The notes under the pieces are model-generated. The model was not told the origin of the DNA and ran no database searches. It saw nothing but the letters and a program-made list of their open reading frames with translations. The translations under genes and the position numbers were made by a program. Positions 1 through 64,000 of a DNA stretch of 64,000 bases are shown piece by piece (the stretch's first letter is position 1; each line of letters begins with the position of its first letter). Source of the DNA: Odiellus spinosus (lineage: Eukaryota; Arthropoda; Arachnida; Opiliones; Phalangiidae); the NCBI GenBank assembly GCA_963920705.1, contig OY987232.1, forward strand, positions 16,059,726-16,123,725. Reading direction: 5' to 3'.

Positions 1-235
1 TTAAAAATAAAATATATTAAAATAAATAAATGCGCAATATTTTTCCCGCCATTTTTTCCCTCGCTTCTGTTTTCCCACCTTTTTTTCCCTTCGCTTGTTT
101 TCCCGCCATTTTTTTAAATCGCTGTTGTTTTCCCGCCATATTTTCCCTCTTTCTGTTTTCCCGCCATTTTTCCCATCACTTTTGTTTTCCCGCCATTTTT
201 CCCATTGCTTCTGTTTTCCCGTCAATTTTTAACAA
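1..235. repeat. Diverged tandem array of TTTTCCCGCCAT units
   Basis: About eight irregular units of 25-30 bp, CGCTTCTGTTTTCCCGCC-like. Word style resembles an F8 arm; no core is in view because the window starts here. Open frames across it are by-products. Confidence 0.75.
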
Positions 236-778
236 CAAATGAGGCATGGATTAATTAATAGGTGCCTTATAAATTAATAAATTCATGCGAGAGCAAATTA
301 AGGTATATATTAAATAATAATTAGGCGTTAATTAATGACAAAATTACTTAAAATGAAGCTGTCATCATTTTTACAAAGACTTAGACCTTATGCATATTTT
401 AAATCGACTTTTAACAATTTTTCTGAAAATGCGACTCAATTTCCATTTGGATCTCATAAAAAGCCTAACTTCGAAGATAAATTATAATTTATTATGATAA
501 TAGGTTTTAATTTTAATCCCATATGATTAAGCTAGGAAACAATGGAACAAGATGATTTAAGAAATATCCTTGAGAAAAATATGTACGACCATTAACTAAT
601 TTGAATTAGTAATTTTAATTGGGAATTTAAACAATAGACATATTATAATAAATTATAAAAAAGACACTGTATGATACTCGCCAAATGTCTCTAAAAACTC
701 CACCCGCAATAACTAGTTCCATAATCTAACTTCTTGAGTTTAAAAAGGCCAAGACTCACTCAAAAACTTTGAAGGTAA
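236..778. other. Unassigned AT-rich stretch
   Basis: No gene seen. Positions 400-470 resemble the F12 terminal zone (AACTTTTAACAATTTTTCTG, then CTCAATTTCCATTTGGA). Confidence 0.5.
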
Positions 779-1116
779 GGATTGATTATGGTTTAAATAG
801 GCCTAATCAACCAGTAAAAAAATAGGCTTAGCTGGACTCTTGAAGATCCTGAATTTCTTCGCATTGAAGAGTCAGCAACTAATAAGCAAAGGCCCATCCA
901 TAAGGCGAGATCTCCATGAGACTTCCAATAAAATTTGATTGGTCAAATCATCAATTCGAAGAAATTCAAAATCTCCATGAATCCAGCTAAGCCTATTTTC
1001 AGGGTAAGTTTTAAATTTATTTCTAGTTTAATATTTGTTTGTTGATGGATTAGGCCTATTTAAACGATAAGGAATCGATAAAAAAATCACGTTGTTAGGG
1101 TGGATTCTATCTTTAA
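779..1116. mobile_element. F5 copy, degraded left end
   Basis: AATAGGCTTAGCTGGA, inverted partner CCAGCTAAGCCTATTTTC, GGATTAGGCCTATTTAAACG, ending ...CTATCT|TTAA. Confidence 0.8.
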
Positions 1117-1666
1117 ATTAAATCTAATTTTAAAGTCGAGTAATTAAATTAAATGGGTTAAATTCGGATAAAATGACCTTAATTTAAACACGATTAACTT
1201 GGCTTCTAAGTTCATTAATATTATTTCGTTACTTGATAATGAAACTACAGATAATTCTAAATGACATCTTAATGGGAAATATTTAATTACGTTTATATTT
1301 AATTTATTAAATTAGCTTTAAACTTCGCTAAAACATTTTAAATATGCCCCCCACTAAGGTAGGTTTCATTCGAAGTCATAAATATTATCATTTAATTTAA
1401 TAGCATGGTTAGCCCGAAAAATCTTTAATTTATTTAATTATCATTAACGATTAGTTGCCCTTGAAGTAACTCTGTTTGACGATCATGACCTCGTTAACTA
1501 GGTGGGTGTGCATTTGCCTTTACTACAAACAAAATATTTATACAGATTGGAAAATAAACCCATTTAATACCAATTAAGTATATTGGATTATGATTTAGGA
1601 TCTGATCTAACAATAATATAGTGACATTGAACTTATTGCATAATCATAAATATTTATTTTCAAGGA
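1117..1666. other. Unassigned AT-rich stretch
   Basis: No coding signal, tandem order or terminal repeats recognised. Confidence 0.5.
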
Positions 1667-2208
1667 AGAGCTGGGAATTCGTATAATTTTTATTAATTGG
1701 ATAAAATCTACTAAATTCTGATGTATATTATCTGTTTGATTAAAAATAGACTTATTTTTCATTCGAGTTAACTTATTCGAAGATAAAGTAAAAAAACATA
1801 ATCCATATCCGTTTTTATCCAAAAATGGCAACTTATCTTAGAATATTATAGACGTTATACGTTCGGATAAAAAAATTCAAAATTTATTTTCGTGAAAAAT
1901 AACGAATAAAAAGATGATTTAAAATCTTAGTTTCGTCGTTTTATTTATATTCTTCGAATTAAAAGTCAATTTGAAATATTGTTTCTTATATTTTAGACTA
2001 ATTCTGGAAACGTGAATGTTTCTTATCCATCGTTATACGTTTGAAAACGAGTAATTTATAGATAGATAAAGCGCCAAATTTCTTATCATCGGGTAAACCT
2101 TTTACCAATTATACGAATATTTAAATTTCATTTTTTAGTTATAAACAATTTATCCAAAAATAATCTGAAAATATTCGAATAACAGAAGATAATGGATATC
2201 CGAGCTCT
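1667..2208. mobile_element. F9 element copy
   Basis: AGAGCTGGGAATTCGTATAA ... ATATCCGAGCTCT, about 540 bp, GAGCTC-centred inverted ends. Near-copy at 18349-18890. Confidence 0.8.
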
Positions 2209-2219
2209 ATTTCTAGATT

Positions 2220-2690
2220 AAGTACTTTTACGAGAAAGACCACGCGAAAGCGGTGAGAATAGGCACTACAATAGGGAAATCAGACGACCATAGTGATGAC
2301 GTAGATTGCAGGGAATATTTATTTTAAAAAATTCGAAAATGGGCGATTATAAAATATGTATTTTTACAATCGCGATATGTTTTTTCAGCAGTCTTTTCGA
2401 AAAGGCTACTTAATTTAGATTTAAGTTAATTAAAACTCCATGACACCCTCACTTTAATTACATTTGTAGAATACATTAGGGTCTAAGGTTCCATAGTGAT
2501 GACGTAGATTGCGGGGAATTTTTATTTTAAAAATTTCGAAAATGGGCGATTATAAAATATGTATTTTTACCGTCGTTGTAATTTTATTCTATGACATATG
2601 TATATATATTTTGAATCGTTTTTTAACGATCTTTCCGAAAATACTACTCAATTTCCATTTGGAGTTAATGAAAGCCTCACTTTAATTAAA
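2220..2690. repeat. F12 element with about 200-bp internal direct duplication
   Basis: CATAGTGATGACGTAGATTG at about 2290 and again at 2492, each followed by GAAAATGGGCGATTATAAAA. Inverted counterpart at 11140-11640. The open frame at 2598-2882 is part of the repeat. Confidence 0.75.
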
Positions 2691-3151
2691 TATCTCCTTA
2701 AGAAGGTCAAGTTTAATGGTTTAAATAAAAACCAGATTAGAGCCAGCGGTGCAAATATGAACAAATATTTATTTCGAATCAAATTATTCTCTGGGCTTTT
2801 TATTCATTGTTCAATCAAACGATTTGACCCTGAATTTCTTTATTTCCTTTTTATTATTTATTCCTTTTACGATGACAATTGACGCGAAACAAAAAAGAAA
2901 AAAAAATGATCTAGGAGCTTTAATTCAATGTCATTTTTAATAATGATAGCTTTAAAATGGAGTTATATAAACATTTTCCACGAATAAAATAAAGTTTTCT
3001 TTTTAATTTGGACTCTTAGTAAAATCGGTTAAATTATTAATATTTATTAATTTATTCAAAAATCAAACAATGAGAAAAGATTTAAAATAATTCTACAAAT
3101 TAAATCGCACGATGAAAATAAAAGTATTTTGAAGTTTGATTTGAATTTTAT

Positions 3152-3489
3152 CAGAAGCCGATGAAACCCTCCTTTGAAGTCTATTACTCCCGGGTCTTGT
3201 CTACCCCTCTCTGTATGGGTTATTCTCAAAAGGCGCGATTCGTACGCCTCCTAACGGTAGATATTTTCGGAGCGGGAGTTCGTCGAGCGAATATCTCTAA
3301 CAGCCTCGGAGTTCGTCCAAAACACGTCGTCGTTTGTGGAGAGAGAGAATTTCCAATTTTCCGTAGACAGGGGGGTATGAAGTAGGACCCCTCCGATCTC
3401 GTAAAATTGGGAATTTTACCCATACAGAGAGGAGCGCTATATGGAACATTGGAGTAGTAGACTTCAAAGGAGGGTTTCATCGGCTTCTG
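3152..3489 (+). mobile_element. F1 MITE copy 1
   Basis: Type copy of F1: about 338 bp, termini CAGAAGCCGATGAAACCC and its reverse complement extending to about 39 bp, plus an inner inverted pair CCTCTCTGTATGGGT. Exact 7-bp TSD ATTTTAT. No transposase. '+' marks the orientation with GTCTTGTCTACC first. Confidence 0.95.
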
Positions 3490-3540
3490 ATTTTATTTGA
3501 ATGTCAATCTATACTCTTGAAAATAAAGAATGCCTATGGA

Positions 3541-4267
3541 CAAAAGTCTATATATTTATTCCATAAAAGTAAACAACACCCCGTAGCTTAATATTATCAG
3601 CAAAGGTCTGGGTAAATGTGAAGGCAGATTCTGATTCGAGACACTCTAGCGGTGGCAGTCGCCGTGTAAATAGTGAAATCGGAAGCGCCACTCTGCGGAG
3701 AAATTCATTCCGGAGTTGGAAGGAGGGAAGACAATTAAGCCAAGCGCGGCCCGCCTAAATTCCATCCCTCTCTCCTGACTCAAAATATCGAGGAAGAGTC
3801 CAAACTACTCGAGCCAGACAGGGGTGATGATTTTTTGGTTATATCGCTAAAACTAGGCCTTTGCAGATAGTATCAGAAGCCGATGAAACCCTCCTTTGAA
3901 GTCTACTTCTCTAATGATCCATATAGCGCTCCTCTCTGTATGGGTAAAATTCCCAATTTTACGAGATCGGAGGGGTCCTACTTCATACCCCCCTGTCTAA
4001 GGAAAAATGGAAATTCTCTCTCTCCACAAACGACGACGTTTTTTTGACGAACTCCAAGGCTGCTAGAGATATTCGCTCGACGAACTCCCGCTCCGAAAAT
4101 ATCTACCGTTAGGAGGCGTACCAATCGCGATTTTTGAAACTAACCCATACAGAGAGGGGTAGACAAGACCAGGGAGTAATAGACTTCAAAGGAGGGTTTC
4201 ATCGGCTTCTGATAGTATTAAGTTAAGGGGCGTTGTTTACTTTTATGGTTAAAGTGATAGCCTTTTG
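3541..4267. mobile_element. F4 element with nested F1
   Basis: Terminal inverted repeats about 60 bp: CAAAAGTC..., TAAAAGTAAACAACACCCCG, ...ATATTATCAGCAAAGG. Internal part has GCGCGGCCCGCCTAAATTCC. Starts with CA like F1-F3, but no clean TSD here. Confidence 0.85.
3874..4211 (-). mobile_element. F1 MITE copy 2, nested in F4
   Basis: Full-length F1, exact 7-bp TSD ATAGTAT. Inserted in the right terminal repeat of the F4 element at 3541-4267, so it is younger than that element. Confidence 0.95.
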
Positions 4268-4639
4268 ATTTAAGTTTGATTTTTTGTCAGTTTTTGAAAC
4301 AGTTATATTTCTTTGTTCATATTTATCTCTCTACAAAATCAGAGGCATTTATGTCTTCCATGACGTAGTCTAATTCGTTCTAGCGTCACCGAACCACTTT
4401 GGTTTTTATTTAATCCCCCAAAAAATGTAAAAATCGTTTGCAAATTTCCCTCGAGGGACAGAAGCTGTCATTATAATAAGACGCATTAATTTGTTTTTCA
4501 AATTTACAAGTCGATTTTATCGCGTTTTCATCATACAAAAGGAAACACTTAATATTAACTGTTGAAGGACGAATTTTAATAAAATTTGAATTTGTAGATT
4601 AATATCTAAGTGTTAAAACAAAATTGTAATTTGTTTAAT

Positions 4640-5090
4640 TAACCCTAGATTATTCTAGTCGAAACAAATCTAACCCTAACTTAATCTAATCCTAATATTT
4701 TCTAGTCTTAATAAAACGAACCCTAATCTTATCTAAAACTAACCCTAATCTAATCTAAAACTAACCTTAATCTAATCTAATCTAAAACTAACCTTAATCT
4801 AACCTTAATCTAATCTAAAACTAACCTTAATCTAATCTAATCTAAAACTAATCCTAATCTTATCTAAAATAAACTTAACCCTAACTTTATGTAATCCTAA
4901 CATTGTCTAGTCTAATAAACTAATTACCCTAATCTAATCTAACTAAAACTAACCTTAATCTAATCTAAATAACTTTAACCCTAACATAATCTAAACAAAA
5001 ATAACCCTCACCTTTTAAAGTTTAAACAATATTAACCCAAATTTTTTTTTAATCTAAGCAAAACTAACCCTGAACTATTGTAGTTTAATC
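4640..5090. repeat. Degenerate CTAATC/AACCCTAATC array
   Basis: Irregular 5-6 bp words (CTAATCTAATCTAAAACTAA, AACCCTAATC) for about 450 bp. Could be decayed CCTAA telomere repeats; it lies just left of F8a. Confidence 0.65.
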
Positions 5091-5095
5091 AAACC

Positions 5096-5664
5096 GGTTC
5101 TACCCCGATTCGCCCAAAACATTTGGCCCAATTCCCATTTCGCCCAATCTCAATTGGCCCAAACTCAATTGGCCCAAACTCAATTGGCCCAAACTCAATT
5201 GGCCCAATCCTAACTGGCCCAATTCCCAATCAGCCCAATTTATTAGGCCCAATTCCCAATCAGCCCAATTTATTCTTATTTCGCCCAATCCACACCCAAG
5301 GCATATGCGAACAAAATCCTCTTGATCGGTTCCTTCGTCCTGTTTAATTATTTCTACCTAACCTAACCTAACCCAACCTAACAATTTTAGGCGAAACGGG
5401 AAAAGGAATTTTAGGTTGAGCGAAATGGGAATAGATAATTCTTTACTAACTGATAAAACGATTGGGCGAAGTGGGATTGGGCGAATTGGGACAAGGAAAT
5501 TTTGGTTTGGGCGAATTGGGACAAGGAAATTTTGGTTTGGGCGAATTGGGAATCGATAATTTTGGGCCAAATGATAATACGTTTGGGTGAAGTAGGATTG
5601 GGCGAAATGGGAATAGATAATTTTGGGCGAAATATTTGGGCGAAATGGGAACAAACCATCAAAC
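5096..5664. mobile_element. F8a foldback with telomere-motif core
   Basis: Left arm made of CCCAATTCCCATTTCGCCC and a 15-bp CAATTGGCCCAAACT run; core CCTAACCTAACCTAACCC at 5357-5382; right arm of complementary words TTGGGCGAATTGGGA. An inverted near-copy lies at 39580-40118. Confidence 0.8.
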
Positions 5665-6434
5665 CTTACCCTAAACTATTATTCTAATTTGTTAATTGCA
5701 AATTAAGGAATAGATTAAGAGTTTTTATTATTACTTTTCAAACTTATTAGATTTTTAATCGAAGTTTATATAATCATCAGATTATGATAATTCGTATTTA
5801 ATCATAAAATAACGATTTAAGCTTTTATACTAATTAGGCTTAGTCGTGCCTTAATGGTGTTGTATACAAAGCTACAGGGTAATTAAAGAAAGGGGATTTC
5901 AAGGTCCTAAAAAGAAAATTAACAGAGAAACAGGCGTCACCACGATTTGAGTATAATAGCCACGAAATATTAAGAAAAGAATTTTCAAAAAAAAAAAAAA
6001 AAAAAAAAAAACACATCGGATGGAAATAATTAAAATTTTTAGTTCTGAAGGAAAGGAAACACTTGGTTTCCTATAAAACGATTTTTACTAACGAAAACAG
6101 GAGAATTTTTGACGGGTTCTCCAAAAAAATGAAAATAAATTGCGTTAATATTTTAAATTAAAGTTAATTAATTAATAAGTTAGGTGACTGTAAAACGAAT
6201 TAGACTACGTTATTGAAGTCATAAATGCCTCCGATTTCGTGAAGAAATAAATATGAACAAAGAAATATACTGTACATAAAAGTGAAAAAAATTAAACTGA
6301 TATTTTTTAACTTTTTATAAATTATTATTAATAACTTAACTATTTATGTGTGTAGGGGCAATTTGCCATAAATTTTATGCCAAAAGGAGTACCTCTAACT
6401 AATCAGAAGACGCTAAAAACGGCCACATTGCGTC
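5665..6434. other. Unassigned stretch with poly-A run
   Basis: AT-rich, A-run at 5988-6010, right inverted end of the 4298-6290 composite; no gene. Confidence 0.5.
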
Positions 6435-6672
6435 CAGGGACGGAAATAAGAAAATTTTCTTATTGGACAAATGTCCAGTAACCCCCCTTAAAAATTCAAA
6501 CGTTATCGGACATTTAACAAAATTACCGGACAAGGCTACATTTCCTGTATTAAAAAATACCTTTTTTATCGGACATTTGTCCAGTGACCCCCTCTTAAAA
6601 ATAAAAAGTTATCGGACATTTTGGCAAATTTATCGGACAATGACCAGTGACTTGTGCTTATTTCCGTCCCTG
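6435..6672. mobile_element. hAT-like MITE (F7) copy 1
   Basis: CAGGGACGGAAATAAG ... CTTATTTCCGTCCCTG, exact 8-bp TSD ATTGCGTC, the size typical of hAT. Internal copies of GGACAAATGTCCAGT-type short palindromes. Confidence 0.88.
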
Positions 6673-6943
6673 ATTGCGTCTCTAATGATAAAATTAAAAA
6701 TATAATCCATAGATATTCTAGATGACAGCCTCTACCCCAATAGCGTGTTGTTGAAATTTAATTTCTACACAAGCGTAAGTGCCATTAGTATTTAAGTAAA
6801 TATTAGGCTTAGCTAGATATCGTTACGTATAACTTGTAAAGGGGGGAAACGCGGTCATTAAGACTTAATTGCACGATGTCGTAATTATATATTTTTGAAA
6901 TTCTCGCGCCTAACTGATGAATGAAAGAATGAATAGTAATTAC
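6673..6943. other. Metalloproteinase intron 3 sequence
   Basis: Sequence downstream of the exon 3 donor; no catalytic exon found in either frame set. Confidence 0.5.
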
Positions 6944-7054
6944 CCTGAAGCGCGTATCGTTTCCTTCGTCTGGCAGAGTCACCCTGTCCTACTTTGTCCC
7001 TGACGCCGCATCGTGGTGTGTTCATCATTTTCACCGTGTCGTCGTCCAAGGATC
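6944..7054 (-). CDS. Mmp1: Metalloproteinase coding exon 3 (cysteine switch and furin site)
   Basis: Acceptor GACAATAG, then GSLDDDTVKMMNTPRCGVRD, KVGQGDSA, RRRKRYALQG, then donor GTAATT. Starts and ends in phase 1. Holds the zinc-chelating Cys of the pro-form and the dibasic processing site just before the catalytic domain. Confidence 0.93.
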
Positions 7055-10000
7055 CTATTGTCAAATTAAACACAAAAGAATATATAAATAAGAAACATCA
7101 AAATGCAATAATTATCCAAATGATATGTTAATTGATTACTGATTGTTGAACATTATAAATTAAAAATAATTCAAAGAAATATTTTTAATATTTCGGGTTT
7201 AACAATTAAAGGCTTGAAGATCAAAGATGTTTTAAAGTTATCCGAAAGATAGGTCTTGATATGATATAAGTAATAAAGTTGTTTAAGAGATATGTCTTGA
7301 TTATGAGTAGAGATATGTATGGAATTTGTCTAAGACATGTTTAAAATTTGACCTAAAAGATGTCTAGAAGTTGCATATAGATATGTCTCGAAGTTGGCTA
7401 TAGATATGTCTCGAAGTTGGCTATATGTCTAGAAGTTGCCTATAGATATGTCTCGATGTTGCCTATAGATATGTTTCAAAGTTGAATATAGATATGTATT
7501 GAAGTTTCCTATAGATATGTATTGAAGTTGCCTACAGATATGTCTTGAAGTTGCCTATAGATATGTTTCAAAGTTGAATATAGATATGTATTGAAGTTGC
7601 CTATAGATATGTATTGAAGTTGCCTACAGATATGTCTTGAAGTTGCCTATAGATATGTCTCGAAGTTTTCTATAGATATGTCTCGAAGTTGCCTATAGAT
7701 ATGTCTCGAAGTTGCCTATAGATATGTCTCGAAGTTGCCTATAGATATGTTTCAAAGTTGCCTATAGATATGTCTTGAAGATGTCTATAGATATGTCTCG
7801 AAATTGCCCTAGGTATGTCTCGAAGTTGCCTACAGATATGTCTTGAAGTTGCCTATAGATATGTCTCGAAGTTGCCTATAGATATGTCTTGAAGTTGCCT
7901 ATAGATATGTCTCGAAATTTCCAATAGATATGTCTTGAAGTTGCCTATAGATATGTCTCGAAGTTGCCTATAGATATGTCTTGAAGTTGCCTATAGATAT
8001 GTCTCGAAATTTCCAATAGATATGTCTTGAAGTTGCCTATAGATATGTCTAGAAGTTGCCTATAGATATGTCTAGAAGTTGCCTATAGATATGTCTCGAA
8101 GTTGCCTATAGATATGTCTCGAAGTTGCCTATAAATATGTCTCGAAGTTGCCTATAGATATGTTTCAAAGTTGCCTATAGATATGTCTCGAAGTTTCCTA
8201 TGAGATATGTCTTGAAGTTTCCTATGAGATATGTCTTGAAGTTTCCTATGAGATATGTCTTGCAGATGCCTAAATGTTTTTTAGAAGATGCCTAATCGAT
8301 GCTTTAAACCAAACCAATCAATAAAACTTCCTATTTTAGGAAACTGCTTTTAATTGAATAAGAAATCTTTATAACTAAGAAAACGTTTTTTTTAGCACGA
8401 CTTACCCGTGACATTAATTCCAGCGAATCTCTGGAAGTCTTTAACAGCGTCAAGCATGGCTTCTTCACTTATCATGGATTCGGAAAAACCTTTGCTTTCA
8501 TTCATGTAACCAAACTTTTGTAAATACATCTGAAAATAAAATAAAACGAAAAAACAGTTAGATATGGACGACATTAAACTATATTTTAATTGTTGAAATT
8601 AATCTTAATTTCAATTATATCTTAACCATGTTAAATAACAAGTTAAAAATACATTTTAATTGATTGTAAATAAATTAAATTTGTCTGTAAATAAATTAAA
8701 TTTGTCTGTACATAAATTAAATTTGTCTGTACATAAATTAAATTTGTCTGTACATAAATTAAATTTGTCTGTACATAAATTAAATTTGTCTGTACATAAA
8801 TTAAATTTGTCTGTACATAAATTAAATTTGTATGTACATAAATTAAATTTGTCTGTACATAAATTAAATTTGTCTGTACATAAATTAAATTTGTCTGTAC
8901 ATAAATTAAATTTGTCTGTACATAAATTAAATTTGTCTGTACATAAATTAAATTTGTCTGTACATAAATTAAATTTGTCTGTACATAAATTAAATTTGTC
9001 TGTACATAAATTAAATTTGTCTGTACATAAATTAAATTTGTCTGTACATAAATTAAATTTGTCTGTACATAAATTAAATTTGTCTGTACATAAATTAAAT
9101 TTGTCTGTACATAAATTAAATTTGTCTGTACATAAATTAAATTTGTCTGTACATAAATTAAATTTGTCTGTACATAAATTAATTCGTGACAATATTTATG
9201 ATTATATATAATTATAACTTTAGAAGTTAATTGGGAATCAACAGCTACCTGCAAGATTAGCTGATATTAACTCGAATATGAAAAATAATAATTTGCCTTA
9301 ACCTCGAAAAAGAACCTTAACCTTCGATGATAATATAATAAAATCATAATTTCTTGTATAATAATCCTTCAAATTAATAATAATCGTAGATAATAGTTTT
9401 AGATAATTAGAATTTTATGTAGAATGACTTAAAACTCCATTTTTTAATGACAAAATGAGCTGTCATGCTCTTTAAACCCTTGGATTTCTCTGAAGACTAT
9501 AATAAAGATATTTAAAGGGAAAGACTCAGTTTCTTAATAACTTGGCTTTTTTCAATGATATTTTAATCTCGGATAAATTTAAGTTAATATAAATCCACAA
9601 ATTATATAAACAGAATCGTATTCAAATGCTGGATACGAATTAGACCCGGAGATAAAATTTTAAGCTCGATTAATAAACAAATCGCGTTTATTCGAACGGA
9701 TAACGCGAAGATAAAAATACGACGTTTCTCGAAATCCGTGTAGAATGAAATATAATAATTCGATTTTTTTCATCTAAATCGAAAGGAACAATTCTAGCTT
9801 CGAGATCTCAATTTTGGGTTAAAATAGACGAAGAAACTCTTTGGTTTCAAATTGTTCGTTATCGGCGAATGAATAACTCTTATCAATTTCCTAAATAACA
9901 ATGAGTACGAATTGTAAGTTTGCCGTTACATTCGGGTATCCGTTAACTCGAATAAGAAGTGGATATTTTAATATCTGATTGACATTCACGATGGTCCTAT

Positions 10001-13000
10001 TCAATTAACAAAAGTTATACGAATTCCGAACCATATTTCTACTCATGAAATATCTGTAAGTTTCACTTTAAAATGAACATAATTCATGTTAATAATATTT
10101 TGCGTCAAGGCAAATAACTTATTTCAGACCTCCCATATTATTTTTTATAATTGTTCAAATATTAAATATATCTAATTGGAATTTTTTTAAACAAGATAAT
10201 TTCTTTCTAAAGATTCAATGTCATTATCTATAATATAATTACAATACTTGTTCATTGTTTAATATGTAGGAGTTTTATTATCATTATTTTCCAGACTTAT
10301 TGGCAACAGGTTTTGAGAGTTAAACCACGCCAATTTGTGCCTGTTTAAAATAATGATTGTTTTATAATTTATTTAATAAAATAATTAAATTTCAAATCTT
10401 AATTGCAGCCAGGAGCAATGCCAAAAATTCAGAAAAATTTGGATCTAAACCTTCAAATAATTATGAAGCTTATACTTAAATGGTTGCTAGTTAAAGTTTA
10501 ATTAGATGGATTTCATTTTTAAAGAGATCTCTACGAATCCAACTAAGCCTATTTCTCTTAATAATTAGATTTAAATTATTTTCTAGTTTAATATTTGTTT
10601 GTAAATTTATTTACTGGTGGATTAGGCCTATTTAAACGATAAGTAATAGCTGGTAATGGATAAAAAATCACTTGCTAAGTTATATTCTCCATTTAAAGAT
10701 TTAAAAAATATTAAAAAATGATTACATTTTTTTGAATAAATTATAATAATTATTTTTTCGCTGAATAATTTACATAATTTATTGTTAATGTAATATTAAA
10801 TTAACATTCCTTAACGAATAAAAACCGTGAACAAGAAGGAATACATCCATGTGTGTCTGAAATTGCGTAATCATCACTTGGAAAAACCAGAAATTAATAT
10901 CCTTGTAACGACTAACGAGACACACCTCAGGTGAAAAATAAATTTGGGTGATGTAATGAAAATATAAAATCTGTTGATTCCTTATTCATAAGAAAAACCC
11001 TTAACTTCTATCTTTAAAACACAAAGATCTTCAGTACAATTGCATCAATGAAGTGTAGATAAATCTAAACCTTAACAAGATTTTTTAATTTACCGGGAAA
11101 AATTCAATCATTAAAAAAAGTATTTTAAAGTCACCAATTTTTCATGAACTCCAAATGGAAATTGAGTTATATTTTCAGAAAGATCGTTAAAAAACGATTC
11201 AAAATATATATACATATGTCATAGAACAAAATTACAGTGACAGTAAAAATACATATTTTATAATCGCCCATTTTGGAAATTTTTAAAATAAAAATTCCCC
11301 GCAATCTACGTCATCACTATGGAACCTTAGACCATAATGTATTCTACAAATGTAATTAAAGTGAGGGTGTCATGGAGTTTTAATTAACTTAAATCTAAAT
11401 TAAGTAGCCTTTTCGAAAAGACTGCTGAAAAAAAATACCACGATTGTAAAAATACATATTTTATAATCGCCCATTTTGGAAATTTTTAAAATAAAAATTC
11501 CCCGCAATCTACGTCATCAATATGGAACCTTAGACCATAATGTATTCTACAAATGTAATTAAAGTTAGGGTGTCATGGAGTTTTTATTAACTTAAATCTA
11601 AGTTAAGTAGCCTTTTCGAAAAGACTGCTGAAAAAAATTAACGGGAAATCGTCTTTTCTCGAATCGATTTGATTCGATTTCTCGAAACTGCTTCGGGAAC
11701 CAGTTTCATACCGTTTCGGTTTCAACAACCGATAGATGAAGCTACAATAAATCGATTTATTTTACTTATTTGGAATAAAGTGATTGACTTTTGTCTCTAC
11801 AATGAAGCTAATTAGCCTTGAGGTTTATTACAATATCCCTTCAAAAACACATTTACTGTTTAAAGGCTATAATCAAACTGCCCATCAAAAAATATATATT
11901 TTTTTTATTTTATTTTTAAAAATATTTAAATTTACGTTATCCGAAATAAAACTATAATGGCTGACATGTTTTGTATCATTTTTCAAAATAAAATATAGAG
12001 TATTGGCACTATTATATTAATTTTCTATATCGTTTAGCACAGCGAAAGGCGGGGAGATGCTACGTCTATAGATTAAATTCATCAACATTTTTTTATCGAA
12101 CGTATCTCATGCGTTGCAAATATTTTATTACAAAACCTTGGAAAATAATAAAATTAATGTGACAGTGACAAGAAATCCCTATCAGGAAGTGTTGACATTA
12201 TGGTCAAAGCTGAGGTGGATTGCTACACAATGTTAAACTTACATAGGAATGAAAATAGTCCGTGTAAAGTAATAAACATTAAAACTTATTTAAATAAACA
12301 AATAAAATATTTAAACATTAAAATGTCACTGTCACTTTAATAAATGTAAAAATACATTTAACTTAATAAATGAAAAGATTAAAAATAATGTGGATTTCTT
12401 TGGAAAAAAGGGATTAGCAAGACAATAGCATCTAGAAGTATTATAAAACTACAGGCACATTTTTCCTTTTATTCAGCTAAATACACAGACGAATTTCTAA
12501 ATTAAAGGGACACTATACTGGTTCCCGAAGCAGTTTCGAGAAATCGAATCAAATCGTTCACACGACTCCAGCGAATCGATTCCATGGACTATTTGTAGTG
12601 TCAGAAGCCGATGAAACCCTCCTTTGAAGTCTATTACTCCCGGGTCTTGTCTACCCCTCTCTGTATGGGTTAGTTTCAAAAAGCGCGATTGGTACGCCTC
12701 CTAACGGTAAATATTTTCGGAACGGGAGTTCGTCGAGCGAATATCTCTAGCAGCCTTGGAGTTCGTCCAAAAAACGTCGTCGTTTGTGAAGAGAGAGAAT
12801 TTCCAATTTTCCGTAGACAGGGGGGATGAAGTAGGACCCCTTCTAACTCGTAAAATTGTGAATTTTACCCATACAGAGAGGAGCGCTATATGGAACATTG
12901 GAGAAGTAGACTTCAAAGGAGGGTTTCATCGGCTTCTGGTTTCATTTTAACAAAATTTGGATGTAATTTCTAGACAATAAGGACGTAAATTTCAATGTCA

Positions 13001-16000
13001 ATCTAACATAAATACACATGACCTTAATTTCAGTATGATACAAAATACATTTTGCAAGCTAAATCAAGGCAAAATAGTTCTATGTTCTTGTACTAATCCA
13101 TCACGAAACATGTACCTCATTCTAAATAAAAATTGGGGTTACTCAAGTCAAGGAGGATTAGACAAGGAGAGGAAATGTGGGGCTGCGTTGAGTTAGAGAG
13201 AGTAGAGCCAACCTCCCACTCGGGTGGAAAGGGGGGATAGGAAATTCTCGAGGTAAACTGTTGTCACGTGGTCGCTAGCTAGCGCGTCTCATAAAGGATT
13301 CGTTTTACCCACGCGACAACATTTTACCACGAAACGTCTCTACCCCCGTTCTCCCAGAGTGGGAGTTTAGGCCGACGCAGTAGGAACCGCGCCGTCCCCA
13401 CATTTCTTCTCCTTGTCTAATCCTCCTTGCTCAAGTTGAGACGAAACAAAACTTTTAACTTAATACAAGGCTTAATTTTTAACACAATAATTTATCGCAA
13501 CGAAGTATAGAAACTCAAAGAGAGAGTGAAAAGGGTGTAAATTAATTTTTAGTCATTCCAACAACCAAAATTAAAATAACTCAACATTTGAATAATTCAA
13601 ATATTTCCAGAAGCCGATGAAACCCTCCTTTGAAGTCTACTACTCTAATGTTCGATATAGCGCTCCTCTCTGTATGGGTAGAATTCTCAATTTTACGAGA
13701 TCTGAGGGGTCCTACTTCATACCCCCCTGTCTACGGAAAATTGGAAATTCTCTCTCTCCACAAACGACGACGTTTTTTTGACGAACTCCAAGGCTGCTAG
13801 AGATATTCGCTCGACGAACTCCCGCTCCGAAAATATCTACCGTTAGGAGGCGTACGAATCGCGATTTTTTAAACTAATCCATACAGAGAGGGGTAGACAA
13901 GACCCGGGAGTAATAGACTTCAAAGGAGGGTTTCATCGGCTTCTGATATTTCTTATAGCAAAATAGGCTTAGTTGGATTCATGTGGATCATGAATTTCTT
14001 CGCATTGATTGGTTAGAGACTAATCGAATGTTATTGGAAGAATTCTCACGAAGATCTCGCCTTAACGACGAGCCTTTGTTCATTGGTCGCTGACTCTTCA
14101 ATGCGAAGAAATTCAGGATCTAAGCCTATTTTGACTTTAAGTTTTAAATTTATTTCTAGTTTAATATTTGTTGGTAATTTTTTTTTACTACACCCTGCCT
14201 TTATTGGTAGAGGCGAGTCACATCATAATAAACTTATATTATAGGCACGTGTGCACGGGTTCGTCTGCTCATCAGCAATTAATCGTTTCCGCTTGAAAGA
14301 CATGGGTGTCCTTGTCGAATTATACCCACACTAAAGTAGGTTACGGGCCAGAAGCACCCTTTTTTGAATATATTTGTAAAACACTTTCACTCTGCTAAAA
14401 CTAAAAAAAAACTTTAAACATAACTTTCCATGGCGATAGATTTAAATAACCAGAGACTTAAAGGGAGAATCAACCTAATAACAAGTGTTTTAAGCCTAAT
14501 CCACCAATAAAACAATTTAAAAACAAATATTAAACTAGAAATAAATTTAAAACTTACCCGGAAAAATAGGCTTAGCTGAATTCATCAAGATCTTGAATTT
14601 CTTCACATTGAAGAGTCAGCGACCAATCAAACGTTATTGGAAGTCTGACCTTAAGATCTCGCCTTAACTACAAGCCTTTGTTCATTGGTCGCTGACCCTT
14701 CAATGCGAAGATATTCAGGATCTCCATGAATCCAGCTAAGCCTATTTTCAGGGTAAGTTTTAAATTTAATATTGGTTAGTAATTTTTTTTTTTACCGGTG
14801 GTAGATGGATTATAAAATTTTACACCTCTGGGTTGAAATTAAAAAAAAATTATATATATTAATTTTTACCTACACATGATAAGTGTAATTAACGATAAAA
14901 TTCAAATAAAAGGTAAAAGTTAATAGAAATAAAGTTTGATCAGCTAATATAATTGGGAAAAAATATTTATATGTTGCAATAAATGTAACGGTGTTTTGTT
15001 AAATTGAATATTTGAATAGCAGCTATATAAATAATAAAACCAAGAATTCATTCAGGTTCCATAAGAATATGGGAGGGCCGCGATTCAATAACCATCCTCC
15101 CAAACTTTGTAGCAAAAGTTCGTCCGCTTCGAATCGATTTTTCAAGTAAATCACTCCTGACATCTATTATTAACCCGCGCCACTAACGACCTTGACATAA
15201 TATTTTGGGTAATAAAAATGGAGCCGACCGAAAAAAGATCTAAGCGTACAAATGTTGCGAAAATTGCGGACGAACTTTTGTTACAAAGTTTGGGAGGATG
15301 GTACCAGAGGCTAAAGCTATGCTCCCATATTCTTATGGAACCTGAATGGATTCTTGATAAAACTACCTGCAAATGAACCACAGATAATTCAAAATTAAAG
15401 ATTATTATTCGACCGACCTTGAAGACTCGAAATATTTGGGAAATTTAATTCCATAATTAAAGTTTTATTGATAATTAACAGGGTTGCCACAGTTTTTTCA
15501 GATTCAAATTCCCTGACATTTCCAGGTTTTTCCCTGACCTTTTCCAACGATTTTCCCTGATTGTTTCAGCTAATACTATTCAATTTTTAACCTTTTTTTA
15601 TATAATTGCGTTGGCCAAACTTTTGCACGCGTATCTTTGATCTTTGTTCTAATCTATACAACAGACACGGTCAGCTTATGATAATGATTGTAATTTCCTG
15701 GCTTCTTGAAAGATATTAAAATTCCCTGACTTTTTAAAAAATCTTAAAATTCCCTGACGTTTTTGATTCATTTTCAAATTCCCCGACTTTTTCCTGTTTT
15801 CCCTGACATGTGGGAACCCTGATTAATTTAAGTCTAAGCACTTGGAAAATTAATTAAGGCCTAATATTTAGAAAATTGTTAATTGAAACCTGATTATGAT
15901 TTATTTATTAGCATCTTGAAAAATTATAGTTTAATTAATTTACGAATAAATTTCCTAAAAAGGCATTAAAATATCTTAAAATTTTAATTACAATTAGTCG

Positions 16001-19000
16001 ATAATAATTAGTATATTAATCAGTTTAATTAATTGATTATTTTCTACAAATTATTGGGTAAAATCATCTCTAATAAAATTGTCCAATCAATTTCTTTCTA
16101 ATCAGAACTTAATATTAATTTAAACTAAATATAAATTAGTAATTACCATTAAATATAAATCAAATAACCATACATTAATTAATTAAAAATAAATATATTT
16201 CGTTTTACTAATAGATTAAATTTAAATTCGATTTAAAATAAATTAAAATGGTATTTAAAAAATAATTAAATATGGAAGGTCGATTAGGAGGTGTTAATTT
16301 TTAATCTACATTGAAATTCAATCAAATCCAGAGCGTTGGCAAATAACCCCTTGTTGTTGAGTCAATGGTATTTCGTTTCCGGCCTGAGGCTCAATATGAC
16401 TAATACTATAAATACATTTAGAAGGTCGAAAACTGTTTGATTGATAAGCGATGACGTATTATTTGATGGTCATAGCATCGCAATTAATAAATATTTAATA
16501 TGATGGTGAAAAAAATGGTGTGAATTACGTGTCTGTGAGTCATCGAACTTGGCGCCTTCAAATAATTTTTTATTGTTTCCGATGTGATTAATAATAATGC
16601 TAATTTATTTCCGACGAGGAAAAAAGGAGATTAGAGGTTAATTATTTAGAACTTGTTCCGGAAAAAATAAAACTATTTTCACTATTTAAAACTCATTTGA
16701 ACTTATTTTCAAATTCTAAGACTTTTTGGGGTAATTTTCAAATTCCTGGATTTTTCCCTGACCTTTTGGGCCAATTTATAAATTCCCTGACTTTTCCCTG
16801 ACCGTTTAGGGCAATTTTCAAATTCCCTGATTTTTCCACTGACCTTTTGGAGCTATTTTCAAATTCCCTGACCTTTTGGGGCAATTTTCAAATTCCCTGA
16901 TTTTCCCACTGACCTATTGGGGCTATTTTAAAATTCCCTGACCGTTTGGGGCAATAATCAAATTCCCTGATTTTCCCACTGACCTTTTGTGACTATTTTC
17001 AAATTCCGTGACCTTTTGGGGCAATTTTCAAATTCCCTGATTTTTTCCACTGACCTTTAGGGCTATTTTCAAATTCCCTGACCTTTTGGGGCAATTTTCA
17101 AATTCCTTGATTTTCCCACTGACCTTTTTGGGGCTATTTTCAAATTCCCTGACTTTTCCACTGACCTTTTTGGGGCTATTTTCAAATTCCCTGACTTTTC
17201 CCTGACCTTTTGGGGTTATTTTCAAATTCCCTGACTTTTTTCTGACCTTTCGGCCATTTTTTTAAATATTCTAGAAAATTCCAGAAAAGTCTGGGGAGCT
17301 CTATAAAACTCTGGAAAGTGCTTGAAAGTTCTAGAAAGGTTTGACCAAAGTTCTGAAAAAATCTAGAAAATTCTAGAAAAATCTGGAAAATTCTAGAAAA
17401 ATCTGGAAAATTCTAGAAAAATCTGGAAAAATCTGGAAAATTCTAGAAAAAATCTGAAAAATTCTAGAAAAATCTGAAAAATTCTAGAAAAATCTGGAAA
17501 ATTCTAGAAAAATCTGGAAAATTCTAGAAAAATCTGGAAAAATCTGAAAAATTCTAGAAAAATCTGAAAAATCTGGAAAATTCTAGAAAAAAATCTGAAA
17601 AATTCTGGAAAATTCTAGAAAAATCTGAAAAATTCTAGAAAATTCTAGTAAAATCTGGAAAAATCTGAAAAAATCTAGAAAATTATGAAAAATTCTAGAA
17701 AATTGCTGTGGTAAATGCTAGGGGTAAAAATAAAAAAAAAATGTCGTATTTAGTTGTATTGACGTCATCTCGGTGTATTTTTAACCCCCTATCCATTTAT
17801 TTTTGTATTTATTTAACGAACACAAATTAAAATTAAAAATGTTTCTATTAATTGATAAGTTTCAACGCCATAGATCTATTACTTAAATCTCTCTTAAACT
17901 TGGCATAAACAAATTAATTTCAACCACTGGTTATTTCATAACGATCATGAAAAGTTTGAAAACCTAGGTTTAATGTTTAAGTGTAAAATCGTGTATATAT
18001 TTTTTTGGATATAAATTCCTGAGATGAAGGTTATTAGCAATTAGAAATATGATTCTTACTACAGGTTTATATTCTTAAAAATACTTATGACGACATCATT
18101 GAAACTTACGTACGTTATATGACGCCTAAAAACTGGTTTTCAATAGAGAAAAATTGACATTGGGAAGATTTTAAACTTTTTCTTTATCAAATTAAGATTT
18201 GAGCGAGTAATAACATAAAAAATGCTGTTGAGGCAACGAAAACCCAATGAAGTGTAAAAACCACATCTTGCCTGCTCAAATCTGACATTGATATAGTTTC
18301 AATGCTGTAAATTGAAAAACCCTGAACTTTTTTAAAGGGAAACTTGGATGAGCTTGGAATTCATATAATTTTTATTAATTGGATAAAATCTACTAAATTC
18401 TGATGTATATATTCTGTTTGACTAAAAATATACTATTTTTCGAGTTAACTTATCCGAAGATAAGTAAAGAACATAATCCGTTTTATCCAAAAATGGCAAC
18501 TTATCTTAGAATATTATAGACGTTATACGTTCGGATAAAAAAATTCAAAATTTATTTTCGTGAAAAATAACGAATAAAAAGATGATTTAAAATCTTAGTT
18601 TCGTCGTTTTATTTCTATTCTTCGAATTAAAAGTCAATTTGAAATATTGTTTCTTATATTTTAAGACTAATTCTGGAAACGCGAATGTTTCTTATCCATC
18701 GTTATACGTTTGAATACGAGTAATTTGTAGATAGATAAAGCGCCAAACGTTTATCTTCGGGTAAACCTTTTAACAATTATACGAATATACAAATTTCATT
18801 GTTTTAGTTACAAACAATTTTAACCGAAAATAAAATATCTGAAAATATACGAATAACAGAAGATAATGGATCGATCCGATTCTGAGCTCTACTCCAAGCA
18901 CACTAGAATTACGTTAATTTATATACCATATTTGTACAGAAAACTAAAAGGTATTTGTAATAGCATAGGGAACAATGGAACTTAAGTAAACTGTAGCATT

Positions 19001-22000
19001 ATAAACCTGTATATTTATCACCCCATATTTTATCGTAAACCTATAGCTGTATAAAATACCAGACCCATTATTATAAAAACATTCAGAATTCACTATGTAG
19101 AACATGATCTACTTTCCAACAGTTACTGTTGTCTGATGTCTGTATAAAATCAGAAGCCGATGAAACCCTCCTTTGAAGTCTACTACTCCAATGTTCGATA
19201 TAGCGCTCCTTTCTGTATGGGTAAAATTCCCAATTTTACGAGTTAGAAGGGGTCCTACTTCATCCCCCCTGTCTACGGAAAATTGGAAATTCTCTCTCTC
19301 CACAAACGACGACGTTTTTTGGACGAACTCCAAGGCTGCTAGAGATATTCGCTCGACGAACTCCCGCTCCGAAAACATCTACCGTTAGGAGGCGTACGAA
19401 TCGCGCCTTTTGAGAATAACCCATACAGAGAGGGGTAGACAAGACCCGGGAGTAATAGACTTCAAAGGAGGGTTTCATCGGCTTCTGATAAAATCTAATG
19501 GTTTAAATGCGTGTTAACTGCAATTTATGGCTAAGTTTAACTGAAGCTATTTTAAATGGAGAATGCAAGCTAACAACAAGTGGTTTTTCCATCGATTCCT
19601 TATCGTTTAAATAGGCCTAATCTACCAGTGTAATAATTTACGAACAAATATTAAACTAGAAATAAATTTAAGGCTTAGCTGGATTCATGGAGATTTGAAG
19701 TCTCGTCTTAACGAGAAGCCTTCATTGATTGGTCGCTGACTTTTTAATGTGAAGAAAATCAGGATCTCCATGAATCCAGCTAAGACTATTTTCAGGGTAA
19801 GTTTTAAATTTATTTCTAGTTTAATATTTGTTTGTAATTTTGTTTACTGGTGGATTAGGCCTAAAACGCTTTTTGTTAGGTTGCATTCTCCCTTTGCGGA
19901 AACGTTACAGTAGTTGAAGAGTTTTGTCTGTTTCTATGGAAAAACAAACCACTACAGAAAGATATGTACAATATAAAATAAACATATGTTTAAAGCTTAT
20001 TTTTGCTCGCGAAATAAGATAAATTAATGAATTCAGGGATGGAAATAAGAATTATTTCTTTTTTGGACAATTGTCCAGTAAATTCAGTTCACAAATTCAA
20101 AGTTAATGGACATTTTTAAATTGCTAGAGCTGCCTTATATCTTATTGGACAAATGTCCAGTGACTCCCTCTCGAAAATGAAAAGATCTGAGACATTTAGA
20201 AACATTATCGGACACTGTCCAGTATCCCGCGCTTATTTCCGTTCCTGTTACACACGGAATGACGTCAATACGCATAAATACGACCTAATTCATTATTTTT
20301 CTGTAACCAGTTCAAGAAAAATCGTGTTTCTTCAATTAATTAACTAAAAAATGGAATTCTTCCAAAACAAAATATGGTTCTTCTCGGTAATCTTACTAAT
20401 AATTATGATATCATTATTAAACTAGCTCATCTTTAGAAAATTTAAACCTTTTTTTTTAAATTTTATTTCAACACCATCTTCTTATAGTTGATGTACCCAG
20501 ATGACAACATGCGATTTAAATGTAAATTTACTCATTTTCAATTCGAGACGATGTTAATGTGATGAAATTGATGACACCATTATCTTTCAACATCATATTT
20601 CAATTTCCAAAGTTCCGATGCTAAGCCTTGGCTGCCTAGCTCGGTGAACTAGGCTAGCACGATCTGTATTTTTTTTTTTTATATTCGCGGCTGTTCTTGT
20701 CGCCAATCACGAGCGAGTACGCGTATTTTAAAAATACGCGTACTCGCTCGTGATTGGCGACTAGATCAGACGGGAATATTAAAAAAAAATACGGCTCGTG
20801 CTCGCCTAGTTCGCCGAGCTAGGCAGCCAAGGCTTAGCATCGGAACTTTGGAAATTGATTATAAAATAAGGAAATATTTTTGGTGAGTTATATTATTGTT
20901 TTTCTCATTATTTTAGCATTCTTAATCGATTAAAAATAGGTTGTTCTGGCCTTTCATTCTCCCTTTTAAGTTTAAAATAAATTTTTATATTAAAATATAT
21001 ATTAATTACTATAGGAAACTGGTTTTCGGGTTGAAATTTTAGTCTATTTGAAGGTTGAAACGCAGGTTGTAGAGGTACTAAGGACGCCAAGATTGTTTTA
21101 CTACACTTATAAACTTTTTCGTGGGAAATTCATGGGAAACGACATAAAAATATCGCGAACGAGCCTTGCCTGTTTTTAAGAATATCACCGGAAACTCTAC
21201 CAACCCACAGTGGAGATACCGACAATTTTATTCAGGTCACAAAACCATAAAAAGAAAAATTAAAGCGAAGCTGTACACTTAATCAAGAGGTTTGGGTTAG
21301 ACAATTATTAATAACAAAAGTCCATAAAAGTAAACAACACCCCGTAGCTTAATATTATCAGCAAAGGTATAGTTTTACCAAGAATCCATTCAGGTTCCAT
21401 AAGAATATGGGAGCCTAGCTTTAGCCTCTGGTACCATCCTCCCAAACTTAGTAACAAAAGTTCGTCTGCAATTTTCGCAACATTTGTACGCTTAGATCTT
21501 TTTTCGGTCGGCTCCATTTTTATTACCCAAATTATTATGTCAAGGTCGTTAGTGGCGCGGGTTAATAATAGATGTCAGGAGCGATTTACTTGAAAAATCG
21601 ATTCGAAGCGGACGAACTTTTGCTACAAAGTTTGGGAGGATGGTTATTGAATCGCGACCCTCCCATATTCTTATGGAACCTGAATGGATTCTTGGTTTTA
21701 CAGCATAGTTCATCACTTAAAAATCGACAAAAAAGTCATCACCCCTGTCTGGCTCGAGTGGTTTGGACTCTTCCTCGATATTTTGAGTCTGGAGAGGGGG
21801 ACGGAATTTAGGCGGGCCGCGCTTTCCTCCCAACTCGGCGGAATTTCTCCTTAAGTTAAGTTGTAAACAAAGATATTAAAAGTTTAAACTCATACAAAAA
21901 CCGAATAAATTAAATTTGATACTAATTAATTAATAACGGATCAAAATGATTAATACCAAATTAAAATTGATGATATTGGAATAAAACTGAATATAATAAA

Positions 22001-24182
22001 TTAAAATTAATTTAAATAGATTAAATTTGAAAGGAAAATTATCGTAATTAAAACTATAATTAATAAGATCAAATTAAAATTGATTTTAATGAAATAAAAC
22101 TGACCTTAATTAATTTTAATTAATTTAAATTGATTAAATTTTAAAATTATCGTAATTAAAACTTATTAAAATATATCAAATTAAAATTAATTAATTTTAA
22201 CTGAAACTTGTAGAACGTGTAATTAAATTTAATTAAAATTTATATAATATTTCCGGAATTAATTAATTAATTAGTATTTAAATTGGGGATGAATCTACGA
22301 ATCCATAATTATATAGAAGAGTTGAGTCAATTTTTTATTCAATTTCGCTTACTCATGAATGTCTTGTAGTGTAATTAAGCTAGATGTTAATAACTTTGGT
22401 GGAAACTCTAATTAAACTTGTGTTTCACTAACAAGTAAGAATAATTAGATTACTACAGACTAAACAGACAAAGTTGAAAGGTTGACTCATCATACTCTTG
22501 TATTTGAGAGTGAAAGGTACGAAACCAAAAAAAAAATTTAAGGAACCACCCCGGAGGTTCTTACGCAACCTTTATGAGGGTGGGTTCACTTTTAGTTAGT
22601 GTGAAATTGTTCATTCAAGCGTATGACACCCACCATGACTACATGAGGTCATCCCAGGCTAATGATCCCCAAATTATGTATCAATTTAGTCTCATTTACA
22701 ATCAGTGACAATTAGGGGTATTTGAATTTTCTTAGACGTATTTTAAATTTTCTTAGAGGTATTTTAAATTTCCTTAGAGGTATTTTAAATTTTCTTAGAG
22801 GTATTTTAAATTTTCTTAGAGGTATTTTAAATTTCCTGAGAGATATTTTAAATTTTCTTAGAGGTATTTTAAATTTTCTTAGAGGTATTTTAAATTTTCT
22901 TAGAGGTATTTTAAATTTCCTTAGAGGTATTTTAAATTTCCTGAGAGATATTTTAAATTTTCTTAGAGGTATTTTAAATTTTCTTAGAGGTATTTTAAAT
23001 TTCCTTAGAGATATTTTAAATTTCCTTAGAGGCATTTTAAATTTCCTTAGAGGTATTTTAAATTTCCTTAGAGGTATTTTAAATTTCCTGAGAGATATTT
23101 TAAATTTTCTTAGAGGTATTTTAAATTTTCTTAGAGGTATTTTAAATTTTCTTAGAGGTATTTTAAATTTCCTTAGAGATATTTTAAATTTTCTTAGAGG
23201 TATTTTAAATTTTCTTAGAGGTATTTTAAATTTTCTTAGAGGCATTTTAAATTTTCTTAGGGGTATTTTAAATTTTCTTAGAGTTATTTTAAATTATCCT
23301 AGAGGTATTTTAAATTTTCTTAGAGGTATTTTAAATTTTCTTAGAGGTATTTTAAATTTTCTTAGAGGTATTTTTAATTTTCTTAGAGGTGTTTTAAATT
23401 TCCTTAGAGATATTTTAAATTTCCTTAGAGGTATTTTAAATTTTCTTAGAGGTATTTTAAATTTCCTTAGAGGTATTTTAAATTTTCTTAGAGGTATTTT
23501 AAATTTCCTTAGAGGTATTTTAAATTTCCTTAGAGATATTTTACATTTCCTTAGAGGTATTTCAAATTTTCTTAGAGGTAGTTAAAATTTTCGTAGAGGT
23601 AATTTAAATTTTCTTAGAGGTATTTTCAATTTTCTTAGGGGTAATTTAAATTTCCTTAGAGATATTTTAAATTTCCTTAGAGGTATTTCAAATTTCCTTA
23701 GAGGTATTTCAAATTTCCTTAGAGGTATTTCAAATTTTCTTAGAGATATTTTAAATTTCCTTAGAGATATTTTAAATTTCCTTAGAGGTATTTCAAATTT
23801 TCTTAGAGGTATTTTAAATTTTCTTAGATATATTTTCAATTTTCTATAAATTATTTGTCGTATATAAACCCAAGTTAAAAATTTGTTTATTTTACCATGT
23901 AGGGGATATTTCGAGATTCCAAACAAAAATCATTAACCCTAATTACGGTAACTATGGAAATTAAATTACTTATAAAACCCTTCGCAATTAAGCTACAAAT
24001 TTAAATTAATTACAAATAGTAATCAATAAATTTAAATAATAAATATTAATCTAAATTAAATTCAAATATTAAATAACCCTTACCATGGCTTGAATTGCAG
24101 ATTTGCTATCAGCTTGAACGTTAGTCGCACTGAGAATAACAATTAATGCCAATAAAAGGCAAAATACTGAATTAACCACCAT
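6944..24182 (-). CDS. Mmp1: Matrix metalloproteinase, N-terminal part (three coding exons; catalytic exons beyond left edge)
   Basis: Secreted zinc endopeptidase of the matrixin family (M10A), which cuts extracellular matrix. Seen: coding exons 24182-24084, 8529-8406 and 7054-6944 join in frame through GT/AG borders (phases 0 and 1) to a 111-residue N terminus. It has a hydrophobic signal peptide (about residues 1-24), a peptidoglycan-binding-like prodomain (YLQKFGYM ... AMLDAVKDFQRFAGINVTG), the cysteine switch PRCGVRD whose Cys ligates the catalytic zinc in the zymogen, and a furin site RRRKR followed by YALQG. Known: the RYALQG junction is that of insect Mmp1 rather than Mmp2, which is the basis for the symbol. 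The donor after CTTCAGG at 6944 shows the gene continues leftward; I found no HExGHxxGxxH exon in 1-6900. Intron 1 is about 15.5 kb of satellites and MITEs; intron 2 is about 1.35 kb, mostly a 23-bp array. Family assignment is very secure, orthology fairly so. Confidence 0.9.
7200..8290. repeat. 23-bp minisatellite in metalloproteinase intron 2
   Basis: Unit TTGCCTATAGATATGTCTCG plus AAG, about 38-40 copies with decay toward both edges. Confidence 0.95.
8406..8529 (-). CDS. Mmp1: Metalloproteinase coding exon 2 (prodomain)
   Basis: Acceptor TTTTCAG, then 41 codons plus one base, then donor GTAAGT. It encodes the peptidoglycan-binding-like helices: YLQKFGYM at the start, AVKDFQRFAGINVTG at the end. 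Between the 23-bp array (left) and the 21-bp array (right). Confidence 0.92.
8656..9185. repeat. 21-bp minisatellite in metalloproteinase intron 1
   Basis: Unit ATAAATTAAATTTGTCTGTA plus C, about 25 copies, almost perfectly uniform, so recently expanded or homogenised. Because 21 is a multiple of 3, several frames stay open; none is a gene. Confidence 0.97.
9190..9540. other. Unassigned intron sequence
   Basis: AT-rich; nothing recognised. Confidence 0.5.
9541..10030. mobile_element. F9 element, second subtype, ends degraded
   Basis: CTCGGATAAATTTAAGTTAA through TTCGAACGGATAACGCGAAG to GTTATACGAATTCCGA; near-copy of 31207-31754. Confidence 0.78.
10031..10524. other. Unassigned intron sequence
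   Basis: AT-rich; nothing recognised. Confidence 0.5.
10525..10698. mobile_element. F5 right half
   Basis: CCAACTAAGCCTATTTCTC to ATTCTCCAT|TTAA; left half absent. Confidence 0.75.
10699..11139. other. Unassigned intron sequence
   Basis: AT-rich; nothing recognised. Confidence 0.5.
11140..11640. repeat. F12 element, inverted copy with internal direct duplication
   Basis: ATAATCGCCCATTTTGGAAA and CCCCGCAATCTACGTCATCA each occur twice about 205 bp apart. Confidence 0.78.
11641..11770. mobile_element. K element fragment
   Basis: CGATTTGATTCGATTTCTCG, ACTGCTTCGGGAACCAGTTT; matches 61140-61265. Confidence 0.65.
11771..12505. other. Unassigned intron sequence
   Basis: AT-rich with a few GC islands such as CGAAAGGCGGGGAGATGC near 12044; no open frame or repeat ends. 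Confidence 0.5.
12506..12601. mobile_element. K element fragment, inverted
   Basis: TTAA|AGGGACACTATACTGG, then GAAGCAGTTTCGAGAAATCG; abuts F1 copy 3. Confidence 0.65.
12602..12938 (+). mobile_element. F1 MITE copy 3, no TSD
   Basis: Full-length F1. Flanks GTAGTGT and GTTTCAT do not match, suggesting recombination or flank deletion. Lies against a K-family fragment. Confidence 0.93.
13149..13429. mobile_element. F3 MITE copy 1
   Basis: 281 bp, GC-rich relative to its surroundings, termini CAAGGAGGATTAGACAAGG and complement. Exact 7-bp TSD CTCAAGT. Contains inner inverted sequence such as GTTGTCACGTGG/ACGCGACAAC. Confidence 0.93.
13608..13945 (-). mobile_element. F1 MITE copy 4
   Basis: Full-length F1, exact 7-bp TSD ATATTTC. 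Confidence 0.95.
13955..14192. mobile_element. F5 central part
   Basis: AATAGGCTTAGTTGGATTC ... CTAAGCCTATTTTG ... TTTCTAGTTTAATATTTG; directly after F1 copy 4. Confidence 0.75.
14462..14815. mobile_element. F5 palindromic MITE
   Basis: TTAA|AGGGAGAATC start, CTAATCCACCAATAAAACA, GGCTTAGCTGAATTC and its inverted partner; right end lost. Confidence 0.85.
15041..15356. mobile_element. F2 MITE copy 1
   Basis: 316 bp, termini CAAGAATTCATTCAGGTTCC and its near complement ending GGATTCTTG. Exact 7-bp TSD ATAAAAC. Non-coding; internal sequence unrelated to F1. Confidence 0.93.
15479..15821. mobile_element. Element with CAGGGTTGCCAC termini
   Basis: CAGGGTTGCCAC ... GTGGGAACCCTG, subterminal runs of TTCCCTGAC-type repeats. 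Same design as the CAGGGTGACCACT element but different sequence. TSD unclear. The TTCCCTGAC words recur in the array at 16660-17265. Confidence 0.7.
15822..16655. other. Unassigned intron sequence
   Basis: Very AT-rich, TAATTAATT words; no gene seen. Confidence 0.5.
16660..17265. repeat. Minisatellite of TTCAAATTCCCTGAC words
   Basis: Units of about 35 bp (CCTTTTGGGGCAATTTTCAA, then ATTCCCTGA) in a partly alternating 70-bp order. Confidence 0.9.
17266..17710. repeat. 20-bp minisatellite ATTCTAGAAAAATCTGGAAA
   Basis: About 20 irregular copies directly joined to the preceding array. Words similar to the array at 62870-63490. Confidence 0.9.
17711..18348. other. Unassigned intron sequence
   Basis: No gene; an F11-like end TTAA|AGGGAAACTTGGATG occurs at about 18332. 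Confidence 0.5.
18349..18890. mobile_element. F9 element copy
   Basis: TGAGCTTGGAATTCATATAA ... CGATTCTGAGCTCT; highly similar to 1667-2208. Confidence 0.8.
19151..19487 (-). mobile_element. F1 MITE copy 5
   Basis: Full-length F1, exact 7-bp TSD ATAAAAT. Confidence 0.95.
19558..19897. mobile_element. F5 copy
   Basis: TTAA|ATGGAGAATGCAAGC to GGTTGCATTCTCCCTTTG; both palindrome halves present. Confidence 0.82.
20034..20247. mobile_element. hAT-like MITE (F7) copy 2
   Basis: CAGGGATGGAAATAAG ... CTTATTTCCGTTCCTG with the same TTGTCCAGT words; TSD no longer visible. Confidence 0.8.
20248..20592. other. Unassigned intron sequence
   Basis: Nothing recognised. Confidence 0.5.
20593..20965. mobile_element. 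F6 large hairpin element, copy 1
   Basis: Near-perfect inverted repeat: CGATGCTAAGCCTTGGCTGC ... GCAGCCAAGGCTTAGCATCG, centre ACGCGTATTTTAAAAATACGCGT. Left end truncated, right end CTTTCATTCTCCCT. Confidence 0.88.
20966..21314. other. Unassigned intron sequence
   Basis: Nothing recognised. Confidence 0.5.
21315..21850. mobile_element. F4 element, right end missing, with nested F2
   Basis: Left terminal CAAAAGTCCATAAAAGTAAAC to CAGCAAAGG, then F2, then the internal CGGGCCGCGC block; the right terminal repeat is absent. Confidence 0.8.
21379..21694. mobile_element. F2 MITE copy 2, nested in F4
   Basis: 316 bp, inverted relative to copy 1, exact 7-bp TSD GTTTTAC. It splits the F4 element at 21315-21850. 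Confidence 0.94.
21851..22719. other. Unassigned intron sequence
   Basis: AT-rich with many AATTAAAATT words to 22300, then a more balanced 400 bp without open frames. Confidence 0.5.
22720..23840. repeat. 21-bp minisatellite in metalloproteinase intron 1
   Basis: Unit AGGTATTTTAAATTTTCTTA plus G, about 53 copies, with AGAT, TTCC and TTTC variants. Long open frames on both strands follow from the 21-bp period and are not genes. Confidence 0.97.
24084..24182 (-). CDS. Mmp1: Metalloproteinase coding exon 1 (signal peptide)
   Basis: ATG at 24182-24180 opens 33 codons, MVVNSVFCLLLALIVILS then ATNVQADSKSAIQAM, followed by donor GTAAGG. The hydrophobic core and the VQA-D site look like a signal peptide. 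The exon ends in phase 0 and joins exon 2 as SAIQAM|MYLQKFGY, the usual Mmp spacing. No promoter element could be assigned upstream. Confidence 0.82.
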
Positions 24183-24660
24183 AATGTCTGATAGTAAATT
24201 GTTCCGACTTAATTTCATTATTAAATTTAATAATAATTAAATTATATTATAATACTATTAAAAAACTGTTAAATACTGATATGATTTAAGTTAAATTAAG
24301 TTAAAATTCGATGTTAAATTAAAGTACGCACTCGCGAAATAAAAATTGTTTGAAAATATCTAACTCCCATTCGACGGTCTCAAGCTTACCGAAAGAATTT
24401 TACGTTTGACTAACTATCATTCTTTTAATTTATATTTATAATATGTGATTTCCCCCCTATTAATGCATTTCCCCTTTCAAAGGGTTAAAGGAAGTCCGCT
24501 TGGAAAGATGCACGGAAGAGAGTTACGAGAGTGACGTATTAGAGATACTGAAGGGGTGTGTAACAACTAGCCAAACTAGACAGTCTTGTGAGAGCAAAAT
24601 AGTTTTAACTAATTTATATTCAATTTATTATTTCATACCCGTTTTAATTTTATTTTTCAC

Positions 24661-24806
24661 ATTTCGTCCCTCTCTCCTGACTTAAAACATCGAAGAAGAG
24701 TCCAAATCATTCGAGCAAGACAGGGGTGATGACTTTTTTAGCTATTGGGCTGATAACGAGATACGGGGCGTTGTTTACTTATATGGAATAAAGTTATAGA
24801 CTTTTG
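24661..24806. mobile_element. F4 right-end fragment
   Basis: Contains CCCTCTCTCCTGACT, GACAGGGGTGATGAC and the terminal GGGGCGTTGTTTACTT ... GACTTTTG. Upstream of the metalloproteinase start. Confidence 0.8.
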
Positions 24807-24850
24807 TTAAAATTCATAATTTAAAACTTAGGCTTAGCTATATGTTGTAT

Positions 24851-25191
24851 CAGAAGCCAATGAAACCCTCCTTTGAAGTCTACTACTCCAATGTTCCATA
24901 TAGCGCTCCTCTCTGTATGGGTAAAATTCACAATTTTACGAGATCGGAGGGGTCCTACTTCATCCCCCCCCCCCCTATCTACGGAAAATTGGAAATTCTC
25001 TCTCCACAAACGACGACGTTTTTTTGACGAACTCCAAGGCTGCTAGAGATATTCGCTCGACGAGCTCCCGCTCCGAAAACATCTACCGTTAGGAGGCGTA
25101 CGAATCGCGCTTTTTGAGAATAACCCATACAGAGAGGGGTAGACAAGACCCGGGAGTAATAGACTTCAAAGGAGGGTTTCATCGGCTTCTG
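24851..25191 (-). mobile_element. F1 MITE copy 6, no TSD
   Basis: Full-length with a lengthened C-run (about 10 C) in the middle. Flanks TGTTGTAT and CCTCAGTT do not match. Confidence 0.93.
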
Positions 25192-26095
25192 CCTCAGTTA
25201 ATTAACTCTGATTAAACCTAGGCCAGTTACACCTCGTCTAAAAAGATTACGATTAAAATTATAAACATTTTGAACTTGAAGAGATTGTCATAATCTATGT
25301 AGTGTTGTTTGTAACAAAATTTGGCCGCTAGATGTCGCTGATCGTTAAGTTTTATTGTTTCTAACCCCCTATTAAGAATAGTGTCTGTTAATTAGTACTA
25401 TATGACAAGGAAAGGTCAGTTGTGTATGACCAATCTTTGCCAAATAAGTTTACAACGAATATATTACACAATTTAACGAAATATGAAAAATTGTTAGTTA
25501 AAACATTTTAGCAATGAGATATGGTTTTAAGGCTGTTATGTTTGCCTCCGGGTACTTGAGTCATTATTAGTGGTAGGGAAAATCCTACAGACTCAGGGGA
25601 AAAACTACTACTACGTTTGGGATTTAACGGGAAACATTATAAGGAAAAATTTGAGATATAATCTAACAAAACTTTCTCCGTTTTCGAGAAATACGATTTT
25701 TTCTTTCAAGGTCATAGGATTTAATGGCAATTTTAAACGTGTCGTAATTACCAAGTTTTGAAATTTAAAAGTAATATTTTGCTAATATAATTTTGATTTA
25801 AAAGAAAGATGAAAAAAGATTACAGAGTTCAAAGTGTTTGAAAGAACTCCGTCGGGTGGGATGGGGTATTTCCAAGAATTGGATAATAATCAGAAACACA
25901 CAAGTCAGAGGGTAATTAACCGGGTGTGTGTTCTTATGTAATGCTTCTTAAAACACTCGAATAAATTCTTTAATATTGAATATTAATAATTTAGAGGTAC
26001 GAATTTACATAATGGTATTGTAGCGTGAATAGATATTATAATATGTATTAATTCTGATCTTTGTTTAACCGTCAAATGAGTTTGTTTTGCTTGAA
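25192..26095. other. Unassigned intergenic stretch
   Basis: An open frame at 25570-25761 has no exon borders or family features. No repeat ends seen. Confidence 0.45.
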
Positions 26096-26910
26096 TAGTT
26101 GGGATCTTATTGTTTCAAGTTTGAGAATGTCTTGGTCAAGTTTTGAGAATGTTTTGGTAAAGTTTAAAGAATGTTTAGGTGAAGTTTTGATAATGTTTAG
26201 GTGAAGTTTTGATAATTTTTGGTGAAGTTTTGAGAATGTTTTGGTTAAGTTTTGAGAATGTGTTGGTAAAGTTTTGAGAATGTGTTGGTAAAGTTTTGTG
26301 AATGTGTTGGTAAAGTTTTGAGATTGTTTTTTTAAGTTTTGAGAATGTTTTGGTAAAGTTTTATGAATGGTTTGGTAAAGTTTTGAGAATGGTTTGATAA
26401 AGATTCGAGAATGTTTTGGTAAAGTTTTGAGAATGTTTTGGTAAAGTTTTGAGAATGTTTTGGTAAAGTTTTGAGAATGTTTTGGTAAAGTTTTGAGAAT
26501 GTTTTGGTAAAGTTTTGAGAATGTTTTGGTAAAGTTTTGAGAATGTTTTGGTAAAATTTGGAGTACGTTTTAGTAATGTTTTGGTAAAGTTTTGAGGATG
26601 TGTTGGTAAAGTTTTGAGAATGTTTTGGTAAAGTTTTGAGAATGTTTTGGTAAAGTTTTGAGATTGTTTTGGTAAAGTTTTATGAATGGTTTGGTAAAGT
26701 TTTGAGAATGGTTTGATAAAGATTCGAGAATGTTTTGGTAAAGTTTTGAGAATGATTGGTCAAGTTTTGAGAATGATTTGGTGAAGTTTTGAGAATAATT
26801 TGGTCAAGTTTTGAGAATGATTTGGTCAAGTTTTGAGAATGTTTTGGTTAAGTTTTGAGAATGTTTTGGTAAAGTTTAGAGAATAATTTGGTCAAGTTTT
26901 GAGAATCCTT
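26096..26910. repeat. 22-bp minisatellite
   Basis: Unit GTTTTGGTAAAGTTTTGAGA plus AT, about 36 copies. Confidence 0.95.
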
Positions 26911-27303
26911 AAAAAATCTTCAAATGGTTTTCCAATGGTTTTTGGATAGTTTTTGAACGATGTTCTGGCTTGTTTTGGTAGAGTCAAAGATTAATTTTTA
27001 ATTGTTTTGGTAAAGTTTTATTTCGTAACGTGTTCAAATTGTGTTTTAAAACTTAAGGGATCACTGTATAAAGAAGAATATGCGATTAATTTGCAACTTT
27101 TTGAAAATTTTCACCTATTTGAAAATAATTTTTAAATTTTCTTCTATTTATCGACTATTTGACCTAATATTCTTTGTTATTCTTAAATTGTCTAAATTTA
27201 AGAATTTTCCGCGAAAAAGCCTGGTTGTCTGTTGCTACATAATTCTTATCTTTCTTAGGAATATTTATCTTCCATTAAAAGTCTGTTTAGTTCTACAATA
27301 TAT
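26911..27303. other. Unassigned intergenic stretch
   Basis: The open frame at 27080-27316 is AT-rich, hydrophobic and runs into F1; not supported as a gene. Confidence 0.45.
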
Positions 27304-27640
27304 CAGAAGCCGATGAAACCCTCCTTTGAAGTCTAATACTCCCTGGTCTTGTCTACCCATCTCTGTATGGGTTAGTTCCCAAAAGCGCGATTAGTACGCC
27401 TCCTAACGGTAGATATTTTCGGAGCGGGAGTTCGTCGAGCGAATATCTCTAGCAGCCTCGGAGTTCGTCAAAAAAACGTCGTCATTTGTGGAGAGAGAGA
27501 ATTTCCAATTTTCCGTAGACAGGGGGTATGAAGTAGGACCCCTCTGATCTCGTAAAATTGGGAATTTTACCCATACAGAGAGGAGCGCTATATGGAACAT
27601 TAGAGTAATAGACTTCAAAGGAGGGTTTCATCGGCTTCTG
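27304..27640 (+). mobile_element. F1 MITE copy 7
   Basis: Full-length F1, exact 7-bp TSD AATATAT. Confidence 0.95.
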
Positions 27641-27685
27641 AATATATTAAAATTATGGATTTTAAACCACAGCATATGGTGATAT

Positions 27686-27966
27686 CAAGGAGGATCAGAG
27701 AAGGAGAGGAAATGTGGGGACGGCGCGGTTCCTACTGCGTCGGCCTAAACTCCCACTCTGGGAGAACGGGGGTAGAGACGTTTCGTGGTAAAATGTTGTC
27801 GCGTGGGTAAAACGAATCCTTTATGAGACGCGCTAGCTAGCGACCACGTGACAACAGTTTACCTCGAGAATTTCCTATCCCCCCTCTCCACCCGAGTGGG
27901 AGGTTGGCTCTTCTCTCTCTAACTCAACGCAGCCCCACATTTCCTCTCCTTCTCTGATCCTCCTTG
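27686..27966. mobile_element. F3 MITE copy 2
   Basis: 281 bp, inverted relative to copy 1, exact 7-bp TSD GTGATAT. Confidence 0.94.
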
Positions 27967-28386
27967 GTGATATCTAAATGCATCAGATAATATGTAAGTT
28001 TCCTAAGTACTCTTCAAGCCCCGCTAAAATAACAATTCAAGTAAACTTATGAATAACAAAACACCCAAAATAAATTTCAACTCTTTTAGATTAAAGTTCG
28101 AAGAATATCCAATATGTAAATGATGAAAAGAAAAAGGCATAAATTTGTAAATTCTAAATCTTACTGAACACACGTTCCTAATTGCCAGAAAAAAAATGTA
28201 GTTTCAACGGAAATTGTAATATTGGAGACAAAGAAAAAGGCATAAATTTTATCAGGAAAGAAATGTCTATAAGTATGGGCGTTTATCTCAGTTTATCCGG
28301 AACTGCGAAGAACTCAAAAACTCCCACAGTATTCACAGATGGAAAATTAAAGTGATTCTAAGACCATTTTTGTAAATAGTTTCTAT
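27967..28386. other. Unassigned intergenic stretch
   Basis: Nothing recognised. Confidence 0.5.
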
Positions 28387-28722
28387 CAGAAGCCGATGAA
28401 ACCCTCCTTTGAAGTCTACTACTCTAATGTTCGATATAGCGCTCCTCTCTGTATGGGTAAAATTCACAATTTTACGAGTTAGAAGGGGTCCTACTTCATC
28501 CCCCTGTCTACGGAAAATTGGAAATTCTCTCTCTCCACAAACGACGACGTTTTTTTGACGAACTCCGAGGCTGCTAGAGATATTCGCTCGACGAACTCCC
28601 GCTTCGAAAATATCTACCGTTAGGAGGCGTACGAATCGCGCTTTTTGAAACTAACCCATACAGAGAGGAGTAGACAAGACCCGGGAGTAATAGACTTCAA
28701 AGGAGGGTTTCATCGGCTTCTG
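28387..28722 (-). mobile_element. F1 MITE copy 8
   Basis: Full-length F1, exact 7-bp TSD TTTCTAT. Confidence 0.95.
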
Positions 28723-28769
28723 TTTCTATCATAAAAGAGGAGGAGCTTACTTAGGAAATGTTGCCGTCA

Positions 28770-29023
28770 ACGTCATCAGCTACGTCATAGCTTGTAAAAC
28801 TCATAGCGCTCGTGAGCACCGAGCATTTCTTAAGCCTATCTCTCAAGGTCGCGTGACTTCTGAACCCTCTGACCTCTAGCGTTTTACGAAAACGGAAATA
28901 ACTGCCCCGTATAATTTTAACGCCACGTGATTTCGTGACGTAGTTAGCAACATTCGATCAAGACGTCACCCCCACAACTTCTTTTATAATATCAACAATT
29001 CAAATCCCCACAATACTACGTCA
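28770..29023. promoter_or_regulatory. Cluster of five ACGTCA (CRE-like) motifs
   Basis: ACGTCA or its complement TGACGT at 28770, 28782, 28936, 28963 and 29018, plus CACGTG at 28924. The stretch is more GC-rich than its surroundings and lies between an F1 and an F4 element. ACGTCA is the core of CREB/ATF sites; no nearby gene start was seen, so a role is unproven. Confidence 0.3.
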
Positions 29024-29299
29024 TTCGAGACACTCTAGCAGCCGCATTCGCCGTGTAAATAGTGAAATCGGAAGTTGGGAGGGAAGCCAATATAGCCAAG
29101 CGCGGCCCGCCTAAATTCCGTCCCTCTCTCCAGACTCTAAATATCGAGGAAGAGTCCAAATCACTCGAGCCAGACAGGGGTGATGACTTTTTTGTCTATT
29201 TTTAAGTGATGGACTATAACGTAAAACTGCACCTTTGCTGATAATATTAATTGCTACGGGGCGTTGTATACTTTTATGGAATAAAGTTATTGACTTTTG
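29023..29299. mobile_element. F4 copy, left end missing
   Basis: From the CATTCGAGACACTCTAGC inner block through GCGCGGCCCGCC to the right terminus GACTTTTG. Confidence 0.82.
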
Positions 29300-29529
29300 A
29301 TAAAACTATAACATTCAGACACAATTGCTTCGAGAGTCAAACCGGTATAGATCGATAGTAATCGATAGGGGGTTTTTACCATTCATATATTTTTGGAATT
29401 TTATATTTGAAATTTCTTAAAAATGAGTCAACCCAAAGGTGTACAATTTTTAATATATTATTATAATAATATGCATAAAAAATATGACTTTCATTCTCGA
29501 AATTTAAGCAAGAACTAGGCATAAATTAA

Positions 29530-30317
29530 AGAGACACTTCGAGCTTTTAATTTATATTCGTAATTACCATGACAAAAAACGTATTCGATAATATTTTCAA
29601 ACAACTATTAGACACGTTTTTGATATTTAAATTAATTTCTAAAGTTTGTTAAAATTGAATAAATGTATATACAAAATCGGACCAATCATATTATTTCAGC
29701 CTTTATCAGCGCTTGTAATGTCTTAAAATTAAAAGAATATGCCAGCGTTTGATGGTCAAGGTCTTAGGCATCAAACTTCAACCAGAAGCCGATGAAACCC
29801 TCCTTTGAAGTCTATTACTCCCTGGTCTTGTCTACCCCTCTCTGTATGGGTTAGTTTCAAAAAGCGCGATTCGTACGCCTCCTAACGGTAGATATTTTCG
29901 GAGCGGGAGTTCGTCGAGCGAATATCTCTAGCAGCCTTGGAGTTCGTCAAAAAAACGTCGTCGTTTGTGGAGAGAGAGAATTTCCAATTTTCCGTAGACA
30001 GGGGGGATGAAGTAGGACCCCCTCCGATCTCGTAAAATTGGGAATTTTACCCATACAGAGAGGAGCGCTATATGGAACATTAGAGTAGTAGACTTCAAAG
30101 GAGGGTTTCATCGGCTTCTGCTTCAGCCTATTCTTTTAATGTTAGGGCATTACAAGCACTGTTGAAGGCTGAAATAATATGATTGGCCCGATTTTAAACC
30201 AAAGAAAACAACCAAAAATTAATTTAAATACCAGAAACGTGTCTAAAAATTGTTTGAAAATCCTCAAATAGGTTTTATGGTGCCACGGTGATTCCATTTT
30301 TAGCTCGAAGTTTCCCT
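29530..30317. mobile_element. F11 palindromic element with nested F1
   Basis: TTAA|AGAGACACTTCGAGC to GCTCGAAGTTTCCCT|TTAA, inner pair TATTATTTCAGCC / GGCTGAAATAATATG. F1 copy 9 inserted at the centre. Confidence 0.85.
29783..30120 (+). mobile_element. F1 MITE copy 9, nested in F11
   Basis: Full-length F1 with near TSD CTTCAAC/CTTCAGC, inserted near the centre of the F11 palindrome at 29530-30317. Confidence 0.94.
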
Positions 30318-30484
30318 TTAAATATTAAAACCCTGTGAAATCTTATGTAGTAAATTTTTACTCGTATTCATTGCAACATCTTTTTCAATGTCAATATTTT
30401 TAAAACATCAAATCGTACAATTACCTTGTTAAAACTTTACCCCAGGATTTTCCTATAATTATAGCCGCAATATTAAACCTTTTT

Positions 30485-30702
30485 TTTTGAGTCAATTGCC
30501 CTGGGGCGCTATTAATATACAATATGAGATAACACCCAAGGAATTACCACTAGTCCGGACGGGATTAAAAGAAAATCTATCAGATTCATGTAGGTGTTTT
30601 AATGATACGTTTATTTTGCCCAACGCCGAAGAGCAAGACATTCAACTACCGAAGCTGACTCCTCACTCGAAAATGAAAATGACTCATTTCTTTATTTTAT
30701 AA
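30485..30702 (+). CDS. Exon-like open stretch, unknown
   Basis: A T-tract plus GAG acceptor-like site at about 30490 is followed by an open frame with non-repetitive, polar composition (QLPWGAINIQYEITPKELPL ... SDSCRCFNDTFILP ... LTPHSKMKMTHFFIL) ending at TAA. It has no match to the repeats in this window. No partner exon or donor was found; it could be a terminal exon, a relic or chance. Confidence 0.25.
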
Positions 30703-31206
30703 ACCACTAAGAACTTTTCGGCCGGTTATTAAAAGGGACAGTTGGAAAAACCCCATTTAGTAGCTACTATAGATGAATAAAATTTGTGACGATACCTCTG
30801 CGTTTCATTCCGTTGGCTAGACTATTACGATGAGAGGCGCTAACATGGAGTATTTAAAAGCTAGGAGTAAAATATAGATAATATATAATATGATTATGAT
30901 TTGTGGCTAAACTCATCAAAATGTAATTAAAAATTGGGGGAATTTTTGATCTTCTTGAGACATCTAGAGACTGGAATTTTATTCATTTCTCAATTACTGT
31001 TTAGAGAAAACACTAAGAGGGTTTTTACGGCTGATATAGATTTAAGATTGTCATATTTGAACCATATAATAATATATTCACAGAATAGTGATTATAATAA
31101 AATTAATTATTGGCATATTACCAAGTTAATATACTCTTACAAAAGTAATTAAAATTATTTGTTGTTTTATTTTGAAGTAAATGTAACCAATTTCTCAAGA
31201 AAACCT
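30703..31206. other. Unassigned intergenic stretch
   Basis: AT-rich; the open frame 30934-31152 has no supporting feature. Confidence 0.45.
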
Positions 31207-31754
31207 AGAGCTCGGAATCGGATAATGAATAACTTAGGATATCCATTGATAACCAGGCTTTTTTTTCAGATATTTTAATCTCGGATAAATTAAGTTAATA
31301 TAAATCCATAAATTATATAAACAGAATCGTATTCAAATGCTGGATACGAATTAGACCCGGAGATAAAATTTTAAGCTCGATTAATAAACAAATCGCGTTT
31401 ATTCGAACGGATAACGCGAAGATAAAAATACGACGTTTCTCGAAATCCGTGTAGAATGAAATATAATAATTCGATTTTTTTCATCTAAATCGAAAGGAAC
31501 AATTCTAGCTTCGAGATCTCAATTTTGGGTTAAAATAGACGAAGAAACTCTTTGGTTTCAAATGTTTCTTATCGGCGAATGAATAACTTTATAACTCGTA
31601 TGAATTTCCTAAATAACAATGAGTAGGAATTGTAAGTTTGCCGTTATATTCGGGTATCCGTTAACACTCGAATAAGAAATGGATATTTTAATATCTGATT
31701 GACATTCACGAAGGTCTTATTCAATTAACAAAAGTTATACGAATTCCGAGCTCT
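31207..31754. mobile_element. F9 element, second subtype, complete
   Basis: AGAGCTCGGAATCGGAT ... TTATACGAATTCCGAGCTCT, 548 bp. Confidence 0.83.
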
Positions 31755-32373
31755 ATTAACAGGTTATGCCTTTCATTTTCGTTAAATATTAGTAAATAAT
31801 CTTTTTCTCCTGTTGTTTAAGACATGTGAATGACCTATGACTAAGGTTTAGGTGCAGTCATTATTTTTCTTTAAACACTAATTATTCTAACCATCAAATC
31901 AAGTTCAAAGTTTAAAAACTACTTTCATTGTCTATTGGATTTAATATTAATTATTCATCCGCCTAAAACATGTTGTGTTCAACATAATTATATAAAAGAG
32001 TACCCAGACGTTGACTCATTGGCTTTAAATACCGGAAATACCAAGTGACGAGTTCCGTAAAACCAACATTGTTTTAAAAAACGCCTCTTAATTTCAATTT
32101 TAACTTGGTAGCACGTGTGAAGCGAGATAGATTAGGCTTATCTTTAAGTAAACAAACCCTTGAGGTAAAGGTTACCTTGGATAAAATTTCGTTAAATATT
32201 CAATTTAAGTTAATTAAGGTTATGTTACCGTAGATTAGGCTAACCTAAGATAAAATCTGTAGCCATATTTAGGACAAGGTAATTTCTATGATAATTAGTT
32301 GTAATTCATGCTCAAATTATAGGTTATGTTGGGTTTTTCATGTCGCATGTTGGACAATTCTTTCCAATTGTAA
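31755..32373. other. Unassigned intergenic stretch
   Basis: Nothing recognised. Confidence 0.5.
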
Positions 32374-32712
32374 CAGAAGCCTATGAAACCCTCCTTTGAA
32401 GTCTACTACTCCAATGTTCCATATAGCGCTCCTCTCTGTATGGGTAAAATTACCAATTTTACGAGATCGGAGGGGTACTACTTCATACCCCCCCTGTCTA
32501 CGGAAAATTGGAAATTCTCTCTCTCCACAAACGACGACGTTTTTTTGACGAACTCCGAGGCTGCTAGAGATATTCGCTGGACGAACTCCCGCTCCGAAAA
32601 TATCTACCGTTAGGAGGCGTACGAATCGCGCTTTTTGAAACTAACCCATACAGAGAGGGGTAGACAAGACCAGGGAGTAATAAACTTCAAAGGAGGGTTT
32701 CATCTACTTCTG
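32374..32712 (-). mobile_element. F1 MITE copy 10, variant right end
   Basis: Left end normal (one base change), right end CATCTACTTCTG, the TAGATG terminal variant. Flanks ATTGTAA and ATTGAAT are not a clean TSD. Confidence 0.93.
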
Positions 32713-32912
32713 ATTGAATTTATATGTAAAAATAAGGAACTTTTTAAAGAAATATAAAATCGTTTTTTAATTAATTAACTATCGTGTTTTCCGGTTAATC
32801 TCAATGACGCAATTGAAGTTCCTTAAACGAGGAAATAATATAGGTGATGATAATGAACTATGCTGTAATTTTGCGCCATTCAATTGAAATTTAAAAAAAT
32901 TATATGAATGAA

Positions 32913-33590
32913 AGGGAAACTTGTAGCTAAAAATGGAACAAATTTTAAATTTATTTTCGGAATCACCATGACAAAAAATGTATCAGAGAATGCTTGTAAT
33001 GTCCTAATCAGGGTGACCACTAAAAATTTGAAAATCCTATATAGGAAATATAGGAAATTTCTTTGCGAAATATAGGAAAATACAGGAAGAATTTTATGTA
33101 AAATATAGGATAAAATAGGAAGAAATAAGTGTAAAATATATGATAAAATAGGAAAATAATTAAAAGTAGGAACCGTGTTTATTATTGCGTCACAACTCTC
33201 GCCACCGGTTTAAACACGGTATTAATATGATCCAATTACTTAAATAGTATGGAATTTTACAGACTATTTTAACTGGAAAATGTACAGTTAAGCTAAAATA
33301 ATTTTATACGGCCACAGCTGACAGTATGATTTATAATTTTACCCTTAACTAGAGATTTTGAGTAGAAATATAGGAGATTATAGGAATTGCCATTAAATTA
33401 TAGGAGAAAATAGGAAGGAGGTGAAAATATAGGAAAAAATATGAAATATAGGAAAAGTGGTCATCCTGCCTAATATTAAAAGAATATGCCGGTGTTTGAT
33501 GTCTAAGACCTTGACCATCGTTTATTTGGCACCCGGTGATTCCGAAAATAAATTCAAACCCTGTTTCCATTTATAGCTTCAAGTTTCCCT
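32913..33590. mobile_element. F11 palindromic element with nested CAGGGTGACCAC element
   Basis: AGGGAAACTTGTAGC to GCTTCAAGTTTCCCT|TTAA; interrupted at 33009-33468. Confidence 0.82.
33009..33468. mobile_element. Nested element with CAGGGTGACCACT termini
   Basis: CAGGGTGACCACT ... AGTGGTCATCCTG, 6-bp duplication CCTAAT (33003-33008, 33469-33474). Subterminal zones are runs of ATATAGGAAAA-type repeats on both arms. Confidence 0.75.
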
Positions 33591-33774
33591 TTAAAGTTTG
33601 TCAATTTTGACGCTAGACTCGGTGAACGGGAGCTCCCAATATTTCTTACGAATAATATTTAACAACACACCCACCGACAATTAGGATTTCAAAACAACGC
33701 AACGGAAATAAAGGCGGAAAAAAATGAACTAGCCTTGTTAAAAAAATCTTTGAAATGTATCTACAAAATCACAT

Positions 33775-34369
33775 TTTTTAAAAAATTATTTCGATGAGAA
33801 TTAATTATTTAAAACTTAAATAGGCTTAGCTATGTGTTTGAATTTTTCACTGTTGCCAAAGGACCAATCAGAGTGAAGAGCCAATGACAGGAGACTCTAT
33901 CGAAGTTAGATCGTAGAACTCCTAGCGACATCTAGGTGATAATATAAAGATCTTGGTTTAAATTGAAGATTTGAAATAGAATAGTTTACTAATTTTCTCC
34001 AATAGAAGCGGCAGCTACGTTTTAAAAACTATAAGCTTCGCTAGTAACGAGCTTTGGATGATAATGATGCCTACAATCTTTTATAAACCTAATTTTCATA
34101 AAAATCAAATCCAAAATTTAATCTACGTTATCACCTAGATGTCGCTAGGGTTTCTACTTTTTTATCTTAGTAAGTCGGGGGATGAGTCCTTGGTTCTGAT
34201 TGGCTTCTTGGCAAAAGTAGAAAAATTCAAACGCGTGTTTAGGATATAAAACTTTAAAAAATATTTTCTAATAGTATTTGTACTTCAAAAATTATGAAAA
34301 AATTCAGGGGAGCATATTTTTATATAAGGAATCAGAAAAAAATACTTCATTTCAGCTAATAGTATCCCT
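33775..34369. mobile_element. F10 element copy 1
   Basis: TTATTTCGATGAGAATTAAT ... CTAGCGACATCTAGGTGATA ... GCTAATAGTATCCCT|TTAA. Nearly identical copy at 59456-60049. Confidence 0.83.
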
Positions 34370-36009
34370 TTAAATTATCAAATTTAAAAAAAAAAAAAAA
34401 ATCTTGAATTAAAAACTAGGTTTTCACTACAATTATTGAAACTAGAATATTAATTATGTTAAAATGATGCATTGACTTGTCATCGAAAACTTTCACTGCA
34501 CCTTTGGGATCTCACAAGTCAGTTAAAAACTTGGTTAAAATTTAAATGAGAGACGCGGAGAAGAAACATATCTAGCGTGCAATAAACGATAATGTTCCTA
34601 TTTCCCCGAGTAATTATAGTTTATTTCAACTAAATTTGTGTAATCTATGATAACATTGTAACGTTAAAAGGGTTACAGACATATAAGATGAAGGCTTAAG
34701 AAATTTCAAATTCGTGCCTTTTTTAAAACAGGGCTCCCAGTCTTAAGTCCACCAAAAATAATAGGTGTTATAGCTTCGAAATGTCAAATTATATAGGATA
34801 TTTACAGGTCCGAAAATATTTACAAGTCTGTTTAGAATAATGAACTTTCTAACACTTAAAAATCACACCATCTCTACTGATCATTGTTAAGCCTACTTTC
34901 TGAGTAATTTAAACAATTGAAATTGATACTATGGCACGCTAGTTATTCGAAAATCGAACGTAAATGATTAAATTAAAATTCACTCACCAAATAAACCTGG
35001 GAACATAGGTAGCGTTTCAAAACTTCATAGCACTTATATCCCGTCACGAGTACAGTCGCACAAAACGGCCAATTCAATGAGACGTCAAAAAACAGGTAGA
35101 TTCATTTGAAACTTATTTTGATCATATCGCGATAGTCCAGCGAATATTAGAATAAAAACTGTATTAATTAGATCAACTTACGCTTTATATTACCGATTAT
35201 CGTTAAATTATACTTTAAGATCGCGCGAAACACTTTGAAAACCGGACTTTACATCGGTGAACCGTGTGGGTGACAAACAGACGACCTAAGCCTTCAGAAT
35301 TGTGTAGCCGGACTCGTGACGGATTTAAATAGATGTATAGTTTCGGATTACAACATGTAAAGATGATCCCTAAATTTTAGGAATGTTCCAACCATCTTAA
35401 AAATAAAATATGGAACGGTGTCTAACTTAACATTTCGGACAATAATTTCCTTATTGTAACCGAGGTTGTAACCTTCAAAACTAATATACAAATTACAGGT
35501 TTTTTATAAGAGTACTTGGGAATTATGGGTATTTATAGGTATTATAGGTACTCTGAAAGCCCTGAAAATAGTTTGATTAGATGTAAAATATTAACGTTAT
35601 GAATTGCAGACGGTAACCATTTATTATTATACTCGCAAACCACAAATTAGAGATTTTACATTTGTTGTGCTTAATATTAGGTTTAATATTTTCTCATTTT
35701 AAAAGTTAAACGTTTTCCAATTGTTATGTTTTTAATGATTTTGCATTTGTTAAATTTGAAGTATTATTTCAGTTGAGTTTGAGGTATACGGCTGTGTTAC
35801 GAGTAAGTTGTTTCCTATCTTTATCTAATTACTTATAAGCCCGTGGTAACTAGAACTAATTAGTTAATAAGTGGGCGTAATTGTTAAAATATTTAATTTA
35901 ATTGAAATTAAGCCTGTCGCGGATTTTTCACGAACTCCAAATACAAATTGAGCAGAATCTTCGGAAAGGCTACTAATAGTCTTCTGTAGGATCGATAAAT
36001 AAATTTCAC
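34370..36009. other. Unassigned stretch with one exon-like patch
   Basis: On the minus strand, 35095-34987 reads VSLNWPFCATVLVTGYKCYE ... CSQVYL before a GTGAGT donor, but no acceptor or start codon was found. The rest is AT-rich and unassigned; 35925-35975 resembles an F12 end. Confidence 0.35.
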
Positions 36010-36345
36010 CAGAAGCCGATGAAACCCTCCTTTGAAGTCTATTACTCCCGGGTCTTGTCTACCCTCTCCGTATGGGTTATTCTCAAAAGGCGCGATCCGT
36101 ACGCCTCCTAACGGTAGATGTTTTCGGAGCGGGAGCTCGTCGAGCGAATATCTCTAGCAGCCTTGGAGTTCGTCCAAAAAACGTCGTCGTTTGTGGAGAG
36201 AGAGAATTTCCAATTTTCAGTAGACAGGGGGGATGAAGTAGGACCCCTTCTAACTCGTAAAATTGGGAATTTTACCCATACAGAGAGGAGCGCTATATGG
36301 AACATTAGAGTAGTAGACTTCAAAGGAGGGTTTCATCGGCTTCTG
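36010..36345 (+). mobile_element. F1 MITE copy 11
   Basis: Full-length F1, exact 7-bp TSD ATTTCAC. Confidence 0.95.
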
Positions 36346-36737
36346 ATTTCACCATACATCTCAATCCCACATGGACATCCAATGATGTCTAATTAATTTA
36401 TAGCCAATTAGCCAGATTGATCCCAAGTAAGTTAACTAAACACAGCATGAGGTTAAGGACCAAGTTCTTCCGGTAAATAAAAATTTAATTAACCGCCTTT
36501 TAATTAATAATAATTAATCTTCCCAATGACCAATAAATTATCTCATTTCATGAACTTGCTTAAACTTAAAAAGCTTATTTTTTCCGTAGGATTGCATCGC
36601 GCTGTATTGATTGGCCCAAACATAATTAATTACCGTGCTAAGTGTTTTAATTATTATTTGGTATAATAAAATGGTTACAATTTAAGTACAACACCAAGGG
36701 GTTAGGTACTTAAGTCAAATCCGACTAACATATTCAC
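36346..36737. other. Unassigned stretch
   Basis: Nothing recognised. Confidence 0.5.
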
Positions 36738-37088
36738 AAAACAAATATTAAACTAGAAATAAATCTAAAATTTACCTGGAAAATAGGCTTAGCTGAATTC
36801 ATGGCGATCTGAATTTCTTCGCCTTGAAGGGTCAGCGACCAATGAGCAAAGGCCTTGTCGTTAAGGCGAGATCTCCATGAGACTTCCAATAACATTCGAT
36901 TGGTCGCTGACTCATCAATCCAAAGAAATTCAGGATCTCAATGAATCGAGCTAAGCCTCTTTTGATTTTAAGTTTTAAATTTATTTCTAGTTTAATATTT
37001 GTTTATAAATTTTGTTTAATGTTGGATTAGGTCTATTTAAACGATAAGTAATCGATAAAATCACTCGTTGTTTGGTTTCATTCTCCCT
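36738..37088. mobile_element. F5 copy, left end lost
   Basis: AATATTAAACTAGAAATAAA to CATTCTCCCT|TTAA. Confidence 0.8.
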
Positions 37089-37580
37089 TTAAAGTCATCA
37101 TTATTATTTCATCCCCATGATTCATTTGGTGTTTGCATTTCTATCCGATCTCTGATCGTTAATTAAGACTATTTCCTCAAGTTTCTCTGATCTCATTTTT
37201 GATTTATTGTTAATCTTGTTAATGTCTGATAATATTAAATATATATAAAATGATCACTGGACACAAAAGGCTTAACAATTTTTGAACGTTGTTTAAATTT
37301 TAGATCCGCCTTTTACTTTTTACAACTATTCTATTTTAGCTTAAATGTGTTCACGATCAATACAATACATTATTTAAAAAAGGCCATACATTTAAATAAA
37401 CTTCTTTTTCGTTTATCGAAACGGAGTTTATGAATATATTTTATAATAGTGTGGGTGTTTAATGTTATTTAAAATTAAATGCTCATTTTAATAAATAGTA
37501 ATGGGTGCCCATTCATTAGGATAATCTACAAAATAGCGTTTTAATCCATGTTTTAATTGATTCTCGACCATAATTATTGT
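37089..37580. other. Unassigned stretch
   Basis: Nothing recognised. Confidence 0.5.
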
Positions 37581-37918
37581 CAGAAGTAGATGAAACCCTC
37601 CTTTGAAGTCTACTTCTCTAATGTTCCATATAGAGCTCCTCTCTGTATGGGTAAAATTCCCAATTTTACGAGATCGGATTGGTCCTACTTCATACCCCCC
37701 TGTCTACGGAAAATTGGAAATTCTCTCTCTCCAAAAAACGACGACGTTTTTTTGACGAACTCCGAGGCTGCTAGAGATATTCGCTGGACGAACTCCCGCT
37801 CCGAAAATATCTACCGTTAGGAGGCGTACGAATCGCGATTTTTGAGACTAACCCATACAGAGAGGGGTAGACAAGACCAGGGAGTAATAGACCTCAAAGG
37901 AGGTTTCATCGGCTTCTG
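37581..37918 (-). mobile_element. F1 MITE copy 12, 3' of IR 1
   Basis: Starts with the CAGAAGTAGATG variant and ends normally. No matching TSD. Lies 65 bp past the IR 1 stop codon, so it is probably transcribed in the 3' UTR. Confidence 0.93.
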
Positions 37919-37982
37919 GTATTACTAATGTCAGTTCCCTAAGACTATTCTTATCATATCAGTAGACGATTTGAAGTCGCTC

Positions 37983-38208
37983 CTATTTTCGGTTCCAGGC
38001 CACCAATCCATATCCAACTTCCACAAGGGATACAAGCAAGCAAATGTAATTTGATAATGCACAAATCGAGAACATTAAACTTAGATCTCGGAGTGTCGCG
38101 CTCGAAAATTCTAAGCTTTGATCCTTGTAGATGTAATTAGAGCAAGATTTTCTGTTCAAAATATAGCTGGTACGTATGTCGTGTCCCGTTTCCCAGAATC
38201 GAAGAGTT
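37983..38208 (-). CDS. IR 1 last exon: third TM helix and stop
   Basis: Acceptor CTTTCTGTTGCTGGCAG, one base completing the split codon, then 75 codons to TAG at 37985-37983. Starts TLRFWETG, ends with TM helix LSLMFSICALSNYICLLVSL and tail AWNRK. Phase 2 entry, as in IR 2. An F1 copy starts 65 bp past the stop. Confidence 0.87.
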
Positions 38209-41200
38209 CTGCCAGCAACAGAAAGAAATATAGGGGATTATGAATGTGGTGTGATTCTTTATCTACACATTTCCATCCCGGACGCCGCCTTTCAATTTTG
38301 TACTGTCATTTTTATCCCAAACAGATCAGACTAGCCATCGAAGGCCGAATAATAATTTTAATCAAAAATCTATCAATTTATTCCAGTAAAGTAAACAACG
38401 CCCCGAAGCTTAATATTATCAGCAAAGGTCGAGGTTACTGTACCAGAGATTCTGATTCGACACACTGTGCATTCTGTGTAAAGGCGAATGCACACAGACT
38501 TATTTTCACGCTCGTGCGTGAAAATAGGTCTGTGAGAATCGTGCTTAAATATTGAAATCAAAAGCGCCACTCTGAGGAGAAATACAATAGTTAGGGGGGG
38601 GGGGAGACAATAGAACTAAGCGCGGCCCGCCTAAATTCCGTCCCTCTCTCCCGACTCAATATGTCTAGGAATATCCAAATCAATCGAGCCAGACAGGGTT
38701 GGTAACTTTTGTGGCTATTTTTAAGTGATGGGATATCACGTAAAAATGGACATTTGCTGATATCAGAAGCCGATGAAACCCTCCTTTGAAGTCTATTACT
38801 CCCTGGTCTTGTCTATCCCTCTCTGTATGGGTTAGTTTCAAAAATCGCGATTCGTACGCCTCCTAACGGTAGATATTTTCGGAGCGGGAGTTCGTCGAGC
38901 GAATATCTCTAGCAGCCTTGGAGTTCGTCAAAAAAAACGTCGTCGTTTGTGGAGAGAGAGAATTTCCAATTTTCCGTAGACAGGGGGTATGAAGTAGGAC
39001 CCCTCCGATCTCGTAAAATTGGGAATTTTACCCATACAGAGAGGCGCGCTATATATGGAACATTGGAGTAGTAGACTTCAAAGGAGGGTTTCATCGGCTT
39101 CTGGTATTACTTGATTGTACAAGTAATACAACGCTAGAAAAGGTATCCAAGAGTGGATACCAATATAAGGTTTTCATTATCACCTTTGATTGATTAGTCG
39201 CTTCAAATTGGGCGTAATGTTAGCGGATATAACGTTGCCTTGACACAACGTTTCAAACAATTCTCGTCCATAGTGCAGCCGTATTTTAGTAGGGTTACCG
39301 TGAAGACAAAAATATTCCAAATGATCGGTAGTTTCGATGCACACGCCACGTCCCTTCAATAAAACATGGCCGATATTTTGTCCAACTGGCAAAGGATAAC
39401 GCTTCCAGCGTTTCTGAAACTCTCGATACAAGTTCGGTTTGTTGCGCTTCAAAATAAAACAAAAGCAGAAAACTTTTGGAATTGAAGGGGTTGCCTACAG
39501 CAAGAAGGATCAGACTTCCTGATCCTTCTTGCCTACAGATTTTTGACAATAATTATTATCAAAGGCAAAAAAAATTAGGTTTGTTCCCATTTCGCCCAAA
39601 ATTATCTATTCCCATTTCGCCCAATCCTACTACACCCAAACGTATTATCATTTGGCCCAAAATTATCGATTCCCAATTCGCCCAAACCAAAATTTCCTTG
39701 TCCCAATTCGCCCAATCCCACTTCGCCCAATCGTTTTATCAGTTAGTAAAGAATTATCTATTCCCATTTCGCTCAACCTAAAATTCCTTTTCCCGTTTCG
39801 CCTAAAATTGTTAGGTTGGGTTAGGTTAGGTTAGGTTAGGTAGAAATAATTAAACAGGACGAAGGAACCGATCAAGAGGATTTTGTTCGCATATGCCTTG
39901 GGTGTGGATTGGGCGAAATAAGAATAAATTGGGCTGATTGGGAATTGGGAATAATAAATTGGGCTGATTGGGAATTGGGCCAGTTGGGATTGGGCCAGTT
40001 AGGATTGGGTCAGTTAGGATTGGGCCAATTGAGTTTGGGCCAATTGAGTTTGGGCCAATTGAGATTGGGCGAAATGGGAATTGGGCCAAATGTTTTGGGC
40101 GAATCGGGGTAGAACCGCTAATTACACTAAGGTAACGGCCCGTTGCGGACTTTGGGCTTAATTCATTGATATGGAATTTCGGATGTTTCAAAATATCCTC
40201 CAGAGTGTGTATATTGCAATCGAAGTCAACCGTGAGTTTGGCTGACATATTCGCCTTGAAGATTTCCACCAAAAGAAAGCAAGTCAGAGCCCAGCTGCAA
40301 ACGAGGATCTTCTCCATGACGTCACTCTTGAATGCCACGGATGGAAGATATTTCAATGAGAAATTCCAGTACTTAGAGAGCCGACGTTGCAGAAACAAAA
40401 GCGGAGGACGCGAGTTGAACAGCGCCACGAAGAGACAAATCAAAAGCCAAACCTATACCATCAATAATTTAAGTCATTCACCAGATGGACGAAATTAATA
40501 CACCACTTTGCTCTTCCACTGTGCGCATGCCCGCGCTCGAAACGCTTACTAGTTGCGAAAAAAAACGTTCACTTGGTGAGGCGCGCGCAGTATCCCGCGT
40601 AATACCCCATGTAGGTTTTTTTTCCTGCCATTTTCACCAAGTGAAAGTTCGCCCTATGCCGCTATGGCGCCCCAAGTAATGGCTAAATGGTGTAGTGTAT
40701 TTGGTTTGGAAACCCTTTCATTAGAGGGATTTGAAAAACTTAGACGATCGAAGAATGAACTATAGGCTTGTGCCCCAAGATTATTCGCTATCATAGTTGC
40801 CCAATAGAGATCATCCCAAGAAGGTCTCGATAAATTATAGAAAAGATGTCGTGTATATTATATCGGTGTTTTACGCGTAAACTCGAAGATGTCGTCACAA
40901 CAGAGCCTAATATTCGAGACCCGTTACCGCCTACAGCGTGACTACCAGCTTCCGCGAGAGGCGGGATACTGGGGAAAGAGGTAAGAGAGAGTTCGATAGA
41001 CTGGGAAATCAATCATTGCCAAGCAATCCTTACCCCCGGAAAAACAGGGATCCCTATTATGAAAATCAGTGCCATCTCGTGTTTTCCATCGTACTAAATA
41101 ACCTTTTACTACCGCCTTAAAGTAGACGTTAGAAAATGCTGCCTATTGTTGGAAAACGTCTATTTAATTTAAAGGGAGCCAGTAATTAATCGACTTATAG

Positions 41201-41383
41201 CCATACTTGAGGGTTAAATACTTCGATGGCGCCGGACAAGGAAACGTGGCTCTCTTGGCAAAATTTTGACAATATGTTGCTATAGTAGCACCAATTCCAA
41301 TGACCGAGAGTAAGATTCTGGGAGAACCGACGTCGCGCCATGGCGTAAGTGAAAATCCTTGGTTCAATTTCCAAATCTGTAAC
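37983..41383 (-). CDS. Divergent ionotropic receptor (IR) 1, end of S1 through C terminus
   Basis: Ligand-gated cation channel of the iGluR-derived IR family, expected in the membrane of sensory neurons. Exons 41383-41207, 40452-40126, 39446-39184 and 38208-37983 join in phases 0, 0 and 2. Order seen: end of ligand-binding lobe S1 (...EVFNPQ), TM1 starting VWLLICLFVALF, pore stretch, M3-type helix KILVCSWALTCFLLVEIF then KANMSAKLTV, lobe S2 starting HTLEDIL with GRGVCIETTDHLEYF, and last TM LSLMFSICALSNYICLLVSL ending in WNRK and TAG. The iGluR SYTANLAAF motif is replaced, as in other divergent IRs. No N-terminal exons with a start codon were found upstream. Intron 40125-39447 is filled by an F8 foldback and a 31-bp F3 remnant; intron 39183-38209 carries F1 and F4. 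Paralogous to IR 2 at 50714-53800. Family call strong; first exon border less sure. Confidence 0.85.
38372..38763. mobile_element. F4 copy truncated by F1, in IR 1 intron
   Basis: Left terminal repeat, an extra GTGTAAAGGCGAATGCACAC-type hairpin block, and the GCGCGGCCCGCC core; ends abruptly at F1 copy 13. Confidence 0.8.
38764..39103 (+). mobile_element. F1 MITE copy 13, in IR 1 intron
   Basis: Full-length. It replaces the right end of an F4 element: F4 sequence ends at its left border and does not resume on the right. No TSD, consistent with deletion. Confidence 0.93.
39184..39446 (-). CDS. IR 1 exon: S2 lobe
   Basis: Pyrimidine-rich acceptor ending TTTTGAAG, 87 codons plus two bases, donor GTGATA. 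Contains GRGVCIETTDHLEYF, the 'gr-a-hiE-..-leyl' region of IR S2 lobes, and ends ...KRLINQ. Confidence 0.83.
39501..39531. mobile_element. 31-bp minimal F3 remnant (two fused ends)
   Basis: 13-bp stem CAAGAAGGATCAG, 5-bp loop, CTGATCCTTCTTG, flanked by exact 7-bp duplication CCTACAG (39494-39500, 39532-39538). The stem equals the terminal 13 bp of F3 at 57647. It sits in the IR 1 intron just upstream of the S2 exon acceptor. Confidence 0.85.
39580..40118. mobile_element. F8a foldback, second copy, in IR 1 intron
   Basis: Reverse complement of 5096-5664, core TTAGGTTGGGTTAGGTTAGG at 39811-39841. It fills most of the intron between the M3 and S2 exons of IR 1. Confidence 0.85.
40126..40452 (-). 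CDS. IR 1 exon: TM1, pore, M3 helix, start of S2
   Basis: Acceptor GATGGTATAG, 109 codons, donor GTAATT after ...GRYLS. TM1 is residues 1-14; the M3-type helix is about residues 47-63; DCNIHTLEDIL is the usual S2 entry. An F8 foldback begins only about six bases beyond the donor. Confidence 0.87.
40453..41206. other. IR 1 intron between S1 and TM1 exons
   Basis: Contains a short hairpin near 40565-40650 (GTTCACTTGG / CCAAGTGAAAG) and open patches that do not fit the phase of the flanking exons. Confidence 0.5.
41207..41383 (-). CDS. IR 1 exon: end of S1 lobe
   Basis: Acceptor TTTAATTTTCAG, 59 codons from VTDLEIEPRIF to GAIEVFNPQ, then donor GTATGG. Phase 0 at both ends. FNPQ|VWLL recreates the usual pre-TM1 motif. 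The same frame stays open upstream to 41524, so the acceptor could be wrong and the exon longer. Confidence 0.65.
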
Positions 41384-41529
41384 CTGAAAATTAAAGCTAA
41401 GATGGTCAATAGATAAGACCATACTGATCATTTTCGAAAGAGTGGTTTTGGTAATAATCAAGGTAGCACTTTTCTCGATAGCGGTTCTGAATTGGAAAAT
41501 AAAAGTTTGACCAAGAGATGTCACTTTCG

Positions 41530-42262
41530 TGAGAATGCTGATGAATAGCCAATCGCGAGTCTCGCGTCGCCAAGAGCCAATTAGATAAGGCTCTATCGAA
41601 GTAAGATCGTAGAACTCTTAGCGACATCTAGGTGATAATATAGAGATCTTGATTTAAATTTACGATTTGATTTAGAACTTCTTTTAAATGTAAATATCTT
41701 AAAACCACTTTTTAATTATTTGCCACTCAAAAAAAATCCCAATTAATTTATTCTCGATTATTAACCTAACATTGGTATCTATTTTTGAATTTTCCCCCTG
41801 TGTTTTTGAATTTCCCGCTTTTTTTACCCTCAAGAAAGCGACATCTAACGATATTTTTGAAATCGGTACCGCCACCCCCTTTTTTTACTACGGATAGCAG
41901 AAGCCGATGAAACCCTCCTTTGAAGTCTACTACTCCAATGTTCCATATAGCGCTCCTCTCTGTATGGGTAAAATTCCCAATTTTACGAGTTAGAAGGGGT
42001 CCTACTTCATTCCCCCTGTCTACGGAAAATTGGAAATTCTCTCTCTCCACAAACGACGACGTTTTTTGGACGAACTCCAAGGCTGCTAGAGATATTCGCT
42101 CGACGAACTCCCGCTCCGAAAACATCTACCGTTAGGAGGCGTACGAATCGCGCCTTTTGAGAATAACCCATACAGAGAGGGGTAGACAAGACCAGGGAGT
42201 AATAGACTTCAAAGGAGGGTTTCATCGGCTTCTGCGGATAGGCATAGTATTTAAGAAGGCAA
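41530..42262. mobile_element. F10-related element with nested F1
   Basis: CCAATCGCGAGTCTCGCGTC, CTTAGCGACATCTAGGTGAT, AAGCGACATCTAACGATATT, then F1 copy 14, then GGCATAGTATTTAAGAAGG. Inverted counterpart at 51196-51575. Its 5' side abuts the IR 1 S1 region. Confidence 0.78.
41898..42234 (-). mobile_element. F1 MITE copy 14, nested in F10-like element
   Basis: Full-length, exact 7-bp TSD CGGATAG. Host sequence on both sides is continuous with the empty counterpart near 51215. Confidence 0.95.
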
Positions 42263-42731
42263 TGATAACACAAAAAGGGATATTGAAGAAGGAAAAAAAA
42301 TTACAGGTGTTGGCTTCATATCTTTATGGTATAATTTGACGTTAATTCTGAAAAATTAAATAAACTTTTAGTCAAATTTGACCAAATAAATGGGCTAATA
42401 AATGATATACTCGGGAAACACTACGTGTTTTTACTAGTATTTTAGCTAACAATTTCTCGCAAGTACGCCAATAAAGGAAAATATTAAAATTCCGCATAAG
42501 GGCGTAGTACAAGGAACAGGCGCGAATAGGCACCAAAAGGAATAGGCACAGGTGTTCGACCATAGTTCCTTGCCATTGGTAACTACGGTAACGCTCGCCC
42601 AGCTCATTTCTGATTGGCCATCTTTTAAGGGGGGTGAGGGGATGATATTTTTGTTATAAGGATTTCACGGTGGCTACAGCCAAAGTTGGGGAAGGGATTA
42701 CGTCCCAGACTTCTTATAGTTTTCATCCGCT
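42263..42731. other. Unassigned stretch
   Basis: A minus-strand open frame at 42563-42372 is possible but shows no family signal or good splice sites. Confidence 0.4.
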
Positions 42732-42990
42732 TCTGCTATCAGCAAAGGTTCGGGTAAACGTACCGGCAGATTCTAGCGGCCGCAGTCGCCGTGTAATTAG
42801 TGAAATAGGAAGCGACACTCTGCGGAGAAATCCCGGAATTAGGGGGAAGACAACATAGCCAAGCGCGGCCCGCCTAAATTCCAACACTCTCTCTCGACTC
42901 AATATATCGAGGAAGAGTCCAAACCACTCGAGCTACACGGGGGTGATGACTTTTATGTTATTTTTAAGTGAACCTTTACTGATAGTATTA
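42732..42990. mobile_element. F4 internal copy
   Basis: GCTATCAGCAAAGGTTCGGG through GCGCGGCCCGCC to CCTTTACTGATAGTATTAA; outer terminal parts absent. Confidence 0.78.
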
Positions 42991-43369
42991 AACTATCTTT
43001 GATTTTTGCTTATAATTAGTAAAAGAATTTAATGAATTATTAATTTCGTCAATGATTTCATATTTTAAAGTTGGATTAAAAATGACAAGTTCCACGTCTT
43101 CATCATCATTTTTTAGTTAAACCACCGCACGCATTCCCAAGTATAAATATTCTGTTTAATTATAAAAATATAGGGTCACCTGTTCTTCGGATATTTCAAT
43201 AGAAACTCAAATTTTAACCTCTCTCCACTATGTAACATGGGGAAAAGATCTTCTATACGATCTTTACACAAATTCTATAGAACAAAAAGGAAAAAAAAAA
43301 TGGTCTTGAATCGTCAAAGAAACACATAAACATTGATTCCATTTCATCGAATTATTCAGATCAAATGGT
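42991..43369. other. Unassigned stretch
   Basis: Nothing recognised. Confidence 0.5.
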
Positions 43370-44215
43370 CTATTAAATTCGATTAATCTGCTTATTAAGT
43401 TCGATTAATTTGCCTATTAAGTTCGATTAACCTGTCTATTATGATCGATTAATCTGCCTATTAAATTCGATTAATCTGCCTATTAAGTTCGATTAATTTG
43501 CCTATTAAGTTCGATTAATTTGCCTATTAAGATCGATTAACCTGTCTATTAAGATCGATTAATCTGCCTATTAAGATCGATTAATCTGCCTATTAAGTTC
43601 GATTAATTTGCCTATTAAGTTCGATTAATTTGCCTATTAAGTTCGATTAATCTGCTTATTAAATTTGATTAATTTGCCTATTAAGTTCGATTAATTTGCC
43701 TATTAAGTTAGATTAATTTGCCTATTAAGATCGATTAATCTGCCTATTAAGTTCGATTAATTTGCCTATTAAGTTCGATTAATTTGCCTATTAAGTTCGA
43801 TTAATCTGCCTATTAAGATCGATTAATCTGCCCATTAAAATCGATTAATCTGCCTATTAAGATCGATTAATCTGCCTATTAAGATCGATTAATTTGCCTA
43901 TTAAGTTCGATTAATTTGCCTATTAAGTTCGATTAATCTGCCTATTAAGATCGATTAATCTGCCTATTAAGATAGATTAATCTGCCTATTAAGATCGATT
44001 AATCTGCCTATTAAGTTCGATTAATTTGCCTATTAAGTTCGATTAATTTGCCTATTAAGATCGATTAATCTGCCTATTAAATTCGATTAATCCGCCTTTT
44101 AAGATCGATTAATCTGCCTATTAAAATCGATTAACCTGTCTATTAAGATCGATTAATCCGCCGATTAAATTCAATTAACCTGTCTATTAAATTCGATCGA
44201 AATTTCTTAAAAATT
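43370..44215. repeat. 22-bp minisatellite
   Basis: Unit GATTAATTTGCCTATTAAGT plus TC, about 37 copies with GTTC/GATC and TTTG/TCTG variants. Confidence 0.96.
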
Positions 44216-44661
44216 CAATCGAATAGTAAATTAAAACAATCTATTAACTCCGATCATCTGGTATGATCAAATTTAATAAAAAATATTATATTTAACACTT
44301 AATCAAATACGTTTATATTTGAATAGCAAAATATTTTGAACTTACTTTTATCGCTAGAGCTCTCAAAGTGACGTTAACTAATTGGTTCATTTTTTTACTG
44401 TAAGTTTGTATAAAGATTTCTCCGTTTTCTGAGGTTTCTCATAAAAAGGGTTGTCTCTCAGAACGGCGGCTTTTTAAATTAGAAAAACTGGCCTAATCTT
44501 ACCTAATCTAATTCTAATCCGCACTCCCGATAATACTGTTTTGTACAAACACCTACATGGCAACGCGTTTAATAACTGCGTACCGAATTATGGATCGTTT
44601 CGTTAGCGTTGTAGCCTGAAGAAATAAACGCTTCTAAAAAGTAACTGAACATTAGTCAGTT
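44216..44661. other. Unassigned stretch
   Basis: Nothing recognised. Confidence 0.5.
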
Positions 44662-45288
44662 CAGAAGTAGATCAAACCCTCCTTTAAAGTCTACTACTCT
44701 AATGTTCGATATAGCGCTCCTCTCTGTATGGGTAAAATTCACAATTTTACGAGATCGGAGGGGTCCTACTTCATACCCCCCTGTCTACGGAAAATTGGAA
44801 ATTCTCTCTCTCCACAAACGACGACGTTTTTTTGACGAACTCCAAGGCTGCAAGAGATATTCGCTCGACGAACTCCCGCTCCGAAAATATCTACCGTTAG
44901 GAGGCGTACGAATCGCGCTTTTTGAAACTAACCCATACAGAGTACGAAGGACCTCCTCACCCTCTCCAGGCCTGGTATTAGGCTGGTTTGTGGTTTATTA
45001 ACGGGTCATTGTCATCTTAACAGGCACCTCCACTGTAGAGCTTGCATACAATGGAAACCCGTGAGTTTTCTGATATCCCGGTGAAGCAAATTGTTCGCTT
45101 CATCACAGAGACTGGTCTTTTCAAGACATAAACTGCCTGGGGCTGCACAATGGACTACTAGTCGAGGTGCATGGTCGGAGTAATCCAACCACCCACTCTT
45201 AATAATAATAATAATAACCCATACAGAGAGGGGTAGACAAGACCAGGGAGTAATAGACTTCAAAGGAGGTACGTTTCATCTACTTCTG
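44662..45288 (-). mobile_element. F1 MITE copy 15, split by a retrotransposon fragment
   Basis: F1 with TAGATG-type termini at both ends and near TSD GTCAGTT/GTCATTT, interrupted by a 273-bp insertion at 44943-45215. Confidence 0.94.
44943..45215 (+). mobile_element. 5'-truncated non-LTR retrotransposon or SINE insert
   Basis: 273 bp inside an F1 copy, ending in (AAT)n and flanked by a perfect 13-bp duplication AACCCATACAGAG at 44930-44942 and 45216-45228. Long TSD plus simple 3' tail is the mark of target-primed reverse transcription. (TAA)n tails occur in I-type LINEs, but no coding match was recognised. Confidence 0.8.
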
Positions 45289-45448
45289 GTCATTTGTATA
45301 ATGCTTTAAATCTAATGAAACAGAAAGGGAAGATGAAAAGAAAAGCCGGACATTTTATATATATCTACTCTAAATTCGTAATTAAGGCATAGAAAAGTGG
45401 CTCAATCCAAATTTGAAGCCTAAAACCCTAGTTAAGAAAAACTAAGAC

Positions 45449-45765
45449 CAAGAATCCATTCAGGTTCCATAAGAATATGGGAGCATAGCTTTAGCCTCTG
45501 GTACCATCCTCCCAAACTTTGTAACAAAAGTTCGTCCGCAATTTTCGCAACATTTGTACGCTTAGATCTTTTTTCGGTCGGCTCCATTTTTATTACCCAA
45601 AATATTATGTCAAGGTCGTTAGTGGCGCGGGTTAATAATATAATGTCAGGAGCGATTTACTTGAAAAATCGATTCGAAGCGGACGAACTTTTGCTACAAA
45701 GTTTGGGAGGATGGTTATTGAATCGCGGCCCTCCCATATTCTTATGGAACCTGAATGGATTCTTA
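45449..45765. mobile_element. F2 MITE copy 3
   Basis: About 317 bp, last base changed (TTCTTA), exact 7-bp TSD CTAAGAC. Confidence 0.93.
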
Positions 45766-46138
45766 CTAAGACAAATAAATAAATTTGGGAAGGGGTGGGG
45801 TAGTTTTCATTTGAAAAACTATTTTTTTATGAGAACCCCACCCCCTTTCCCGTCGTAAAGAGACCACTGCGTTTTCGGGAACTGCTGTTTTGAGGACAGC
45901 GATTACGATGACCGTTTGGTAGGGTCGTGTTGAACTAATTTTCGAAATAATCGTCGAATAAAACAGTTGCATTTTCCTTTCAACTCTCCTTTAATAATGG
46001 TTAATAATAAACAAAGTCTAATTCTCTTCGGTTTGAATATTCTATGAACTTAATTTTTCTTATCACGAACGAAGTTAGTGTTTACGTCATTCGCGAATTT
46101 AATACATTAAGAATATCGATTGAGTCCTTCCATATTAC
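45766..46138. other. Unassigned stretch
   Basis: Short inverted pair GAAGGGGTGGGG / CCCCACCCCCTTTC near 45790-45848; otherwise nothing recognised. Confidence 0.45.
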
Positions 46139-46477
46139 CAGAAGCCGATGAAACCCTCCTTTGAAGTCTATTACTCCCGGGTCTTGTCTACCCCTCTCTG
46201 TATGGGTTAGTCTCAAAAGGCGCGATCCGTACGCCTCCTAACGGTAGATGTTTTCGGAGCGGGAGCTCGTCGAGCGAATATCTCTAGCAGCCTTGGAGTT
46301 CGTCAAAAAAACGTCGTCGTTTGTGGAGAGAGAGAATTTCCAATTTTCCGTAGACAGGGGGGGTATGAAGTAGGACCCCTCTGATCTCGTAAAATTGGGA
46401 ATTTTACCCATACAGAGAGGAGCGCTATATGGAACATTAGAGTAGTAGACTTCAAAGGAGGGTTTCATCGGCTTCTG
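46139..46477 (+). mobile_element. F1 MITE copy 16
   Basis: Full-length F1, exact 7-bp TSD ATATTAC. Confidence 0.95.
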
Positions 46478-46918
46478 ATATTACATTATTTTAGTATGTT
46501 GCTGTTTAAGAGCAATTTAACGGAAGAGGTAGTTTGCTTATCGATCTGGGCAGAGCTAGGCTTTGAACTTTGCAACACTTTCGGGTTAAAACTGGAATGT
46601 TTTTATTAAATGAGGCACCCAATAAATGATAAAATAAATTCTGACTTCTTCCCAACCTTGAAAAAAGGCAATATCTTCGGTAGAAACGGGTTCTATTTAA
46701 CGGCTATTTTTGTTACTTTCAAGCCTGGAAAAGTATAGAAAATCCTATACTTTGTAGCAGCCTTGAAAAAAGACAACAGCTTCAATACAAACGCGTGCTT
46801 TTTAACGACTCTTTTATCAGTTTCTAAGGTTCAAATAAGTACCATGAAATATAATTGCCCCGTAACTTTTAAAAATTTGAATTATCGTTGTGGGAGATAA
46901 ATTAATTAAGTTTTCGAA
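46478..46918. other. Unassigned stretch
   Basis: Nothing recognised. Confidence 0.5.
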
Positions 46919-47245
46919 CAGAAGCCGATGAAACCCTCCTTTGAAGTCTATTACTCCCTGGTCTTGTCTACCCCTCTCTGTATGGGTTAGTTTCAAAAAG
47001 CGCGATTCGTACGCCTCCTAACGGTAGATATATTCGGAGCGGGAGTTCGTCGAGCGAATATCTCTAGTTCGTCAAAAAAACGTCGTCGTTTGTGGAGAGA
47101 GAGAATTTCCAATTTTCCGTAGACAGGGGGGTATGAAGTAGGACCCCTCCGATCTCGTAAAATTGGGAATTTTACCCATACAGAGAGGAGCGCTATATGG
47201 AACATTAGAGTAGTAGACTTCAAAGGAGGGTTTCATCGGCTTCTG
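46919..47245 (+). mobile_element. F1 MITE copy 17, internal deletion
   Basis: About 11 bp missing near 47068. Flanks TTTCGAA and ATTTTAT do not match. Confidence 0.93.
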
Positions 47246-47359
47246 ATTTTATGGATAAGGTTCTGAAACGAAATATTAAATACTGACCAAGCTTTAAAAG
47301 TGAATGACAAACAAATTATTTTTAGTTAAGGTTTGATTAAACTTTCTGAGAAATTACAA

Positions 47360-47510
47360 ATTCATGGAGATCATGAACTCCCCAAATTATGACTAGCGAC
47401 CAATGACATTGATCGATGGCAATTATATGGAGAATGCAGAATCTCCATGAATCCAGCTAAACCTATTTTCGGGGTAAGTTTTAAATTTATTTCTAGTTTA
47501 ATATTTGTTC
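47360..47510. mobile_element. F5 fragment
   Basis: ATTCATGGAGATCATGAACTC, then ATCTCCATGAATCCAGCTAA and TTCTAGTTTAATATTTG. Confidence 0.7.
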
Positions 47511-47814
47511 AACAAATCAGAAGGAAAAGTTGGAAAGACATCGTCATTTGTTTCTGATTTCATCCGTGATTGATCCAGAGGGTTAACAATTACTCGTAAA
47601 GAAACCTCAACCCGTGTCAGTCGGAAATGGACCCAGACAATCGACCTAATCTATCCGTATATTTTCAACTGGTATTAAGCTAAGCCTTTTCAATATTAAT
47701 TATTATTAAGATACTTAATTAACGAAATGATAACCGCAATAAAAACCTGACTATCAACCTGAGGTGATTACTAGAACTAGGATAGGCTGATATCAGAACA
47801 AGATTGCCTACACG

Positions 47815-48955
47815 AAAATCACTTCTAGATCTCGAAAAATCACTTCTAGAGCTCGAAAAATCACTGCAAGATCTCGAAAAATCACCTCTAGATCTCGAAA
47901 ATCACCTCTAGATCTCGAAAATCACCTCTAGATCTCGAAAATCACTTCAAGATCTCGAAAATCACTTCAAGATCTCGAAAATCACTTCTAGATCTCGAAA
48001 ATCACTTCTAGATCTCGAAAATCACTTCTAGATCTCGAAAATCACTTCAAGATCTCGAAAATCACTTCTAGATCTCGAAAAATCACTTCAAGATCTCGAA
48101 AAATCACTTCTAGATCTCGAAAATCACTTCTAGATCTCGAAAATCACTAGAAGATCTCGAAAATCACTCCAAGATCTCGAAAATCACTTCTAGATCTCGA
48201 AAATCACTTCAAGATCTCGAAAAATCACTTCTAGATCTCGAAAATCACTTCTAGATCTCGAAAATCACTTCAAGATCTCGAAAATCACTTCAAGATCTCG
48301 AAAATCACTTAAAGATCTCGAAAATAACTTCTAGATCTCGAAAATCACTTCTAGATCTCGAAAATCACTTGAAGATCTCGAAAATCACTCCAAGATCTCG
48401 AAAATCACTTCTAGATCTCGAAAATCACTTCAAGATCTCGAAAATCACTTCTAGATCTCGAAAATCACTTCTAGATCTCGAAAAATCACTTCAAGATCTC
48501 GAAAAATCACTTCGATCTCGAAAAATCACTGCTAGATCTCGAAAATCTCTTCTAGATCTCGAAAATCACCTCTAGATCTCGAAAATCACCTCTAGATCTC
48601 GAAAATCACTTCTAGATCTCGAAAATCACTTCTAGATCTCGAAAATCACTTCAAGATCTCGAAAATCACTCCAAGATCTCGAAAATCACTTCTAGATCTC
48701 GAAAATCACTTCTAGATCTCGAAAATCACATAGGTCTCGAAAATCACTTCTAGATCTCGAAAAATCACTTCTAGATCTCGAAAATCACTTCAAGATCTCG
48801 AAAATCACTTCTAGATCTCGAAAATCACTTCTAGATCTCGAAAATCACTTCTAGATCTCGAAAATCACCTCTAGATCTCGAAAAATCACTTCTAGATCTC
48901 GAAAATCACTTCAAGATCTCGAAAAATCACTTGAAGATCTCGAAAATCATTCCCA
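47815..48955. repeat. 20-bp minisatellite with AGATCT in most units
   Basis: Unit AAAATCACTTCTAGATCTCG, about 57 copies; TCTAGA/TCAAGA/CCTAGA variants are interspersed. Confidence 0.97.
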
Positions 48956-49638
48956 AAATCGCAAAATCACTCCCAAAATTACTAAAGAAATATAGAGAAC
49001 TCCCAAAATCAAATTCTTCAATGAAAAACTAATTCGTGATTTCAAAACCCCCTACAACTTTTTGCATATGTCTGACCATGGATTAAATAACCAAAGGTTA
49101 AATATATTTAAATCCAGTTTCCCTCGAAATGCGGTTGTCATTTTCTAAGTTTAAGCCGAGCTGTTCAAGTCGAATAATCAAAATACTACTTTATTTAACT
49201 ACATATCTGTTTAAAAATAGAAAAATGATAGAAGAACGAAAGATCTGTACCAGAAGATTTTGGAAAATTTCAGGTTCGATATAAAATCTTATTTCATTTA
49301 CAGTTAATTACGACTTGGAATCGGATAACACATATTACCTTCTGTTATTTATATTTTTTCATATAATTTAAATTTTCGGAGTCTTTAGGCATCGCCAAAG
49401 TTTTCAATTTTGGGCAGTAAACCAGGCGAACTTTTAATAAGCATTGAAACTACGCTTATATTTAGCCAAAAGTCAATAACTTTATTATTTAAAAGTAAAC
49501 AACGCCCCGTTTACTTCATACACCAACATTTAACCAATCACAGCCGACTCTAACACTATCATTTCTGTTTTCAAAACAGAGTTCAACCTTCGAATTCATT
49601 TCGAAGTGTATGTAAATTCTTTTAAATTAAAATTATAT
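48956..49638. other. Unassigned stretch
   Basis: An F4 terminal fragment at 49474-49520; otherwise nothing recognised. Confidence 0.5.
49474..49520. mobile_element. F4 terminal fragment
   Basis: AAAAGTCAATAACTTTATTA then AAAGTAAACAACGCCCCG only. Confidence 0.65.
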
Positions 49639-49974
49639 CAGAAGCCGATGAAACCCTCCTTTGAAGTCTATTACTCCCGGGTCTTGTCTATCCCTCTCTG
49701 TATGGGTTATTCTCAAAAGGCGCGATCCGTACGCCTCCTAACGGTAGATATTTTCGGAGCGGGAGTTCGTCCAGCGAATATCTCTAGCAGCCTTGGAGTT
49801 CGTCCAAAAACGTCGTCGTTTGTGGAGAGAGAGAATTTCCAATTTTCCGTAGACAGGGGGGATGAAGTAGGACCCCTTCTAACTAGTAAAATTGGGAATT
49901 TTACCCATACAGAGAGGAGCGCTATATGGAACATTGGAGTAGTAGACTTCAAAGGAGGGTTTCATCGGCTTCTG
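49639..49974 (+). mobile_element. F1 MITE copy 18
   Basis: Full-length F1, exact 7-bp TSD ATTATAT. Confidence 0.95.
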
Positions 49975-50000
49975 ATTATATTTATCGTGAATTCGTTTAA

Positions 50001-50276
50001 GTGAGAATGCAAAATAACAACAAGTTTTTATATCGATTTTAAAACTTACCCGGAAAATAGGCTTAGCTGGATTCATGGAGATCCTGAATTTCTTCGCGCT
50101 GATAGGTCAAAGACCAATCGAATGTTATTGGAAGTCTCGTGGAGATCTCGCCTTAACGACGAGCCTTTGCTCATTGGTCCCTGACCCTTCAATGCGAAGA
50201 AATTCAGGATCTCCATGAATTCAGCTAAGCCTATTCTCAAGTTTTAAGTCACTTGTAGTTAGGTTGCATTCTCCAT
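50001..50276. mobile_element. F5 copy
   Basis: TTAA before GTGAGAATGCAAAAT, after CATTCTCCAT; starts 26 bp past F1 copy 18. Confidence 0.8.
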
Positions 50277-50291
50277 TTAAATCGCTCTTAA

Positions 50292-50607
50292 AGGGATACG
50301 TGACCGGAAATAAACCCTAATTAAATTCTGAAGAAGAGAAGTAGTTTGGACTGTAATTCCCTGCCTAGAGAACCCCATTAAGCATGGGCAAAGAAACGAT
50401 GAATCCAGGACATGACTCTAGAGTCTACTAAAAGAAACAGGCTACGTCATCACCGTGCCGTGATGACGCAAAGCTATGGCGTTTCGGGACCAAAGTGAAG
50501 CCGATGACGCCACACGTTGTACGTTGTTTGTTAGGTTAACAGAGAAGAGTCATGTCCTGGATGCAGTAAGTAAGGAGCTCGTGCAGGCCTGGAATGTAAA
50601 TCTCCCT
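50292..50607. mobile_element. TTAA-type palindromic element upstream of IR 2
   Basis: TTAA|AGGGATACGTG ... AATCTCCCT|TTAA, with inner inverted pair ATGAATCCAGGACATGACTC / GAGTCATGTCCTGGATGC. Possibly displaced or replaced the 5' part of IR 2. Confidence 0.7.
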
Positions 50608-50713
50608 TTAAAAAAAAAATATACGCCCAACACTTTTGTCCGATCGGTTGCGTATCCATTTAAAAGAAAGTCATTTAAGCCCCGAATTAAATGTAAAATT
50701 ATTTTTTTTTCAG

Positions 50714-50896
50714 CCAGAGGGATGCTATTACTTAGCTTACGTAAAATATTTCAATGGGTTTTTTAAAATTATTAGACGTGAAGCTAACTTTACCGTTTTG
50801 GCGCCGATTCATGGGTGGCAACCCGTCCATTATTTCACTTTAAATCCCCCGCTGGTGTGGACACATTCCAATTCAATCGTTCAAATTGACATTCAG
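50714..50896 (+). CDS. IR 2 exon: S1 stretch
   Basis: Acceptor of T-tract plus CAG, 61 codons from PEGCYYLAYVKYF to NSIVQIDIQ, donor GTAAAA. The frame is open upstream to about 50608 and reads plausibly (RLRIHLKESHLSPELNV), so the exon may start earlier, just after a TTAA-type MITE. Confidence 0.68.
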
Positions 50897-53800
50897 GTAA
50901 AACTCGTCCCTAGGTAGCATTTTTTGAAACTGGATTAATTGGACGAGGCTCTAATCTTTGTTTCTCTGTCCCGCAGTCCACGATATGTTTCTCACTGCTG
51001 ATGCTTATGTCAGCCGCCACTATTTACTTCTCGACGACATGCCTACGTCGACAGTCCCCGGGTATAACAGGGGTTTTGAAAATTCTCTGGGATTTTTTCG
51101 CTTCATTATACTTCGAACGTAAGATTTAAATATATATTCCACGTTAAGTCTAGTTCCCACTTGGCGAAACTGGTATTTTTATTCCTTTAACGAACGGAGA
51201 ACCTTCTTTAATACTATGCCTATCTGTAGGAAAAAAAAGGCGGTGCCGGTACCGATTTCAAAAATATCGTTAGATGTCGCTTTCTTGAGGATAAAAAAAG
51301 CGGGAAATTCAAAAACACAGGGGGAAAATTCAAAAATAGGTACGAATGTTAGGTTAATAATCGAGAATAAATTAATGGGGATTTATTTTATTAACTAAAC
51401 GATGTTTTAAAATATTTACATTTAAATCAAAACGTAAATTTAAATCAAGATCTCTATATTATCACCTAGATGTCGCTAGGAGTTCTACGATCTTACTTCT
51501 ATAGAGCCTTATCTAATTGGCTCTTGGCGACGCGAGACTCGCGATTGGCTATTCATTACGTAATACCCAGACAGATTCCTCAGGAAAGTGACATCTATCG
51601 CGGACAAATTGCAAATTGAAAATGTCAAATTTTAGCTGGCATTTCGTGGCCTAGTATTAGAGAAGGCAGTTCTTAGTGTACCTTTCTACTCATTTCAGAG
51701 ATGCCCTATGATTTGAATATATTATCCATTCGTCTGGTTATTTGTTTCTGGCTATTGGGCACTACCATATTGTACTACGAAGTCAACGGCTTCTTTAAAG
51801 GGAAACTATCAGTCAAGGAATACGGCGGCGTCGAATGTGAAGAAGACATTGATAGGCTAGGCTACCGGTGGACTCAGAAATTACCTGTACGAATAAAAAG
51901 GGCTACCGAGTTACGTCGAAGCCCCGGAATATGTTTTTAAGAACTTGGTTATTTCTCTAGTCAGGGTAGAAAAAACTGGGTTTTTCCGGAAAAGACCAGC
52001 CTACCCGGCCCGTATTTTAATAGGTTTTAAAAAATTAATTTTTAGTAAAAATTATAGTGATGATTTTTTTTTTTCTTATATAACAGAGCAAGATTCAAGT
52101 TTGTACCCGTCTGCAAATTAAACGTTCTTTTATTTTCAGGCATCTGAATATTTTACGGAAAGGAAAATAAGTAAGATTACTGAGAAGACAAATAAGTTTA
52201 AGTGATTAAACCACGAAATATGGCCAAATATCAACCATCAGCTAATCGGGAATCAGAGAAAGAAAATATTTCAACGCTGCGCTATGGAGAAAGATCTCTA
52301 TCCATACCCGCTATGTCGTCGTCAAACCGCTGGTTGATTTTAGCGCCATCTTTGAGTCGGGGGTAATACGTAGCTTTGAAAGCACCAACCCCTTTCCAGT
52401 ATCGGTTTAATTTTAGGGTTTAGAATCGATTGGTATATATTTTTTGTCTAATTTATAGTAGAGAGATTAAAAATAGCCTCGCGAGGCCGCCAGCGCCGAG
52501 ATCCAAGAGTCACTAAGAGTAAACGTTGGAGGGCTGCCACCTCGTAGAAGAGAATTAGCTGGACTAAATCCCAATGATCATGCGCGTCTATATATATAAA
52601 TGAATTCCCACATTCCGTGATATTTGGCGCTTCCCTCGTGGTCGAATGGTTGAGGTATTTATTCGATGTTCGCGAATAGTTGGTAATTAATATTATATAC
52701 TTCGTTTAATGTAGAGAACAGAACAAGATTCATGACAACCAAAACGACCTGGTTTCTTTTTTCCAAGTTTCTAAAGGCTAACCTTATTTACGTTTCGAAA
52801 TTATCAATTTCCGATCATATTGAATATATCCCAATATTCCTGGGAATTAAGGAGAATTCAAGATGGATGAAGGGCAACTACGATCCCCAAGTACACGAAA
52901 CCATCAAGCTCTGGTATGCGGGATTAAAACAAAACACGTCGAAAAATTGAACTCGGTCTGCGTCCGCTTGCGCAGTTTCCCACTTGCGCAGTTTCCCATT
53001 TGCGCATTTTCCCACTTGCGCAGTTTCCCATTTGCGCATTTTCCTACTTGCGCAGTTTCCCATTTGTGCATTTTCCCACTTGCGCAGTTTCCCATTTGTG
53101 CATTTTCCCACTTGCGCAGTTTCCCATTTGCGCATTTTCCCACTTGCGCAGTTTCCCATTTGCGCATTTTCCCACTTGCGCAGTTTCCCATTTGCGCATT
53201 TTCCCACTTGCGCAGTAGCCATTTGCGCGGTTTTCCATTTGCGCAGTTTGCCATTCGAGCTGTCCACAAGAGGGACAGGCTAGTTCGAGTGATTAACTAA
53301 CCTAACGTAACCTAACATAACCTGCAAATGAACACTGCGCAAATGAAAAACGCGCAAATGGAAACTGCGGAAATGGAAACCTGCGGAAATGGAAAACTGC
53401 GCAAATGAAAAACTGCGCTAAAGGAAATGCGCAAAAGGGAACTGCGCAATTGGAACCTTACCTTCAACTCGACTCGGGCGACCTTCGCTGATAATTTTAA
53501 GCTACAGGGCGTTTTTTACTTTTATGGAATGAAGTGTTAAACTTTTGGTATCATTGATTTTCCCCGAACAGGGCGCTACGATTGTACGAAGGATCAACTG
53601 GAAAAAATGAGGGTACTAAAGAAGCGGATTATCAAAAGAATTGGAAGAGATTTGATACCAATCAGAAATTATTCACCGCCTACGAGATGGCCGACCTGAT
53701 ATATCCCTTTAAATCATACGGCTATGGTATGGCGATCGCAATCGTTTGCAAATTGCTCGAAACCTTATTGGTACTTTACAATAATCGTAACCGAAACTAA
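50714..53800 (+). CDS. Divergent ionotropic receptor (IR) 2, S1 fragment through C terminus
   Basis: Membrane receptor of the IR family. Exons 50714-50896, 50977-51118, 51699-51886 (or -51867), 52717-52913 and 53572-53800. Order: shortened S1 stretch (NFTVLAPIHGWQPVHYF), TM1 (TICFSLLMLMSAATIYF), pore (LKILWDFFASLYFEQ), M3 helix SIRLVICFWLLGTTILYY then GFFKGKLSV, S2 with RFMTTKTTWFLFSKFL and LSISDHIEYIPIFLGIKENS, last TM YGYGMAIAIVCKLLETLLVL, end NNRNRN and TAA. Introns before TM1 (phase 0) and before the last exon (phase 2) match IR 1. S1 between NFT and TM1 is only about 40 residues and no start-coding exon was found, so the 5' part is missing, unrecognised or lost. The exon 3/4 junction is ambiguous: GTACGA with acceptor TAGAG (phase 0) or GTGGAC with AACAG (phase 2). 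Confidence 0.8.
50977..51118 (+). CDS. IR 2 exon: TM1 and pore
   Basis: Acceptor CTCTGTCCCGCAG, 47 codons plus one base, donor GTAAGA. Encodes TICFSLLMLMSAATIYF and LKILWDFFASLYFE. Confidence 0.83.
51196..51575. mobile_element. F10-related element in IR 2 intron
   Basis: Reverse complement of 41530-42262 without the F1 insert; lies between the TM1 and M3 exons of IR 2. Confidence 0.78.
51699..51886 (+). CDS. IR 2 exon: M3 helix and start of S2
   Basis: Acceptor CTACTCATTTCAG, then AG completing a Gln codon, MPYDLNILSIRLVICFWLLG, GFFKGKLSV, VECEEDIDRLGYRW. Donor is either GTACGA after 51886 or GTGGAC after 51867; the in-frame stop at 51938-51940 lies beyond both. Confidence 0.8.
51887..52716. 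other. IR 2 intron between M3 and S2 exons
   Basis: No known repeat of this window except the tRNA-like patch near 52632; moderately GC-rich around 52480-52560. Confidence 0.45.
52632..52695 (+). other. tRNA-like (possible SINE head) fragment
   Basis: TGGTCGAATGGTTGAGG resembles a tRNA A box and TTCGCGAATAG about 30 bp on resembles a B box. No full cloverleaf can be drawn. It lies just before the acceptor of an IR 2 exon. Speculative. Confidence 0.2.
52717..52913 (+). CDS. IR 2 exon: S2 lobe
   Basis: Acceptors GTAG, GTAGAG and AACAG compete at 52714-52721; GTAGAG fits the phase 0 donor upstream. Encodes NRTRFMTTKTTW, KLSISDHIEYIPIFLG, HETIKL. Donor GTATGC after CTCTG gives phase 2, completing a Trp codon with the next exon. 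Confidence 0.78.
52960..53458. mobile_element. F8b foldback with telomere-like core, in last IR 2 intron
   Basis: Left arm: 32-bp unit GCGCAGTTTCCCATTT / GCGCATTTTCCCACTT repeated about eight times. Core CTAACCTAACGTAACCTAAC at 53297-53322. Right arm: complementary words AACTGCGCAAATGGAA. Confidence 0.8.
53486..53547. mobile_element. F4 terminal fragment in last IR 2 intron
   Basis: TTCGCTGATAATTTTAAGC, GGGCGTTTTTTACTTTTATG, ending AAACTTTTG, 24 bp before the last IR 2 exon. Confidence 0.65.
53572..53800 (+). CDS. IR 2 last exon: third TM helix and stop
   Basis: Acceptor CCCCGAACAG, one base then 75 codons and TAA. Reads ALRLYEGSTG, NWKRFDTNQKLFTAYEMADL, YGYGMAIAIVCKLLETLLVL, NNRNRN. It aligns with TLRFWETG ... 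of IR 1 with the same intron phase. Confidence 0.82.
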
Positions 53801-53816
53801 AATCGATAAATATGCC

Positions 53817-54200
53817 AAACGGTCATATCCCATACGACCGAATTCCCATTCGACCGAACGATAATATAGCCAAGTTCATATTAAAAATAGCCAACTGGCG
53901 GGTTTCGATTGAATGGGATTTCTTCCTATGGAATCAAAACTTTCTTAATGTATATTATATCAATGTTACCACAAGTAAATCATCCCCAAGAATATAAGAC
54001 GACATACTCAGAGACTCTTCTAATTAGGTTAGGTTAGGTTAGGTTAGGTTGTGACCTACTCTTCAAAACCGGAGAAATAGAGTTTATTCAGTCCAATGGG
54101 ACTGTCCCATTGGACCGAATCCAAAATCCGCCAAAGTGCGGGTTTTTCGGTTGAATGGGAATGGGTTCGGTTGAATGGGAATTCGGTCGTATGGGAGACA
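53817..54200. mobile_element. F8c foldback with telomere-motif core, 3' of IR 2
   Basis: Left arm CATACGACCGAATTCCC, core (TTAGG)5-6 at 54024-54050, right arm GGGAATTCGGTCGTATG. Words differ from F8a and F8b but the design is the same. Confidence 0.78.
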
Positions 54201-54479
54201 AGCATCCCAAACCGTTACATTGCGATGAAAGAATCTGACATAAATCTATTATTATCTCTAAGTATTCAAATAAGACCTCTCGATTGGGTCGCGTTCATAC
54301 TAGGCCTTGAAATCGAATTTATTTAGAAATGGTCATCGAATTTATTTAGAAATGGTCATGGAATTTATTTAGAAATAATTTCAAAAATAGCACTACCGAA
54401 ATATTAGTAAAATATCTGGTTCGTTTTAACAACGTGTGAATATTCAAATATATATTATATAAACTATTAAAAATAAGAA

Positions 54480-54781
54480 GTTAATATTCAACTAGAAATA
54501 AGTAATTATTATTCATTGAAATCCTGAATTTCTTCGCATTCATGGGTCAGCGACCAATAAGAGGTCAGTCGTTAAGGCGAGATCTCCATTAGACTGGTTT
54601 TTGACCCTTCAACGCGAAGAAATTCATGATCTCCATGTATCCAGCTAAGCCTATTTTCTTGATAAGTTTTAAATTAATTTCTAGTTATTTAATTTGTATT
54701 ATTTTTACTGTTGGATTAGGCCTATTTAAACGATAAGAAATCGATAAAAAAAATCTCTTGTTGTTAGGTTGCATTCTCCCT
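54480..54781. mobile_element. F5 copy, left end degraded
   Basis: CTGAATTTCTTCGCATTCATG, CCAGCTAAGCCTATTTTC, GGTTGCATTCTCCCT|TTAA. Confidence 0.8.
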
Positions 54782-55042
54782 TTAATTAAAATATATCAAA
54801 TAAATAAATCACAGAGCTTTTAAGGCTCAATTTATCTAATGCAGTTAAATAATATTTAATATATATATTTATACATTACGGTGTGGTTTTATTTAAAAAA
54901 CGAATTATCCGAAGGATGATATTCCGTAAAGAGAAATGTTCAATTAAACCTTTATTAATTACTAAACAATATATATTAAAGAGTGGATAAAATTGGAGAA
55001 AGTATTAAACTCGAATGAAAAATAGTCTATTTTTAATCAAAC

Positions 55043-55380
55043 CAGAAGCCGATGAAACCCTCCTTTGAAGTCTACTACTCCAATGTTCGATATAGCGCTC
55101 CTCTCTGTATGGGTAAAATTCCCAATTTTACGAGATCGGAGGGGTCCTACTTCATACCCCCCTGTCTACGGAAAATTGGAAATTCTCTCTCTCCACAAAC
55201 GACGACGTTTTTTTGACGAACTCCGAGGCTGCTAGAGATATTCGCTGGACGAACTCCCGCTCCGAAAATATCTACCGTTAGGAGGCGTACGAATCGCGAT
55301 TTTTGAAACTAACCCATACAGAGAGGGGTAGACAAGACCCGGGAGTAATAGACTTCAAAGGAGGGTTTCATCGGCTTCTG
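55043..55380 (-). mobile_element. F1 MITE copy 19
   Basis: Full-length F1, exact 7-bp TSD ATCAAAC. About 300 bp upstream of the paralogue A start codon region. Confidence 0.95.
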
Positions 55381-55411
55381 ATCAAACATATAATATACAT
55401 CAGAATAATAA

Positions 55412-55467
55412 TAGAGCGCTATATGGGACATTAGAGTAGTAGACTTCAAAGGAGGGTTTCATCGGCT
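55412..55467 (+). mobile_element. Solo F1 end
   Basis: Only the last 56 bp of an F1 in '+' orientation, lacking its terminal TCTG, 32 bp after copy 19. A truncated relic upstream of paralogue A. Confidence 0.85.
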
Positions 55468-55681
55468 AAGAAAATGACAACGCAAAAATAAAGTCGGATT
55501 AAAAGTAAATTGTTCTTTCAGTTTTTTAAATTTAATCCAAGGATTAACGATGTCAGAACTATATATGTAATTTTATTCAAACTTATGGATTAAAGCTTTG
55601 TTGTGTCATCAGAAAACTTGCTCATTGTTTCACTCGACAATAAATACTAAGGATTCCGAGATTAAGAGGGTTTTATTCGTC

Positions 55682-55844
55682 ATGATTTCAAACGAGAAAG
55701 ATTCGCTTTTGTACTTAGTCCTAGTTGGATTTACAGCCTTATGGCTCATGCCCCAAACTACAGAGGGTTGTAAGTTCATGACTTTGAGTGGGAAATGTGG
55801 AAATATCACTGAAAAGATGATGAGAATGATGTTCTACTGCTGTC
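55682..55844 (+). CDS. Paralogue A exon 1 (signal peptide, CC motif)
   Basis: 54 codons plus one base from ATG ATT TCA to TGC TGT C, donor GTAAGT at 55845. Ends in phase 1 exactly as paralogue B exon 1, which also ends YCC. Confidence 0.78.
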
Positions 55845-58732
55845 GTAAGTAGAGACAGAAGCCGATGAAACCCTCCTTTGAAGTCTATTACTCCCAGGTC
55901 TTGTCTACCCCTCTCTGTATGGGTTATTCTCAAAAGGCGCGATTCGTACGCCTCCTAACGGTAGATGTTTTCGGAGCGGGAGCTCGTCGAGCGAATATCT
56001 CTAGCGGCCTTGGAGTTCGTCCAAAAAACGTCGTCGTTTGTGGAGAGAGAGAATTTCCAATTTTCCGTAGACAGGGGGGTATGAAGTAGGACCCCTCCGA
56101 TCTCGTAAAATTGGGAATTTTACCCATACAGAGAGGAGCGCTATATGGAACATTGGAGTAGTAGACTTCAAAGGAGGGTTTCATCGGCTTCTGGTAGAGA
56201 TTATGTTGGTCAAAAGTTCAAAACTTTAGTGAAGAATTTTAATGTATAATACAATTATTAGAAGGATATGCTGGATCGAAAAATGAGAGTTTCTCGAACT
56301 GCGAACTAGAAAATTACGCTTATTCCGTAAGTAGAAAGTGTGCATAGCATAATTTGATTACCTGACAATAATCTAGGGAATGTCTGCTTTCTAATGGTGC
56401 AATCGGTTTATGCCTAGGATGTCGTAGAGAAAAGTTACGGCTATTTTAAGATAGGGGTAATTTTTGTAAATTTGGATGATTTCTATCGAGTGGCGAAACA
56501 CCTTTTTCGAGTGGCGAAACTTTATTTTTGGATCTTAAAATAATCTACGGAATGTCTACTTTCTAATGGTGCCATCGGTTTATGCCTAGGATGTCGTAGA
56601 GAAAGGTTACGGTCATTTTAAGATAGGGTAATGTTTGTAAATTTTGCATGATTTTTATCGAGTGGCGAAACACCTTTTTCGAGTGGCGAAACATAATTTT
56701 ATGATCTTAAAATAATCTACGGAATGTCTACTTTCAAATGGTGCAATCGGTTTATGCCAAGAATGTCGTAGAGAAAAGTTACGGCTATTTTAAGATAGGG
56801 GTAATTTTTGGAAATTTGGATGATTTCTATCGGGTGGCGAAACACCTTTTTCAAGTGGCGAAACAGAATTTTATGATTTTAAAATAATCTACGAAATGTC
56901 TACTTTCAAATGGTGCAATTGGTTTATGCCTAGAATGTCGTAGAGAAAAGTTACGGCTATTTTAAAATAGGGGTAATTTTTGGAAATTTGGATGATTTCT
57001 ATCGAGTGGCGAAACACCTTTTTCAAGTGGCGAAACATAATTTTAGGATCTTAAAATAATCTACGGAATGTCTACTTTCTAATGGTGCAATCGGTTTATG
57101 CCTAGGATGTCGTAGAGAAAAGTTACTGCTATTTTAAGATAGGGGTAATTTTTGGAAATTTGGATGATTTCTATCGAGTGGCGAAACACCTTTTTCGAGT
57201 GGCGAAACATAATTTTATGATCTTAAAATAATCTACGGAATGTCTACTTTCTAATGGTGCAATCGGTTTATGCCTAGGAACTCGTAGAGAAAAGTTATGG
57301 CCATTTTAAGATTTAAAGCAAAATTTAATTTCTATAGCTGGCGGCACCTTTTTCTAAGAGCAAAAAATTCGCGCCTGGTAGCGAAAAAATCGGGGACTCA
57401 GGAAAAGAAAACGAAGTTGCTGTCCGCTTGTTTATGTGCCACAACCACAAGAAATTGGTAAGACTAAGATAGTATTTGGACTTGGGCAATCTTATGTTTC
57501 GGCTAGAAGTAGTAGTGGGTGAAGAAGCCTTAATCCATTAGTAAAAAAATTAAAAACAGAAAATAGGCTTAGCTGGATTCATGGAGATCCTCAATGTTTT
57601 CACATTGACGGGTCAGCGACCAATCGAAAGTTATTGGAAGTCTCACCAAGAAGGATCAGATAAGGAGAGGAAAAGTGGGGCTGCGTTGAGTTAGAGAGAG
57701 AAGAGCCAACCTCCCACTCGGGTGGAAAGGGGGGATAGGAAATTCTCGAGGTAAACTGTTGTCACGTGGTCGCTAGCTAGCGCGTCTCATAAAGGATTCG
57801 TTTTACCCACGCGACAACATTTTACCACGAAACGTCTCTACCCCCTTTCTCCCAGAGTGGGAGTTTAGGCCGACGCAGAAGGAACCGCGCCGTCCCCACA
57901 TTTCCTCTCCTTCTCTGATCCTCCTTGATTACATCAATTGATAATTAATCTATAATTTAATTGCAGGATTTACCAAACCTGGCTAAATGTTTCCTTCGAC
58001 ACGTTGGTAAAAAAGAAAACCCGGATATTGATCCCTTGTATTTTGAAGATTACACTATAAGTGTTCTTTCGGTATTTTTATATTTTGGTCATTAGCAAAT
58101 CGAGTTGGAATTTAAACACTCCTTCAATTATGTAAATCAAATGATATTATGAGAAATTCTGATCATTTTTTTTTTGGTTTAAAACTATTCACTAATTTCA
58201 GAAGCCGATGAAACCCTCCTTTGAAGTCTATTACTCCCGGGTCTTGTCTACCCCTCTCTGTATGGGTTAGTCTCAAAAAGCGCGATTCGTACGCCTCCTA
58301 ACGGTAGATATTTTCGGAGCGGGAGTTCGTCCAGCGAATACCTCTAGCAGCCTTGGAGTTCGTCAAAAAAACGTCCTCGTTTGTGGAGAGAGAGAATTTC
58401 CAATTTTCCGTGAACAGGGGGGTATGAAGTAGGACCCCTCCGATCTCGTAAAATTGGGAATTTTACCCATACAGAGAGGAGCGCTATATCGAACATTAGA
58501 GTAGTAGACTTCAAAGGAGGGTTTCATCTACTTCTGCTAGTTTAGATAAAGTTGTGTAATGCAGAGGCTATGGGTTTAAACGTGTTGAAATATCAATTTG
58601 ATTATATAAATTATGTAAATATATTTATTTAGCGGCTATATACTAATAATTTTCTTCTTTTTATTTGAATAGAATTGTTACCATTCAACATATAACGAAG
58701 CACCCAAGCTATTTCCCGAACATTTCAAATAA
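55682..58732 (+). CDS. Small secreted Cys-containing protein, paralogue A (complete, 170 aa)
   Basis: Family not recognised. Five coding exons: 55682-55844, 56262-56326, 57338-57457, 57967-58071, 58673-58732, joined in phases 1, 0, 0, 0. Seen: signal peptide (SLLYLVLVGFTALWLMP), then CKFM, GKCGN, MFYCCQGY, NCELENYAYS, GSEKIGDSG, FMCHNHKKL, AKCFLRHVG, YFEDYTISVLS, NCYHSTYNEA, stop. Cysteines include an adjacent CC pair, so disulfide-bonded and extracellular is likely. Paralogue B lies about 3.4 kb downstream in the same orientation with identical intron phases, so the pair arose by tandem duplication. Intron 1 carries F1 at its donor, intron 2 a tandem array of about 170-bp units, intron 3 an F3 inside an F5 fragment, intron 4 another F1. 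An upstream ATG at 55598 is in frame, but 55682 gives the better signal peptide. Not a typical six-Cys odorant-binding protein spacing; no function assigned. Confidence 0.76.
55856..56193 (+). mobile_element. F1 MITE copy 20, at the donor of paralogue A intron 1
   Basis: Full-length, exact 7-bp TSD GTAGAGA (55849-55855 and 56194-56200). The left TSD overlaps positions +5 and +6 of the GTAAGT donor. Confidence 0.96.
56262..56326 (+). CDS. Paralogue A exon 2
   Basis: Acceptor CAATTATTAG; QGYAGSKNESFSNCELENYA, YS; donor GTAAGT. Aligns with QGY...FSKCELDTYKYS of paralogue B. Found by homology to B; too short to show as a long open frame. Confidence 0.8.
56370..57300. repeat. About 170-bp tandem repeat in paralogue A intron 2
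   Basis: Five to six units, each with two GAGTGGCGAAAC words, GAATGTCTACTTTC, GGTGCAATCGGTTTATGCC and GTCGTAGAGAAAAGTTACGG. The array runs almost to the exon 3 acceptor at 57338. Confidence 0.93.
57338..57457 (+). CDS. Paralogue A exon 3
   Basis: Acceptor AATTTCTATAG, 40 codons, donor GTAAGA. LAAPFSKSKKFAPGSEKIGD then VAVRLFMCHNHKKL; matches LADLLVP...AEGSEEV...TRLYLCDP...KL of B, but lacks the first Cys of B's exon (VPCQQY). Confidence 0.8.
57556..57646. mobile_element. F5 left-centre fragment
   Basis: AAAATAGGCTTAGCTGGATTC to TTATTGGAAGTCTCAC, cut by F3 copy 3. Confidence 0.75.
57647..57927. mobile_element. F3 MITE copy 3, inside F5 fragment in paralogue A intron 3
   Basis: Termini CAAGAAGGATCAGATAAGG and CTCCTTG. 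Left flank is F5, right flank is intron sequence, and there is no TSD, so the right half of the host F5 was probably deleted. Confidence 0.9.
57967..58071 (+). CDS. Paralogue A exon 4
   Basis: Acceptor TTTAATTGCAG, 35 codons, donor GTATTT. DLPNLAKCFLRHVGKKENPD then PLYFEDYTISVLS; the YFEDYT[IL]SVL end is shared with paralogue B exon 4. Confidence 0.84.
58199..58536 (+). mobile_element. F1 MITE copy 21, in paralogue A intron 4
   Basis: Right end is the CATCTACTTCTG variant; near TSD CTAATTT/CTAGTTT. Confidence 0.94.
58673..58732 (+). CDS. Paralogue A last exon
   Basis: Acceptor TTATTTGAATAG, then NCYHSTYNEAPKLFPEHFK and TAA. AATAAA signals at 58728 (overlapping the stop) and 58773 suit a short 3' UTR. 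Its counterpart in B lies beyond the window. Confidence 0.65.
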   Translation, partial: NCYHSTYNEAPKLFPEHFK

Positions 58733-58778
58733 AATTATGTATAATTTAATGTGTACGAACAATTAAAGACTTAATAAA
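58728..58778 (+). terminator. Polyadenylation signals of paralogue A
   Basis: AATAAA at 58728-58733, overlapping the stop codon, and again at 58773-58778. Either could direct cleavage. Confidence 0.4.
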
Positions 58779-58889
58779 AATTATATTCAAGCATGAATAA
58801 TCTATTACTGCATTTTATCGGTACTAAATCATTAAAATTCATAATTATTAAAACTCATAATTTTGAATTAAGTTATACCGATCCTTTAG

Positions 58890-59360
58890 AGGGAGAATGA
58901 AAGGTCGAAACAACCTATTTTTAATCGATTAAGAATGCTAAAATAATGAGAAAAACAATAATATAACTCACCAAAAATATTTCGTTATTTTATAATCAAT
59001 TTCCAAAGTTTCGATGCTAAGCCTTGGCTGCCTAGCTCGGCGGACTAGGCTAGCACGACCTGTATTTTTTTTTAATATTCGCGGCTGTTCTTATCGCCAA
59101 TCACGAGCTAGTACGCGTATTTAAAATACTCTCTCGTGATTGGCGAATAGATCAGACGGGAATATTAAAAAAAAATACGGCTCGTGCTCGCCTAGTTCGC
59201 CGAGCTAGGCAGCCAAGGCTTAGCATATGCAAGTTTCGGAACTTTGGAAATTGATTATAAAATAACGAAATATTTTTGGTGAGTTATATTATTGTTTTTC
59301 TCATTATTTTAGCATTCTTAATCGATTAAAAATAGGTTGTTTCGGCCTTTCATGCTCCCT
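58890..59360. mobile_element. F6 large hairpin element, copy 2 (complete)
   Basis: AGGGAGAATGAAAGGTCG ... CGGCCTTTCATGCTCCCT|TTAA, 471 bp, almost entirely self-complementary. Directly downstream of paralogue A's polyA signals. Confidence 0.9.
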
Positions 59361-59455
59361 TTAAAGGAAGATTATTAGGTGAAAATTTCGTACCCATTTT
59401 AATTTTTTATCTGATTCCTTGCAATTAAATATATCCTGCTGAATTTTTTCATATT

Positions 59456-60049
59456 TTTTAAAAAATTATTTCGATGAGAATTAATTATTTAAAACTTAAT
59501 TAGGCTTAGCTATGTGTTTGAATTTTTCACTGTTGCCAAAGGACCAATCAGAGCAAAGAGCCAATGACAGGAGACTCTATCGAAGTTAGATCGTAGAACT
59601 CCTAGCGACATCTAGGTGATAATATAAAGATCTTGGTTTAAATTGAAGATTTGAAATAGAATAGTTTACTAATTTTCTCCAATAGAAGCGGCAGCTACGT
59701 TTTAAAAACTATAAGCTTCGCTAGTAACGAGCTTTGGATGCTAATGATGCCTACAATCTTTTATAAACCTAATTTTCATAAAAATCAAATCCAAAATTTA
59801 AACTACGTTATCACCTAGATGTCGCTAGGGTTTCTACTTTTTATCTTAGTAAGTCGGGGGATGAGTCCTTGGTTCTGATTGGCTTCTTGGCAAAAGTAGA
59901 AAAATTCAAATGCGTGTTTAGGATATAAAACTTTAAAAAATATTTTCTAATAGTATTTGTACTTCAAAAATTATGAAAAAATTCAGGGGAGCATATTTTT
60001 ACATAAGGAATCAGAAAAAAAATACTTCATTTCAGCTAATAGTATCCCT
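59456..60049. mobile_element. F10 element copy 2
   Basis: Same orientation and length as 33775-34369, with only scattered differences visible, including near 59553 and the A-run near 60012. Confidence 0.85.
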
Positions 60050-60694
60050 TTAAGTAGACGTCGTCAACTACTAAGTACACGTTAACTCTTGGTGTGTTTT
60101 TAAATCATTTCTAAGTTTCTAGCCAAGTTTTCAAAGCCCTCTACTTAAATATTTTACAGCTATAATCCAACATCAGCTATAAGGGCTTAAGTTTGAGCTC
60201 AAGGTACTTGTAATGAAAATTTTCGTATTAAAATGAAAACGCGTCTTTTCAAAGTAGAATTGATAATACAGTCAAAGGTATCTTTCATATCAAAAATTAT
60301 AATGAAATGGGTATCTGTAGCTGTGAATATACACTATCAATTCAAAGTTGGAAGAATTTTGACTGCGATAAACATCTGGTAAGTTTTACTCATTCAAAAA
60401 CAAGCTAGGGTTTTTCCCGAAACTAAAATATCGGTATTTTGTCTGAATATTTTGAGTTTTATTTTATTATTTACACTTAAAGGGAGAATGCAACCTAATA
60501 AAAGTGATTTTAAATCGATTCATTATCGTTTAAATCGATCTAATCCACCAGTAAAAGAAAATTTACAAACAAATATTAAATTGGAAATAAATTTAATACT
60601 TACCAGGGAAATAGGCTTAGCTGGATTCATGGAGATTCGGAATTTCTTCGCATTGAAGGGTCAGCGACCAATCGAATTTTATTATAAGTTTCAT

Positions 60695-61031
60695 CAGAAG
60701 CCGATGAAACCCTCCTTTGAAGTCTACTACTCCAATGTTCCATATAGCGCTCCTCTCTGTATGGGTAAAATTCCCAATTTTACGAGTTAGAAGGGGTCCT
60801 ACTTCATCCCCCCTGTCTATGGAAAATTGGAAATTCTCTCTCTCCACAAACGACGACGTTTTTTGGACGAACTCCAAGGCTGCTAGAGATATTCGCTCGA
60901 CGAGCTCTCGCTCCGAAAACATCTACCGTTAGGAGGCGTACGAATCGCGCCTTTTGAGAATAACCCATACAGAGAGGGGTAGACAAGACCAGGGAGTAAT
61001 AGACTTCAAAGGAGGGTTTCATCGGCTTCTG
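60695..61031 (-). mobile_element. F1 MITE copy 22, nested in F5
   Basis: Full-length; near TSD GTTTCAT/GTCTCAT. Interrupts the F5 element at 60481-61544. Confidence 0.95.
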
Positions 61032-61048
61032 GTCTCATGGAGATCTCG

Positions 61049-61352
61049 CCGTCGTAGTGACGCGAATAACGAGATAAAAGTCGCCTTCATACTAATCCTT
61101 GGAATCGATTTAAAGCGTTTCAAGACGATTCGCTAGAGTCGTGTGAATGGGAAACCGTCTTTTCTCGTATCGATTTGATTCGATTTCTTGAAACTGCTTC
61201 GGGAACCAGTTTCACACTGATTCGGTTTCAACAATCGATAGATTAAGCTACAATAAATCGATTTATGAAGATAATGCTTAACACCATTTGAATATCGGTT
61301 TGATTTTACAGTTTAAAATCGATTAAGAAATCCTAGTGTGACCGTAGCTAAT
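61049..61352. mobile_element. K element, nested in F5
   Basis: 304 bp splitting F5, flanked by GAGATCTCG on both sides (61040-61048, 61353-61361), a likely 9-bp duplication. Contains CTGCTTCGGGAACCAGTTTC and AATCGATTTAAAGCGTTTC. Confidence 0.68.
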
Positions 61353-61565
61353 GAGATCTCGTCTTAACGACACGCCTTTGCTCATTGGTCGATGACTCTT
61401 CAATGCGAAGAAATTCAGGATCTCCATGAATCTAGCTAAGCCTAATTTCAGGGTATGTTTCAAATTTGGTTACTGGTGAATTAGGCCTATTTGAAAGATA
61501 AGAAATCGATAAAAAATCACTTGTTATTAGGTTGCATTCTCCCTTTAACGCGTACTTTGTAGAAT

Positions 61566-61903
61566 CAGAAGCCGATGAAACCCTCCTTTGAAGTCTACTA
61601 CTCTAATGTTCGATATTGCGCTCCTCTCTGTATGGGTAAAATTCCCAATTTTACGAGATCGGAGGGGTCCTACTTCATACCCCCCTATCTACGGAAAATA
61701 GGAAATTCTCTCTCTCCACAAACGACGACGTTTTTTTGACGAACTCCAAGGCTGCTAGAGATATTCGCTCGACGAGCTCCCGCTCCGAAAATATCTACCG
61801 TTAGGAGGCGTACGAATCGCGCTTATTGAAACTAACCCATACAGAGAGGGGTAGACAAGACCAGGGAGTAATAGACTTCAAAGGAGGGTTTCATCGGCTT
61901 CTG
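61566..61903 (-). mobile_element. F1 MITE copy 23
   Basis: Full-length F1, exact 7-bp TSD GTAGAAT; about 240 bp upstream of the paralogue B ATG. Confidence 0.95.
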
Positions 61904-62015
61904 GTAGAATATATTATAAACTTTTGGTATGATACAAAAAATTCAACTAACCTTGACGTAAGTATATTAGTCTCCTACGATAATTTATGACTGTTGAGTT
62001 TTGGTTAGCAGCAGT

Positions 62016-62022
62016 TATAAAA
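62016..62022 (+). promoter_or_regulatory. TATA-like box of paralogue B
   Basis: TATAAAA in an otherwise unremarkable upstream region, 122 bp before the ATG. Position fits a core promoter with a short 5' UTR. A single motif in AT-rich DNA is weak evidence. Confidence 0.35.
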
Positions 62023-62143
62023 CAACGTATACTCATCTACACTACTACTTTTGTTCACTATTATCATTTTGTTAACAACTACGAAGAACGCGAAGCAGCA
62101 GATTCGAATATTTTAACACATAGCAGCGATTTTAAGATTTTCA

Positions 62144-62285
62144 ATGATTATAACTTTGTCGGTGATATTGGCTTTAATTAGCACAATTAATTCATTAAAT
62201 GGCCTCATTAATTTGAATCCTGGCGGAGATGTAAAGTGTGGATCTTACGAGGGAAGAATTCAAAGACTTCTGTCATATTGCTGTC
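62144..62285 (+). CDS. Paralogue B exon 1
   Basis: 47 codons plus one base from ATG ATT ATA to TGC TGT C, donor GTAAGT. It uses a different frame from the longer overlapping ORF at 61987-62181; the signal peptide and the CC|phase 1 end shared with A decide the frame. Confidence 0.82.
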
Positions 62286-63933
62286 GTAAGTGTAAACCTA
62301 GAGCTCGGAATCTCGGATAAATTAAGTTAATATAAATCCACAAATTATATAAACAGAATCGTATTCAAATGCTGGATACGAATTAGACCCGGAGATAAAA
62401 TTTTAAGCTCGATTAATAAACAAATACGCGTTTATTCGAACGGATAACGCGAAGATAAAAATACGACGTTTCTCGAAATCCGTGTAGAATGAAATATAAT
62501 AATTCGATTTTTTCATCTAAATCGAAAGGAACAATTCTAGCTTCGAGATCTCAATTTTGGGTTAAAATAGACGAAGAAACTCGAAAGTTTTCAAATGTTT
62601 CTTGCCTGTGGTCCAAGGGTGTTTAGTCTCTGTTAAGTAATAACTTAAAGGTGACATTCTAATGATATAAATGTATATATTCAATTTGCAGAAGGGTACA
62701 TGTACCAGGGGAATGGTTCAGAGTTCAACAAAGACTTTTCAAAGTGCGAATTGGACACGTACAAATATTCGGTTAGTATTACAGGAAACATGATGATTAA
62801 TTTACAATGTCAGTATGAGCGTACGTCAAGTAACTCTTACCAGACCGTTCTAGTAGGTTTTAGAAAAGTCTGGAGAGGTCTAGAAAATTCTGGAAAGGGC
62901 TTGGAAGTTCTAGAATGGTTTGGAAAGTGGTTGAAAGTTCTAGAAAATCTGGAAATACCTGGAAAGCTCTAGAGAGGTCTGGCTAACTTTGGAAAATTCC
63001 AGAAAATTTTAGAAAATTCTCGGAAAGTTTTGAAATATTGCGGAAAATTCTAGAAACGTCTAGAAAATTCTGAGAAAACTGAAAAGTTCTAAAAAAGTCT
63101 AGAAAAATCTAGAAAATTCTGGAAAAACTAAAAAGGTTCTAGAAAACTTAAGAAAAATCTAGAAAATTCTGGCAAATTCTAAAAAATTAATTCTGGAAAG
63201 TTCTGAAAATTTTTGGAAAATTTTAGAAAGTTCTGAAATTTTTTTGGAAAATTCTAGAAAGTTCTGAAAATTTCTGGAAAATTCCGAAAATTTCTGGAAA
63301 ATTCCGAAAATTTCTGGAAAATTCCGAAAATTTCTGGAAAATTCTGAAAATTTCTGGAAAATTTTGAAAATTTCTGGAAAATTTTGAAAATTTCTGGAAA
63401 ATTCTGAAAATTTATGGAAAAATTCTGAAAATTTCTGGAAAAATTCTGAAAATTTCTGGAAAAATTCTGAAAATTTCTGGAAATTTTTAAAAAAATCTAC
63501 GTTTTTTCTAGAAATAGATACTATAAACAAAGCCAAACTTCCAGTAATATTTTAAATATTTTCTACTTCTAAATTGCAGCTGGCCGATCTATTGGTGCCG
63601 TGCCAGCAATACGCGGAAGGAAGCGAAGAAGTGCTGGCAGATGAAAACACTAGAGAACTGCAAACTCGACTTTACTTGTGCGACCCGGCAACCAAACCAA
63701 AATTAGTAAGTCAATGACTTATAATTTATTTCGCTCTTTATTCTATTAAGACGGATTAGGTTCTCTATGGTTCCTTAAATTTCATTTTCCCAAATTAATA
63801 TTCTAATTAATTGGAATTAATATATTTTTAGCAAATTAAGGAGCTGTCTAAATGTTATATAGAAGCAGTCCCGAAAACGTATCCAGGAACCGATCTATCT
63901 TACTTCGAAGACTACACACTCAGTGTACTTCTG
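62144..63933 (+). CDS. Small secreted Cys-containing protein, paralogue B (4 exons; last exon beyond right edge)
   Basis: Same unrecognised family as 55682-58732. Exons 62144-62285, 62692-62771, 63580-63705, 63832-63933, phases 1, 0, 0, then donor GTAAGA after the fourth. Seen: signal peptide MIITLSVILALISTINS, then VKCGSYEGRIQRLLSYCCQG, FSKCELDTYKYS, LVPCQQYAEGSEEV, RLYLCDPATKPKL, LSKCYIEAVPKTY, YFEDYTLSVLL. It lacks the CKFM Cys of A and has an extra Cys in VPCQQY. Intron 1 holds an F9 element, intron 2 a 20-bp minisatellite, intron 4 an F1 copy that runs off the window. TATA-like motif 122 bp before the ATG. Confidence 0.8.
62300..62604. mobile_element. F9 element, left part, in paralogue B intron 1
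   Basis: AGAGCTCGGAATCTCGG through CGTTTCTCGAAATCCGTG, truncated on the right; begins 15 bp past the exon 1 donor. Confidence 0.8.
62692..62771 (+). CDS. Paralogue B exon 2
   Basis: Acceptor TTCAATTTGCAG, QGYMYQGNGSEF then FSKCELDTYKYS, donor GTTAGT (weak but usable). Phases 1 in, 0 out, as in A. Confidence 0.83.
62866..63495. repeat. 20-bp minisatellite in paralogue B intron 2
   Basis: Left half CTAGAAAATTCTGGAAA words, right half a cleaner GAAAATTTCTGGAAAATTCT unit. Same vocabulary as 17266-17710. Confidence 0.93.
63580..63705 (+). CDS. Paralogue B exon 3
   Basis: Acceptor TTCTAAATTGCAG, 42 codons LADLLVPCQQYAEGSEEVLA ... LYLCDPATKPKL, donor GTAAGT. Confidence 0.86.
63832..63933 (+). CDS. 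Paralogue B exon 4
   Basis: Acceptor ATATTTTTAG, 34 codons QIKELSKCYIEAVPKTYPGT ... YFEDYTLSVLL, donor GTAAGA. The final exon should follow the F1 copy that starts at 63959. Confidence 0.86.
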
Positions 63934-63958
63934 GTAAGAAAAATAAATTAAAACAGAC

Positions 63959-64000
63959 CAGAAGCCGATGAAACCCTCCTTTGAAGTCTACTACTCTAAT
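63959..64000 (-). mobile_element. F1 MITE copy 24, cut by window edge
   Basis: First 42 bp of an F1, in the intron after paralogue B exon 4. Confidence 0.9.

Follow-up and report, generated by a model that had tools for sequence, protein, structure and literature searches.

In root-knot nematodes, the Mutator/Foldback (Phantom) element Tm1 has composite inverted arms made of 13–15-bp tandem words and is flanked by target-site duplications (TSDs) of 8–10 bp; one copy is reported to have a transposase with FLYWCH and MULE domains, next to many smaller derivatives (PMC3169594). The elements described here, the F8 lineage, follow the same plan as Tm1, whereas the word sequences differ and one Tm1 group has a histone hairpin (PMC3169594). 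The Phantom family of MULEs (group 20) occurs in arthropods and other invertebrates and is listed with TSDs of 8–10 bp where given, terminal inverted repeats (TIRs) of 18–613 bp and FLYWCH domains in some members; in aphids a mini-satellite follows the transposase open reading frame (ORF), whereas in the F8 lineage a telomere unit precedes it (PMC6446971). Galileo, of the P superfamily, likewise has long and internally repetitive arms, whose words are described as binding sites for the THAP domain, so that it would work like the F8 lineage if the F8 words are transposase binding sites; Galileo uses a P-type transposase with THAP, whereas FLYWCH/MULE genes lie beside the F8 words (PMC3688188). 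Tetris of Drosophila virilis, assigned to Mutator by inference, is also a non-autonomous foldback with repeated arms and TSDs of 8–10 bp, and differs in its internal repeats of ~220 bp (PMC4079207). The terms TTAGG and telomer have no occurrence in the texts of the Tm1 paper (PMC3169594) and the Phantom survey (PMC6446971), nor does TTAGG occur in those on Galileo (PMC3688188) and Tetris (PMC4079207). In the literature searched, mostly at the level of search listings, no Mutator or foldback element with TTAGG was recognised.

The window analysed here is a 64-kb stretch (C8:16059726-16123725) of a 443-Mb genome. TTAGG is a true telomeric repeat in this genome: on C1 (35433943 bases; the places listed are those of C1), arrays of at least 30 units start at 35430304, which leaves 3.6 kb to the contig end. 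Insects too have TTAGG runs at internal chromosome sites, and these interstitial telomeric sequences are commonly put down to fusion or repair; in the present genome, by contrast, the sampled runs are mostly parts of transposon-like elements. Within the window, (TTAGG)3 with up to two mismatches has 19 matches against 0.14 expected from shuffles: 14 inside four foldback elements, four in a degenerate CTAAT array (4675-4994) and one at 44492. Comparison with genome copies fixed the ends and TSDs of all four foldbacks and confirms them as real elements (Table 1).

Table 1. Foldback elements of the window, with their target-site duplications and TTAGG cores (window coordinates).
Feature	Position	Strand	Description
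Left TSD, F8a copy 1	5088..5095	.	ATCAAACC
F8a copy 1	5096..5657	+	Non-autonomous foldback; ends GGTTCTACCCC / GGTTTGTTCCC; flush ends common to the 29 genome copies with both ends located
TTAGG core, F8a copy 1	5357..5381	-	
Right TSD, F8a copy 1	5658..5665	.	ATCAAACC; 8-bp pair exact
F8a copy 2	39578..40116	-	Opposite orientation; TSD decayed, 5/8
TTAGG core, F8a copy 2	39811..39840	+	
F8b TSD, 8 bp	52947-52954 / 53463-53470		TTGAACTC/TTCAACTC, 7/8
F8b foldback	52955..53462	+	Ends GGTCTGCGTCC / GGTAAGGTTCC
Degenerate TTAGG core, F8b	53296..53320	-	
F8c TSD, 9 bp	53812-53820 / 54204-54212		ATGCCAAAC/ATCCCAAAC, 8/9
F8c foldback	53821..54203	+	Ends GGTCATATCCC / GCTTGTCTCCC
TTAGG core, F8c	54024..54053	+	5 perfect units

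The TTAGG run of every element is flanked on both sides by inverted arms of short tandem words. Local inverted-arm scores are 69 and 67 for F8a copies 1 and 2, 123 for F8b and 59 for F8c, and all exceed the maxima of 200 dinucleotide shuffles for each element (35, 36, 40 and 30 in the same order). Arm identity is 67% over 178 aligned columns and 68% over 147 in the two F8a copies, 79% over 135 in F8b and 97% over 32 in F8c. The plan that the sequence-only reading had described, long inverted arms of tandem words around a TTAGG middle, is thus borne out in all four elements.

The window holds several other repeats. A degenerate CTAACCCTAATCTAAT array (4640-5080) adjoins the left end of F8a copy 1, which may have inserted into it. 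An ORF on the minus strand (39850-40452) runs into F8a copy 2 and has a weak match to ligand-gated ion channels (PF00060, E 6e-4, under the curated cut-off). Further long inverted repeats lie at 3144-3499 / 3864-4219 and 55041-61903 (some of them multicopy, with arms that reach 356 nt and are 93-98% complementary), and satellites with units of 20-23 bp at 7360-8272, 22712-23845, 26120-26906, 43370-44197 and 47813-48949.

F8a, F8b and F8c are dispersed transposon families. A first pass, in which 40 candidate places were scored per family, gave 928, 990 and 661 candidate genome places, respectively. The exact words occur on the two strands 990 and 997 times for F8a, 300 and 229 times for F8b and 229 and 223 times for F8c, and the reversed-pattern control has no match in any of the three; roughly equal counts on both strands are expected of inverted arms. 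For F8a, both ends were located in 29 of 30 loci, and the 8-bp flanks are identical in 12 of these 29 and differ by at most one mismatch in 19, compared with 0 and 4 of 812 mismatched pairs. The mismatches between paired F8a TSDs (loci L009-L038) concentrate at the last three positions, which match in 16, 19 and 23 of 29 pairs compared with 27-28 elsewhere, and in the right copy these positions often read GG[TC]. For F8c, the window copy was compared with 23 loci, and both ends were located in 22 of these 24 sequences, 19 of them with distinct flanks; at 9 bp the flanks match exactly in 6 of 19 and with at most one mismatch in 10, and none of 342 mismatched pairs matches at either level. The genome copies of F8b mostly end in GGTTTGCGTCC / GGTAAGGTTCC, and TSDs of 8-9 bp are readable in several of them (for instance ACCAATATG in L040). 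The TTAGG run varies among copies: at least three perfect units are present in 25 of 29 F8a copies (two in all 29) and in 8 of 22 F8c copies (two in 20), and the longest perfect run ranges from 2 to 8 units in F8a and from 1 to 5 in F8c.

The association between TTAGG and foldback arms was also followed from the TTAGG side. An unselected sample comprised the first 23 TTAGG sites of C1 in listed order (L001, L005, L007 and L092-L111), omitting L091 because it had earlier been fetched as an F8c copy. An inverted match scoring at least 49 across the core was present at 18 of the 23 sites and in 12 of 114 windows without TTAGG (Fisher p ~1e-10). Three of these sites score through other sequence, L092 and L107 through repeats outside their own elements and L096 through A+T-rich sequence; without them the count is 15 of 23 (p ~1e-7). 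TTAGG runs that mostly lack inverted arms, the outcome that would have spoken against the proposed architecture, were therefore not what the sampled stretch contained. By the matches listed and the arm sequences, seven sites belong to the F8a group, one has F8b words, one F8c-type words, three TCCCAAATGATCGAC words and two CCAATGGACCGAC words, and four are copies of a 140-bp element with TGATCGA words, in which 8-9-bp TSDs are readable and exact in three of the four. L093 and L096 form a further group, L007 and L101 are singletons with arms, and L108 has neither arms nor a family. The three groups represented by L093/L096, L007 and L101 lack TTCCCATT words and are unplaced in the lineage.

Within the same stretch of C1, an exact F8a word lies within 600 bp of 13 of the 52 TTAGG sites (2,000 circular shifts: mean 0.43, maximum 4), and 14 of the 18 F8a word clusters have a TTAGG run within 600 bp. 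This stretch is rich in TTAGG, and the genome mean is lower. An initial estimate of abundance from C1 was set aside as too high because of this density and because, of 14,497 exact (TTAGG)3 matches genome-wide, 8,282 lie in runs of at least 30 units; by extrapolation, interstitial TTAGG sites number at most ~3,200. A de novo scan of the 23 sites for TIRs with TSDs was noisy, with 7 of 23 sites at a level reached by 6% of mismatched pairs and 4 of 23 at the 2.8% level. A stricter scan for end motifs found pairs in 4 of 24 loci and missed the ends of L112, a transposase-bearing copy described below.

The arms of the families had been taken for unrelated sequences, which does not hold on closer comparison: they share the TTCCCATT word core and have similar ends. 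Read inward from either end, TTCCCA, TCCCAT and CCCATT are common to 9 of 14 arm sets, and in 200 mononucleotide shuffles of the arms no 6-mer is common to more than four sets; because the sets were picked by hand and are not independent (they include two ends of one element and two copies of one family), this sharing is a description more than a test. The ends can be written roughly as GSTNNNNNYCC, as in GGTTCTACCCC, GGTTTGTTCCC, GGTCTACCCCC, GGTATGTCCCC, GGTCATATCCC, GCTTGTCTCCC, GGTATCGTCCC and GCTGTCCTCCC, and those of transposase-bearing copies are of the same kind (GGTATATACCC / GCTTCTCGACC and GGTATACTCCC / GCTCGCCTCCC). An exception is GATTTGGGTCG, at the second end of the element with TGATCGA words, which departs from this pattern.

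A MULE search gave 72 matches. The copy L112, on C13, contains a FLYWCH ORF (PF04500, 5.7e-6) and a MULE ORF (PF10551, 1.6e-9) separated by one stop. Inverted arms built of TCCCATT-GACCGAA words enclose the two ORFs, and (TTAGG)3 occupies 1153-1167, between the left arm and the coding sequence. Its ends lie at 649 and 3287 and its 9-bp TSD matches at 7 of 9 positions; an empty site for the insertion is present at C1:9824204-9824363, 96% identical to the joined flanks over all 160 bases. A search of the genome with the L112 protein gave 99 matches, and identity to the best full relatives is 50-63%. A relative on C18 (55% amino acid identity) has both word arms (83% over 114 bp). An imperfect TTAGG run that includes two perfect units separates an arm from the MULE match; the copy is rearranged, with a partial duplication, and what was read of it covers the arms, the run and the MULE match. 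In a relative on C12 (52%), the FLYWCH ORF (PF04500, 3.9e-5) begins at 966 of L116 and (CCTAA)3 ends at 750, 215 bp before the ATG; its MULE part is known from the search matches, the right word arm is in L117, and the piece read excludes the left arm.

The fourth locus, on C1 at 9.375 Mb, carries different words. Its MULE match (C1:9375225, 36% amino acid identity), known as a search match only, lies ~1 kb from an exact F8b word, and L118 is an F8b-type word arm. The place of a TTAGG run was predicted there from the first loci before the corresponding 321-bp piece was fetched, and the piece holds (CCTAA)3, in transposase sense; the estimated chance probability of such a run is ~0.2-0.5%. A TTAGG run thus lies upstream of the MULE coding match in all four lineage loci read, out of 99 matches; its distance to the start of FLYWCH is readable in two of them, at about 215 and 290 bp. 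F8c-like words accompany it in both arms of L112 and C18 and in the right arm of C12, and F8b words at C1:9.375 Mb. The run has the same sense as the transposase in three loci and the opposite sense in C12, and is short in all of these copies, with 2-3 perfect units. The transposases read are not intact, since a stop separates the L112 ORFs and one stop interrupts each of the C18 and C12 matches. F8a words were not found beside a transposase in any of the loci read, which are an unsystematic set.

Other candidates lie outside this group. The long F8c copies L069-L071 were considered as autonomous elements and rejected: at E 1e-3 nothing in them matches the transposase proteins of L112, and on visual inspection their ORFs resemble fragments of other nested elements. 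L069 (C5:2059200-2064650) is a 5-kb F8c copy with nested repeats and 23 TTAGG/CCTAA units, whose host sequence resembles, by eye, a copia-type pol gene. A CCTCTTTAGACGAGGCGTAATTA-like motif in L114, L071 and L107 adjoins a TTAGG run once and elsewhere forms an inverted pair, and is possibly another small element. L113 (C1:8688400-8692400), a different MULE locus outside the 99 matches, lacks all of six word types tried, and the 4 kb read contain neither inverted arms nor a TTAGG run; it has a MULE-type ORF with long in-frame minisatellites (SENEEPVRVVG repeats) and is distinct from the foldback lineage.

The link between the two kinds of element is seen in L105, a TTAGG foldback of the unselected sample. 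L105 is 97.8% identical over 273 bp to the 3' arm and flank of the C12 element. The match stops at ...TTTGAAAG and is followed by a TTAGG run and TTATACCTTGGAAATACCC, both of which precede the transposase gene in the C12 element (two mismatches in a 40-base alignment); the comparison covers the C12 3' arm and flank and the TTAGG side, the C12 left arm being outside the pieces read. By this alignment, L105 is an internal-deletion derivative of a C12-type element, with its junction at the TTAGG run.

FLYWCH and MULE domains, TSDs of 8-10 bp and word arms in both transposase-bearing and dependent copies mark the lineage as a probable Phantom-type Mutator foldback. The sequence-only reading had offered an undescribed transposon type as one possible origin, of which the transposon part stands; the plan itself matches Mutator/Foldback (Phantom) elements such as Tm1. 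The new feature here is a conserved telomere repeat within this known kind of transposon. Very probably, the F8 elements are non-autonomous members of diverged families of one MULE lineage (Phantom/foldback type), with the TTAGG run inherited from the region before the transposase gene. The shared words and ends, the transposase loci with TTAGG and the L105 derivative argue for common descent with internal deletion, which needs no telomere capture.

Under common descent, the arms, as arrays of ~15-16-bp words, would by analogy with Galileo most likely be binding sites for the transposase of each family. Words and transposase probably diverged together, so that the families would look different and yet keep the TTCCCATT core and similar ends. 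Insertion produces the 8- or 9-bp target duplication seen at the copies. Interrupted gap repair is the usual route to internal-deletion derivatives. In transposase-bearing relatives, where the transposase gene is separated from the 5' arm by the TTAGG run, such repair after excision would probably drop the gene and leave the arms and the run. This origin of a foldback with a TTAGG core is documented in L105 and presumably applies to the other elements. Transposition would then scatter the telomere-like run. The window copies have no match to the FLYWCH/MULE transposase proteins of L112, and would have been mobilised by transposases of this type.

Independent acquisition of the run, a rival built on the telomere-repeat capture offered in the sequence-only reading, would have TTAGG added by telomerase or captured at breaks separately in each family, followed by arm duplication. 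TTAGG is truly telomeric in this genome, the L105 junction lies inside a TTAGG run and the orientation of the run relative to the transposase is inconstant, all of which would suit such an origin. Against it, the run is already present at the place of the junction in the element from which L105 derives, so that capture is unneeded in this one readable case, and the run precedes the MULE match in every lineage locus read. Moreover, interstitial repeats left by break repair would be TTAGG at a repaired break without transposon ends, whereas each run of the four window foldbacks is internal to an element whose ends recur in other copies, and three of these elements have TSDs matching at 7 of 8 positions or better. 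Capture is therefore improbable, and as the only origin of the runs it was rejected. Still less credible, and very unlikely in our judgement, is that the families converged independently on arms around a TTAGG core, the view expressed at the outset. Foldback arms are said to have arisen more than once, in Galileo and in Mutator types (PMC3169594, PMC4079207), whereas in this genome a word core is common to 9 of 14 hand-chosen arm sets, compared with a shuffle maximum of 4, the ends are similar and the same FLYWCH/MULE type of transposase lies beside both F8c-like and F8b words.

Common descent is compatible with more than one role for the run. TTAGG may be neutral, a functionless microsatellite created by slippage in an ancestral copy and carried along since, which we consider quite possible though somewhat short of an even chance: the unit number varies among copies and the runs are imperfect, one of them inverted, whereas the run precedes transposases that share only 36-55% protein identity, amid non-coding sequence that is mostly unalignable. 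Its retention beside diverged transposases suggests a function in cis, for instance as a promoter box to which a TTAGG-binding protein of the host attaches. The reversed orientation in C12 and the short runs count against a fixed function, and slippage could renew the run. Because the runs are short in transposase copies and only 8 of 22 F8c copies have at least three units, selection on the run is unproven. A further proposal, tentative and on balance doubtful, is that the lineage keeps a TTAGG box before its transposase so that a host protein drives or protects it, that its derivatives account for most interstitial telomere repeats and that telomere and transposon compete for the protein.

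The usual interpretation of interstitial telomere repeats, on which karyotype studies draw, is that they mark past fusions or repaired breaks. Since most of the sampled runs are the cargo of transposon-like elements, this reading of karyotypes would change for such genomes. The presence of several word families in one genome provides material on the joint divergence of a transposase and its binding site, and the telomere unit upstream of diverged transposase genes offers a testable case of a transposon using a host factor that binds telomere repeats.
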